Shown here: positions 1 through 44,263 of the stretch, piece by piece | How positions within the stretch are numbered: position 1 is the first letter of the stretch | Layout of the letters: the number at the start of each line of letters is the position of its first letter | DNA from: Desulfobacterales bacterium | GTDB lineage: Bacteria; Desulfobacterota; Desulfobacteria; Desulfobacterales; JAHEIW01 | Reading direction: 5' to 3' | NCBI GenBank assembly: GCA_030145015.1 | Contig: JAQYWI010000021.1 | Span: 1 to 44,263 of the forward strand | Length of the DNA: 44,263 bases | The notes under the pieces: generated by a model | What the model saw: only the letters and a program-made list of their open reading frames with translations | The model's database searches: none | Told to the model about the DNA's origin: nothing | Translations under genes and position numbers: made by a program

Positions 1-52
1 CCTGCCGGTGTTTGCAATACCGAAAGATTAATTCTTCTGGAATAATGGGCAG

Positions 53-150
53 ATTAGTTTATCCGCAGATTACGCAGATTTCCGCAGATTATTATTTTCT
101 GTGTAATCTGCGGATAATATTTTTTTTGCCTAATCTGTGGATTAGTAGCC
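53..150. repeat. ATCTGCGGAT-type iterated inverted repeat, copy A
   Basis: The left arm (58-90) iterates CCGCAGATT at about 10-11 bp spacing. The right arm (99-147) carries the inverted form AATCTGCGGAT and a weaker AATCTGTGGAT. It is a short copy: the roughly 130-bp centre seen in the copies near 8,100 and 12,300 is missing. It lies 3' of the EF-G-like gene, which is read leftwards. No coding potential is evident. Confidence 0.8.
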
Positions 151-291
151 AGAGGGCAGAGAACAGAGTAGGGCAGCCCTCTGCGGCTGCCTTTTTACGG
201 CTGGCACAGAGGCCCCGCCTAAGGGTCGGGATGCAAGCACCGGCCCTACTCAGTCGAATCAAAGCCAGCAGCAAGCAGCCAGAAGCCAGAT
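151..291. other. Non-coding spacer with AGCCAG-type iterations
   Basis: This spacer follows the stop of the EF-G-like gene. From about 256 to 290 it iterates AGCCAG/AGCAAG words at about 7-10 bp spacing. The part between 165 and 225 is GC-rich and can form short hairpins (GGCAGCC and GCCTTTTTACGGC type). No gene is credible here. The iterated words resemble those of the spacer at 6,060-6,147. Confidence 0.5.
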
Positions 292-2364
292 TTATTGTTT
301 ACTCTTGTTCGCTTCTTCGATGATTTTATCTACGATCTGGGCAGGCACTTCATCATAATGGGAAAATTCGATGGTAAACATCCCACGGCCGCCCGTCATG
401 GATCGAAGATCCGAGGCGTAGCTTAAAAATTCCGCCATAGGCACCTGAGCATTAATCACCTGATTTTTTCCGGCGTTATCCATGCCCAGGACCCTGCCAC
501 GCCGACCATTGAGATCTCCCATGATATCTCCCATAAAGTCCTCCGGTGTCGTGACCGTCAGCTTCATGATCGGTTCCAGCAACGTTGGGCTGGCCTGTTC
601 AATCGCTTTTTTAAATGCCAACGAACCGGCGATTTTAAATGCCATCTCGGAAGAATCCACGGCGTGGTAAGATCCATCATCCAAGGTAACTTTGAAATCG
701 ACCGTGGGAACACCCGCCAATACACCTTTCTGAGAGGACTCAATAATACCCTTTTCGACTGCCGGAATGTATGTCTTGGGGATAACACCGCCTACGATTG
801 AATCGACAAACTCAAAACCTTTACCTCTGGGCAAAGGTTCAATTTGAATCCAGCAGTCACCGAACTGACCGTGACCCCCCGTCTGTTTCTTATGTTTGCC
901 CTGCACCCGGGCCTTGCCTTTAATGGTTTCCCGGTAAGGGACTTTGGGGGTATTTAACTGCGCTTCAACACCATATTTGCGCTTAAGTTTTTCAATAATG
1001 GTTTCAACATGTATCTGCCCTAAACCGGATAAAAGAATTTCTTTTGTTTCGGCCACACGCTCCAATTTAATGGATGGGTCCTCTTCAAGAAGTTTGGTCA
1101 GGGAGATAAAAATCTTATCTTCCTCGCCTTTGGATTTGGCTGTCAGAGCGAAAGAGATCAGGCTCGGAAGGGGATCAGAGCAATTGTATTGAATCCTGTT
1201 TGCGTCATCACAGAGCGTGTCAGCGGTTGCGGTTTCCTTTAGTTTAGCGACGGCGACGATGGATCCGGGACCGCCTTCGCTAGCCGGTTTTTGTTCTTTG
1301 CCGGCGATGGTTAATAACTGGGTAAATCTTTCCTTGGCTTCTTTATTGGGATTGTAAAAGGTGCCGTCACTCCCCAGCCGACCGGAAACTACCCGGAAGA
1401 TCGTCAATCGACCCGCATAGGGATCAGCCAGCGTTTTAACCACAAACCCGGAAAAAGGCGCATCTTCATCCGGAGCCCGTTCAATTTGATTGCCGCTGGA
1501 TGGATCCGAACCGGTTTTGGCCCCGCGGTCTTTTGGAGAAGGCATGCTGGTGACGATAAAATCCATGAGAAGATCGATGCCGATATTTTTCGTAGACGAT
1601 CCACAAACCACCGGTACAAAAATATGCGACAGGGTGCCTTTGCGCAATGCCGCATTTAATTCTTCTGCGGACAGGGTTTCACCTTCAAGGTACCTTTCAA
1701 TCAACTCATCGTCGGCTTCGGCAATATTCTCGATCAATGCCTCTCTTTCACTTTCCACCAGGTCCTGCATATCTGCAGGGATGTCTTGTTTTTTGGCCTT
1801 GCCGTTCGCGTCGTATATATAAGCCTGGTTGCGGATCAGATCTACAACCCCTTTAAATTCGTCTTCCGCACCGATGGGGAGCTGGAGAATAATCGGTTTA
1901 GGCGTAATACTGACTTTGGCATCTTCAAAAGTCCGATTAAAATCCGCCCGCTCACGGTCCAGCTTATTGATGAATATGACACCGGGTTGATCGAATTCTT
2001 TGGCAAACTCCAATGCCAGTTCGGTTTGAACTTTGATTCCGTCAACGGCATCGATGACCACCGCCACACCGTCAGCCGCCTGCATGCAGCTTTTGGTATC
2101 AGAGAAGAAATTCTGATCGCCGGGGGTGTCGATTAAATTTATGATATGGTCCTTCCAGCCGTATTGATGAAATCCGCTGCTGATACTTGAAGTGCGTTTG
2201 AGTTCTTCCGGCTCAAAATCCATGGCAGTGTTGCCTTCTGCGACGTTCCCCAAACGTTTAATCGTGCCGGAATTGTAAAGCAAAGCCTCCGCTAAAGACG
2301 TCTTGCCGGCGCCCCCATGGCCAATAAGTGCTATGTTTCTGATACGTTCCACCTTTTCACTCAT
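292..2364 (-). CDS. fusA2: EF-G-like translational GTPase (FusA2 type)
   Basis: This 690-residue protein has the full EF-G layout: an N-terminal GTPase domain, domain II, and domains III-V including the EF-G IV domain. The P-loop GHGGAGKT is at residues 15-22, DTPG at 79-82 and NKLD at 133-136. The P-loop has GG where canonical EF-G has an Asp-containing loop, which marks the second EF-G-like family found beside true EF-G in many bacteria. Family members bind GTP and are ribosome-associated, but their role is less certain than that of canonical FusA. The ATG start is preceded by GAGG at good spacing. It is probably transcribed alone, since 118 bases separate it from tlyA. No other fusA is visible in the window. 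Confidence 0.9.
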   Translation of the reverse strand: MSEKVERIRNIALIGHGGAGKTSLAEALLYNSGTIKRLGNVAEGNTAMDFEPEELKRTSSISSGFHQYGWKDHIINLIDTPGDQNFFSDTKSCMQAADGVAVVIDAVDGIKVQTELALEFAKEFDQPGVIFINKLDRERADFNRTFEDAKVSITPKPIILQLPIGAEDEFKGVVDLIRNQAYIYDANGKAKKQDIPADMQDLVESEREALIENIAEADDELIERYLEGETLSAEELNAALRKGTLSHIFVPVVCGSSTKNIGIDLLMDFIVTSMPSPKDRGAKTGSDPSSGNQIERAPDEDAPFSGFVVKTLADPYAGRLTIFRVVSGRLGSDGTFYNPNKEAKERFTQLLTIAGKEQKPASEGGPGSIVAVAKLKETATADTLCDDANRIQYNCSDPLPSLISFALTAKSKGEEDKIFISLTKLLEEDPSIKLERVAETKEILLSGLGQIHVETIIEKLKRKYGVEAQLNTPKVPYRETIKGKARVQGKHKKQTGGHGQFGDCWIQIEPLPRGKGFEFVDSIVGGVIPKTYIPAVEKGIIESSQKGVLAGVPTVDFKVTLDDGSYHAVDSSEMAFKIAGSLAFKKAIEQASPTLLEPIMKLTVTTPEDFMGDIMGDLNGRRGRVLGMDNAGKNQVINAQVPMAEFLSYASDLRSMTGGRGMFTIEFSHYDEVPAQIVDKIIEEANKSKQ

Positions 2365-2482
2365 TTAGATACCTCTTTCCGTTGGGTTTTATGGTGAAAA
2401 AATTTTTAAACGTAAATGAGTATCTGTTTCGTTAAAAAAAATCAAGTTAAAAAACGCCTGTTTGCTGATCAGGAAAGCGATT

Positions 2483-3217
2483 TTATTTTAAAAAGATGAA
2501 AAATTCACGATTGCCCTTGGGGCCTAGCAAGGGTGAAGGGCAAACCGACTGCGGTGTCAGCTTTAGGGTCCCGAAAAAGTCCGTTAAGTCCTTGAGGACC
2601 TGCTGATGCAGTTCCGGCTTCCTAACAACACCGCCTTTTCCAACCTGGCTTTTTCCGACTTCAAACTGAGGTTTAATCAGCGCGAGGATAGATGCATCGG
2701 GTTTTAAAAACTTAACGATGACCGGGACAACGATTTTAAGGGAAATAAAGGAAACATCAATGGTAACCAGATCCACCGGATCCGGTATCGTATCGGCTGC
2801 CATATGGCGGACATTGGTTCGCTCGATAACGATGACGCGCGGATCCTGGCGAAGCTTCCAGGCCAGCTGCCCGTACCCGACATCCACCGCATAGACGCGT
2901 TCGGCACCGTGCTGCAAAAGACAATCCGTAAATCCTCCGGTAGAGGCCCCCACATCGATGCAGATTGATTCGGTTACGTCCATCTGGAATTTTTGCAGTG
3001 CCGCTTCAAGTTTAAGGCCGCCTCTGCTGACATACGGAATATCAGTTCCCTTAAGTTCAACCGTATCATCGGGTGAAACATGAAAACCGGGCTTATCGAC
3101 CGGACGGTCATTGACCAGAACTTTTCCCGCCATGATCATGGCCTGGGACCGCTGGCGGCTTTGGGCCAGTCCTTTGGCGACAAGCATCAGATCAAGTCTG
3201 TGTTTTTTTGGGGACAC
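2483..3217 (-). CDS. tlyA: TlyA family rRNA 2'-O-methyltransferase
   Basis: An N-terminal S4 RNA-binding domain (RLDLMLVAKGLAQSR onwards) is followed by an FtsJ-like SAM methyltransferase domain with the SAM motif DVGASTGGFTD and a later LIKPQFEVG segment. TlyA enzymes methylate ribose 2'-OH of cytidines in 16S and 23S rRNA; some homologues were once called haemolysins. I place the start at the GTG at 3217, four bases after the dxs stop, because family members begin just before the RLD motif. A TTG at 3253 would add 12 residues and overlap dxs. The gene is the last of the xseA-xseB-ispA-dxs-tlyA run, so translational coupling to dxs is likely. Substrate position cannot be read from sequence. 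Confidence 0.88.
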   Translation of the reverse strand: MSPKKHRLDLMLVAKGLAQSRQRSQAMIMAGKVLVNDRPVDKPGFHVSPDDTVELKGTDIPYVSRGGLKLEAALQKFQMDVTESICIDVGASTGGFTDCLLQHGAERVYAVDVGYGQLAWKLRQDPRVIVIERTNVRHMAADTIPDPVDLVTIDVSFISLKIVVPVIVKFLKPDASILALIKPQFEVGKSQVGKGGVVRKPELHQQVLKDLTDFFGTLKLTPQSVCPSPLLGPKGNREFFIFLK

Positions 3218-3221
3218 CTGA

Positions 3222-5144
3222 TCAGACAGCCTGGCTGTTCGGCCATTGGGCAAGCCGATTGTCGGTATTCCTCACCAGATGATTCGCGGTTTCGACAATG
3301 GCGGCAGCATCAATACCATATTTGGATCTGAGAAGATTTTGCGGGCCGTGCTCGACAAATGTGTCCGGTATCCCGATGCGTTCCAACTGAAAACCGGTGA
3401 TGCCGGCGTCATTGAGGGCTTCTAAAACCGCACTGCCAAATCCTCCCTGGCGAACATTTTCCTCTATGGTAATGATTCGCGGGATTTTTTTGGCCAGGGA
3501 ACCAATAAGTTCTATATCCAGGGGCTTTACGAAGCGGCAGTTCACCACAGCCGCTGAAATGCACTGTTTGGACAACTCCGCACAGGCATCCAAGGCCTCA
3601 TAAACCATGCGGCCAACGGCCAGAACAAGCACATCTTCACCTTCCTTCAATATTTGACCTTTACCGATAGGAATGGGCTCAAGGTCTTTGTCCAGAATAC
3701 CGCCTGTGCCTGATCCCCGGGGATATCGGAGGGCAATCGGTCCATCATGTTTCAAAGCGGTCATCAGCATCCGGCGCATCTCATTCTCATCTTTAGGCGC
3801 CATGACCACCATGTTGGGCAGATTTCTAAGATAGCTCAAGTCAAAAAGGCCATGATGGGTGGAACCGTCTTCTCCAACAATGCCGCCGCGGTCGATAGCG
3901 AATACGACATGCAACGACTCCAGACAAACGTCATGTAAAATTTGATCATAGGCCCGCTGTAAAAAAGTGGAGTAAACGGCAACCACCGGTTTTAACCCTT
4001 CGGTGGCCAATCCGGCGGCAAAGGTGACGCCATGCTGTTCCGCAATTCCCACATCAAAAAATCTCTCCGGAAACAATTCTGAAAATTTCGTCAAACCCGT
4101 GCCTTCGGGCATGGCAGCAGTCACGGCGATGATTTTCTCATCCTCTTTTGCCAGCTGCACCATGGTATCGCCAAAAACCTGGGTGTAGGAAGGGTAGGGG
4201 CTCTTTTTGTCCAGGCAGTTGCCGGTTTCGACTTCAAACTGGGTGCAGCCGTGAAAATAAACCGGATTCTTTTCAGCCGGCGGATATCCTTTGCCTTTCT
4301 GGGTCAGGACATGCAATAGAACCGGCTCTTTGAGGTAGTTGATGTTATTTAATATGTCAATTAAATGATTCAATTTGTGTCCATCAATCGGGCCGAAATA
4401 CTCAAAATTAAAGGCTTCAAACAGCATTCCCGGGGTTACGAAGGTTTTCAAGCTTTCTTCGGTTCTTTTCGCTAACTGATAAATATCGTCTCCGAATTTA
4501 GGCAGCCATTTAAGAAAGTCACCCAGTTCTTTTCTCAGGTCCTGGACTCTCTTCCCGGAAAACTTGCGACTCAGAAAAGATGATAGGGCGCCGACATTGG
4601 GAGATATGGACATCTCATTGTCATTGAGGATGACAACAAGGTTTTTATCCTTATGGGTATCCCCGGCCTGGTTGAGTCCTTCGTAAGCGAGTCCGGCGGT
4701 CATAGAGCCGTCACCGATGACCGCAATCACCTTGGCATCTTCATCCTTTAAATCCTTCGCGCAGGCGATACCGAGGCTGGCGGATATGGAGGTGCTGCTG
4801 TGTCCCGTTGTAAAGGTATCATAAGCGCTTTCGCTGCGTCGGGTAAATCCGGAAATTCCATTAAACTGACGCAGGGTATGAAATTGATCGCGTCGACCGG
4901 TAAGCAGTTTGTGGGCATAGGCCTGATGGCCGACATCCCAGATGACCTTGTCCCGGGGGGTGTCAAAAACATAATGAATCGCAATCGCCAGTTCGACCGC
5001 CCCAAGACTCGGGGCCAAATGGCCGCCGGTTTTGGATACCACATCGACAATAAATTTACGGATTTCTCCTGCCAGTTCCGGAAGATCTTTGCGGGAAATT
5101 TTCTTCAAATCAGCCGGTGAATTAACCTGTTCTAGAAGACTCAA
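3222..5144 (-). CDS. dxs: 1-deoxy-D-xylulose-5-phosphate synthase
   Basis: This enzyme condenses pyruvate and glyceraldehyde 3-phosphate to DXP, the first step of the MEP isoprenoid pathway, using thiamine diphosphate. The thiamine-binding GDGSMTAG segment, the central [14 protein letters not shown] segment and the pyrimidine-domain motif with the catalytic Glu ([13 protein letters not shown]) are all present. The reading frame extends upstream to an ATG at 5237, but that would overlap ispA by 71 bases and add 31 unrelated residues. The TTG at 5144 follows a GGAG at good spacing and gives the family-typical beginning [15 protein letters not shown] and a normal length of 640 residues. The ispA stop is 22 bases upstream. 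Together with ispA here and ispD at 29.2 kb, the window holds three isoprenoid genes. Confidence 0.95.
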
Positions 5145-5166
5145 TTTTTTTCTCCAAACGTTTTTC

Positions 5167-6057
5167 TTATTTCTTTCTTTCGACGATATATTTCGCAATT
5201 GCACGTAAGGGCTCAGCCTTCTGATCAAAGGATTCAAGCGCCTGCAGTGCGTTTTCTACCAACCGTCTCGCAAAATCTTTAGATTCTTTAAGGCCCAGCA
5301 GGGAAGGGTAGGTCGTTTTATTGCGAAGTTTATCGGTTCCGACGGCCTTGCCCATAATTTCAGGATCACCCTCGACATTTAAAATATCATCAGTTACCTG
5401 AAAAGCAAGGCCAATGTTCTGCGCATAGCTTTCAAGCATTGAAATTCGGGTTGAATTTAAACCACCCAGTACCGCCCCGCTGCTTAAGGACGCTTCGATT
5501 AAGGCACCGGTTTTTAAGCGATGCATGGATTTCAACTCAGCCAATGTCAGCGGTATGCCTTCCGAAGCCATATCCAGCATCTGGCCTTGAATCATACCGC
5601 AATAACCGGCTGCATACGAAATCGATCGAATGACACTCAACCACTTTGGGGCCTGTTCCACCTTGCGGAGTTCAATCGAAGAAAGCGTTTGAAACGCTAA
5701 TGTCAGCAAGGCGTCTCCGGCAAGAATGGCGGTGGCTTCGTCAAAAGCCATGTGACAGGTCGGCTTTCCTCTACGCAAGGCGTCATCGTCCATGGCTGGA
5801 AGGTCATCGTGAATCAAAGAGTAAGTATGGATCATTTCAAGAGCACAGGCAGCCGGCAGGGCATCTTCAGGATCACCGCCGGCCGTCTCCGTCGCTGCCA
5901 GGCATAATACCGGTCGAATGCGCTTGCCCCCCGCCATCAAAGAGTATGTCATGGCCTCAAGTATGCGGTCAGCCCTGTCAGCGGTTTTTAAAAGGGATTC
6001 CAGCGCGCGGTTAATCCGTTTATTATGCTCAGTGAAGTATGCATTCAAGTCAAACAT
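5167..6057 (-). CDS. ispA: Polyprenyl diphosphate synthase (farnesyl/geranyl type)
   Basis: Isoprenyl diphosphate synthase of the short-chain trans type. The first Asp-rich motif is DDLPAMDD and the second is [16 protein letters not shown] near the N-terminus binds substrate. It condenses IPP with allylic diphosphates to give GPP/FPP, fed by the MEP pathway begun by the adjacent dxs. I chose the ATG at 6057; an in-frame GTG at 6084 exists, but its nine extra codons come from an iterated CTGGCTCC-type intergenic repeat. It lies downstream of xseB and upstream of dxs, the classic xseB-ispA-dxs order. Exact product chain length is not readable. Confidence 0.93.
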
Positions 6058-6059
6058 AG

Positions 6060-6147
6060 ATTCTGGCCCCTGGCTCCTGGTCACTGGCTCCTTTCAGCTT
6101 GTCTCTGGCTCAGCCGGCAACCAGTAGCAAGTAGCCAGAAGCCAAGA
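6060..6147. repeat. CTGGCTCCTGG-type mirrored iterated repeat
   Basis: The left arm (about 6060-6090) iterates CTGG/CTGGCTCC. The right arm (about 6119-6147) iterates AGTAGC/AGCCAG. The reverse complement of the right arm matches the left at 17 of 23 aligned positions by hand. The element fills the xseB-ispA gap, starting five bases after the xseB stop. Confidence 0.65.
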
Positions 6148-6151
6148 AGGG

Positions 6152-6394
6152 TTAGTCGCCATCCTTATCATCGTCGGAACTAAACGGCTTTTCAGCAATC
6201 CGGCCTTCGGCGTTCTTCAACAAAATAGAGACTTTTTTTTCGGTTTCGTCCAGTTTTTCGGAACAGGATTTCGTCAGTCTCATACCTTCTTCAAACTTTT
6301 TAATTGCGGTTTCGAGGGGCAGATTACCACCTTCGAGTTCCTGGACAATCCGCTCAAGCTGTTTCATCGATTGTTCGAATGTTTTTGGGGCCAT
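6152..6394 (-). CDS. xseB: Exonuclease VII small subunit
   Basis: This 80-residue protein has the XseB signature: FEQSMKQLERIVQELEGG followed by LPLETAIKKFEEGM, then a helical stretch and an acidic tail (SSDDDKDGD). It forms the exonuclease VII complex with XseA, several small subunits per large one, degrading single-stranded DNA to oligonucleotides. Its start lies inside the 3' end of xseA (41-base overlap), so translation is probably coupled. Length is normal for the family. The acidic tail is typical of some homologues and not diagnostic. Confidence 0.95.
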   Translation of the reverse strand: MAPKTFEQSMKQLERIVQELEGGNLPLETAIKKFEEGMRLTKSCSEKLDETEKKVSILLKNAEGRIAEKPFSSDDDKDGD

Positions 6395-7790
6395 TTTCAG
6401 ATTTTTCCTTTACTCGACAAGTTAGGGACCCTTTTGCAACCATTACTTCAAGATCCTGGTTGATGGCAACGCGCTTCGGATTCCGAACTACTTTTAAATC
6501 AGGAATCGTCCGGGTAATACTGTAACCCCGCTCTAAAATTGCAATGGGGCTCAGGGTCTCCAGCCGGGCCCTTAGTTCAGCCAGGCGGGCCGATTTATCT
6601 CCTAATGTTTTATTAAAGTTTTTAAGAAGGTTGTATGTATTTTGTTTAATTATTACATTAAAGTTATAAATTTGCGAATTTGGATTGTGTGCAACCAGCC
6701 GGTCTTGCCACCAATTTAAGCCTTCTTTTTTGCGCTCCAAAAGAATTAAGGCTTGCCGGCTAAGGCGTGAGGTAAAATCATCCAATCGCAGGCGCCAGTC
6801 CTGAATCTGTCTTTTAGGATCAACCAATCTTTTGGCAACATCCGTCAGATTTAACCTTAAACGCTCAATTATGTTGGATATTCGATATCCAAGGGCTGCA
6901 AATGTATCGTTAACTGACCGTAATAATTCATTTTTTAAAGGTACTGCCAATTCGGCCGCTGCCGAAGGCGTCGGGGCTCTTAAATCGGCCACAAAATCGG
7001 CAATCGTATAATCCGTTTCATGTCCAACCGCAGAGATAACCGGTATACGGGACGCAAATACGGCCTTGGCAACACGCTCACTGTTGAAGGCCTGCAGATC
7101 CTCCAGTGATCCGCCACCGCGCGCCAGAACGGCCACATCACAGTCAGCCCTTTGATTCAACAACTCCACAGCGGCAACGATTTCATCTTCGGCACCGTCG
7201 CCTTGAACTTTGACGGGAAAAATCTGAATGTTCATATTCGGAAAGCGCCGATCGATAATGTTGAGCATATCATGAAGCACGGCACCGGATGGTGACGTCA
7301 TCAGGGCAATTTTTTGGGGCAAAAACGGTATCGCTTGCTTATATGTATCATCAAAAAGACCATCTTCAGCCAGACGCGCCTTGAGCTTTTCATAGGCGAC
7401 TTGCAGAGCGCCGACGCCGGCCGGTTCCATGTATTCCAGAATGATCTGATAGGTGCCCCGGGGCTCATAGACGCTCAGGCGACCCATACCGGTGATGCGC
7501 ATTCCATCTTCGGGTTCAAATTTTAGTTTTCGCTGCTGGCCCCGAAACATCACGGCATTGATCTGCGCGGCTTCATCTTTGAGGGTAAAATAAAAGTGGC
7601 CGGACACGGGAATCCGAAAATTAGAAATTTCCCCGACAATCCAGACAAATGGAAACTGCTCCTCCAAAAGTGATTTAATATCGGCATTGAGTTGCGAAAC
7701 CGTATAAACTTTTCGGGTCTGGTGCATCCCGTCGAACGCATCAAACCCGCCAAGCGGATCGGTCATATTATTATCATCATTCGGGGTCAT
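6354..7790 (-). CDS. xseA: Exonuclease VII large subunit
   Basis: A 478-residue XseA with the N-terminal OB-fold (VSQLNADIKSLLEEQF, then VSGHFYFTLKD and GRLSVYEPRGTYQ) and the nuclease core (ALMTSPSGAVLHD, ARGGGSLEDL, SAVGHETDYTIADFVAD, RAPTPSAAAEL), followed by a long helical C-terminal region. It is the catalytic subunit of the ssDNA exonuclease. About 22 residues precede the family-conserved KVYTVSQL segment, so the exact start (ATG 7790, or the ATG nine codons in) is not certain. It is the first gene of xseA-xseB-ispA-dxs-tlyA; the operon promoter should lie between 7,791 and about 8,080. Confidence 0.95.
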   Translation of the reverse strand: MTPNDDNNMTDPLGGFDAFDGMHQTRKVYTVSQLNADIKSLLEEQFPFVWIVGEISNFRIPVSGHFYFTLKDEAAQINAVMFRGQQRKLKFEPEDGMRITGMGRLSVYEPRGTYQIILEYMEPAGVGALQVAYEKLKARLAEDGLFDDTYKQAIPFLPQKIALMTSPSGAVLHDMLNIIDRRFPNMNIQIFPVKVQGDGAEDEIVAAVELLNQRADCDVAVLARGGGSLEDLQAFNSERVAKAVFASRIPVISAVGHETDYTIADFVADLRAPTPSAAAELAVPLKNELLRSVNDTFAALGYRISNIIERLRLNLTDVAKRLVDPKRQIQDWRLRLDDFTSRLSRQALILLERKKEGLNWWQDRLVAHNPNSQIYNFNVIIKQNTYNLLKNFNKTLGDKSARLAELRARLETLSPIAILERGYSITRTIPDLKVVRNPKRVAINQDLEVMVAKGSLTCRVKEKSENGPKNIRTIDETA

Positions 7791-8072
7791 ATTTCAATCT
7801 CAGTTAATTTTGGAGCATATTACTAATAGAGTGTTGGATTCGTTCTTTCGTTGCGTGTTACGGGTTACGAGTTGCGGGTTATGCTTCGATACTCCGATTC
7901 TCCATCACTGGTACTTCAAGACCGAATTTCCGTACTAAACGTCTGATAATGGATATTATGTAAACTTTCGTGTAGAACTTTGAAAATCCAACATTTTTGA
8001 CGGAAAAATTGCCTTTTGGGCTCCCCTTTTAGAATATTGATTTCAAATACTCGGAAACTGAGAATAACGAAT
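7791..8072. other. Non-coding gap upstream of xseA
   Basis: No gene is supported. A one-arm iteration of GTTACGGG/GTTGCGGG words runs from about 7848 to 7882 (period about 7-10 bp) with no clear mirrored partner. The remaining AT-rich sequence may contain the xseA operon promoter, but I could not pick out a convincing -35/-10 pair. Confidence 0.5.
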
Positions 8073-8306
8073 ATCCGCCGATTACGCCAAAAAATATTAT
8101 CCGCAGATTACACAGATTTCAAAATAAAATGAAAAGCTGTAAATTATGGTGTAATGTACCCGTTTGGCCTTTTACCTGCTCTTCAAGGTTATAAAGGTTG
8201 AACGGATCATTAAAATAAATAATAATCTGCGAAAATCTGCGTAATCTGCGGATATAAGTTTATCTTTTGAATAATTTGCTATATCTGCGGATTAAGCAGG
8301 TCTTCG
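8073..8306. repeat. ATCTGCGGAT-type element, full copy B
   Basis: The left arm (about 8076-8130) contains CCGCCGATTACGCC, then TTATCCGCAGATTACACAG. The right arm (about 8222-8303) contains AATCTGCG, AATCTGCGTAATCTGCGGAT and a further ATCTGCGGAT. The centre (about 8131-8218) shares ordered words with copy C at 12.3 kb: CTGTAA, GGTGTAATGTAC/GTCCGTGTACT, GTTTGGCC/GTTTTGGCC, CTCTTCA/GTTCTTCA, TATAAAGG and AATAAATAATAATC. It ends 17 bases from the stop of the small leftward gene at 8323. Confidence 0.85.
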
Positions 8307-8322
8307 TTTGTTATAATCCACT

Positions 8323-8592
8323 TTATTCCTCGGCGTATTTTTCCAGCAATTCGCGTACAGCCGGGATAATATACAGGTCCTCATGGGGTATCGTGGCAAG
8401 CTGGGCGGCCAGGATTCCGATTTTTTTATGAACGGACTTGTGTTTGTCCATGATAAACAAATTCTGGCCTTTAACGGAACAGAGACCGCTTTGAACTTTA
8501 ATCCCCGACGCCCTCAGATTTTGTTCGGAAACTGTAATCTGCATGCGTTCGGCCAGATCTTTAAGCTCTTGATACAGTTGATCGGGTTTCAT
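8323..8592 (-). CDS. Conserved-looking small protein, unknown
   Basis: I do not recognise this 89-residue protein. It has no signal peptide or membrane segment. A helical N-terminus (PDQLYQELKDLAERMQITVSEQNL) is followed by a compact part with alternating hydrophobic residues (SGLCSVKGQNLFIMDKHKS) and a helical end (AVRELLEKYAEE). The GxCxVKGxxxxxxDKxxS pattern looks like a beta-hairpin fold. Upstream is only a weak AAAGAAA ribosome site. It is divergent from the Bax-inhibitor gene, whose start is 97 bases away. The codon pattern looks real, but function cannot be assigned. Confidence 0.75.
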   Translation of the reverse strand: MKPDQLYQELKDLAERMQITVSEQNLRASGIKVQSGLCSVKGQNLFIMDKHKSVHKKIGILAAQLATIPHEDLYIIPAVRELLEKYAEE

Positions 8593-8613
8593 TTTCTTTA
8601 GACGCTACAAGCC

Positions 8614-8641
8614 TTGAAAATTGCGGCTTATGTGTTATTAT
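8614..8641 (+). promoter_or_regulatory. Candidate sigma-70 promoter for BI-1 gene
   Basis: TTGAAA at 8614-8619 and TATTAT at 8636-8641 are separated by 16 bases, upstream of the gene starting at 8689. Assigned by eye only; the AT-rich stretch offers a second TATTAT at 8639. Confidence 0.4.
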
Positions 8642-8688
8642 TATCAAACATTAACCATTTTAGGTAATATACGCACAGGAGGCACTAC

Positions 8689-9390
8689 ATGGAGTCCATA
8701 TCAGCAAAACAGACACAAGTCCAGGTTCGTGTAAACGCGTTCATTCGGAGTGTATACAATTGGATGGCGATCGGCCTAGCCCTGACCGGTTTTGTTGCTT
8801 TTTATGTGTACAACACACCGGCTTTGAGGGACCTTATTTTTGGCAATATGATCCTTTTTTACGGTCTTATTATCGCTGAACTGGCCCTTGTGTTTACCAT
8901 CAGCGCGCGTGTCCATAAAATGCAGGCTTCAACCGCCACCGCCCTGTTTGTTCTCTATGCGGTCTTAAACGGGGCTACCTTATCATTTATATTCCTTATT
9001 TACACGCATTCATCCATCGCTTCAACATTCTTTGTTTGTGCCGCCACATTTATTGCCTGCAGTATCTACGGATGGACGACCAAACGCGACCTAACCTCCA
9101 TGGGCGGGTTCATGATGATGGGTTTAATCGGCATTATCATCGCCACGGTGGTCAACCTATTTATCCGCAGTTCAGCAATGCACATGATCATCGGCTACAT
9201 CGGGGTTCTGATTTTTATCGGATTGACCGCCTATGATACCCAGCACCTGAAAACCATGGCAGTTTCACAGCCTGCAGATATCGGCGCCGGCGCCGTTCGC
9301 AAGGGAGCCATTCTAGGTGCGCTGAAATTGTATCTGGATTTTATTAATCTGTTTCTGATGTTGCTTAGGATTCTCGGTAACAGAGAGTAA
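8689..9390 (+). CDS. Bax inhibitor-1/YccA family membrane protein
   Basis: A 233-residue protein with about seven hydrophobic segments (WMAIGLALTGFVAFYVY, LILFYGLIIAELALVFTI-like, later ATFIACSIYGW and the MMMGLIGIIIATVVNLFI region) and the C-terminal family signature YDTQHLK followed by GALKLYLDFINLFLMLLR. The layout matches bacterial BI-1/YbhL/YccA proteins of the inner membrane. The family includes calcium-leak channels and a modulator of the FtsH protease, but the role of this member is not known. A strong AGGAGG lies seven bases before the ATG. It stands alone, convergent with glmM. Confidence 0.92.
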   Translation: MESISAKQTQVQVRVNAFIRSVYNWMAIGLALTGFVAFYVYNTPALRDLIFGNMILFYGLIIAELALVFTISARVHKMQASTATALFVLYAVLNGATLSFIFLIYTHSSIASTFFVCAATFIACSIYGWTTKRDLTSMGGFMMMGLIGIIIATVVNLFIRSSAMHMIIGYIGVLIFIGLTAYDTQHLKTMAVSQPADIGAGAVRKGAILGALKLYLDFINLFLMLLRILGNRE

Positions 9391-9429
9391 CGAATATTCG
9401 CAGATCACCCAAAAAAATATTATCCGCAG
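9391..9429. repeat. ATCTGCGGAT-type element, partial copy D
   Basis: The 39 bases match the first part of copy B, including CGAATATTCGCAGATCACCC, AAAAAAATATTATCCGCAG. The match stops exactly at the glmM stop codon, so this copy is the outer left arm only and fills the whole gap between two convergent genes. Confidence 0.75.
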
Positions 9430-10782
9430 TTAACCAAGGGCAGCTTTAACGACGTTCGCAATCTGCCGACAATAGCGCTGAGTTTCATCTTTATCGGGCC
9501 CTTCCACCATCACCCGGCACAGCGGCTGCGTCCCGGAATAACGCACCAGTACCCTGCCCTTCTCGCCCAGGCGACCCTCTACTGAACGAATCGCAGCCAT
9601 AATCTCCGGAACACCTTCAATCTCCGGTTTTTTCTGAACATCGATATTCAGCAGAACCTGTGGAAATACAGCCATTATCCGGCTCAGTTCCGATAGCGGC
9701 TTGTTCTCTTCGCACAGGGTCTGAATCAGTCTTATCGCCGTTAACATCCCATCACCGGTAGTATGCTGATCCAGAAAAATCATGTGGCCGGAATCTTCAC
9801 CACCGATGATAGCACCGTTTGCGCGCATCTCTTCCAGCACGTAACGGTCGCCGACCTGGGTCATCAAATGCCGGATGCCCATGTCTTTGAGCGCCAATCG
9901 CAATCCTAAATTGCTCATAACGGTGCTGACAGCCAGATTATTCTTCAACAAACCTTTGCGCTTTAATGTCCTGGCACATATCGCCAGGATCCTGTCTCCG
10001 GTAATGACCCGGCCTTTTTCATCTATGGCGACCAATCGATCACCATCCCCATCAAAGGCCAGCCCGATATCAGCCTCGTTCGCGATGACGGTTTTGATTA
10101 ATTTTTGCGGATGCTCGGATCCGCAGTCCGCGTTAATATTCTGACCATCCGGATTTACACAGATCGCTTCGACCTGCGCTCCAAGATCGTGGAATAATTT
10201 GGGCGCGACTGAATAGGTTGCTCCGTTCGAACAATCCAAAACGATCTTCATAGTATTGAAGCGGGTGGTGTCAGACAGGGTGTTTTTTAAAAAAGCAAGG
10301 TAACGCTCAGATGCATCTTTAAGGCTTTCAATGTTTCCGGTGGCCCCCATAATTTCGTCGGCGGAGTTTGCTGTGTTTTCACCCAGCAGAAGATTTTCGA
10401 TCTCATCCTCTTTACTGTCAGCAAGCTTAAAACCATCGGCATCAAAGATCTTAATGCCGTTGTCGAAAAAAGGATTATGGGAGGCAGAAATCACAATTCC
10501 AGCGCTCGCATCGGTTGAAGCGGTTAAATACGCCACCGCCGGAGTCGGTAAAATACCGGCCAGATAAACTTCGCCGCCTGCGGAACAAATTCCGGCTGCG
10601 AGCGCATCTTCAATCATGTCACCCGACAGACGCGTGTCTTTTGCGATGATTATTTTGGCCCGGTTGTTGGCGCCCTTAAAAACCGATGCCACCGCCCGGC
10701 CGATTTCTTCGACGACCTCTGCTGTAAGCGGGTATTCATTTGCAGCACCACGGATACCGTCGGTGCCAAAAAGTCTGCCCAT
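9430..10782 (-). CDS. glmM: Phosphoglucosamine mutase
   Basis: A 450-residue alpha-D-phosphohexomutase. The N-terminal GRLFGTDGIRGAAN motif, the phosphoserine loop SASHNP, the metal-binding DGDGDR, the sugar-binding GEDSGH and the C-terminal phosphate-binding RYSGTQPLCRV are all intact. It converts glucosamine 6-phosphate to glucosamine 1-phosphate, feeding UDP-GlcNAc for peptidoglycan and lipopolysaccharide. The first residues MGRLFGTDGIRG are typical of GlmM rather than ManB/Pgm. The ATG start fits. Upstream are a repeat-filled gap and a hexapeptide-repeat protein, which may act in the same pathway. Confidence 0.95.
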   Translation of the reverse strand: MGRLFGTDGIRGAANEYPLTAEVVEEIGRAVASVFKGANNRAKIIIAKDTRLSGDMIEDALAAGICSAGGEVYLAGILPTPAVAYLTASTDASAGIVISASHNPFFDNGIKIFDADGFKLADSKEDEIENLLLGENTANSADEIMGATGNIESLKDASERYLAFLKNTLSDTTRFNTMKIVLDCSNGATYSVAPKLFHDLGAQVEAICVNPDGQNINADCGSEHPQKLIKTVIANEADIGLAFDGDGDRLVAIDEKGRVITGDRILAICARTLKRKGLLKNNLAVSTVMSNLGLRLALKDMGIRHLMTQVGDRYVLEEMRANGAIIGGEDSGHMIFLDQHTTGDGMLTAIRLIQTLCEENKPLSELSRIMAVFPQVLLNIDVQKKPEIEGVPEIMAAIRSVEGRLGEKGRVLVRYSGTQPLCRVMVEGPDKDETQRYCRQIANVVKAALG

Positions 10783-10798
10783 AAGTAGTCCTCTGTTA

Positions 10799-10891
10799 TA
10801 TTGGTTAAACTCGTTGAATTAGTTAAATTGGTTAAGCTGTGTATCCCGCCAAACCAATGTAACCCATAAAACCAATCGAACCAATCAAACC
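10799..10891. repeat. TTGGTTAA-type mirrored iterated repeat
   Basis: The left arm (10801-10839) iterates TTGGTTAA/TTAGTTAAA words. The right arm (10850-10891) iterates the inverted words AACCAAT/AACCCAT. Period is about 8-13 bp. The element fills the gap between glmM and the beta-helix gene, ending seven bases from that gene's stop codon. Confidence 0.75.
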
Positions 10892-10897
10892 CTGCTC

Positions 10898-12145
10898 TTA
10901 TTTGAAAGATGGAATCACACCGAGTGCCTCATTTGCAACCTGATCGACAATTCCCTGAAGCCATTTTGTTCCGATTGTCGCATCGGAAAGAGATAGTTCC
11001 TGAATAACTGAAACATAATCCAGGCCTGTCTGGGTGATTCCTTTTCGTACTTTTTCAAGAAAAGAATATAGCTGACTGGGGTCGCCTTTCTCGGTCTTTA
11101 GTCGATCAAATAAATCTTTCAGATCGACCCCCACTTGAGATAATGTCTGTTTTTGCTTAAAGGCAGAAGATGACTTTACACTTTCAGCGACCCTTTGCGC
11201 TTCCAGGCTAGCACCCATCTTTTTGTAAAAGGCGTCGAGCCGATCCATTCGCTCTGAGATCGCACAATTCAGTTTTTCTTTGAGTCCGGTTAGCAGCGCT
11301 TCCGGAAAATCTTCTGAAATAAACAGGCTGCGAACCTGTTGGTACCATTGGCTTAAAGCGATCAGATTGGCAATATAAACGATATTGTTGACCACCACCC
11401 GTTTTTTATTTCGAAAACTACCGGGTGCATACGGCAAATTGCCTTCTTTTTCTGTCCCCCCGAATAAAAGGTGCCCGGACCTGAGCTCATCCTTTCGAAC
11501 AATCGTGCCGGCAGCAACCGTGGTTCCGTAAGTTAACCGACAGGGGCCAACCAGTCCGCCCTGCCCTCCCAGGAATATTGGCGGCTGGTTTAACATAACC
11601 CCTTTGGGCACATCCCCGATCAATGAAGCGGTCGCTTTATCCTGGTTGGGCGTGAAATTAAAATGAATATAGGAACTGCCCACCTCACTGTGGTTTTTGC
11701 GGCTGGTACCGCCGGCCATCAGACAATCGCAAAAATTAATCAAGCTTCCCAGAGTCACAAACGGAAAAAGAATGGTGTGTTTGGTCCCAACCGTATGCGC
11801 GATGCTGGCCTGCTCCTCAAAAATACTTGCTGCGCGCACATGCGATCCTAAGCCGGCTTTGGCTTTTGCCAGAAAAACAGCATCTTCAAAAAACCCGCCT
11901 TTGAGTTCAGCCTCAGGACCGATCTGACAGTTCTTAAGGGTGGTTGGCGCTTCGAAACCGATTCGGGCGCCTCTTAAAATTAGGGTGGTTTCACCGAAGA
12001 TTTTAGAGCCGGCATGTATGACCACACCCTGACCTGAAATTTTATCAGCATCAACTTCTTCTCCGATTTCAATGCTATCCGGACAGTCAATGCGGACACC
12101 CTTATTGATTAACTGCGATACCGTTGATTCTTTTTGGCGTGCCAT
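10898..12145 (-). CDS. GlmU-like left-handed beta-helix protein
   Basis: Residues about 20-230 show hexapeptide-type periodicity (IEIGEEVDADKISGQGVVIHAGSKIFGE and so on) with turns typical of left-handed parallel beta-helix sugar acyltransferases, plus AGGTSRKNHSEVGS and HFNFTPNQDKATASLIGDV-like segments seen in GlmU-like proteins. There is no N-terminal nucleotidyltransferase domain (no GXGTRM motif), so it is not full GlmU. Residues 250-415 are mostly helical and unknown to me. The position behind glmM suggests a role in amino-sugar or UDP-sugar metabolism, by inference only. The ATG start is followed by RQKESTVSQLINKGVRI, a plausible cytosolic N-terminus. Confidence 0.75.
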   Translation of the reverse strand: MARQKESTVSQLINKGVRIDCPDSIEIGEEVDADKISGQGVVIHAGSKIFGETTLILRGARIGFEAPTTLKNCQIGPEAELKGGFFEDAVFLAKAKAGLGSHVRAASIFEEQASIAHTVGTKHTILFPFVTLGSLINFCDCLMAGGTSRKNHSEVGSSYIHFNFTPNQDKATASLIGDVPKGVMLNQPPIFLGGQGGLVGPCRLTYGTTVAAGTIVRKDELRSGHLLFGGTEKEGNLPYAPGSFRNKKRVVVNNIVYIANLIALSQWYQQVRSLFISEDFPEALLTGLKEKLNCAISERMDRLDAFYKKMGASLEAQRVAESVKSSSAFKQKQTLSQVGVDLKDLFDRLKTEKGDPSQLYSFLEKVRKGITQTGLDYVSVIQELSLSDATIGTKWLQGIVDQVANEALGVIPSFK

Positions 12146-12205
12146 GCCGCAACCTCAATAATCCGGCTTAAATTTATCGTAAACAAAATGAAAACACTAG
12201 TTATA

Positions 12206-12430
12206 ATCCACAGATTACCCGAATAAAAATTATCCGCAGATTACGCAGATTACACAGATTTATAAAAATTAAAAACTGTAAGTGTCCGTGTACTGCTCAC
12301 GTTTTGGCCGTCTAGCTGTTCTTCATCTCTATAAAGGAGGAATGGCATTATACAATAAATAATAATCCACGGAAATCTGCGAAATCTGCGGATATCAATC
12401 AATCTTTTGAATAATCCACCAAATCTGGGT
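12206..12430. repeat. ATCTGCGGAT-type element, full copy C
   Basis: The left arm (about 12206-12262) contains ACAGATTACCCG and ATCCGCAGATTACGCAGATT. The right arm (about 12358-12428) contains AATAATCCACGGAAATCTGC, GAAATCTGCGGATAT and AATAATCCACC. The centre shares ordered words with copy B at 8.1 kb. It occupies most of the gap between the dehydrogenase and the beta-helix gene, both leftward. Confidence 0.85.
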
Positions 12431-12440
12431 ACAGTTTTAT

Positions 12441-12493
12441 AGTGGTTGTCAAAAAAACGTTCCGATATTCAAACGTTTTTTTCTACAACCACT
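12441..12493. terminator. 53-bp inverted repeat, possible bidirectional terminator
   Basis: The arms are AGTGGTTGT plus AAAAAAACGTT on the left and AACGTTTTTTT plus ACAACCACT on the right, with one and two unpaired bases between sub-arms and a loop of about 10 bases. The A/T runs lie inside the stem, not after a GC stem, so termination is only one option; it could also be an operator or a small mobile remnant. It is 85 bases beyond the dehydrogenase stop. Confidence 0.5.
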
Positions 12494-12577
12494 TATGCCG
12501 CAATTCCATAATTCGGAACATTATTATGAAAAGCGGTATAAAATAGTTGTCAACGCCGAATTCGTAAATAAACCGGA

Positions 12578-14266
12578 TTAAGACGTGCTTTTGTTATTTT
12601 GCTTCACATCATCTTTAATGCGTTTCACATGCCCGCGGCCCAGTCCCTTGACTTCGCAACCGAGTTCAAAATAGCGCCGGATTTTTTTATCGTCGAGCAG
12701 GCCGAAACAATCTATGATCGCAGCAGGTTGGCCGGTCATTTTTACGACCTCATCGGGATTGAGGTCCAGATACGCTTTGTGCCGAACGGCGAAAATCACC
12801 GCATCGGCAAATTTCAAGGCCGGGGCGAAATCTGCATGCACCCGGGTCTCATCGAGCCTGTCCTGGTTTCGGAAAAATTGTTTCATGGAATGACCCGGTG
12901 CCGGATAGGTATCCTGTTTTTCAAGTTCCCACCAGTGCTTCACATACGGATCATGTACCGCGATCTCTGCGCCCATTTCGGTTAATTTGCGAACGACGAT
13001 TTCCGAGCCGCTGTAGCGGGTGTCGCCCACATCTTCGCGATAGGACGCGCCCAGCAGCACGATTTTCGAAGCGGCAACGATTTTGCCCATGTTGCGCAGT
13101 GCATCCCGGACCTGCTGCGGCACGCGCAACGCCCGGCTATCGTTGATATCAATGGCTGCAGGGGTGATTTTAAACACGTCATCTTCAAAGCCCATCAGCG
13201 TATGATAGGCCCAGACCCCCAATCCGCCGTCTTTTGGCAAACAATAGCCCCCGATACCGGGGCCGGGGAAAATCATATTGGAATGGGTCGGTCGTATTTT
13301 AATGGCTTCAATCACTTTAATCAGATCCACGCCATTGCGTTCGGCAAATACACTCCATTCATCTAAAAAAGCAAGAATGGCGGCCCGGTACGAATTTTCA
13401 ACAATTTTGCAGGTTTCACTTTCAATCGGCCGATCCAGCACGGTGAGCGGATATTGCTCCACGTTGAGGATAGCGGATAAAAATTCCCGAACACGTTCGC
13501 GGGCGGCTGCATTGATGCCGCTGCACACCCGCCAGAAATCACGCACTGAAGCCACATAATTGCGACCCGGCATCACGCGCTCAAATGAATGCGCCAGGAG
13601 CGGCTCAGAATCGGCCAAACCGCGTTTGCCAAAGGCTTTTTTCATGATCGGATAGGCCACGTATTCAGTCGTGCCCGGTGGTACCGTGGTTTCAATTAAG
13701 ACCAGGCACTCCGGTTTAATTTTCTCTCCGATAATCTTCAGACTGGCTTCAAGGGCAGCGATGTCGGCATGGCCCTTGCGAACATTTCCGAATGTTTCTT
13801 TAAAATAGTCGCATTGGACATCAACGATGACGACATCAGCCAGGCTAAGTGCTTCGTAGGTAAAAGTGGCAATCAATGTTTTTTTCTCTTTGACACAGCG
13901 TTCAATCAGCGGCGCCACTTCGGGATCTTCGGCTTCAACCGGTGCGATGCCTTTATTGATATAGGGTATCTTCCAGTATGACCGGGTTGAGGGGCGCTGC
14001 ATGCCGATCACAAATTTATTGGGATTGCCGCTTTGCGCATCGACTGAATCGGCCACAACGCCGGCCATCACGGCTCCGACGAAACCAACGCCCATGACCA
14101 CAACGATTTCCATGCCCATTGATCGCTGTTCTTTAACGATCTGCTGCAAACGCATAAATTCCTTCTCATAATCTTTTTGCTGTGGTAATTGAAAAATTTC
14201 GCCGGACGGACAAACCGAAACTAACGATTCAGGTGAAGAATTTCCCTTTTCATTTGAAACGTTCAT
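12578..14266 (-). CDS. UDP-sugar 6-dehydrogenase family protein
   Basis: A nucleotide-sugar dehydrogenase of the UDP-Glc/UDP-ManNAc/GDP-Man family. A Rossmann motif (VVVMGVGFVGAVMAG) begins near residue 55, then ETTVPPGTTE, ENSYRAAILAFLDEW, and the catalytic segment PGPGIGGYCLPKD with its Cys. The C-terminal UDP-binding part contains LLGASYREDVGDTRYSG. Such enzymes oxidise the C6 hydroxyl of a nucleotide sugar to a carboxylate for capsule or O-antigen uronic acids. At 562 residues it is longer than usual (about 430), with roughly 50 extra residues before the Rossmann fold that contain a helical segment. The substrate cannot be told from sequence. Confidence 0.88.
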   Translation of the reverse strand: MNVSNEKGNSSPESLVSVCPSGEIFQLPQQKDYEKEFMRLQQIVKEQRSMGMEIVVVMGVGFVGAVMAGVVADSVDAQSGNPNKFVIGMQRPSTRSYWKIPYINKGIAPVEAEDPEVAPLIERCVKEKKTLIATFTYEALSLADVVIVDVQCDYFKETFGNVRKGHADIAALEASLKIIGEKIKPECLVLIETTVPPGTTEYVAYPIMKKAFGKRGLADSEPLLAHSFERVMPGRNYVASVRDFWRVCSGINAAARERVREFLSAILNVEQYPLTVLDRPIESETCKIVENSYRAAILAFLDEWSVFAERNGVDLIKVIEAIKIRPTHSNMIFPGPGIGGYCLPKDGGLGVWAYHTLMGFEDDVFKITPAAIDINDSRALRVPQQVRDALRNMGKIVAASKIVLLGASYREDVGDTRYSGSEIVVRKLTEMGAEIAVHDPYVKHWWELEKQDTYPAPGHSMKQFFRNQDRLDETRVHADFAPALKFADAVIFAVRHKAYLDLNPDEVVKMTGQPAAIIDCFGLLDDKKIRRYFELGCEVKGLGRGHVKRIKDDVKQNNKSTS

Positions 14267-14392
14267 AAATCATCTCCGTTCTGATCTGGTTGTTGGGATT
14301 TAAAAAATGACGTATAGAATTTATCTCATAAAATGCATTTAACGCCCGATGGTAAAGTTTTAAACCGATAAAAAATGATTATTACAACAAGT

Positions 14393-14667
14393 GACTAAAG
14401 TTGGAAGTGATCTAAAGTGCCTAAAGTTGAGGAATCCTGCCCGTCGAGAGCCTCCCTTCGAGGGCCTCAGGGTCGAACGACAGGGTCGAACGATCCATTT
14501 TATTAAAAAAGATAGAGCGCCACGCGGCGCAAGCGCCTGCGCTGCGCGAGCGACACCATAACTTTAGGCATTTTAGCTCATTTTAGGCATTTTAGGCACT
14601 TCTAACTTTAGAGCACCTTTGAAACTTTTTTTCTCTGTCTTCGAAGATGAACTGCTAATTTTGAAAT
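14393..14667. repeat. CTAAAGTG-type element, copy 1
   Basis: One end iterates CTAAAGTG words (GACTAAAGTTGG, TCTAAAGTGCCTAAAGTTGA). The other iterates the inverse (ACTTTAGGCATTTTAGCTC, ATTTTAGGCATTTTAGGCAC, TAACTTTAGAGC). The middle has 14-bp tandem units around CTTCGAGAGCCTCC (one full plus degenerate copies) and 13-bp units GGGTCGAACGACA, then CGACACCATAACTTTAGG. Two further copies lie at 30.0 and 40.5 kb. This copy alone carries an extra GC-rich palindromic stretch (about 14515-14550). Confidence 0.9.
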
Positions 14668-14856
14668 CGCTTTTAATATACAGGTATCATTTTGAAATAG
14701 AATTTTATCATAAGGCCCGGTTAAATCAAAGATAATTTATTTCCGATGCGAATTAGCCCATTGGTTCAGGTTCGCGTTGAATTCGATGGTTTTGCTTCAT
14801 TGTTTAAATTGTTATATTAAAGCTTGAATTTAAAGACCGAAAGCAATAAACAAAAG
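14668..14856. other. Non-coding AT-rich spacer
   Basis: This sits between the repeat element and the inverted-repeat-bounded element. No open frame with a ribosome site is convincing. I see nothing assignable in it. Confidence 0.4.
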
Positions 14857-15176
14857 AAGTGGTTTCAAAACCCCAGATCAGGTTCAAGGGCCCCGCTGAA
14901 GCGGGATTACATGTCTAACCTAACCAGATTAATGCATGCATCAAGGCGTCCCGCTAATTTAAAGTCGTGTGTCCGAGCGTACACCTCGTGGCTGCCCCGG
15001 TTAAATTCACCGGGATGCAAGCAGAAGCCACTCCCACTAATTTTTTCGCTTTCACAATGTTTATCCGTTAATCTCTAATCTGCACAGTGGGAGCGGCATC
15101 TTGCCGCGATAAATTAGCATTTCAATTCGCGGGACAACACGACCATTGAGCCTCAGATGGGGTTTTGAAACCACTT
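14857..15176. mobile_element. 320-bp MITE-like element with 19-bp inverted ends
   Basis: AAGTGGTTTCAAAACCCCA at 14857-14875 is perfectly inverted at 15158-15176. Flanking bases stay partly similar (AGATCAGG against the inverse of CCTCAGAT). Inside is a REP-like hairpin around 15086-15112 (GGGAGCGGC, ATCTT, GCCGCGA) and a second inverted pair (GCCACTCCCACT near 15024 with AGTGGGAGCGGC near 15087). No transposase frame is credible inside. The element may be a non-autonomous transposable element; no target duplication was verified by eye. It ends 32 bases before the lipoprotein start. Confidence 0.55.
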
Positions 15177-15207
15177 TTAGGCAATGGAATCGTTTTAGGA
15201 GGCAGAA

Positions 15208-16056
15208 ATGGTCCGACGTTTTATTGTTTTTTTCGCGTGTCTGGTGGTCCTTATCGGGGTTATGGCCTGCACAACAACTCCTAAATTTAATTTCCCCCCG
15301 GGCGCCCGGGTGGGGATAATTAATCTTTTGGAACCTTATGCCACCCATCAAAATTTTAGCAGTTTCGCGACAAAGAACTTTACAAAGACCTACCCGGTTG
15401 ATTGGGATATGCCGGCGTACGCGGAGGGTAGATTAAGAACTCTGCTGGAAAAAGATGCCCGCCTTACTGTTGTGGAAATAAAGGTTTCAGAAAAGTTGAC
15501 GAGAGAATTGCTGCGCCTCAATATGGTTGAGCAGGTTATTTTATCCGAAACAGCACCACCGACAGTCCCACCGCCGGGCGCCAGGTCGTTGGATACGGTT
15601 TCGGATCCGTATGACGTACAGGTCGTTGTCGTCATCGGCAGCTATTCCGGTCCCAGCCCTTTTAGGAGTCGGGATGTCCAGCTTAAGGTTCAAGGATACG
15701 GTTTGTTTACCAGAAAGTTGTTTAGCGGCAAACTCGGGAGCGTCCTTTGGGGCCTTTTTTCATTTCGAAAAGCCTATGCGTATGCTCAAATCGGTGTGGT
15801 CGTTTACAAGGTTCAACCCGTAATTTATATCCACGGCGCCAGAACGATCGCGAAAGGCCGGCATCTCAGGCCTATCAAGAATTTTGACTGGGACGCAGAT
15901 CTTAGCAATCTACCCGAATCCGAACTCGACCACGCAAAATCCCCTATCCAGGGATACATAAACGAGGCAGTAAATAAAGCCCTTCAAAAGGCCAACCTCA
16001 CTCCCCCCCCGCCCCCCAAGAAAGTAAGAGAAATGGATCAACCGCCATCGCTTTGA
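15208..16056 (+). CDS. Predicted lipoprotein, unknown function
   Basis: 282 residues. Signal sequence with lipobox VMAC (Cys at residue 21) after a hydrophobic stretch FFACLVVLIGV, so it should be lipidated and anchored. The rest has no family that I recognise: residues about 35-110 include LLEKDARLTVVEIKVSEKL, suggestive of a fold that handles a string of dependent parts (compare CsgG-like or LPS-assembly accessory lipoproteins, unproven). A Pro-rich C-terminus (LTPPPPPKKVREMDQPP) may extend into the periplasm. Strong AGGAGG precedes the ATG. It directly follows the MITE-like element, whose right end is within its 5' region. Confidence 0.8.
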   Translation: MVRRFIVFFACLVVLIGVMACTTTPKFNFPPGARVGIINLLEPYATHQNFSSFATKNFTKTYPVDWDMPAYAEGRLRTLLEKDARLTVVEIKVSEKLTRELLRLNMVEQVILSETAPPTVPPPGARSLDTVSDPYDVQVVVVIGSYSGPSPFRSRDVQLKVQGYGLFTRKLFSGKLGSVLWGLFSFRKAYAYAQIGVVVYKVQPVIYIHGARTIAKGRHLRPIKNFDWDADLSNLPESELDHAKSPIQGYINEAVNKALQKANLTPPPPPKKVREMDQPPSL

Positions 16057-16268
16057 GCGTGTGGTAATTCATGCCTCAATTGGTTTTGAATAGGACCGGT
16101 AAAAAAAAAGAAAGTCAAATATTCCTATTAATATCAATATGTTAAATCATTATCTCGATATTTCAGGTTGAAAGACAAATAAAGTTATGATCTAATAATA
16201 TACAGTCAGAGCCCAACCGCATTGGCATTTGCTATACGGCCACTTGAAATAGAAAGGAGTTTTAATTG

Positions 16269-16664
16269 ATGGCACGCATACTTATTATCGATGATGAATC
16301 ACAAATCCGATCTATGCTCCGATTGATGTTAGAGCGGGTAGGATATGAAATCGCCGAAGCCCCTGATGGTATAGAAGGGATCCGACAATACCGGGAGAAT
16401 CCTGCGGATCTAATCATTACGGATCTTATCATGCCGAATAAAGATGGTATCGGGATGATCATCGATTTAAAGAAAGAGTTTCCCAAAGTTAAAATTATTG
16501 CCATGTCCGGAGGGGGGGTAAATCGACCTGAAGGTTATCTGGATGGGGCCAAGAAACTGGGCGCCACGCGCACCCTGACAAAACCAATTGATAGAGATGA
16601 AATGTTGAAGGCGGTTAAAGACACGCTGAAAGACACCACGGCTCCCACCGAATCATCTTCTTGA
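16269..16664 (+). CDS. CheY-like single-domain response regulator
   Basis: 131 residues forming only a receiver domain. Acidic pocket D8-D9, phosphoacceptor D52 in IITDLIMP, switch Ser in IIAMSGGG and conserved Lys in LTKPID. There is no output domain, so it probably works through protein-protein contact or a phosphorelay. AAAGGAG precedes the ATG at 16269; a TTG three bases upstream also fits. No histidine kinase is adjacent, so the partner is an orphan question. The 212-base gap before it lacks a clear terminator. Confidence 0.93.
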   Translation: MARILIIDDESQIRSMLRLMLERVGYEIAEAPDGIEGIRQYRENPADLIITDLIMPNKDGIGMIIDLKKEFPKVKIIAMSGGGVNRPEGYLDGAKKLGATRTLTKPIDRDEMLKAVKDTLKDTTAPTESSS

Positions 16665-16806
16665 TGCTTCGGCCTCGATCAACCGATTTTTATTTAAGCC
16701 ATTGCGGGTCAGCAAGAATCCATTATTTTATCCTTTCACCTCTGATCCAAACATAACCTGCTAAAATATCAAGAATATATCACGACATTATTTTTGCTAT
16801 TTAAAA

Positions 16807-16828
16807 CTTTTACAGATTGTTGTAAAAG
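16807..16828. promoter_or_regulatory. 8-6-8 palindrome CTTTTACA/TGTAAAAG
   Basis: CTTTTACA (16807-16814) and TGTAAAAG (16821-16828) are perfect inverted arms around GATTGT, 29 bases before the ATG of the repeat-containing exported protein. It is consistent with a dimeric-regulator site, by inference only. Confidence 0.45.
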
Positions 16829-16856
16829 AGGTATATTGGAGTTTACCGGTTCATCG

Positions 16857-17690
16857 ATGTTGCTAAACTTTGGGAAAGAGCACGTGAAGAAAATAGCTTT
16901 AGCATATTTGGCCATTATCCTGGTGCCGTTAAATGCAGGTGCTGATATCATCTTCTTTAAGGATGGTATGAAAACTGTCTGTGAGGACCGGGCCTGGGAA
17001 GAAGGCCAAGAAGTCAAATGTGAATACCAGGGTTTAATCTTAACTTATCAAAAGAATGACGTTGATCGAATTGAGAAAATAGAAATTGAAAAACCACCCC
17101 CAAAAAAGCAGGCTCCATCAAAAACGACTGCAGGGCTTACCAAACAATCGCCCGACATCAAGCAACCGCCATCCATCAGGAAACCTGTTCCTAAGAAGAA
17201 ATTGAAAAGCCTCACTGATAATGCCGGGGGCTTAAACACCATAGGACTTGAATTTTATAGTCCCAGGAGACCGCATAAATACTGGACCAGTAAAAATGCA
17301 AAATATAATACCTTTACGGAGGCGGTTGCAGCGCTTGCCCAACAGTATGACCGCTCGCCGGAATGGATTCAACATCATATGGGCACCACCAATGATCTTG
17401 ATGAAATTCATCGAAATTTAGCAAATCGGAAACAAAATGCGCCGGTCAAAATCCAGGCGGATGATAATGAAGAAGCGCCTGAGATTATCTTCTATGACCC
17501 GCGCAGACCCTATAAGTACTGGACGAGTACAACCGCAAAACATAACACCTTCAAAGAGGCCATTGCCGCGCTGGCCGAAAAGTATGCGCGTTCTGCGGAT
17601 TGGGTACAACAACACATCGGAGATACGAACAACCTTAATGAGATTCATCAAAATCTGGCAAATAACAAATTAGCTGAGTCGTCACAGTAA
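16857..17690 (+). CDS. Exported protein with two copies of a PRRPxKYWTS repeat
   Basis: About 277 residues. A signal peptide (VKKIALAYLAIILVPLNAGA) precedes an N-terminal part (IIFFKDGMKTVCEDRAWEEG) resembling a small beta-rich module of deltaproteobacterial proteins. A Pro/Lys-rich linker leads to two tandem repeats of about 62 residues (nt about 17245-17434 and 17485-17680). Each holds PRRPxKYWTS, then an AKxNTFxEAxAALAxxYxRS helix and an NLxEIHxNLANxK-like end. Start is uncertain: ATG 16857 or GTG 16884, both before the signal peptide; ribosome sites are weak. I do not know the repeat. The repeats look like short helical modules that could bind a partner or cell wall. Confidence 0.72.
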   Translation: MLLNFGKEHVKKIALAYLAIILVPLNAGADIIFFKDGMKTVCEDRAWEEGQEVKCEYQGLILTYQKNDVDRIEKIEIEKPPPKKQAPSKTTAGLTKQSPDIKQPPSIRKPVPKKKLKSLTDNAGGLNTIGLEFYSPRRPHKYWTSKNAKYNTFTEAVAALAQQYDRSPEWIQHHMGTTNDLDEIHRNLANRKQNAPVKIQADDNEEAPEIIFYDPRRPYKYWTSTTAKHNTFKEAIAALAEKYARSADWVQQHIGDTNNLNEIHQNLANNKLAESSQ

Positions 17691-17955
17691 ACTTTAACGT
17701 CACCAACCTTGTCTCAAAGCCGGTCTTCGCGACTTTGTGCTGTACATACCGGGTGCCGCCATGCGTGGGTCGCCTCTTAAATTATGACCTGCCACGTTTG
17801 CATTCGCATCCAATTCCTTATATTGACAACTGCTTCATTTTCCTGTACGATTTGATTGAATTATATTGTAAAATAGACTATTTATATTGTTTAACGGCTG
17901 CGATTTTTAAAGGCAGCTGCCATCGTTTGGGACCTATCCGAAAGGACCGGCATTT

Positions 17956-18510
17956 ATGCTTTCAATTAGAAACGATCTGATTGTGATCATACGGATATTT
18001 ACCAGCTGTTTGACAGCCGGGTTTTTAATTTTTTTCATTTCTTCACTGTCGGGCGAGGATTTAATCAAAAACAACAGTACCATTGAGCAGCTGGACACTA
18101 TCTTAACGGAGATTTCAGGCGAATTAGAAAGTGGCATCGATAGAAGAATAAAGCAATTGGGGGAAGTCCCTGCCATTAATCCCTATAAGCAATTTTACTG
18201 TGCCGAGTTCGCCAAAGAAATTCACGAGATCTCATATCTGACGGAGAGACAAAAGATATTATTTGACACTTATAATGTACGTGATTTTGAAAACAAATCC
18301 AAGCGTCTGGTTAACTATTCAGAAACAGCTAATATGCGAAGCTTGTTGAATGAACTAGAAATTGTAAAACGAGAGTTGAAAAATTCGGCCAATCTGGTTG
18401 ATAAGCGACGCAGGAAACTCCATCGTCAGCGCATAGCATATCTTATTCTTTTCTTTGTTCTTTGGATAACGATTTATTTTTACTACAGCCGTGGCCTTAT
18501 CAGAAGATAG
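17956..18510 (+). CDS. Membrane protein with periplasmic coiled helical domain, unknown
   Basis: 184 residues. One membrane helix near the N-terminus (about residues 9-30) and one near the C-terminus (about 161-178, AYLILFFVLWITIYFYY), with a roughly 120-residue mostly helical region between. The topology places the middle either in the periplasm or cytosol. AAAGGA lies about 10 bases before the ATG. It is separated from the ExeA-OmpA gene by only four bases, implying co-transcription and possibly a complex. The upstream 265 bases hold no gene. Function unknown. Confidence 0.75.
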   Translation: MLSIRNDLIVIIRIFTSCLTAGFLIFFISSLSGEDLIKNNSTIEQLDTILTEISGELESGIDRRIKQLGEVPAINPYKQFYCAEFAKEIHEISYLTERQKILFDTYNVRDFENKSKRLVNYSETANMRSLLNELEIVKRELKNSANLVDKRRRKLHRQRIAYLILFFVLWITIYFYYSRGLIRR

Positions 18511-18514
18511 ATTT

Positions 18515-20068
18515 ATGTATCAATCATTTTACAATTTGCAAATTAAGCCTTTCCAAATCACAACCGATCCAAAATTTTTGTGGCTTGGTGAAAAACATAA
18601 AGAGGCTCTGGCGACCCTTAAGTATGGCATTCTTGAAAACAAAGGGTTTCTACTTCTAACCGGCGATGTCGGCACCGGCAAAACGGTGTTAATCCACGGC
18701 CTGATGAAATTAATCGACGTTTCCGCTATCGTAGCGGCTGTTCCGGATCCAGGGCTGAGCACACTTGATTTCTTTAACTTTCTTTCTGAAGAATTTGAAA
18801 TGAACAGGCGCTTTGACAGTAAAGGCGCCTTTCTTATTCATTTAAAGCATTTCCTGTACAAAGCCTCAGCGGCCGACAAAAAAGTCTTGTTGATCATCGA
18901 CGAAGCCCAACGGTTGCATCATGAACTGATTGAACAGATAAGGCTTCTGTCAAACATCGAGATGGATAACCGCAAATTGATAAATATCTTTTTTGTCGGA
19001 CAGAGTGAATTCAACACAATGATCAATGAAGAGCGCAACAAGGCGGTCAGGCAAAGAATATCTGTAAGCCACCATATCGACCCGCTGACCGAACAAGAGT
19101 CGCGCGAGTACATCAATCATCGCCTCAAGGTTGCCGGCTGCACCAGGGACCTCTTTAAATCGGAAGCTTTACGCAACATATATACATTCTCCCATGGCTA
19201 TCCAAGGCTGATTAATATCATCTGCGATCATGCCTTGCTGACAGGATATTCCGCCGGGAAAAAGATCATCGATGCTGCTGTGATTAAGGAGTGTGAAAAG
19301 GAACTTCGAATTCCCATCGACGATGCGGGCAATGAAGGAGATCAAAAAGGATTTCCTAAAAAACAAGAAAGACCCTTGGCCGCGTTTCAAAACCAAACAA
19401 CAGGTAAGCGAATCGGATTTTTTGCCGTTATCGCTTTACTTCTCCTTATTACCGGATATTTTCTATTCAGCTTCCGGGTAAAGGATACGCCCCGTTGGAA
19501 GATTGAAGATATAGCCCCTCAAGCTTACGATTCTCCTACATTACAAGCCAAGGAATCCTATGTGCCCGGTATTGTCAATGAAAAGGAGAGGAAGGTAGAT
19601 CTATCTGCCGCAAAGCCAGCTGATGATAAGGTTATCGCAGGCAAAGACTTCCCCAAGAACGAACCGGCTGAAATCGCTAAACAAACAGAGCAATTGTCAA
19701 AAGTGCCGGAAGTTAGGCCTTTTCCGGATCGCAAAATCGTGATTTACTTTAATCACAACTCAAATGATCTGCCGGAGCGAGCCTATCAAACCCTCGATCG
19801 AATTGCTGATTTCATGGTTCATAACCCGGAAACCCAAATTCATATTAATGGTTATACGGACGCATCCGGCGCTTACAGTTATAATTTAAGCATCTCGAAA
19901 TTCAGAGCCAATATGGTCAAAGGGTATCTGGTGGGCAAAGGGGTTGAACCCATTAAAATAAAAGCATCAGGATTAGGGCCCAAAGACCCGATTGCAAGCA
20001 ATGCAACGGAAGAAGGAAGGCAAAAGAACCGCCGGGTCGAAGTTGAGCTCAACCTTGATAATCCATAG
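18515..20068 (+). CDS. ExeA-like AAA ATPase fused to OmpA-like domain
   Basis: 517 residues. It starts with the ExeA/GspA-type segment MYQSFYNLQIKPFQITTDP, Walker A GDVGTGKT (about 50-57) and Walker B LLIIDEAQ; a membrane helix follows near residues 298-318 (IGFFAVIALLLLITGYFLF). After a linker, an OmpA C-terminal domain (about 405-517) has NGYTDASGAYSYNLS and the conserved RANMVKGYL that binds peptidoglycan. ExeA proteins couple an ATPase to the cell wall in secretion or polysaccharide export systems, usually through another wall-binding domain. ATG 18515 is four bases after the previous stop; a GTG at 18491 would overlap that gene. Confidence 0.88.
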   Translation: MYQSFYNLQIKPFQITTDPKFLWLGEKHKEALATLKYGILENKGFLLLTGDVGTGKTVLIHGLMKLIDVSAIVAAVPDPGLSTLDFFNFLSEEFEMNRRFDSKGAFLIHLKHFLYKASAADKKVLLIIDEAQRLHHELIEQIRLLSNIEMDNRKLINIFFVGQSEFNTMINEERNKAVRQRISVSHHIDPLTEQESREYINHRLKVAGCTRDLFKSEALRNIYTFSHGYPRLINIICDHALLTGYSAGKKIIDAAVIKECEKELRIPIDDAGNEGDQKGFPKKQERPLAAFQNQTTGKRIGFFAVIALLLLITGYFLFSFRVKDTPRWKIEDIAPQAYDSPTLQAKESYVPGIVNEKERKVDLSAAKPADDKVIAGKDFPKNEPAEIAKQTEQLSKVPEVRPFPDRKIVIYFNHNSNDLPERAYQTLDRIADFMVHNPETQIHINGYTDASGAYSYNLSISKFRANMVKGYLVGKGVEPIKIKASGLGPKDPIASNATEEGRQKNRRVEVELNLDNP

Positions 20069-20121
20069 CCGGGTCCTCAACTTTGATACCAAAAACTCAA
20101 AAATTTCAGTTGAACGGCTGA

Positions 20122-20571
20122 CTATCTACCGAAACGGAACTTCCCTTTCAACAACTTCAATGTCGGAGGGCTCACCTGTAATTCATTGAGCTCCTGTGCT
20201 GTCACCCAGCGTGCTTCAACCGCGTCATCCCCCGCCGTCGGTTTCCCTGTAACATAATCAGCACCTAAATCAACTATGACGTAATGAAACCGAATTTTTC
20301 CGGCATCATCGCGTTCAATTGCATCAAACGTATAAACGGGTTCTCTTGCCCGAATTGTAATACCCGTCTCTTCAAGTATTTCTCGCTCGGTAGCCTCTTG
20401 CAGCGTCTCTCCGATCTCGACACTGCCGCCGGGAATGGCCCATAGGTCCTCAGATGGTGGTTGTCCCCGACGGACCAATAAAACGCGATCATTACTAAAT
20501 ACAACGGCGCCGACAGCCACCCTGGGCTTGTCGGGGTAATCGTTTTTTAGCTTTGACAGGCTATTTTTCAA
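20122..20571 (-). CDS. Nudix hydrolase
   Basis: 149 residues. A complete Nudix box begins at GGSVEIGE, with the RE and EExG catalytic block in REILEETGI. These enzymes cleave nucleoside diphosphate-X compounds such as oxidised nucleotides or ADP-ribose; the substrate here is unknown. The start is a TTG at 20571 with an AAGGGG about 12 bases upstream, so the first residues are tentative; an in-frame GTG 17 codons in is also possible. It is alone, convergent with the ExeA-OmpA gene and divergent from the aminotransferase. Confidence 0.85.
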   Translation of the reverse strand: MKNSLSKLKNDYPDKPRVAVGAVVFSNDRVLLVRRGQPPSEDLWAIPGGSVEIGETLQEATEREILEETGITIRAREPVYTFDAIERDDAGKIRFHYVIVDLGADYVTGKPTAGDDAVEARWVTAQELNELQVSPPTLKLLKGKFRFGR

Positions 20572-20792
20572 AATTGAGATATTCCCCTTCTAAAAAATTC
20601 AATTTAGAGTAACAGTTTTAATCCGCAATCCAAATTCCAAAATCAAAAACACCGGCTCTGTCATTCGAAATTATCAGGTGCCGTAGAATTATCAAGCATT
20701 AAAGTAGGCCTTAAATAGTGCCCAACAAGGATGGTTTAACACGTAATCTTTTATATCACAAAAGAAAGCGTCTGGAAGCCCGTTTTGGCTGC
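20572..20792. other. Non-coding gap with one iterated arm
   Basis: ATCCGCAATCCAAATTCCAAAATC-type iterations lie near 20618-20645, a single arm without a clear mirrored partner. An open frame from 20747 to 20917 has no start codon and is not called. Otherwise nothing is assignable. Confidence 0.4.
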
Positions 20793-20821
20793 TTGACACA
20801 AAAGGTGCATTAACCTATGCT
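20793..20821 (+). promoter_or_regulatory. Sigma-70 promoter for aminotransferase operon
   Basis: TTGACA (20793-20798) is followed by exactly 17 bases and TATGCT (20816-20821). This is a perfect -35 and a four-of-six -10, about 98 bases upstream of the ATG at 20919, leaving a 5' leader of about 90 bases. Confidence 0.6.
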
Positions 20822-20918
20822 CCCAATCAATCGGTTCGCGTGGGCGTTAATCAACAGATTAGATTTATCTTGGAAATAGCTTCACCAATTAAAACGTACA
20901 ACATTGAAGGCTGCTGAC

Positions 20919-22061
20919 ATGAACTTTCTATCGAAACTGCCCGACCTTGAAGTCACAATTTTCTCCGTAATGACCCAGTTAGCCATTGAGCACGGCGCCA
21001 TTAATCTTTCCCAGGGATTTCCGGATTTCGATACCTACCCCGAGTTGATCTTACTGGTGGATAAGTATATGCGTGAGGGTCATAACCAATATGCCCCCAT
21101 GCAGGGTGTCATGGCGCTGCGCGAACGAATTGCCGAAAAAGTATATGACATGTATGGCGCTCAATACGACCCGGCGACCGAGATCACTGTCACATCCGGC
21201 GCCACCGAGTCCGTTTTTGCAGCGATTTCCGCCGTTGTACAGAAAGATGACGAAGTCATCATATTTGAGCCGGCCTATGACGCCTATGATCCTATTGTCA
21301 GATTAAACGGCGGGATTCCGGTATATGTTCAGTTAAAATTTCCCGGCTACAATATCGACTGGAATGAAGTCAAAAATATCGTCAACCGTAAAACAAAGCT
21401 TATCATTTTGAATTATCCGCACAACCCTACCGGTGCTGTTCTGTCAAAGGAAGATATTTCAAATCTCTTGGAGATCATTAAAGACACAAACCTCTTTATT
21501 GTCAGTGATGAAGCTTACGAACATATAATTTTTGATGGACTGCAGCATGAAAGCGTGTCCAGACATCCGCAACTGGCCCGACGAAGCTTTGTCATTTGTT
21601 CTTTTGGCAAAACCTATCACACCACCGGTTGGAAGATCGGCTATTGCCTGGCACCCGAGCCGCTTTCAATCGAGTTGCAGAAAATACATCAATACCTGAC
21701 CTTTGCATCCAACACCCCCATCCAGCTGGCATATGCCGAATTTATGCAAAACAAAGACCTGTATCTGGGCCTGCCCGAATTTTATCAGCAAAAACGGGAC
21801 CTGTTTTTAAGTCTAACAAGCCAATCCCGCTTTAATCCCCTTCCCTGCAAAGGAACCTACTATCAAATGCTGGATTATTCGCCAATTTCCAACGAACCGG
21901 ATTTCGAATTCGCCAAACGCCTAACGGCCGAACACGGAGTTGCCGCCATTCCGCCATCAGCACTTTATCATCAAAAGGATGATCATAAAGTGCTACGGTT
22001 TTGTTTTGCGAAAAAAAGCGAAACCCTTGAAAGTGCCGCTGAAAAATTATGTCAGGTTTGA
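20919..22061 (+). CDS. YbdL-like aminotransferase, PLP class I/II
   Basis: 380 residues. Class I aminotransferase layout: INLSQGFPDFD, TSGATESVFAA, the NYPHNPTG motif, SDEAYEH and the PLP-lysine in SFGKTYHTTGWKIGY. INLSQGFPDFD and HNQYAPMQG match the YbdL/KAT II-type methionine or glutamine aminotransferases, so an amino acid and an oxoacid are likely substrates. ATG 20919 follows GAAGG. A clear promoter lies about 98 bases upstream. The gene overlaps the next by 13 bases, so the two are probably translated together, although their activities have no obvious link. Confidence 0.9.
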   Translation: MNFLSKLPDLEVTIFSVMTQLAIEHGAINLSQGFPDFDTYPELILLVDKYMREGHNQYAPMQGVMALRERIAEKVYDMYGAQYDPATEITVTSGATESVFAAISAVVQKDDEVIIFEPAYDAYDPIVRLNGGIPVYVQLKFPGYNIDWNEVKNIVNRKTKLIILNYPHNPTGAVLSKEDISNLLEIIKDTNLFIVSDEAYEHIIFDGLQHESVSRHPQLARRSFVICSFGKTYHTTGWKIGYCLAPEPLSIELQKIHQYLTFASNTPIQLAYAEFMQNKDLYLGLPEFYQQKRDLFLSLTSQSRFNPLPCKGTYYQMLDYSPISNEPDFEFAKRLTAEHGVAAIPPSALYHQKDDHKVLRFCFAKKSETLESAAEKLCQV

Positions 22062-23194
22062 GGTCAAAAAATTCCGGGAAATCAAAAGAAAATCAGGCCC
22101 GCCATGAACTGGAACGCCGCATCCTGCACGGCATGGCCTGTGAGTGGCAAGCCGCACTGCTCAATTTAGAACCGACCAAGCGTCAACGCATGCGCAGGCC
22201 GCTTTTTGCCATAAAAGATATGCAAACCCGGTGGGGAAACTGGTCCCAGGAAAAACGTGAAATCTCTCTGAGTCGTCAGCTGGTGCTGAACTATCCCTGG
22301 GATTCGATTCGCGATGTTTTACTGCATGAGACTGCGCACCAAATCGCCCAACAGCTGTTTGGCGCATCTATGCAAAGAGCTCATGGGCCGGCCTTCAAGC
22401 AGGCCTGTGAAGTGCTTCGAATTCATCCGGCGGCTTCCGCCGCTTACCAACCACTTCAAGACCGCTTCTTGCAGGATCACTCCAGTAATTATGATAAGCG
22501 CATGCTGCGAATCAAAAAGCTGCTGGCCCTGGCTGAAAGCAAGAACCGTTTTGAGGCTGATGCCGCCATGACCAAAGCCCACGAGTTAATTGCCAGGCAT
22601 AATATCGAGCTCAGCCGCCAGGAAGACAGGCGCCAGTTTATCAGTATTTTTATCGGCCCCCCGGCCCTGCGCCATCCCCGTGAAGATTATCACCTGGCCA
22701 ATTTGCTGCAGGATTATTATTTTATCTCGGGAATTTGGGTGTCGGCTTATGTCATCAAAAAAGCCAAGATGGGCCGTGTTTTAGAAATCAGCGGCACCGT
22801 GCAAAATCTAAAAATTGCCGAATATGTACATGATTTTATCGTACAGTTCATTGATGCACAGTGGCGCAAATACAACCATAAAAAAAGATTGAACCGTTTT
22901 CGCAAAACCGATTTTGCGGTGGGCATTATCGAAGGATTTCGTGACAAGCTGGAGTCAAGTGTCGTAAAAAAGAAAACGAAAAAAGACATTTTTGCCCTCA
23001 TTCAAAAGGGAGATCCGCAACTGGAAAAATACTTCAAATTCAAATATCCGCATACCGCCTCGGTGAAAAAAACCGCACACCATCAGGACGCCCGGATTAT
23101 ACGCGATGGGAAAAAAGTTGGCAAAACATTAGTCATTGCCAGAGGAATTTGTGAGAAAAAAATCGGCAGCGTGCGCTTGATCACCGGCCCTTAG
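22049..23194 (+). CDS. SprT-like metalloprotease with DUF2786 domain
   Basis: 381 residues. The N-terminal part carries the zinc motif HETAH (H93, E94, H97) with a third probable ligand H112 in QRAHGPAFK, in the SprT-like style. Residues about 148-190 (RIKKLLALAESKNRFEADA onwards) match DUF2786. The remainder is basic and helical (KKTKKD, KYNHKKRLNRFRK), suggesting nucleic-acid contact. SprT-like enzymes include DNA-protein crosslink proteases; whether this one acts so is inference. It overlaps the aminotransferase by 13 bases, with the MFS gene 15 bases after its stop. Confidence 0.85.
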   Translation: MSGLRSKNSGKSKENQARHELERRILHGMACEWQAALLNLEPTKRQRMRRPLFAIKDMQTRWGNWSQEKREISLSRQLVLNYPWDSIRDVLLHETAHQIAQQLFGASMQRAHGPAFKQACEVLRIHPAASAAYQPLQDRFLQDHSSNYDKRMLRIKKLLALAESKNRFEADAAMTKAHELIARHNIELSRQEDRRQFISIFIGPPALRHPREDYHLANLLQDYYFISGIWVSAYVIKKAKMGRVLEISGTVQNLKIAEYVHDFIVQFIDAQWRKYNHKKRLNRFRKTDFAVGIIEGFRDKLESSVVKKKTKKDIFALIQKGDPQLEKYFKFKYPHTASVKKTAHHQDARIIRDGKKVGKTLVIARGICEKKIGSVRLITGP

Positions 23195-23209
23195 TAAAAG
23201 GAGTTTCAT

Positions 23210-24409
23210 GTGTCCGACAAAGATTGTCCTGTACCGGAACCGTTCAGCGGAGCGATCGGGAGTATTCTTTTCCTAACACTGCTGTTCTTTCTAACCTTCA
23301 TCGGCCGGTTTATCTTCGCTCCCCTGATGCCGGCCATGAGCAGTGAACTGGGGCTTTCCCACAGCCAGGCCGGCTCTATATTCCTTTCCGGGTCGGTGGG
23401 CGTATTTATGGGCTCCCTGTCGGCGGCCTTTGTCTCATCCCGCATTCAGCACAAGGGAACCATCGCCTTGTCCCTTATTGGCACGGCCTGCGCCCTTCTG
23501 TTGTGCACGATGCTTGCCTCATTGTGGGCCCTACGGGGGGTTGTGCTGGCGCTGGGTCTTATGGCGGGCATGAATCTGCCATCGAATGTGGCCACCATTA
23601 CAGCCCTTGTCAGCCGCCAGGACTGGGGCAAGGCCCTGGCGGTCCAGCAGACGGCCCCGCCCTTGAGCCTTCTTTTAGGCCCCTTGCTGACCGTATTCCT
23701 TCTGACCTGGTTTTCCTGGCGCGCGCCTATGGTGGTTATTGCCATAGCGGGTATTGCCACGGCGGTGATATTGATCCGTTTCGGAACCATCGGACAATTT
23801 CCAGGCGATGCACCGGACCTGTCCTTGGCCCGTATCATATTGTCCGGCCGATCCTTCTGGATCATGATCATCCTTTTCGCCCTCGGCATGGGTGGACAGG
23901 TGGGCATTTACGCCATGATGCCGCTTTATCTGATCGCCGAACGGGGAATACCGGAAGCCTCGGCCAACATGCTGATCGGACTGTCCCAGATATCGGCCCT
24001 TTTCATGACTTTTTTTGCCGGCTGGGTGACGGACAGAATCGGAGAAAAAAAGGCCATCTCCGTTTTTCTCCTGGTCTCAGGGATCGCCACCCTCCTGCTG
24101 GGCCTGGTCTCCGGCCTTTGGCTCAAGGTCGTTGTGTTCCTTCAACCGGCGCTGATTGTGTGCTATTTCCCGGCGGGTTTCGCCGCCCTTGCACGGATCG
24201 TGCAGCCGAATCTTCGAAGCCTGGCCACCGCCTGGGTGACACCGTGCGCTATTGTCCTGGGAGGTGGCCTTTTCCCCTTACTGCTGGGATACATGGGGCA
24301 GACGGTGACGTTTGCCAGCGGTATTGTTCTGGCAGGCGGCATCATCATTGTGGGATCAGGCCTGCCTTTTTTTTTAGATCTGATCGAGAAGATGGATGAC
24401 GGCTGTTGA
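23210..24409 (+). CDS. MFS transporter
   Basis: 399 residues with about 12 hydrophobic helices and MFS-style loops (SSRIQHKG after helix 2-3; the DRIGEKKA loop in the second half matches the family's conserved DRxGxR/K loop). It should sit in the inner membrane and move a small solute; the substrate is unknown. Start is GTG 23210, with AAAGGAG six bases upstream. GC content and the use of GGC/CTG/GCC codons are clearly higher than in the neighbouring genes, so it may have been acquired, or may be biased by its membrane composition. It is followed by a 284-base gap. Confidence 0.9.
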   Translation: MSDKDCPVPEPFSGAIGSILFLTLLFFLTFIGRFIFAPLMPAMSSELGLSHSQAGSIFLSGSVGVFMGSLSAAFVSSRIQHKGTIALSLIGTACALLLCTMLASLWALRGVVLALGLMAGMNLPSNVATITALVSRQDWGKALAVQQTAPPLSLLLGPLLTVFLLTWFSWRAPMVVIAIAGIATAVILIRFGTIGQFPGDAPDLSLARIILSGRSFWIMIILFALGMGGQVGIYAMMPLYLIAERGIPEASANMLIGLSQISALFMTFFAGWVTDRIGEKKAISVFLLVSGIATLLLGLVSGLWLKVVVFLQPALIVCYFPAGFAALARIVQPNLRSLATAWVTPCAIVLGGGLFPLLLGYMGQTVTFASGIVLAGGIIIVGSGLPFFLDLIEKMDDGC

Positions 24410-24640
24410 TCTGTGCATGCAAGTTGGTACCCTTTTGGAATTAGATGCCGCTATGGGAGAGGCCGCTTATTGAAAGTCATTATTTTTGTTCGATTGCCTA
24501 ACAGTTCGTTATTGTACGCTTAAATACGGATATTTTATTTTTATTAAAAATATTAGATAATTAACTTGACAGCAATTCCAACTACCGGTATGATTCCCGA
24601 AAATTGACAGTGTTCCTGGTTGTAACTAAAAATCACGTAA

Positions 24641-24667
24641 GCCCCGGAATAACCCGGGGCTTTTTTT
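24641..24667 (+). terminator. Rho-independent terminator in helicase 5' gap
   Basis: GCCCCGG (24641-24647) and CCGGGGC (24654-24660) with a six-base loop, then seven Ts. It ends 26 bases before the helicase TTG start and 232 bases after the MFS stop. It could end the MFS transcript or attenuate the helicase leader. Confidence 0.8.
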
Positions 24668-24693
24668 ATTGGAACACAGAAAGAAGGTATTAA

Positions 24694-25926
24694 TTGGATT
24701 TTGAAACATTTAATTTTCATCCCTCCGTTGCCGCAGGTGTTGCAGCGGCGGGTTATGAAACTCCGACCCCGATTCAGGCTCAGGCAATTCCGCAGGTATT
24801 TAAGGGTCGTGATGTAATGGGTCTGGCCCAAACCGGCACCGGTAAAACGGCGGCATTCGTTCTGCCGATACTCAATCGACTGATGGGGAGTAAATACGGA
24901 TGCATACGCGCCCTGATAATCGCCCCCACCCGTGAATTGGCCGAACAGATTCATCAGGATATCAAAATCCTGGGGCGTAAGACGCGCATCAGAAGCGTTA
25001 CTGTTTACGGTGGCGTGGGGATCAATCCGCAGATTCAGAAACTGAAGCATGCCGATATTGTTGTTGCCTGCCCTGGCCGGCTTCTTGACCATATCGGACG
25101 TCATAGCATCGATCTTTCCCAACTGGAAGTGCTGGTTATAGATGAAGCCGACCAGATGTTGGACATGGGATTTGTTCCTGATATCCGGAGGATTTTAAAA
25201 CATCTTCCAGTGAAACGCCAGGCGCTGCTCTTCTCGGCTACCATGCCCCCCGCGATACGTCGCTTGGCCGGGGATATCCTGCGAGATCCGGCCATTGTCC
25301 AGGTGGGAATCACCGCACCGGCAGATACTGTCAGTCACACACTTTACCCGGTAGCCCAGCATTTAAAAACGGCCCTGCTGTTAAAACTGCTGGGAAACAC
25401 CAATACCAAATCAGTGTTGGTCTTTACCCGAACCAAACATCGCGCCAGGAGCTTGGGGAAAAAGCTTGTTGCCGCAGGATACCGATCGGCTTCACTACAG
25501 GGAAACCTTTCCCAGACACGCCGCCAGGCAGCACTGGACGGCTTTCGCGACGGGACATTTCAGATTCTGGTGGCCACCGATATCGCCGCTCGAGGCATTG
25601 ACGTTACCCGGATTTCTCATGTCATCAACTATGATATCCCTTCCACCCCCGAGGCCTACATTCACCGTATCGGACGGACAGGCCGGGCAACTCGCAGCGG
25701 CGAAGCTTTTACCCTTGTTACCGGAGAAGACAAGAATATGGTGCGCGCCATCAATCGAATTATCGGTTCTGAAATCGAGCAACGCACCTTATCGACTTTT
25801 GACTACGGATCACCGGCGTCTAAGCGCGAAGGCCGCTCGCAGTGGATAGGGAAACCGCAACGGAACTTATACGGAGTGAAAAAGAGACGCAACAAAACGA
25901 AGTCATTCTCGAAAGTTTTTGCTTAG
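24694..25926 (+). CDS. DEAD-box RNA helicase, RhlE-like
   Basis: 410 residues with the Q motif (GYETPTPIQAQAIP), Walker A AQTGTGKT, PTRELAEQ, DEAD (VIDEADQMLDMGF), SAT, DIAARGID and HRIGRTGR. It unwinds short RNA duplexes with ATP. A basic C-terminus (KKRRNKTKSFSKVF) probably binds RNA. Start is TTG 24694 after AAGAAGG. It precedes an RNase HI-like gene and a glycine-rich RRM gene, an arrangement common in cold-induced RNA handling; cold response is inference only. A terminator hairpin lies in its leader. Confidence 0.93.
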   Translation: MDFETFNFHPSVAAGVAAAGYETPTPIQAQAIPQVFKGRDVMGLAQTGTGKTAAFVLPILNRLMGSKYGCIRALIIAPTRELAEQIHQDIKILGRKTRIRSVTVYGGVGINPQIQKLKHADIVVACPGRLLDHIGRHSIDLSQLEVLVIDEADQMLDMGFVPDIRRILKHLPVKRQALLFSATMPPAIRRLAGDILRDPAIVQVGITAPADTVSHTLYPVAQHLKTALLLKLLGNTNTKSVLVFTRTKHRARSLGKKLVAAGYRSASLQGNLSQTRRQAALDGFRDGTFQILVATDIAARGIDVTRISHVINYDIPSTPEAYIHRIGRTGRATRSGEAFTLVTGEDKNMVRAINRIIGSEIEQRTLSTFDYGSPASKREGRSQWIGKPQRNLYGVKKRRNKTKSFSKVFA

Positions 25927-25977
25927 AAAAAACGTTGCCGAATATAGAGAAAAGACGGACGATAAAGTAATATTTTT

Positions 25978-26457
25978 ATGGATGAACTGATGCTACTTGC
26001 GGATGGGAGTGTGAATACCCGGTCAAATTTTGGATATGGGGCTTACCTCGCTGTGTCTGAACGTAGACTTGCGTTGGATTTGCTGAGGCCGCGCGTGAAA
26101 GTGAGGCGATTTGAGCATACGTCTTCAACGAAGCTGGAATTGCAGACATTATTATGGGCGCTAAGCGATATTCAAGGATTGGGGAGTAAGGTGATTGTGT
26201 ATACGGATTCTCAAAACATCATGGGGTTACCGGGAAGACGTGATCGGTTTGAGCAAAATGATTATCGTTCAATGAAAAATAAACGCCTCAACAATTATGA
26301 GCTGTATCAGGAGTTTTATAGAATGACAGATCAGTTGGATTGTGAATTGGTTAAAGTGCGTGGACATCAGGCATCGAATCAAAAAGATGATATTGATAGG
26401 CTTTTTACACTTGTGGATAGAGCTTCAAGAAATGCGCTGAGAGGAGATAATCGCTGA
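25978..26457 (+). CDS. RNase HI-like protein
   Basis: 159 residues. Candidate DEDD catalytic residues are D9 (LLADGS), E54 (TKLELQ), D77 (VYTDSQ) and D147 (LVDRAS), with H130 in the VRGHQA segment, as in RNase H family proteins. Such enzymes cleave RNA in RNA-DNA hybrids, but similar folds are used by non-RNase proteins. The codon use is less GC-rich than in the helicase, so the gene may be of different origin. The ribosome site is weak. The 51-base gap after the helicase suggests co-transcription. Confidence 0.78.
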   Translation: MDELMLLADGSVNTRSNFGYGAYLAVSERRLALDLLRPRVKVRRFEHTSSTKLELQTLLWALSDIQGLGSKVIVYTDSQNIMGLPGRRDRFEQNDYRSMKNKRLNNYELYQEFYRMTDQLDCELVKVRGHQASNQKDDIDRLFTLVDRASRNALRGDNR

Positions 26458-26574
26458 CCTGTCGTTTTCAACAAACCGATGGACATAACCAGAAATTGCC
26501 CCGGGCAGAAGCGTCGCTGATTTGAAGCGTTAAGCGATGTGAAGAACCATAATTTATTACAAAGGGAGGTCAGA

Positions 26575-26985
26575 ATGAATATCTATGTCGGAAATTTGTC
26601 GCACGAGGCCACCGCAGAGGACTTGCGGCTGGCTTTCGAGCCATTCGGGCGGGTTGAATCCGCCAGCATTATTAAAGACAAGCATAGTGGTCAATCAAAG
26701 GGATTTGGATTCGTGGAGATGGCCTCTAAAGCTGAAGGGCAGTCTGCAATCGATGGCCTAAATGGCAAAGAGCTAAAAGGAAGAGCGCTTAACGTGAATG
26801 CAGCTCGTCCTCGCACCCAAAGTCGCGATAGTGGCAGAGGATACGGCGGTGGCAGGGGAGGACAAGGTGGTGGCAGAGGAGGATACGGCGGTGCCAAGGG
26901 AGGCCAAGGTGGTGGCCGAGCAGGATTCGGCGGTGGCCGGGGAGGATACGGCGGTGGCCGAGGAGGACAAGGGCGTGGCAGATGA
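26575..26985 (+). CDS. Glycine-rich RRM RNA-binding protein
   Basis: 136 residues. An RRM domain (residues about 1-80) has RNP2 (IYVGNL) and RNP1 (KGFGFVEM). A Gly/Arg/Tyr-rich tail (about 90-136) follows, made of degenerate GYGGGRGGQGG-type units in repetitive DNA. Similar bacterial proteins bind RNA and are often induced by cold. ATG 26575 follows GGGAGG. The Gly tail makes low-complexity DNA that could vary in length by slippage. It is the last gene of the RNA trio, followed by a bidirectional terminator. Confidence 0.93.
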   Translation: MNIYVGNLSHEATAEDLRLAFEPFGRVESASIIKDKHSGQSKGFGFVEMASKAEGQSAIDGLNGKELKGRALNVNAARPRTQSRDSGRGYGGGRGGQGGGRGGYGGAKGGQGGGRAGFGGGRGGYGGGRGGQGRGR

Positions 26986-27162
26986 GGACCAAAAGGTGGC
27001 CGTAGCTTCTAATCATCGGCATCGAACATCTATAACTATGATTGTATAAAATTTCGCCTAACTGGCCACTCAAGACCGACCTGAAAAAGCCCACTTTTCA
27101 GGCGGCTTAGCTCTTCGTTTACCCAAAAAATTAGCTTAACTCAGATTTTTCAGTTCTATAAT

Positions 27163-27200
27163 AAAAAAAATGCAGGACATCTATGAATCCTGCATTTTTT
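27163..27200. terminator. Bidirectional rho-independent terminator
   Basis: TGCAGGA (27171-27177) and TCCTGCA (27188-27194) with a 10-base loop are flanked by an A run on the left and a T run on the right. It serves the convergent RRM (plus) and AhpF-like (minus) genes. Confidence 0.85.
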
Positions 27201-27312
27201 ATTTTAATATTAATTAATTATAATAAATAGCTAAGGTAATTTATTAATTAATTTCTTCTGCTTTTGACTCGCGAATTACCCCTATAAGTTTCAGTTTACC
27301 TTCCATGCACAG

Positions 27313-28944
27313 TTAGCTTTTCCCGTCCAACCAATACGGATTAATAAGATCTTCAAAGATGGTCATGGCGGCTTCAGCACCCTGACCGGAGGCCGTGACG
27401 ATCTGTTTGTAGCCCCCCTCAACATCGCCGGCCGAATAAATGCCGGGAACCGTCGTCCGGTGCTTTCCATCCTGTTTAATATAACCATCTTCGTTGATCC
27501 CCAAACCGAACTTTTGGGCCAGTTCCACCGCAGGCGTATAACCGATGGCGATGAACACACCGTCGGTTTTAAATTCCAATGTCTGGTCGGATTTGTTATT
27601 AAGAAGCAAAATTTTTTCAACCCGCCCCTCGCCGCGGATTTCTTTAATTTCTGTGTCCCAGAGCACCGGAATGTTATTATCGATAAGTTGTTTGGCCAGA
27701 AACTCCTGGGCCCTTAATTTATCCCGGCGATGGATCAGGGTCACATTTATGCCCATGTGGAAAAGATGCAGGGCCTCGGTGACCGCGCTGTTACCGCCGC
27801 CCACCATCACCACTTTTTTATCCTTAAAAAGCGGCCCGTCACACGTGCTGCAGTAGCTAACACCTCTGCCGGCCAGCCGGGACTCACCGGGGATATTCAG
27901 ATGCCGGTGGCTGGCACCTGTTGCCAACAATATGGTTTTGGTGTGGACTTGTCTGCGGTTGGTTTTTACGACAAACGGTGTCCCTGTTTGGATATCCACC
28001 ACCGCCTCACCCTGGAAAATCTGCACATACTGCAGCGCATGGCTGACCATGATATCAACCAGCGATTTTCCGCCCACCGAAGTAAATCCGGGATAATTTT
28101 CAACAATCGGAGTTGTCGCCACCTGGCCGCCCAAAGCATCCCGCTCGACAATGGCCGTGCGCAATCCGCTACGAACTGAATAAATACCGGCGGTCAAACC
28201 GGCCGGTCCGCCGCCGACGATAAGCAGATCCGTTTCGATGAGTTCCGCATCACTTTCTGGAATAAAGATGGTTTGCGTTTCCAATTTTTCAAGCGAAAGG
28301 ATAAATACTTCTTCCGGTTGGGCCCCCTGTCCGATTAGAACATCGTTGGCGAATGCCTGGGGAACGCTCTGAGCCGAATATTGATTGGCCAGCTCGGGCT
28401 CGCTCTGAATATCGATAATTTCCAAAGAAACAGTTTGCGGCATTTCAATAGCCGCTTTTACCGCATTTATTGCCTGTTGAGGACAATACGGGCACGTCGG
28501 GCTGACAAATATTTTGACATTTCTGGGTGAATCAATCTTCTGAATAACCTTTAAAGATTGGTCACTCAGCTGACTTTTACCCAGACCCACCAGGATCAGT
28601 ATTTCAAGAAAGGTTCGCGCTTCTTCTCCCATGGGAGCGCCGAGCCAATGGATGGAATAGAGTTCAGGCGCAATCAGCAGCGTGGGCGAGTGGGTAACAT
28701 TCCACTTTTGGGCCAGTTCATGGTCGAGATCATATTCGCGCAGCGTAATTTTGGAGCTAAGTTCTCGAAAAGCACGGATCACCTCCCGATTGGCATGCGT
28801 AAAGACATCTTCGTGTCCCTTTGCAGTGAAAAGATAAAGCGGAATATCATTGGGCAATTGTTCAAACGTTGCTTTCAGCTGTTGCAGATAAGCTTGACTC
28901 GCCATTTCGCTTTCTCTGGGATCCATTTGAGACGTATCTTGCAT
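27313..28944 (-). CDS. AhpF-like thioredoxin reductase with N-terminal Trx domains
   Basis: 543 residues. The first about 230 residues form two thioredoxin-like folds, the second with active-site CPYC (C151, C154). The C-terminal 300 residues are a thioredoxin reductase: FAD motif GGGPAG (244-249), active-site CSTC (C365, C368), NAD(P)H motif GGGNSA (382-387), and a late FAD segment with SAGDVEGG. The layout is AhpF, which reduces the AhpC peroxiredoxin using NADH; no ahpC is adjacent here. AAAGGA precedes the ATG. It may protect the anaerobe from peroxide. Confidence 0.9.
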   Translation of the reverse strand: MQDTSQMDPRESEMASQAYLQQLKATFEQLPNDIPLYLFTAKGHEDVFTHANREVIRAFRELSSKITLREYDLDHELAQKWNVTHSPTLLIAPELYSIHWLGAPMGEEARTFLEILILVGLGKSQLSDQSLKVIQKIDSPRNVKIFVSPTCPYCPQQAINAVKAAIEMPQTVSLEIIDIQSEPELANQYSAQSVPQAFANDVLIGQGAQPEEVFILSLEKLETQTIFIPESDAELIETDLLIVGGGPAGLTAGIYSVRSGLRTAIVERDALGGQVATTPIVENYPGFTSVGGKSLVDIMVSHALQYVQIFQGEAVVDIQTGTPFVVKTNRRQVHTKTILLATGASHRHLNIPGESRLAGRGVSYCSTCDGPLFKDKKVVMVGGGNSAVTEALHLFHMGINVTLIHRRDKLRAQEFLAKQLIDNNIPVLWDTEIKEIRGEGRVEKILLLNNKSDQTLEFKTDGVFIAIGYTPAVELAQKFGLGINEDGYIKQDGKHRTTVPGIYSAGDVEGGYKQIVTASGQGAEAAMTIFEDLINPYWLDGKS

Positions 28945-29077
28945 CGAAAATCCTTTCTTTTTTGAAATTTTATAGCGCTCAACTTAGGTTTATATTATTT
29001 GATTAACACACTACTTTAAGTATAAGAAAGTTGTGTGTCAACCGACTTTAAATCTATTGTTGATAGGAGGATGTATC

Positions 29078-29213
29078 ATGGAGAATCCGTTAATTATAGG
29101 CGTGATGGGAGTTTGAACGCTATCGGAAAAAGGAAATGTTGTTTTGGACAGAAACTCCCGAAGAAGTGCACGCATGCTGGGTTGCCGGGAAGCAACCAAG
29201 AGTTCGTAGCGCT
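29078..29213 (+). pseudogene. Possible gene remnant, LOG-like start
   Basis: ATG 29078 follows AGGAGG but closes after 12 codons (ENPLIIGVMGV), a beginning reminiscent of the LOG/lysine-decarboxylase-like family. A different frame then stays open to about 29213 and reads ERYRKKEMLFWTETPEEV and so on. It may be a gene cut down by an internal deletion and frameshift, with only its ends left. The evidence is a few residues, so this is tentative. Confidence 0.25.
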
Positions 29214-29264
29214 TAGCTGTTCTTTTTTACTATGCGCTATCAGCTATCGGCTGTGAGCTAATAA
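29207..29264. repeat. TAGCTGATAGC-type iterated repeat at ispD 3' end
   Basis: TAGCGCTTAGCTGTTC (about 29206-29222) faces GCGCTATCAGCTATCGGCTG and TGAGCTAATA (about 29233-29264), inverted and iterated. The right part lies inside ispD and encodes its last residues. Confidence 0.6.
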
Positions 29265-29940
29265 TGGCCCGGGCGAGATTAAGATCTTCCGGATTGGTTA
29301 TCTTTATGTTACTGCGACTGCCGGGTATAATTTTTACCGCTTCTCCCAACCGCTCCACCAGGGAGGCATCATCTGTCCCCATAAACCCTTCCTGTTTAGC
29401 CTTTTCATGAGCTTTTTTGATCAGTTTGACTTCAAAAACCTGAGGCGTCTGGGCCAACCACAGCGTGTCTCTTTTGTGGGTTTCAATAATTTCGTTTGCC
29501 GGGTTTACTTTCTTAACCGTATCGAAGGCCGGTATTCCTAAAATACAGGCTCCGAGTTTCGCAGCACCTTTTATACAGGCGACAAGCTGCGCCTGTTTCA
29601 CAAACGGACGCACGCCATCGTGGATAATAACGATCCCTTCATCGGGCTCGATAATCTTCAGGGCGTTGTAAACGGAGTCCTGGCGCTCCAACCCTCCGGC
29701 AATCAGGTTTACGTCTTTTTGAAGTTTGGCGGGCGTCAGAATCTCATTGCGGCAAAAATCAAGATCCTCATCCGGCACAACCACAATGATTTGGTTAACC
29801 TGTGAGCAGCTGTCGAATATGTTCAGTGTACGCCCTAAAATCGGAATCCCATCCAGCGCGATGTATTGTTTGCGCACAGGACCGCGCATACGATTCCCTT
29901 TTCCAGCGGCTACGATGATGGCAATTACTTTTGCTTTCAC
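29230..29940 (-). CDS. ispD: 2-C-methyl-D-erythritol 4-phosphate cytidylyltransferase
   Basis: 236 residues. The cytidylyltransferase signature AAGKGNRMRGPVRKQY is at the N-terminus, followed by HDGVRPFV, ETHKRDTLWLAQTPQVF and the TDDASLVE segment. It adds CMP to MEP in the isoprenoid pathway, downstream of dxs. Start is GTG 29940. Its last residues (IISSQPIADSA) are encoded by an iterated repeat that continues past the stop, so the 3' end looks rewritten by the repeat, with little harm expected. No ispF follows here; the HPr-domain gene is upstream. Confidence 0.93.
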   Translation of the reverse strand: MKAKVIAIIVAAGKGNRMRGPVRKQYIALDGIPILGRTLNIFDSCSQVNQIIVVVPDEDLDFCRNEILTPAKLQKDVNLIAGGLERQDSVYNALKIIEPDEGIVIIHDGVRPFVKQAQLVACIKGAAKLGACILGIPAFDTVKKVNPANEIIETHKRDTLWLAQTPQVFEVKLIKKAHEKAKQEGFMGTDDASLVERLGEAVKIIPGSRSNIKITNPEDLNLARAIISSQPIADSA

Positions 29941-30002
29941 TCAATTGCCTTTAATGTTTCAAGTAGGTAAACTCTTTTTAGAGTTTGTTCGTGTTGAAAC
30001 GA

Positions 30003-30203
30003 AAAAGTGCCTAAAGTGAACTAAAGCGAGCTAAAGTGCCTAAAGTTATGGTGTCGCTGCGCTCCATCTTTTAATAAAAATGGTCGTTCGACCCTGTCGT
30101 TAGACCCTGAGGCTCTCGAAGGGAGGCTCTCGAAGGGAGGCTCTCGACGGGCAGAATTCCTCAACTTTAGTCACTTTAGATCACTTGTAACTTTAGCTCA
30201 CTT
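30003..30203. repeat. CTAAAGTG-type element, copy 2 (inverted)
   Basis: Inverted against copies at 14.4 and 40.5 kb. It begins with GTGCCTAAAGTGAACTAAAG and GAGCTAAAGTGCCTAAAG, has GTTATGGTGTCGCTGCGC and three tandem GGCTCTCGAAGGGA-like units, and ends with AACTTTAGTCACTTTAGATC, ACTTGTAACTTTAGCTCAC. It overlaps the stop codon (TGA, 30198-30200) of the HPr-domain gene, so that gene's 3' end lies at the repeat edge. Confidence 0.9.
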
Positions 30204-31508
30204 CAAGTAGCTTAATTCCTTCGGCAACGGTACCCCTTTGCCCATGCTGTCTTCGCCGTAATTCACACCGGCAAGGATTTGGATATCTTTCAGGGTCCGC
30301 GCATCGCCTTCAAAGATGACCTCGGAGAGATTTTCTTTTTGAATCTTTCCACCGGCCCACTGAAGGTCCAGAACACTGCTGGCGTCAAATCGATCAGCGC
30401 CGACACACAGTTCAACCTGCCCTCCATAGTTCTGGACAATCTTCGCTACCAGAAGGCACGGTCGGCTGTGAAATCCTAATTTTACCGGTACGCCCACCTT
30501 AATGGTTGAGCGCTCGATGTTTTCATTGAGTATTTGTTGGGCTGATTCAATACCGATTGTTAAGAAATGGCATGCATTAAAAAGGCCGTAATTGATCGTT
30601 TGATCCAGAAGAGTTTTGGGATTAACTAAATTGGATAAGCTGACCTGAACTTTTTTATAGGTATTTTTATATCCAGCCTCGTGCAGGTGGCGCTCATAAA
30701 AATGAAGCAGGCGTCCGACCATTTGCAGAAGATGAAAAACAACCGAAAAATAACCGCGCAGCCGTTTTAGCTCACGATTACCAAACCTGAATCCCCCGTG
30801 GATAACATAGGTATCAAATGAGGATTGAAGGCTGTGCACCAGCATCTCAAAGCGTCTGATTTCAACCTCGTTAACCTTGCTGGGAACAATGCTTAAAATT
30901 TCTGCGTGTGTGTAAGGTTCGTAAAATTTGAGCTGATCAAAACTCTTGGCGATATTTAAGAAATCACTGGAGATTTTGACAATATTTTTTTTCTGTTGGT
31001 CCTTATCTTGGTCATCAATGTCATAATCGAGCATTTCACCGGTAACAACACTGGGAAAATCAGCAGCCACAAATTGAGTATCCGGAAGACGAATTTTAAG
31101 TCGTCGGGCCTCATTCAAGATAACCGGTGCCATTTCCATCAAGGTATGCGTTAAAAAATCAAGTGTGGCTTCACCTTCCTTTGGAAAATCGCCGATATCA
31201 ACCAGATCGTAAAAAACAAGACGATTGGATATATGTTTTTGGAAATTCGCCGCCAGGCTCAGATGTCGAACCGAAGCCGCAAGTTCCCGGTAATAATACC
31301 AATTTTTGTTGTTTTTTGCGCCGTGAAAATCGAGAAAATCCTCGAGCAGCATAGAGGTCGACACAATCGTTGAGTAAAGCTTTTGAGTAAAAACGACCTC
31401 GGGCATTTCAACATTTGAAATATAGGTACAGCATTTTAAATAATCCTGGGAAAATGTGCGTACTTTTTCAGCAAATGAAACTCCGGTTGTTGTTTCTGTC
31501 TTCTTCAT
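30198..31508 (-). CDS. Large protein with C-terminal HPr-like domain
   Basis: 436 residues. Residues about 335-415 resemble HPr: the phosphorylated-His segment GFHSRP (H347) and a later DASSVLDLQW with Ser near the position of HPr Ser46, then a helical end. The first 330 residues are helix-rich and unknown to me, with no enzyme motif. HPr normally relays phosphate from enzyme I to sugar permeases or controls kinases; here it may be a regulatory module fused to a sensor. Start ATG 31508. It follows rnpB and precedes ispD on the same strand, with a repeat element on either side. Confidence 0.8.
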   Translation of the reverse strand: MKKTETTTGVSFAEKVRTFSQDYLKCCTYISNVEMPEVVFTQKLYSTIVSTSMLLEDFLDFHGAKNNKNWYYYRELAASVRHLSLAANFQKHISNRLVFYDLVDIGDFPKEGEATLDFLTHTLMEMAPVILNEARRLKIRLPDTQFVAADFPSVVTGEMLDYDIDDQDKDQQKKNIVKISSDFLNIAKSFDQLKFYEPYTHAEILSIVPSKVNEVEIRRFEMLVHSLQSSFDTYVIHGGFRFGNRELKRLRGYFSVVFHLLQMVGRLLHFYERHLHEAGYKNTYKKVQVSLSNLVNPKTLLDQTINYGLFNACHFLTIGIESAQQILNENIERSTIKVGVPVKLGFHSRPCLLVAKIVQNYGGQVELCVGADRFDASSVLDLQWAGGKIQKENLSEVIFEGDARTLKDIQILAGVNYGEDSMGKGVPLPKELSYLK

Positions 31509-31529
31509 CGATTGTCGCTATTCCTCACC

Positions 31530-31613
31530 TGGTTCAAGGTTCTGGGTTCCGAGGTTCTGAAAAAAGCGGTTAGGACAACCTTGAACGCTGAACCTTGAAC
31601 CTTTGAACCCCCA
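31530..31613. repeat. GGTTCAAGG-type mirrored iterated repeat
   Basis: The left arm (31530-31559) iterates GGTTCAAGGTTCTGGGTTCC. The right arm (31578-31613) iterates the inverse, CCTTGAACGCTGAACCTTG and AACCTTTGAACCC. It starts about four bases past the 3' end of rnpB and may act there as a 3' stem. Confidence 0.75.
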
Positions 31614-31616
31614 ATG

Positions 31617-32002
<386 letters not shown>

Positions 32003-32016
<14 letters not shown>

Positions 32017-32749
32017 TATTTTGGTCTTTCCAGTAAATAATCCTCTCACAGATCGGACATCTTTTCAAACTGTCACCGCGCTGCAATTCGTTGTATATCT
32101 GGGCAGGAATATTCAGATGACATCCCTGACAGACTGCATCTTTAACAGCGACGATGCCGATTTTGTTTTTTTGATTTGCTTTTATGCGGTTAAAGGTGGC
32201 AAGCATTTTGGCATCGATACCGCCGGAAACCGCTTCCCAATCAGCGCCGAGATTGCCGAGTCGTTGTTGCCCCTCTTCCGTTTCCTTTTGAATGATTTCT
32301 TTTTCTGTTTTCATCTCTTCTTCAAGTTCTGACAATTCCGCCATTTTTGCCTTGAGCGCATTTTCAGCTTCTTCAATACGATCCAGAAATTCGATCATAT
32401 CATCTTCTTTTTTTGAACTCATATCCTTCAGGTCGTCTATTTCCTTCAGCGATGATTGGTACTCTTTGTTGGTTTTTACAACGCTAAGTTTTGCTTCGCT
32501 TTTTTTTATGCGGTCAAGATGCAGCTGTACATCGGATTCATATGTCCTGTATTTCTGGTTCAACTCATGGATCAACGATTTTTGGTCCTCGATCGTCTGC
32601 TTAAAATCCAGCAGCTGATTATCAAGTATCTCAATACGGTGGTCGACGGTGCTTAATTTGGCTTTTATACCGCTGATTTCGATTTCAATCCCTTGAAGCT
32701 TTACAAGCGCTGTAATCTGTTCTTGGGTAACACTGGGCATTGTTTTCAT
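32003..32749 (-). CDS. Coiled-coil protein with C-terminal zinc ribbon
   Basis: 248 residues. Residues about 10-175 form a long heptad coiled coil (Glu/Lys/Leu-rich). The C-terminus has two zinc pairs, CQGC and CPIC, separated by about 22 residues (family often called C4-type zinc ribbon, CT398-like). Known homologues lie next to Nif3 and rnpB genes. The role is unknown. The stop and the last codons (RRSE) coincide with rnpB helix P1. Start ATG 32749 (a second ATG, 3 codons in, is possible). The Nif3 gene is 27 bases upstream, probably in one transcript. Confidence 0.9.
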
Positions 32750-32776
32750 CCTATTCGCTGTTTTGTTTAACGCGTA

Positions 32777-33622
32777 TTATAAAATAATAAATGGATCTTT
32801 TTCAATAGTGCAGGCTTCGACTTTGGTCTTAATGCCCTCTCTTTTAAATATTTTTTTAAGCTGAAGCACAAGTGCGTCAACCATAAGGTGCTCTGATGGA
32901 AAATGTCCGATATCGATAATTCCGCGATTCGCGCTTTCAGCATCGCGGGCATCATGATAGCGGATATCGCCGCTGATATAAACCTGGGCGCCGGAAGAAA
33001 TAAATGTTTGCATCAGGCTGGACCCGCTGCCGCTGCATATCGCGACCTGAGTCACCTTCAGTTCCGGATTCCCTGTAACTTTTGTGAAATCAAGCTTAAG
33101 TTTTTCTTTAACCATCAAAGCCAATGACTTTAAACGAGTTGTTTTGCCAAGTGAGCCAATCCGTCCAATCCCATGCTCCGCCTCGCCGCCAACCAGGGGC
33201 AAGTTACCATTTTTAAGCGGTTCCCCGACTTTGACCGGTTCTAGGATCCCCAAATGTTTAAGCCCCAAGCGCTTCGCCAAAACATCATTAACACCGTCCC
33301 GGACAATATCGAGATTGGTATGCGCGGAAAAAATGGCGAGCTGACGCTGTGATGCCATCTGGATAATGGAACCACCGGGTGTGCCAAAATCAATGGATTT
33401 CAAGGGTCTGAAAATCAAAGGATGATGCGTAATTAATAAATCAACATCTTTTCCGCAGGCCGCCTTGACCACTTCCGGACTCGGATCTAAAGCAACCCAT
33501 ATTCGCCCAACAGGCAACCGCGGATCACCGATCTGAAGTCCCACATTATCCCATTCTTCAGCCAGCCACGGAGGGGCCAGTTGGTCCATAATCTTTATGA
33601 TTTGTCCTAGGGTTGCACCCAT
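32777..33622 (-). CDS. Nif3-like dinuclear metal-binding protein
   Basis: 281 residues. Nif3/YbgI family features: EEWDNVGLQIGD, LLITHHPLIFRPL with metal-binding His, FSAHTNLDIVRDGVND, and a C-terminal GxGxS-type segment (CSGSGSSL) with SGDIRYHDARDAES and GHFPSEH. The family forms hexameric rings with two metals per subunit; some members have GTP cyclohydrolase- or peptidase-like claims, but function is open. It starts the Nif3-zinc-ribbon-rnpB run. Start ATG 33622. Upstream are an iterated repeat and the tRNA-rpoD-dnaG group, ended by a terminator. Confidence 0.92.
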   Translation of the reverse strand: MGATLGQIIKIMDQLAPPWLAEEWDNVGLQIGDPRLPVGRIWVALDPSPEVVKAACGKDVDLLITHHPLIFRPLKSIDFGTPGGSIIQMASQRQLAIFSAHTNLDIVRDGVNDVLAKRLGLKHLGILEPVKVGEPLKNGNLPLVGGEAEHGIGRIGSLGKTTRLKSLALMVKEKLKLDFTKVTGNPELKVTQVAICSGSGSSLMQTFISSGAQVYISGDIRYHDARDAESANRGIIDIGHFPSEHLMVDALVLQLKKIFKREGIKTKVEACTIEKDPFIIL

Positions 33623-33642
33623 TGCATCCTCTGATGACTAGC

Positions 33643-33836
33643 TAGTTAGTGGCATTGCCCCAATTGGAATGGTGGAATGTTGGAATATTGGATAAATGGG
33701 TCTTGAGAAACTGTAATCTAAGAAAATTCATTTTGACGATAAAGCATAAAATAGATTATATCCTTTGAGAACGCATTATTCCATCGTTCCACTATAGCGC
33801 TAAAGCTTCACTTCGTGCCCATTATTCCATTATTAA
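33643..33836. repeat. TTGGAATGG-type mirrored iterated element
   Basis: The left arm (about 33661-33696) iterates TTGGAATGGTGGAATG and TTGGAATATTGG. The right arm (about 33773-33836) carries ATTATTCCATCGTTCCAC and ATTATTCCATTATT, the inverse words. The left end, TTAGTGGCATTGCCCCA, recurs at 39,496-39,513 as a partial copy. No gene is visible inside. Confidence 0.75.
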
Positions 33837-33893
33837 GGCAAAACGCATGCCTTTGTATGAATTCTGAGAGATTCCGGTCCGCAAAATCTCTCC

Positions 33894-33930
33894 GAAAAAA
33901 AATGGCGTGGTTCTTTAATCCCACGCCATG
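33894..33930 (-). terminator. Terminator of tRNA/rpoD/dnaG transcript
   Basis: On the minus strand, ATGGCGTGG (33929-33921) pairs with CCACGCCAT (33910-33902) around a 10-base loop, followed by a run of eight Ts. It is downstream of the tRNA and rpoD. Confidence 0.85.
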
Positions 33931-34078
33931 CAAAGAAACATTGACCGCATTCGGTTTTCATCTTCGCGGTTTCGTTTAAACCGCGGGCATTTTTCTTTTA
34001 GCATTCGATAAACGATTTTCTCTGTTCGCTAAAGAATTAAGGTTTTTTCTGTACGGGGCACGTCTTACGGTTTATGCA
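33931..34078. other. 3' trailer of tRNA, non-coding
   Basis: No gene here. It contains a CGGTTTTC...GGTTTCG region and CCGCGGG-like palindromes (around 33968-33988: TCGCGGTTTCG, AACCGCGGG). It probably forms the 3' trailer between tRNA and terminator. Confidence 0.4.
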
Positions 34079-34151
34079 TGGGCCCACCTGGGATCGAACC
34101 AGGGACCTACCGGTTATGAGCCGGTGGCTCTGCCAGCTGAGCTATGGGCCC
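34079..34151 (-). tRNA. tRNA with CAU anticodon (Ile2 or elongator Met)
   Basis: Acceptor stem GGGCCCA pairs with TGGGCCC; the anticodon stem ACCGG/CCGGT encloses CTCATAA with anticodon CAT; the T arm has GGTTCGATCC. CCA is not encoded (TGC follows the discriminator A). C4-G69 and C5-G68 pairs in the acceptor stem favour a lysidine-modified tRNA-Ile2 (TilS substrate), but elongator tRNA-Met cannot be ruled out. The loop starting CTCATAAC resembles some Ile2 tRNAs. It follows rpoD on the same strand by 63 bases and may share its transcript. Confidence 0.93.
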
Positions 34152-34214
34152 ACATTGTGTAAAGCACAATTAGCTTCTGCTAAAATCTTTGTCAATGGTT
34201 CATCTTATCGCGTT

Positions 34215-36389
34215 TTAAGTTTCGATAAAGTTTTTCAGCTTACGACTTCGTGTTGGATGGCGCAACTTTCTTAATGCCTTGGCCTCTATTTGCCGAATCC
34301 TTTCGCGCGTTACCGCAAAATCCTGGCCGACTTCTTCAAGCGTGTGGTCGGCCCGCTCTCCGATTCCGAAGCGCATACGCAAAACCTTTTCTTCACGTGG
34401 CGTCAACGTGGCAAGGACTTTTCTGGTTTGCTCGGCGAGATTCATATTGACAGCCGCATCAGACGGCAGCATGAATTTCTTGTCTTCAATAAAATCGCCT
34501 AAATGGCTGTCTTCTTCTTCGCCAATCGGGGTTTCGAGGGAGATCGGCTCACGGGCAATTTTGAGAACCTTGCGCACTTTTTCGAGAGGAATCTCCATCT
34601 TTTCGGCAATTTCCTCTGGAGTGGGTTCCCGTCCCTGTTCCTGCACCAGGTACCGCGATGTTCGAATGAGCTTATTGATCGTTTCAATCATATGAACCGG
34701 AATTCGTATCGTCCTGGCTTGATCCGCAATCGCTCTTGTGATCGCCTGACGTATCCACCAGGTTGCATATGTGCTAAATTTATACCCGCGCCGATATTCA
34801 AACTTATCCACGGCTTTCATCAATCCGATATTGCCTTCCTGAATTAAATCCAAGAATTGCAGGCCACGGTTTGTATATTTCTTGGCAATGCTGACAACCA
34901 GCCGCAAATTCGCCTTGGTCAATTCGCTCTTGGCGAGCTTGGCTTTAAAGCGTCCTTCTTCAACAGCAGACATCACCCGTTTTAACATTTTATTGGAAGT
35001 TTTTAATTCATTTTCCTTTGCTGTTAAGCTTTCCTGAATTTTCTTTAACTCTTTGTACAGCGAACCCAACTGCTCTTTGGATAGCTCGCAGCGCGCTGCA
35101 GCCCATCTAACGAATTTGGTCTTGGTATTTAGATGCTCGCGGAGCTCTTTCACAGAAGCATCAACAATATCGGCGCCTCTGCTGAACAGTTTGGCCATTT
35201 CATCAAACCATAAAATTTGGCCGCGAATATTCTCTTCAATTCTGTCGATAACACTGGCTTCTAAACGCCATTCCTTTAGCAGTTCAAATACGTTATCAAT
35301 TCGTCGTGTAATGTTTCTTCTGTGCTTTCTTTGTTCTTCTTGATCTAATTTGCTGGAAAATAACGCTTCCCGGTCAACTTTGTTTTCCGCATGGCTCTTT
35401 TTAATGTACCGGATCGTTTTTAAAAATTTTTCCGTTTGTGCCATTTCATCGATATATGTATCGCCTTCGTCGACATCTCTAAGCACGTGTTTGGGCCGAA
35501 TATTTTCGTTCTCTATTTCATCACCCAGATTTATGATACTTTCCGCCCCTGTTGTGGTTTCTAAAAGGGCATGCAGAACTTCTTGCTCTCCGGCTTCTAT
35601 TTTTTTCGCAATCTCGACTTCTCCTTCCCGGCTGAGCAACGTAACCAGGCCCATTTCTCGCAGGTACATTTTTACAGGATCCGTAACAGTGCCGAAATCT
35701 GTATCTGTAATTTTCCCCGTTACGGGCTTTTTTTCCTTTTTCTTTTTCTGTGTGATCAGCTTCTTCTTCGTCTTCTCATCAACGACTTCAATATCGTTTT
35801 CATCGAACATGATGAGCGTTTCATCGATTTGCTCCGGGGAAAGCATTTCTTCGGGAATCAACTCATTAATTTCGTCGTAGGTTAAATATCCCTGCTTTTT
35901 CCCTTTGGCCAGCAACTGCTTAATCGCCTTCAATGTCGTCGTTTTGGTTTTCGGAGCCGTTACTTTGGTCTTTGATGGTGTTGTTTTAGCCCTTGAAGTC
36001 TTTGCTTTGGTCTTCGATGGTGTTGTTTTAGGCATTGAAGTCTTTGCTTTGGCTTTCGACGGTGTTGTTTTAGGCATTGAAGTCTTTGCTTTGGCTTTCG
36101 GTGCTGTTGTTTTAGGCATTGAAGTCCTTGCTTTGGCTTTCGGTGCTGCTGTTTTAGGCATTGAAGTCCTTGCTTTGGCTTTCGGTGCTGTTGTTTTAGC
36201 CTTTGAAGTCTTTGCTTTGGCCTTCGGTATTTTTGCAACAGTTTTTTTGGTTTTTTCTGGGGATTTCCTGACGGTCGCTTTTCCTTCAGGGCTTTTTGTG
36301 CGCAGCGGTCTTGCGCCAGTCTTTTTTGCTGTTCCTCTTTTTACGGTCGTTTTCGCGCCAACCTTTTTTGTAGCAGATTTTGTTGCCAT
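34215..36389 (-). CDS. rpoD: RNA polymerase primary sigma factor (RpoD)
   Basis: 724 residues, longer than usual because of a Lys/Pro/Thr/Ala-rich N-terminal extension (about residues 1-150) with six 14-residue repeats. After it come region 1.1 ([21 protein letters not shown]), 1.2 ([11 protein letters not shown]), regions 2.1-2.4 ([36 protein letters not shown]), 3 and 4 ([34 protein letters not shown]). All core contacts look intact, so it should be the housekeeping sigma factor. GGGAGG precedes the ATG. dnaG lies upstream in the same orientation, the classic macromolecular-synthesis arrangement (rpsU is not seen here). Confidence 0.97.
35980..36231. repeat. Six 42-bp tandem repeats within rpoD
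   Basis: Copies begin at 35980, 36022, 36064, 36106, 36148 and 36190, each starting G(T/C)TGTTTTAG on the plus strand. The encoded 14-residue unit is of the [13 protein letters not shown] type. Copies differ by a few bases each. Residues about 53-137 of RpoD are covered. Confidence 0.95.
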
Positions 36390-36465
36390 AAAAACTCGCC
36401 TCCCGGAAAAATCAAAAATTCAATCCCACCTCACCGTCCGATTCGATCATCTGGCATAAAAACTT

Positions 36466-36607
36466 AAATACTTGAGGGGTCGGGGAGTTTTTCCCGTCAT
36501 GCCCGCGCAGGCGGGCATCCAGCTTTTTCAGCAGAACATTTCTGGATTCCCGCCTGCGCGGGAACGACAAGCTTTGAATAAAAAACTCCCCGACTGCTCA
36601 AATACTT
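36466..36607. repeat. 142-bp nested inverted-repeat element (REP/MITE-like)
   Basis: Outer arms: TACTTGAGGGGTCGGGGAG then TTTTT (left) and AAAAACTCCCCGACTGCTCA then AATA (right), about 27 bases with few mismatches. Inner arms: GTCATGCCCGCGCAGGCGGG and GGATTCCCGCCTGCGCGGGA, each itself a hairpin, facing around a 19-base centre. This is the widespread CCCGCGCAGGCGGG repeat type. It lies between dnaG and rpoD. Confidence 0.85.
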
Positions 36608-36677
36608 AATGATTTAATAAATACTATATGCTAAATGGGCGTAGTCAAGCCCGAGCCGACAGTTATTTTTTAAGGTG

Positions 36678-38486
36678 TCATGCCAGCTTTTGTTTTTGAC
36701 TTTGCACCGCCAGCTTTTGCTTTTCTTTTAATAGCTTATCCAACGTTTCCTGATCGTTTTTTTCCTCGGCGGCTTTAATCTGTTCTATAATCTTGTTATC
36801 GCTATGTTTTTCCCCTGCCGTAACGAATTGCTTAATTAATTTCAAACATCCATTTTCATCCCAGGATTCTTCAATCATTGCCAGGGTGGTAATCAGATTC
36901 TGCTGCACCGGATCCTCAATAGAAGTTAGCAATTCTGAAATTTGCTCTTCCGAAGACAATTGATTTTCCAAAACAGTCTTGCCAATGGATTTGAGAATAT
37001 CATTCTCAATATAATCAATAACATTGTACATTTTGATTGCCGGCAATATAGCCGGAAATTGTAACATCATGGCAATGATTTGTTTTTCCAGCCGGCTGCC
37101 TTTATCTGCAGGGGCATTACGCGCATACGATTCCTTTTTTGATTTAACGGATCTGTGCTCTCGAATCTTTTCCAAGACGATGTTTTCGTCAATGCCGATG
37201 CGCTCGGCGAGCTGCTTGATATACAAAGACCGAGCCACTTTATCATTTATTGTAGCCAGAGGTCGCTGCAGTTCTGCAATAACACGAATTTTGCCTTCGG
37301 TTGTAAGTCCGTGCTTAACTATGGCCCGATCTAATAAAAATGTAATAATACTAGGCGCTTGCGAGGCGGCCTGTTGAAATCTTTCAGGCCCGTTTTCCAT
37401 CAGGAATGAATCCGGATCGTGTTCATTCGGTAAAACCAGGATATGGGTGTCGGCTTTCTCTTCCCGAAACACATCACCGCGGCTGAAATCCACATGCTCC
37501 TTCCAAAATATGTCAACGCATCGCAATGCAGATCGGATCCCGGCCTCATCCGAATCATAGACCAGCACCATCCGGGGAGCATATCGGGTCAACAGGCGAA
37601 CATGTTCCTCGGTCAGAGCGGTCCCAAGAGTCGCAACGGAATTTTCAATGCCGTGTTGGTGAAGGGAAAGCAGGTCAAAGTACCCTTCGACGATAAAGAT
37701 CGTGTTGGTTGTTCGGCATTTATCTTTGGCAGTGTAAAGTCCGTACAAAGACCGGCTTTTATTATAGACAGGCGTTTCCGGCGAATTGAGATACTTCGGC
37801 AAAGAATCATCCAGCACCCGCCCGCCGAACCCGATTACCTGCTGGTTGACATCAAGAATCGGGAATATGATACGATCCCTGAAACGATCGTAATAGCCGC
37901 GTTTATCTTTTTTGGGCAGAATCAGTCCTGACCTCTCAACCAAAGCAAGAGGCGCCCCTTTTTTTGAAATAAAATTTAAAAAATGGTCCCACCCTTTGGG
38001 TGCATATCCGAGATGAAACCTGTCAACGGTCTCGGGGGAAAATCCCCGTTTTTTTAGATAGGATATCGCCTGGATACCGGCTGATTTGCTGTGCAATGCC
38101 CGGCAAAAAAAATCCATCGCCTGCCGGTTGATATTCAGCAGACTTTCCCTTTCACTGATTCTTTTCTTTTGTTCACGTGTCAGGCTTTGTGTAGGAATAT
38201 TAACGCCATACCGCCTGGCCAGTGTCCGAGCTGCCTCCGGAAATGCAATTCCGTCATTTTTCATGAGGAAGCTGAATATGTTCCCACCAACACCACATCC
38301 GAAGCAGTGATAGATCTGTTTTTCCGGGCTCACCGAAAAGGATGGTGTTTTTTCAGAATGAAACGGGCATAGACCCAAAAAATTTTTCCCTGCCTTTTTC
38401 AGATGGACAACTTCCGAAACAATATCCACAATATCAGCCGCATTCTTAATTTCTAAAATTTTATCTTCAGGGATAAAAATAGTCAA
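36678..38486 (-). CDS. dnaG: DNA primase
   Basis: 602 residues. CHC2 zinc finger with C40, H43, C61 and C64 (CPFHSEKTPSF... YHCFGC), the RNA polymerase domain with the EGYFDLLSLHQHGI Toprim motif and DSDEAG, and a C-terminal helicase-binding domain ending in a Gln/Lys-rich tail. It makes RNA primers on the lagging strand. Start is TTG 38486 after GGAGG; no ATG is near. It is followed by rpoD on the same strand (288-base gap with a repeat). Confidence 0.96.
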   Translation of the reverse strand: MTIFIPEDKILEIKNAADIVDIVSEVVHLKKAGKNFLGLCPFHSEKTPSFSVSPEKQIYHCFGCGVGGNIFSFLMKNDGIAFPEAARTLARRYGVNIPTQSLTREQKKRISERESLLNINRQAMDFFCRALHSKSAGIQAISYLKKRGFSPETVDRFHLGYAPKGWDHFLNFISKKGAPLALVERSGLILPKKDKRGYYDRFRDRIIFPILDVNQQVIGFGGRVLDDSLPKYLNSPETPVYNKSRSLYGLYTAKDKCRTTNTIFIVEGYFDLLSLHQHGIENSVATLGTALTEEHVRLLTRYAPRMVLVYDSDEAGIRSALRCVDIFWKEHVDFSRGDVFREEKADTHILVLPNEHDPDSFLMENGPERFQQAASQAPSIITFLLDRAIVKHGLTTEGKIRVIAELQRPLATINDKVARSLYIKQLAERIGIDENIVLEKIREHRSVKSKKESYARNAPADKGSRLEKQIIAMMLQFPAILPAIKMYNVIDYIENDILKSIGKTVLENQLSSEEQISELLTSIEDPVQQNLITTLAMIEESWDENGCLKLIKQFVTAGEKHSDNKIIEQIKAAEEKNDQETLDKLLKEKQKLAVQSQKQKLA

Positions 38487-38616
38487 AAACAGCGACCTCC
38501 ATAATTTATGGAACAGGAAAGATATGCACGAACGGAAGGATCTTAAATGGAATGAAGCTTTTCAAATTTTGCAATTCGCCCGATTCGCCAATTTGAAATT
38601 GCTCTTAAAAAATTTA

Positions 38617-38638
38617 CCATAAGTCTATATACTTATGG
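38617..38638. promoter_or_regulatory. 8-6-8 palindrome CCATAAGT/ACTTATGG
   Basis: Perfect 8-base arms around CTATAT, 130 bases upstream of dnaG and 83 bases after hisA's stop. The design matches the 16807 site, without sharing the sequence. A second loose inverted pair (TTCAAATT/AATTTGAA) lies at about 38556-38598. Possible operator, low certainty. Confidence 0.4.
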
Positions 38639-38720
38639 CCCCCACCACAAGAAATTGTTAAACGGAAAAAATAATCTGTTATTGAAGGTTTGTCAAGAAG
38701 ATTTTGCTTAAAACACCGAT

Positions 38721-39467
38721 TTAATCTTTTAAGGAGAATGTGTTTTGGCCTGTCAAATCCAAAGCCTCCCTCAGATCCAATTTTCCACTATATAAGGCTT
38801 TACCGATAATAACGCCGGACACCCCAGCCGTTTCTAAGGGTAAGAGGTTTTTTATGTCTTCAATTGATGAAACTCCGCCGGAAGCCACCACCGGGATCGA
38901 TACCGCCTCTGCCAGTTCCAGGGTGGCATCCAGGTTGGGACCCGTCTGCATTCCATCCCGATGGATATCGGTAAAATTAATGGCGGCAACGCCGCAATCT
39001 TCAAACTCTTTAGCCAGTTCCACAGCCTCGATCCGCGTGGTTTGAGTCCAACCATCAATCGCCACCTTTCCGTTGCGCGCATCGATACCCACCACGATCT
39101 GTCCGGGATAGGTTTTACAAACCTTTTTAACAAACTCCGGCTTTTTTATGGCACTGGTGCCGATAATAACGCGTTGGACACCCATCTCGAGGTACATGTG
39201 TACGCTTTCTTCGGTGCGAATCCCACCTCCCAGTTGGATCGGCACCTTCAGCGCCTGTAAAATTTTTCGGATCGACCCCGTGTTTTGAGGGGTTTTTGCA
39301 AACGCTCCATCCAGGTCAATTACGTGAACAAGCTGTGCACCAAGCCGTGTCCATTTTGAGGCCATGGCTCGGGGATCATCGGAATACACCGTTTCATCAT
39401 GCATACGCCCCTGAAGGAGCCGAACACATTTTCCATTTTTTATATCGACAGCCGGTATGATAAGCAT
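38721..39467 (-). CDS. hisA: Phosphoribosylformimino-AICAR-P isomerase
   Basis: 248 residues. The HisA barrel has PAVDIKNGKCVRL with catalytic D8, LGGGIR, VVGIDARNG with the second catalytic Asp, TDIHRDGM and VVASGGVSS, and the phosphate-binding GVIIGKALYSG. It isomerises ProFAR to PRFAR in histidine synthesis. hisB is directly upstream; 63 bases separate them, largely filled by a partial TTGGAATGG repeat. ATG start, no strong SD seen. No hisF or hisH adjacent. Confidence 0.95.
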   Translation of the reverse strand: MLIIPAVDIKNGKCVRLLQGRMHDETVYSDDPRAMASKWTRLGAQLVHVIDLDGAFAKTPQNTGSIRKILQALKVPIQLGGGIRTEESVHMYLEMGVQRVIIGTSAIKKPEFVKKVCKTYPGQIVVGIDARNGKVAIDGWTQTTRIEAVELAKEFEDCGVAAINFTDIHRDGMQTGPNLDATLELAEAVSIPVVASGGVSSIEDIKNLLPLETAGVSGVIIGKALYSGKLDLREALDLTGQNTFSLKD

Positions 39468-39492
39468 CGCGTAAATAAATTTTATAAATCAA

Positions 39493-39530
39493 TAAGTTAG
39501 TGACTTCGCCCCAGTTGGAATGGTGCAAAG
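39493..39530. repeat. Partial TTGGAATGG element
   Basis: GTTAGTGACTTCGCCCCAGT followed by TGGAATGGTG matches the left end of the element at 33,648-33,675. It ends at the hisB stop codon, filling the hisB-hisA gap. Confidence 0.75.
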
Positions 39531-40118
39531 CTACAACGCGCCTTTTGAGGAACGAACATCTTTGATGCGCTCATCGGTTGAAACAGCCTGATCCAGTGCT
39601 CTGCCAAGTGCCTTGAACATCGATTCCAGTATATGATGCTCATTTTCACCGTATGAAACATTAATATGGAGGTTTAGTCCGCCGCGACTCACAAAGGCCC
39701 TGAAAAACTCCTTTGCCAGCGAAACGCTGAACCCCATGCCTGAGGCTGTAGATGACGGGATATGGTAAACCAAAAAGGGGCGCTTAGACAGATCAACCGT
39801 AACCGCAGTCAGGGCGTCATCCATGGGGGTCGCAGCATGGCCAAACCGTCTTATACCTTTACGACTTCCAAGGGCTTGGTCCAAAACATCCCCTAAAACA
39901 AGACCCACATCTTCAACGGTATGGTGATAATCAACCTCCAGATCACCTTTGGCCTTTACGCCCAGATCAAAAAAACCGTGGACGGCGAATAAGGTGAGCA
40001 TATGATCAAAAAAAGGTATACCGGTAGATATTTCAGTCTTGCCGCTGCCGTTTAAATTCAGGCTAACCCGAATTGCAGTCTCTTTTGTCTTGCGCTCTAC
40101 CTCCGTAACCTTTTCCAT
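39531..40118 (-). CDS. hisB: Imidazoleglycerol-phosphate dehydratase
   Basis: 195 residues. Contains EISTGIPFFDHML, the metal-binding DYHHTVEDVG, MDDALTAVTVDLS and the second metal motif GENEHHILE. It removes water from IGP to give imidazole acetol phosphate. I start at ATG 40118 after AGAGG; an upstream in-frame start at 40178 would add a basic 20-residue extension that looks non-family. It is monofunctional (no phosphatase domain). hisA follows on the same strand. Confidence 0.95.
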   Translation of the reverse strand: MEKVTEVERKTKETAIRVSLNLNGSGKTEISTGIPFFDHMLTLFAVHGFFDLGVKAKGDLEVDYHHTVEDVGLVLGDVLDQALGSRKGIRRFGHAATPMDDALTAVTVDLSKRPFLVYHIPSSTASGMGFSVSLAKEFFRAFVSRGGLNLHINVSYGENEHHILESMFKALGRALDQAVSTDERIKDVRSSKGAL

Positions 40119-40297
40119 AATTTTTAACCTCTTGTTTTTGGTGATTACGCCGGCAAACCTACCCACGCCGATACGCACAAATCTTGCACTTTCCGGGGTG
40201 GTTTATCAACCGGTCCGGTATGTTCTCATTTGCTATGACCTAAGGCATCATAATTAAATTGTTTAAGAAATGCAAATGTTTATATCAATAATGAAAA

Positions 40298-40323
40298 GGG
40301 TGGCTCACCGAAATGAACCACCC
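40298..40323. promoter_or_regulatory. Hairpin GGGTGG/CCACCC before a mini-ORF
   Basis: GGGTGG (40298-40303) and CCACCC (40318-40323) form a short stem with a 14-base loop, right before an AAAGGAGG ribosome site. Its role is unknown; it may be a leader structure. Confidence 0.35.
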
Positions 40324-40339
40324 GTGAAAGGAGGTCAGA

Positions 40340-40372
40340 ATGAAGCACGATGACGTACTTACTCTGAGGTAA
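40340..40372 (+). CDS. Ten-codon mini-ORF with strong ribosome site
   Basis: AAAGGAGG at about 40327-40334, then ATG and the peptide MKHDDVLTLR. The strong ribosome site is out of keeping with such a short frame. It could be a leader peptide or the cut start of a lost gene. No downstream frame within 1.2 kb is clearly coupled. Confidence 0.3.
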   Translation: MKHDDVLTLR

Positions 40373-40442
40373 CTTAGACGAATCCAAGCCACCATAGTAA
40401 AGAACCCTATATTCGCTAAAAGTTACAGTTTATTACAAAAAA

Positions 40443-40720
40443 AATGAGCTAAAATTAAAAATGATCTAAAATGCCTAAAGTTGAGGAATTCAACCCTTCG
40501 AGAGCCTCCCTTCGAGAGCCTCCCTTCGAGAGCCTCAGGGTCTAACGACAGGGTCTAACGACTGGGTCGATCGATCATATTTATAAAAAAAGATGAAGCG
40601 CAGCGACACCATAACTTTAGGCATTTTAGCTCATTTTAGGCATTTTAGGCACTTCTAACTTTAGCGCACCTTTGGAACTTTTTTTCTCTGGTCTTCGAAG
40701 ATAAACTGCTATTTTTGAGA
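40443..40720. repeat. CTAAAGTG-type element, copy 3
   Basis: Same orientation as copy 1 at 14.4 kb. ATCTAAAATGCCTAAAGTTG, then three tandem CTTCGAGAGCCTCC-like units and three GGGTCTAACGACA-like units, CGACACCATAACTTTAGG and the TTTTAGGCA iterations, and the same trailing text near TCTTCGAAGATAAACTGCTA. It extends to about 40720. Confidence 0.9.
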
Positions 40721-40834
40721 TGGGTTCCAGCGAAAGCGTTGATCACATTGGCGGTTGACATCATGGGTATTATCAGTTAATAGCTTCCGATTGCACTTGG
40801 CACATTGTGGCAGTTTGATGGGAGATTTATTGAA
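40709..40834 (-). pseudogene. Possible zinc-ribbon coding remnant
   Basis: On the minus strand, a frame without a start codon reads SPIKLPQCAKCNRKLLTDN then THDVNRQCDQRFRWNP and SQK, ending in TAG. A CxxC and a later Cys resemble a zinc ribbon, as in some transposase or replication proteins. It ends within the edge of the repeat element. It may be a remnant and is tentative. Confidence 0.25.
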
Positions 40835-41426
40835 TTAAAGTGTTAATTGAATAAATATAACGTATCCACTTTAATTATTTTTTAATTTGGTGGAGATGAG
40901 GGGGATCGAATTAACCGCCCTTCCCTACTCAAATAACCAACCGTTTTTATACAGTTTTTATATTCAAGCCAAATCTGTTACACAAAAGTTTGTGTAAGTC
41001 TTTTGTACCTTAAATTTCAGATTTTCAACGAAAAATCAAGTCAAAACTTCAACAAAATTTGAAGGTGGCCCAGCTTCCCCGGCACCCGCCATAGGTTCTC
41101 ACCGGGTGCATTAATTCCCAAACAGATACTGCTCAACCTTTTCAGGTAATCTTGCCTTATCAATTTCCCATCAACATTTTTCTAAAGCTGCAAGAAAGCT
41201 TTAATTAAAGAATTACATTATTATTTAAATATAACATCAACTGAAAAGCTAAATATCCTCACCCTTACCAATTAATTATCTGGTAAGCGGAGCAAGTCAA
41301 AACCACGAAAATCCCTGCTTTGGTCCAATTCCCATTTAATCCAATGTATTACGAGTTTGTTTATCTATAGAAATAAACAAACCTTTATAACTTTATAACT
41401 ATTTGTTATTATTTATGATTTTTTAA
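40835..41426. other. Long AT-rich non-coding stretch
   Basis: No gene is supported. A GC-richer island at 41063-41110 has the hairpin GCACCCG (41082-41088)/CGGGTGC (41103-41109); it differs in composition from the surroundings and may be a mobile or RNA remnant. Rest: AT-rich with short direct words (GTTTGTGTAAGTCTTTTGT). I see nothing else. Confidence 0.4.
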
Positions 41427-41455
41427 TTGACATTTATTGTCATTCCTCTTATTAA
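41427..41455 (+). promoter_or_regulatory. Sigma-70 promoter for PilZ gene with -35 palindrome
   Basis: TTGACA (41427-41432), 17 bases, TATTAA (41450-41455). The -35 overlaps TGACATTTATTGTCA, a palindrome with five-base arms, which could be a regulator site. It predicts a 5' leader of about 155 bases before ATG 41619. Confidence 0.55.
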
Positions 41456-41618
41456 ATCCTAATATCGGTTTTTAATCGGACTAAGTTCAAAAATCTGCTA
41501 CATCTCATCGCGTTAATGCTACATATCATTTCTGAACAGATTCCGACCATTTAATCTTAGCCGTCAGTACATCTTATATCAACTCAAGCTAATATTTTTG
41601 GGTAGGGGAAGGTATCCA

Positions 41619-41915
41619 ATGTCATCACACACTGATTTTCGCAAAAGCATCCGTTTTGGGGAAAAATCTACCATTATGATTTCAGATGAGGGTTCGGATT
41701 ATATTTCATATGCCCAAATGTTTAACTTCAGCAGTGGTGGTCTATATTTTGAGTCAGATGTTGCTTTCAAACCGGGCACCAAAATTCAGATTCAATTTGA
41801 CCATCCACCTTTTCAATCAGCCCCTAAATTTTTAAGTTCGGCTGTAAGCTGGTGTCAGGAATTAACCGACCACGATTCTGATTACACTTATGGGGTTGGT
41901 GTAAAGTTCAATTAA
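41619..41915 (+). CDS. PilZ domain protein (c-di-GMP binding)
   Basis: 98 residues. The RxxxR motif (RKSIR, R8-R12) lies at the N-terminus and the NxSxxG motif in NFSSGGLYF follows at the expected distance; the rest is beta-rich (GTKIQIQFDHP, YGVGVKFN end). PilZ domains bind cyclic di-GMP and regulate motility or exopolysaccharide, often as single-domain adaptors. ATG 41619 follows GGGGAAGG; a TTG at 41598 is possible. A promoter lies about 160 bases upstream. It begins a group of small ORFs. Confidence 0.88.
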   Translation: MSSHTDFRKSIRFGEKSTIMISDEGSDYISYAQMFNFSSGGLYFESDVAFKPGTKIQIQFDHPPFQSAPKFLSSAVSWCQELTDHDSDYTYGVGVKFN

Positions 41916-41951
41916 ACGGCATGTCGGTAACCAAACAATAAAGGGACAAAC

Positions 41952-42044
41952 ATGGCCGCAATAGTGATGCTTGTGTTAATTTCTTACTTGGTTATTTGCG
42001 GTGTAATAGCTATTGGTATATTCATATTACCCTCAAAAGGTTAA
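41952..42044 (+). CDS. 30-residue single-helix membrane peptide
   Basis: MAAIVMLVLISYLVICGVIA continues IGIFILPSKG: nearly all hydrophobic, one transmembrane helix, ending PSKG. AAAGGGA is at good distance from the ATG, 37 bases after the PilZ stop. It may be a genuine small membrane protein associated with the PilZ gene. The family is unknown. Confidence 0.5.
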   Translation: MAAIVMLVLISYLVICGVIAIGIFILPSKG

Positions 42045-42062
42045 TTTTGGAGTCTGATAATT

Positions 42063-42257
42063 TTGGAAATTGAATTGACATGTTACGAAATTAGACATAT
42101 CGGCGAGCACGGGTGGCAGAAAATTAAGGAAAAAACAGTAATGGAGCGACTGGTTGATAGTTTGTATCCAGTTAATCCCATAATAGCAAGAATGCTGATG
42201 GGGGAAGAAATCACTGTTTCACAGGAAATTTATCGAGTAATAAATTGTAAATATTAA
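42063..42257 (+). CDS. 64-residue unknown protein
   Basis: Starts with TTG 42063 after GGAG at 10 bases; reads MEIELTCYEIRHIGEHGWQK and continues with an acidic-basic helical part (ERLVDSLYPVNPIIARMLMGEE) and ends VSQEIYRVINCKY. No signal or membrane helix. It lies 18 bases after the small membrane peptide, so PilZ, peptide and this protein may be one transcript. Not recognised. Confidence 0.55.
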   Translation: MEIELTCYEIRHIGEHGWQKIKEKTVMERLVDSLYPVNPIIARMLMGEEITVSQEIYRVINCKY

Positions 42258-42535
42258 AAATATAATCCAACTTGCATTCAAAGCACTCATTCTTTCCAAT
42301 AATCTTTCCGAGCAAAATATTTTGATGCCAGTTTCATTGTAGCATCTTCCTTCTATTAATTCGTAAACCTTTGATACCTCCCACAGATAACAAATAAGCC
42401 GCCATCATAAGCTTTTCAAAGAATTTCTTATTATATCGTACCGAATTTGGCCGTGAACACCATCCCGATTTGCTGTGCGAATCGTTGGTTGCTTAATATT
42501 GACAACCAAGCAATCTGCAGCGGAGGTTGTTAATA
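42258..42535. other. Non-coding gap
   Basis: No gene is seen. AT-rich, with GACAACCAAGCAATC near 42501. Nothing assignable. Confidence 0.4.
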
Positions 42536-42688
42536 ATGATGCATTATGAAATTGATCAGTCACTGAATCGAATCACATTTATTGCCGGAACCTTTATAAA
42601 TTATAGTTACTCATCACTGTCTGAAAAAATATACACTATCTGTATGAATTTTCACAAATTAATTTTGAATTTAAAACATAAATTCTAA
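42536..42688 (+). CDS. Possible 50-residue protein
   Basis: ATG 42536 follows GCGGAGG at nine bases. It reads MMHYEIDQSLNRITFIAGTF then INYSYSSLSEKIYTICMNF and ends HKLILNLKHKF. The good ribosome site supports it; composition is AT-biased and no family is known. Uncertain. Confidence 0.4.
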   Translation: MMHYEIDQSLNRITFIAGTFINYSYSSLSEKIYTICMNFHKLILNLKHKF

Positions 42689-42783
42689 TAACATATCGAA
42701 TTTTAATGATAATTAACTTAATTCATAAATTTGCACGATTTTTGCTCTAAATAAATTAGGTTAAATTTAATGAGAATAGCTGG

Positions 42784-42888
42784 ATGGTTTTGTGCAACGA
42801 AGCAATTGATAGAATGCAAATGGATTCTTTAGACATTATTGGTATTGCTATTTCTGTTATGGCAATAGTTATTGTGCTCTTTTTCTGA
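42784..42888 (+). CDS. Possible 34-residue membrane peptide
   Basis: MVLCNEAIDRMQMDSLDIIG followed by IAISVMAIVIVLFF: a short polar N-terminus, then one transmembrane helix. Either ATG 42784 or internal ATGs could start it; the ribosome site is weak. It resembles the 41952 peptide in plan but not in sequence. Confidence 0.35.
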   Translation: MVLCNEAIDRMQMDSLDIIGIAISVMAIVIVLFF

Positions 42889-42935
42889 AAAGATAAATCC
42901 TATTTAGATGAATAATCATTTTGGGAGTTACAGCC

Positions 42936-43093
42936 TTGTCCGTTTTCAACACGATTAAAATAGATAAACCTATCGTTAAATCTAACCGACAGGAAATTAA
43001 AAGGGTACTTTTTTATTTTGTTTTTCAAAAAGGGTGGCCCACTTCATTTCGATGATCTTCCTTATAGTAGGAATCTATTTTCAGGCCAAATAG
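42936..43093 (+). other. Two overlapping tiny frames (ATGA overlap)
   Basis: A 39-codon frame starts TTG 42936 after GGGAG and stops TGA 43053-43055. ATG 43052 overlaps that stop (ATGA) and opens a 13-codon hydrophobic frame (MIFLIVGIYFQAK) ending at 43093. The overlap is like translational coupling, but such short frames may be chance. Not called as genes. Confidence 0.25.
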
Positions 43094-43143
43094 CAGAAAA
43101 TTTCAATATTACCAGCAGATAAAAATTTTAAGGTAATTTCAAA

Positions 43144-43731
43144 ATGTCCGATCTTAGAATGCCTTATGGGACATCCAAGACCAGAGTGAGCCGGCGGGGC
43201 TTTTTGAGGTTAATGCTATGGGCTGGGGTAATCAGCTGCTCATCGAAATCCGCCCTTGCTGCCATTGATGCTATATCGTCTGAGGAAAGGTTTCTTGCAT
43301 TGTATAATCCTCGTACAAAAGAAAGCTTTAACGGGGTTTTTTGGCGCAATGGGGATTTTGTCACCGGTGCTCTGAAAAATATTTATCACATTATGAGAGA
43401 TACCCGAACAGATGATATCAAACAAATTGACCCGGATCTATTGGATCTAATTTTTAAGATCTCGATTAAACTTAAATCAAGAGAGCCTTTTCACGTAATT
43501 TCTGGTTACCGCAGTCGAAAAACCAACGATTTATTGCTTAAACGCAACAAATGCGTTGCAAAAAACAGCTATCATATGAAAGGTCAAGCTGCAGATATTC
43601 ATCTGCCGGGACTTAAAACCGCTGTATTGAGAAGGGCGGCATATGAATTAAAAAAAGGGGGTATCGGGTATTATCCACGGCATGGATCTGTGCATATTGA
43701 CGTTGGCGCTGTTCGATACTGGAGCGCTTAA
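43144..43731 (+). CDS. Tat-exported M15-like peptidase (DUF882/YcbK type)
   Basis: 195 residues. A twin-arginine signal (VSRRGFLRL, R17-R18) is followed by a hydrophobic helix and ALA-type cleavage near residue 39. The body holds the M15_2 layout: ISGYRSRKTN, SYHMKGQAADIHL with H144 and D151, and GSVHIDVG with H184 as likely zinc ligands. Related proteins are periplasmic peptidoglycan peptidases or hydrolases. An AAGG lies about 10 bases before the ATG. The gene stands alone; no wall enzyme neighbours. Confidence 0.88.
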   Translation: MSDLRMPYGTSKTRVSRRGFLRLMLWAGVISCSSKSALAAIDAISSEERFLALYNPRTKESFNGVFWRNGDFVTGALKNIYHIMRDTRTDDIKQIDPDLLDLIFKISIKLKSREPFHVISGYRSRKTNDLLLKRNKCVAKNSYHMKGQAADIHLPGLKTAVLRRAAYELKKGGIGYYPRHGSVHIDVGAVRYWSA

Positions 43732-44006
43732 AACTCAATAAAGGAGCGAAAGAACTTTAAATTAGCAAAGAGCACAGCGCTGAATAAAATAAATCTGCAT
43801 TGTTATTCCTTTTTATGGAATAAAACCATCTTTGCAGTGCTGAAGTTTTTGATATCTCAACCACCAAGATTTGGCTACCTCTAAAAACCTGTGAGACTGT
43901 AAACATATCTTCACATATTGCCCGGTGCATGCTCTTTTAAGGTTTCCTCCGAAAACCCAGATTACGGATACCCAGTATACCCTGATTAATTTCCACACCC
44001 CATTCA
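43732..44006. other. Non-coding gap
   Basis: No gene is supported. A minus-strand frame from 43813 to 44007 encodes a 64-residue Trp-rich peptide without a recognisable family or good ribosome site. I regard it as chance or a remnant. Confidence 0.4.
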
Positions 44007-44056
44007 CTGATACGTGTGAACCTTTTTAGACACATTTTCTGATACGTATGAACCTT
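44007..44056. repeat. Direct repeat CTGATACGTRTGAACCTT
   Basis: CTGATACGTGTGAACCTT (44007-44024) and CTGATACGTATGAACCTT (44039-44056) are 18-bp direct repeats differing in one base, 32 bases apart. Multiple short terminal repeats of this kind occur at ends of IS21-type elements, so this may mark an IS end, but no transposase is visible before the window closes at 44263. Confidence 0.5.
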
Positions 44057-44263
44057 CTTAATTCTGTTGCTAATAAAAGTTAAGGAGATGCAATCTTCCA
44101 ACTCGTTTAAAAAGTAAGATCATTTGCGTCTCCATTAAAATCAAAGCATACTGAATACACAATATATCTTTGGAACTAAGAGTCAAGAACAAGCTTCCCC
44201 ATTGTCCTGAAAAATCATTTTTTGACTTTTAGGGTATCCCGTGGCTATTGCAATTTTTTAGCT

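Follow-up and report, generated by a model that had tools for sequence, protein, structure and literature searches.

Why should a single stretch of bacterial DNA carry, between its genes, a number of unlike short words that are all arranged in the same way, i.e. as an arm of degenerate iterations, a spacer and a mirrored arm? In the window, by which we mean the whole stretch of 44,263 nucleotides analysed here (Desulfobacterales bacterium, contig JAQYWI010000021.1), the initial annotation described such fold-backs as unrelated words on one plan at the 3' ends of genes, and suggested transcript-end structures or local template switching as their origin. We consider it quite probable that the fold-backs are copies, all of them ORF-less in the window, of two classes of minimal elements.

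Extent of the iterated arms

The iterated mirrored arms are present at the positions originally given. Using a self-match detector (threshold 11), 11 arms were found in the intergenic DNA of the window and one within a called ORF, and none in the window's intergenic DNA after dinucleotide shuffling. The related chromosome CP070694.1 (G003) was sampled in 60 stretches of 20 kb, i.e. 1.2 of 5.3 Mb. Here the arms form a genome-wide class, with 164 arms over 150.9 kb of bounded intergenic DNA as compared to 33 over 1,037 kb of coding DNA and none once the intergenic DNA is shuffled. Among the 95 arms with periods of 4-16 in the first 40 stretches, period 7 is leading (62 arms), followed by periods 8 (18), 14 (8) and 10 (3), the other periods having 0 or 1. 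With cyanobacterial STRR, which are heptamer repeats, the arms share the feature of degenerate tandem heptamers in intergenic DNA; with MITEs the fold-backs share terminal inverted repeats, the lack of a transposase gene and dispersed copies.

The suggestion of one class on one plan was right. The words are not unrelated singletons, however, since one family includes E7, E9 and E14, and another E4 and E6. The arms are indeed alignable, as ordinary repeats would be, but they fall into many families tied to two protein families and not into the single repeat family that had been named as the alternative.

Fold-back elements in the window

Arms were scored by their match to arms flanking genes of two small protein families, IVP (PF05635) and PDDEXK_3 (PF13366), and compared with reversed and shuffled nulls. 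Matches to one or the other were found for 13 of 16 window stretches; words of the first kind are called class A and those of the second class B. We note that the gene names used for the window (e.g. ispD) are presumptive and in part those of the initial annotation, with the exception of rnpB and the tRNA.

Within class A, E7 (14390..14632) and its inverted copy E9 (30004..30206) carry the word CTAAAGTG. E7 scores 21.4 to locus L323 and 37.4 to L357 (nulls 11.0-17.2), E9 scores 35.0 and 17.4 to L323 (10.8-13.6), and E14 of the same family (CTAAAATG, 40441..40670) scores 22.8 and 37.4 to L357 (12.8-16.0). The GGTTCAAGG fold-back E10 at the rnpB 3' end (31528..31612) scores 17.8 to L353 and 25.2 to L327 (10.4-14.0). 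In E5, a TTGGTTAA fold-back of period 9 (10795..10891), the left arm reaches 24.6 to L311 (17.4 reversed, 13.8 shuffled) and the right arm 18.8 to L315 (16.8 and 13.8). The arms of the CTGGCTCC fold-back E2 (6063..6143) score 16.8 and 19.6 (12.0-13.4) to L365, an IVP gene locus in the phylum sample of G043, and the lone AGCCAG arm E2b (word CTGGCT, 263..290) scores 18.2 to the same locus (10.8 reversed, 13.8 shuffled). The lone GGGTTACG arm E3 (7850..7880) scores 24.4 to L300 (15.2 and 11.8). Two assignments have small margins: the TAGCTAT fold-back E8, which overlaps the ispD 3' end (29211..29262), scores 17.8 to L310 (13.8 reversed, 13.6 shuffled), and the TTGGAATGG element E11 (33657..33834) belongs to class A via its left arm only (17.6 to L330; 12.8 reversed, 14.8 shuffled), the right arm (11.6) being not above the null.

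The class B words of the window are of the ATCTGCG type. The fold-back E1 (59..117, arms 59-78 and 98-117) scores 27.8 to L451 (15.4 reversed, 14.0 shuffled), E4 with its 113-nt spacer (8091..8261) 20.0 and 27.8 to L451 (10.0-14.0), and E6 of the E4 family (12231..12394) 25.8 to L451 and 22.2 to L455 (10.0-13.2). Since the ATCTGCG word was itself the criterion for choosing L448-L457, which include both of these loci, what E1, E4 and E6 show by their scores is only that a PDDEXK_3 gene can have arms of this kind at its sides. The word was also noted at one locus found by PF13366 alone (L475), which is the same place as L455.

Three of the 16 stretches match neither protein class: 20612-20655 (17.0, 21.2 reversed), 9395-9430 (11.2, null 11.8) and E13 (39508..39530), a stub of the TTGGAATGG element that is too short to score (10.4, null 12.8) and whose site holds a full copy in the relative L001. 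The copies lie between genes, one of them at the rnpB 3' end, and there is no rRNA in the window. The window holds neither an IVP nor a PDDEXK_3 gene, so that its copies are ORF-less, and a full-length copy with gene and arms was not found in it.

Small genes between the arms

In a long copy from one fold-back family, the arms enclose a gene of the 23S_rRNA_IVP type (PF05635, 'four helix bundle'), and some short copies keep pieces of the start or the end of this gene. An inverted repeat spanning the gene (score at least 14) was found at 49 of 68 IVP genes as compared to 7 of 497 control small ORFs, and iterated arms on both flanks at 37 of 68 as compared to 7 of 497; 19 of the 68 have no arm pair. 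In the set with one best gene per genome, the spanning repeat occurs in 21 of 30. The 68 genes remained after removal of five duplicate-place rows, of L293, which was on the wrong strand, and of a row for the second part of a gene that is split; before removal the count was 55 of 75 rows. L293 was a seed of the first IVP profile, which underlies the 55 of 75 rows as well as the genome association and the other-phylum neighbour counts below, whereas the 68-gene recounts and the word-protein comparison below exclude it.

The spanning repeat was also seen at 19 of 28 and 25 of 30 IVP genes in two other phylum samples. In these loci neighbouring ORFs are often near iterated DNA (8 of 14 and 12 of 13) while a spanning repeat is found at 1 of 14 and 1 of 13, so only the spanning repeat discriminates there. 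Of 36 records with a match, three cyanobacterial plasmid copies were examined, and arms were present at all three. IVP genes are more numerous in 16 genomes chosen as arm-rich (median 8) than in 24 arm-poor ones (median 1.5; p 9e-7, uncorrected for kinship and MAG incompleteness). The dN/dS values of 0.02-0.22, obtained in 5 of 12 IVP pairs, indicate purifying selection on the gene where it is estimable; dS was saturated in the other 7 pairs and was 3.3 in one of the five.

The ATCTGCG word accompanies the second gene, PDDEXK_3. Among loci found by PF13366 alone, the spanning repeat is present at 24 of 29 class B genes (L479 counted twice). Class B arms are short, and at only 12 of the 29 genes does the iteration detector pick up an arm on either side.

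Words, proteins and sites in relatives

The arm word and the protein are linked among close proteins. In 15 of the 21 IVP pairs at different loci with an arm similarity of at least 22, protein identity is 0.67-0.91, as compared to a median of 0.26 in the 2032 pairs with arm similarity below 16; the remaining 6 similar-arm pairs have unlike proteins (0.20-0.46). Likewise, the 1760 pairs with identity below 0.35 include 5 whose arms score at least 22. The overall arm-protein correlation has a Mantel r of 0.08 for IVP (p 0.005) and of 0.41 for class B (p 0.001, 29 domains). Like words mostly go with like IVP proteins; a given word tends to stay with its protein lineage, which would account for many words on one plan.

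The elements are dispersed to sites without flank homology, as seen in 13 of 15 tested same-word IVP pairs, and they are present or absent between relatives. A full IVP element of G005 is missing from the corresponding site of three relatives, all of which have other words there. The E9 site is occupied by an E9 element in L001 as well, the E10 site carries GGTGTCAGG in L001, and the TTGGAATGG array was not seen at the E11 site in L001 or L002. No flank match defining an empty site for L303 was found in three relatives. A target-site duplication test on 16 copies gave p 0.14 or 0.04 depending on the flank cut, with one 9-bp case (L233). Copies that look like parents have IVP or PDDEXK_3 as their gene and not a known transposase. 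The number of units differs between the relatives L007 and L016, so some slippage is likely.

Proposed element and alternative explanations

Our best reading is that the fold-backs are mobile elements of a minimal kind together with what derives from them; that they are mobile, and what the protein does, is what we infer. The full element consists of one small gene of roughly 105-130 codons between inverted arms in which a degenerate word of 7-10 bp is iterated. Class A has periods 7 and 8, in some cases 9-10, and carries the IVP protein; class B has periods 8-10 (e.g. ATCTGCG) and carries a PDDEXK_3/GxxExxY nuclease-fold protein. The elements would move, the protein would recognise its arm word as DNA or folded RNA, and ORF-less copies would be moved in trans. 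Loss of insertions elsewhere would leave the elements gathered in intergenic DNA, with some sites used more than once.

A possible but less probable explanation is that arms and small genes together are MITE-like transposons moved by an unrelated transposase, IVP and PDDEXK_3 being cargo, e.g. for addiction or regulation. It would fit with the IVP protein, whose near-invariant residues are Q, S, E and E and which has no evident catalytic site, and with the presence in these genomes of MITEs with apparent 7-bp duplications, one of which holds an iterated fold-back (L060 compared with L059). In the full copies that were read, however, there is a single small gene, which belongs to one of two families, and the word tends to go along with the protein. 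At 19 Y1 transposase loci the ends are of another kind, short and without iteration. Autonomous copies were also sought between far-apart arm pairs, where the five enclosed genes tested with Pfam were all ordinary housekeeping genes and none was a transposase.

It is rather improbable that the elements spread via RNA, i.e. that the transcript folds at the arms, the element is excised by RNase III and a reverse transcriptase spreads it, with IVP acting like Avd, as in 23S rRNA intervening sequences (IVS). IVS elements share the gene and also end in inverted repeats (PMC4990558), and PF05635 resembles the DGR accessory protein Avd (PMC10053308, in the part consulted). Class B carries no IVP, however, and dependence on reverse transcriptase is unsupported in that 5 of 16 arm-rich genomes are without a detected RVT_1 gene (MAGs may be incomplete). 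These include G012, where one identical 21-base signature is common to 33 of 35 matches.

Transcript-end structures kept by selection, with freely drifting words, are very unlikely. In the window there is indeed a 3' end no more than 11 bp from E2, E5, E10 and E13, and E8 and E9 each extend over one, in keeping with the claim that the fold-backs abut stops, but E4, E1, E6 and E11 are 67, 141, 182 and 245 bp away and E7 sits between two 5' ends; most window genes run one way, so each gap is also a 5' side. The same sites are occupied in relatives, and in the G003 sample divergent gaps are depleted of arms (24 seen, 40.6 expected, p 0.002) and arms in tandem gaps are slightly nearer the upstream stop (73 vs 49, p 0.037). 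Convergent gaps, however, are not enriched (18 vs 24.5 expected in G003; 0 vs 5.1 in L001-L058), which is not what is expected of an intrinsic terminator class located after stops. Terminator-like sites in two window stretches are near the shuffle level (24 vs 19.8, sd 4.3; 21 vs 17.3, sd 4.3). The fold-backs are not specific to gene 3' ends.

Finally, it is least probable that each fold-back arose where it stands, through slippage and fold-back template switching. Arrays that pass from one word into another while keeping the frame (L141) and unit numbers that vary between relatives speak for it. Against it, an arm's own partner is strictly the best match in 16 of the 67 paired elements, with 6 ties, and 37 of the 67 can be aligned with some other element over 80% or more of their length. 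In one family, 17 of 26 loci share an odd unit beside the array; moreover, there is a gene between the arms, and arms are largely seen to be shared among many sites by descent. Most fold-backs belong to dispersed families and are not locally copied.

Comparison with known systems

We see about an even chance that these are very widespread, overlooked minimal mobile elements in which the protein reads the arm word and both change together like lock and key, and that cyanobacterial, Geobacter and other heptamer repeats as well as 23S rRNA IVS are of the same class. Searches of the open-licence PMC literature, some of them in broad terms, turned up no account of IVP or PDDEXK_3 genes that lie in intergenic DNA and are flanked by iterated arms, which is weak evidence of absence. 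The minimal-element reading would give one explanation for scattered reports of unlike heptamer and octamer repeats, and a genomic setting for two common small protein families, of which PF05635 is named after 23S rRNA intervening sequences and PF13366 after a nuclease fold. It would also supply a ready set of proteins matched with words, on which one could study the way in which a small protein might recognise a word of 7-10 letters. Iterated short units in inverted arms are known from the Foldback (FB) transposons of Drosophila, which are eukaryotic and have other sequences; no relation is claimed.

REP/REPIN/BIME sequences with RAYT/TIRYT genes are likewise inverted pairs of short modules with a variable spacer, dispersed and non-autonomous (PMC3733652, in the part consulted). 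They do not explain the fold-backs, as had been suspected. The fold-backs have iterated arms, a GTAG/CGTC tag was not seen by reading on the iterated window elements, and none of 26 testable Y1 loci (of 30 from four relatives) has iterated arms on both sides, while three have them on one side, so Y1 transposases were rejected as movers. The window has a single CGTC-type REP pair (36496-36568), which matches neither protein class.

Cyanobacterial heptamer repeats are also tandem and intergenic, and the three cyanobacterial plasmid IVP genes have such arms. The TAACTGA repeats described in the consulted part of PMC4679880 are nearly all direct and mostly ahead of start codons, whereas the fold-backs are mirrored. 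The paired tandem octa- and heptanucleotide sites of Geobacter metallireducens (classes 1-3), read as putative IHF/HU regulator sites, resemble the fold-backs in having tandem 7-9-mers on opposite strands, a variable distance in classes 1 and 2 and several unlike words per genome; they differ in that the excerpt of PMC2700814 gives no small-gene link for them.

The 23S rRNA IVS differ in lying inside 23S rRNA, whereas the fold-backs lie between genes, have iterated arms and many words per genome, and include many ORF-less copies. The likeness is in the S23/IVP ORF: as in IVS, a PF05635 gene stands between terminal inverted repeats in the full copies of relatives, though not in the window copies. 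IVS were proposed to be mobile by Burgin 1990 and Ralph and McClelland 1993 (as cited in the available portion of PMC4990558), and the old proposal that their reading frame serves mobility becomes directly testable.

Fold-backs of the window and of a related chromosome

Judged by its relatives, the 44-kb window belongs to Desulfobacterales. It contains about a dozen fold-backs, with arms built from degenerate copies of a word of 7-10 bp; the detector found no iterated arms in the dinucleotide-shuffled intergenic DNA of the window. The initial annotation had described unrelated words on one plan at gene 3' ends. The shared plan stands, but the words are not all unrelated, i.e. elements E7, E9 and E14 form one family and E4 and E6 another.

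In 60 stretches of 20 kb sampled from the related chromosome CP070694.1 (G003), the bounded intergenic DNA (150.9 kb) contained 164 arms and the coding DNA (1,037 kb) 33; the shuffled intergenic DNA contained none. The arm periods in the first 40 stretches (scan 4-16) were mostly 7 (62), followed by 8 (18), 14 (8) and 10 (3), with 0 or 1 at any other. Arms were rarer than expected in divergent gaps and slightly shifted towards the upstream stop, but no enrichment was found in the convergent gaps of the sample, and the proposed 3'-end placement is weak. Some GTTAATNGTTATTTGTTA arms of this chromosome (L111, L114, L132, L152, L156, L158) are preceded by a hairpin like CCTAATTGAGCGAAAAACGCTCAATTAGG at an about fixed distance.

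When the paired elements (67, median length 100) were compared, 37 could be aligned with a different element across at least 80% of their length, and an arm's own partner was strictly its best match in only 16 (6 ties), so most arms belong to dispersed families. In the GAATTTCG family the odd unit AAGCACG adjoins the array in 17 of 26 loci, as descent predicts. The arm load is patchy from genome to genome.

Small genes between the arms

The signature of one arm family was present in 11 of 43 genomes, its reversed pattern in 0 of 43. In G012, 33 of 35 matches carried an identical 21-base signature, which looks like a recent burst. The 28 aligned copies have two conserved arms and a variable middle, the left arm lying at most 420 bp away in 26. 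Between the arms of a long copy, L254, is a 123-codon gene matching PF05635 (23S_rRNA_IVP, E 1.3e-16), and some short copies have fragments of this gene as their middle; the flanks of PF05635 (IVP) genes in general were therefore tested.

The test set comprised 30 best-per-genome loci, 40 hand-picked among the listed matches in arm-rich genomes, and L254, giving 68 IVP genes without duplicate places and one wrong-strand row. A gene-spanning inverted repeat (score at least 14) was found in 49 (21/30 in the best-per-genome set alone); iterated arms flanked 60 genes on one side or both, and 37 on both. The corresponding counts for 497 other ORFs of 90-200 codons were 7, 73 and 7. In genomes from the phyla of a Melioribacteraceae MAG (G043) and an Omnitrophota MAG (G042), 19/28 and 25/30 IVP genes had the spanning repeat, compared with 1/14 and 1/13 other ORFs of those loci, many of which are also near iterated DNA. 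Three of 36 matching cyanobacterial plasmid records were examined and all had arms (Nostoc MS1, score 16.6; Oscillatoria PCC 7112, 45.6; Anabaena 90, 27.6). On pANA02 of Anabaena sp. 90 (L460) the IVP gene, with long heptamer arms, lies within a run of CRISPR-Cas genes, with cas6 on one side and cas4 on the other.

The median number of PF05635 genes was 8 in 16 arm-rich genomes, chosen beforehand, versus 1.5 in 24 arm-poor ones (p 9e-7); the count follows arm load over 43 genomes (Spearman 0.70), and 14 control genomes had none. dN/dS was 0.02-0.22 in the 5 of 12 IVP pairs where dS was estimable, one of them with dS 3.3. Iterated heptamer or octamer stretches also occur beside three Y1 transposase genes (L096, L103, L110), in each case on a single side.

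ATCTGCG arms did not match the IVP flanks. At loci picked by this word, PDDEXK_3 (PF13366) genes accompany the arms: in L451 and L455 such a gene lies between them or next to them, and L448 has a partial one. A PF13366-only search of 40 genomes gave 30 loci and 29 testable genes (L479 counted twice), of which 24 had the spanning repeat; iteration was detected beside only 12 because these arms are short (periods, where seen, mostly 9, 10 and 8). The consensus retains the pattern GLLE.vYe..D..ELK. ATCTGCG arm clusters also separate runs of short genes across 4-13 kb, in an arrangement that resembles a cassette-like region (L448 in G012:C23; L449 and L450 in G010).

We call arms around IVP genes class A and those around PDDEXK_3 genes class B. 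With reversed and shuffled arms as the null, matches were obtained for 13 of the 16 window stretches: E2, E2b, E3, E5, E7, E8, E9, E10, E11 and E14 class A, with small margins over the null for E8 and E11, and E1, E4 and E6 class B, scored against the loci picked by ATCTGCG. E13, 20612-20655 and 9395-9430 matched neither class by these nulls, nor did the negative control at 36496-36568. The latter, between rpoD and dnaG, lies outside the class and by reading is a REP pair of the CGTC type, as described in an excerpt of PMC3733652. Neither small gene occurs in the window, i.e. all its copies are ORF-less.

Other repeats were noted in the window. A 107-bp inverted-repeat element (12436-12542) is 98% identical at 11882-11988 of L001 (MAG CSMAG_771), the closest locus found (DnaG 87% identical); the L001 copy occupies the gap between rpoD and dnaG, and L002 has several matches. 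The GCGGCAAGATGCCGCTCCCAC repeat at 15083-15115, also in L094, flanks a 153-aa, REPtron-like Y1 transposase gene in G003. A 34-bp inverted repeat (14857-14890/15143-15176) is 85% complementary, its halves 252 nt apart.

Association of word and protein

Comparison of 65 IVP domains gave 21 pairs from different loci with an arm similarity of at least 22; protein identity was 0.67-0.91 in 15 and 0.20-0.46 in 6, and the median was 0.26 in the 2032 pairs with arm similarity below 16. The Mantel correlation is low (r 0.08, p 0.005), which would be expected of a link limited to near relatives. The same word recurs across genomes (GGTGTCAGG in G001, G003 and G004; CTAAAATG in G001 and G009; AAATAAC in G003, G004 and G012), and no outer-flank homology was found in 13 of 15 same-word pairs tested. 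Word and protein are linked in class B as well: the Mantel r was 0.41 (p 0.001, 29 domains), and the 26 pairs whose arm similarity reached 18 or more had protein identities of 0.39-0.93.

Turnover at fixed sites

The relatives share the plan at orthologous gaps, but their words, by reading, differ. The rnpB 3' end of the window carries GGTTCAAGG, that of L001 GGTGTCAGG and that of L004 three direct-repeat words; in the hisA-hisB gap, the window and L001 both have TTGGAATGG, L002 has GGTGTTTGG and L003 several words. Presence or absence of elements differs between genomes about 90% alike. The intergenic gap of G005 that contains L344, an IVP element about 0.5 kb long, is a repeated landing place: at the same position there is a GTCGAGTAG fold-back in G012, GTCGAGTAGG words in G006, and ACAGGAT and GTTCACAG words in G008.

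Two insertions were seen separately. L060 11674-12185, compared with L059, is MITE-like, with an apparent TTTATTG duplication, ends like GATGAACTCGTAAAAAGTC and an iterated-word fold-back inside. The L015 counterpart of L058 1770-2249 has an element with ends CTACAACG...CGTTGTAGG within a GTCGAGTG array and an apparent ACTACTC duplication. For target-site duplications of the fold-backs themselves, 16 copies gave p 0.14 or 0.04, depending on where the flank was cut. The TTGGAATG elements (E11, L001 hisA-hisB, L020 20176, L129 19716 of G003) have, by eye only, an apparent common middle GATAAA..TAAAA..TATCCTTT across genera, and look as if they were a stable ORF-less family.

Possible mechanism and comparison with known systems

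Beyond the architecture, linkage, dispersal and turnover observed here, the small protein would recognise its own word and promote movement of the arm-bounded unit, and ORF-less copies would use protein made elsewhere. Word recognition and movement are easy to imagine for the nuclease fold of class B. No catalytic site is evident in the class A protein, whose profile matches PDB 2rld and 2gsc (five chains each).

PF05635 has been likened to Avd of diversity-generating retroelements (excerpt of PMC10053308); yet 5 of the 16 arm-rich genomes, including G012, showed no reverse transcriptase gene. In searches of an open-licence library we found no paper that joins 23S rRNA IVS elements with two-arm repeats of the Geobacter type. 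The IVS elements, proposed to be mobile, resemble class A in having a PF05635 gene between inverted repeats (PMC4990558, in part). The two-arm plan with unlike 7-9-mers in Geobacter metallireducens, described as putative regulator sites in a portion of PMC2700814, is similar to the plan of the fold-backs here.
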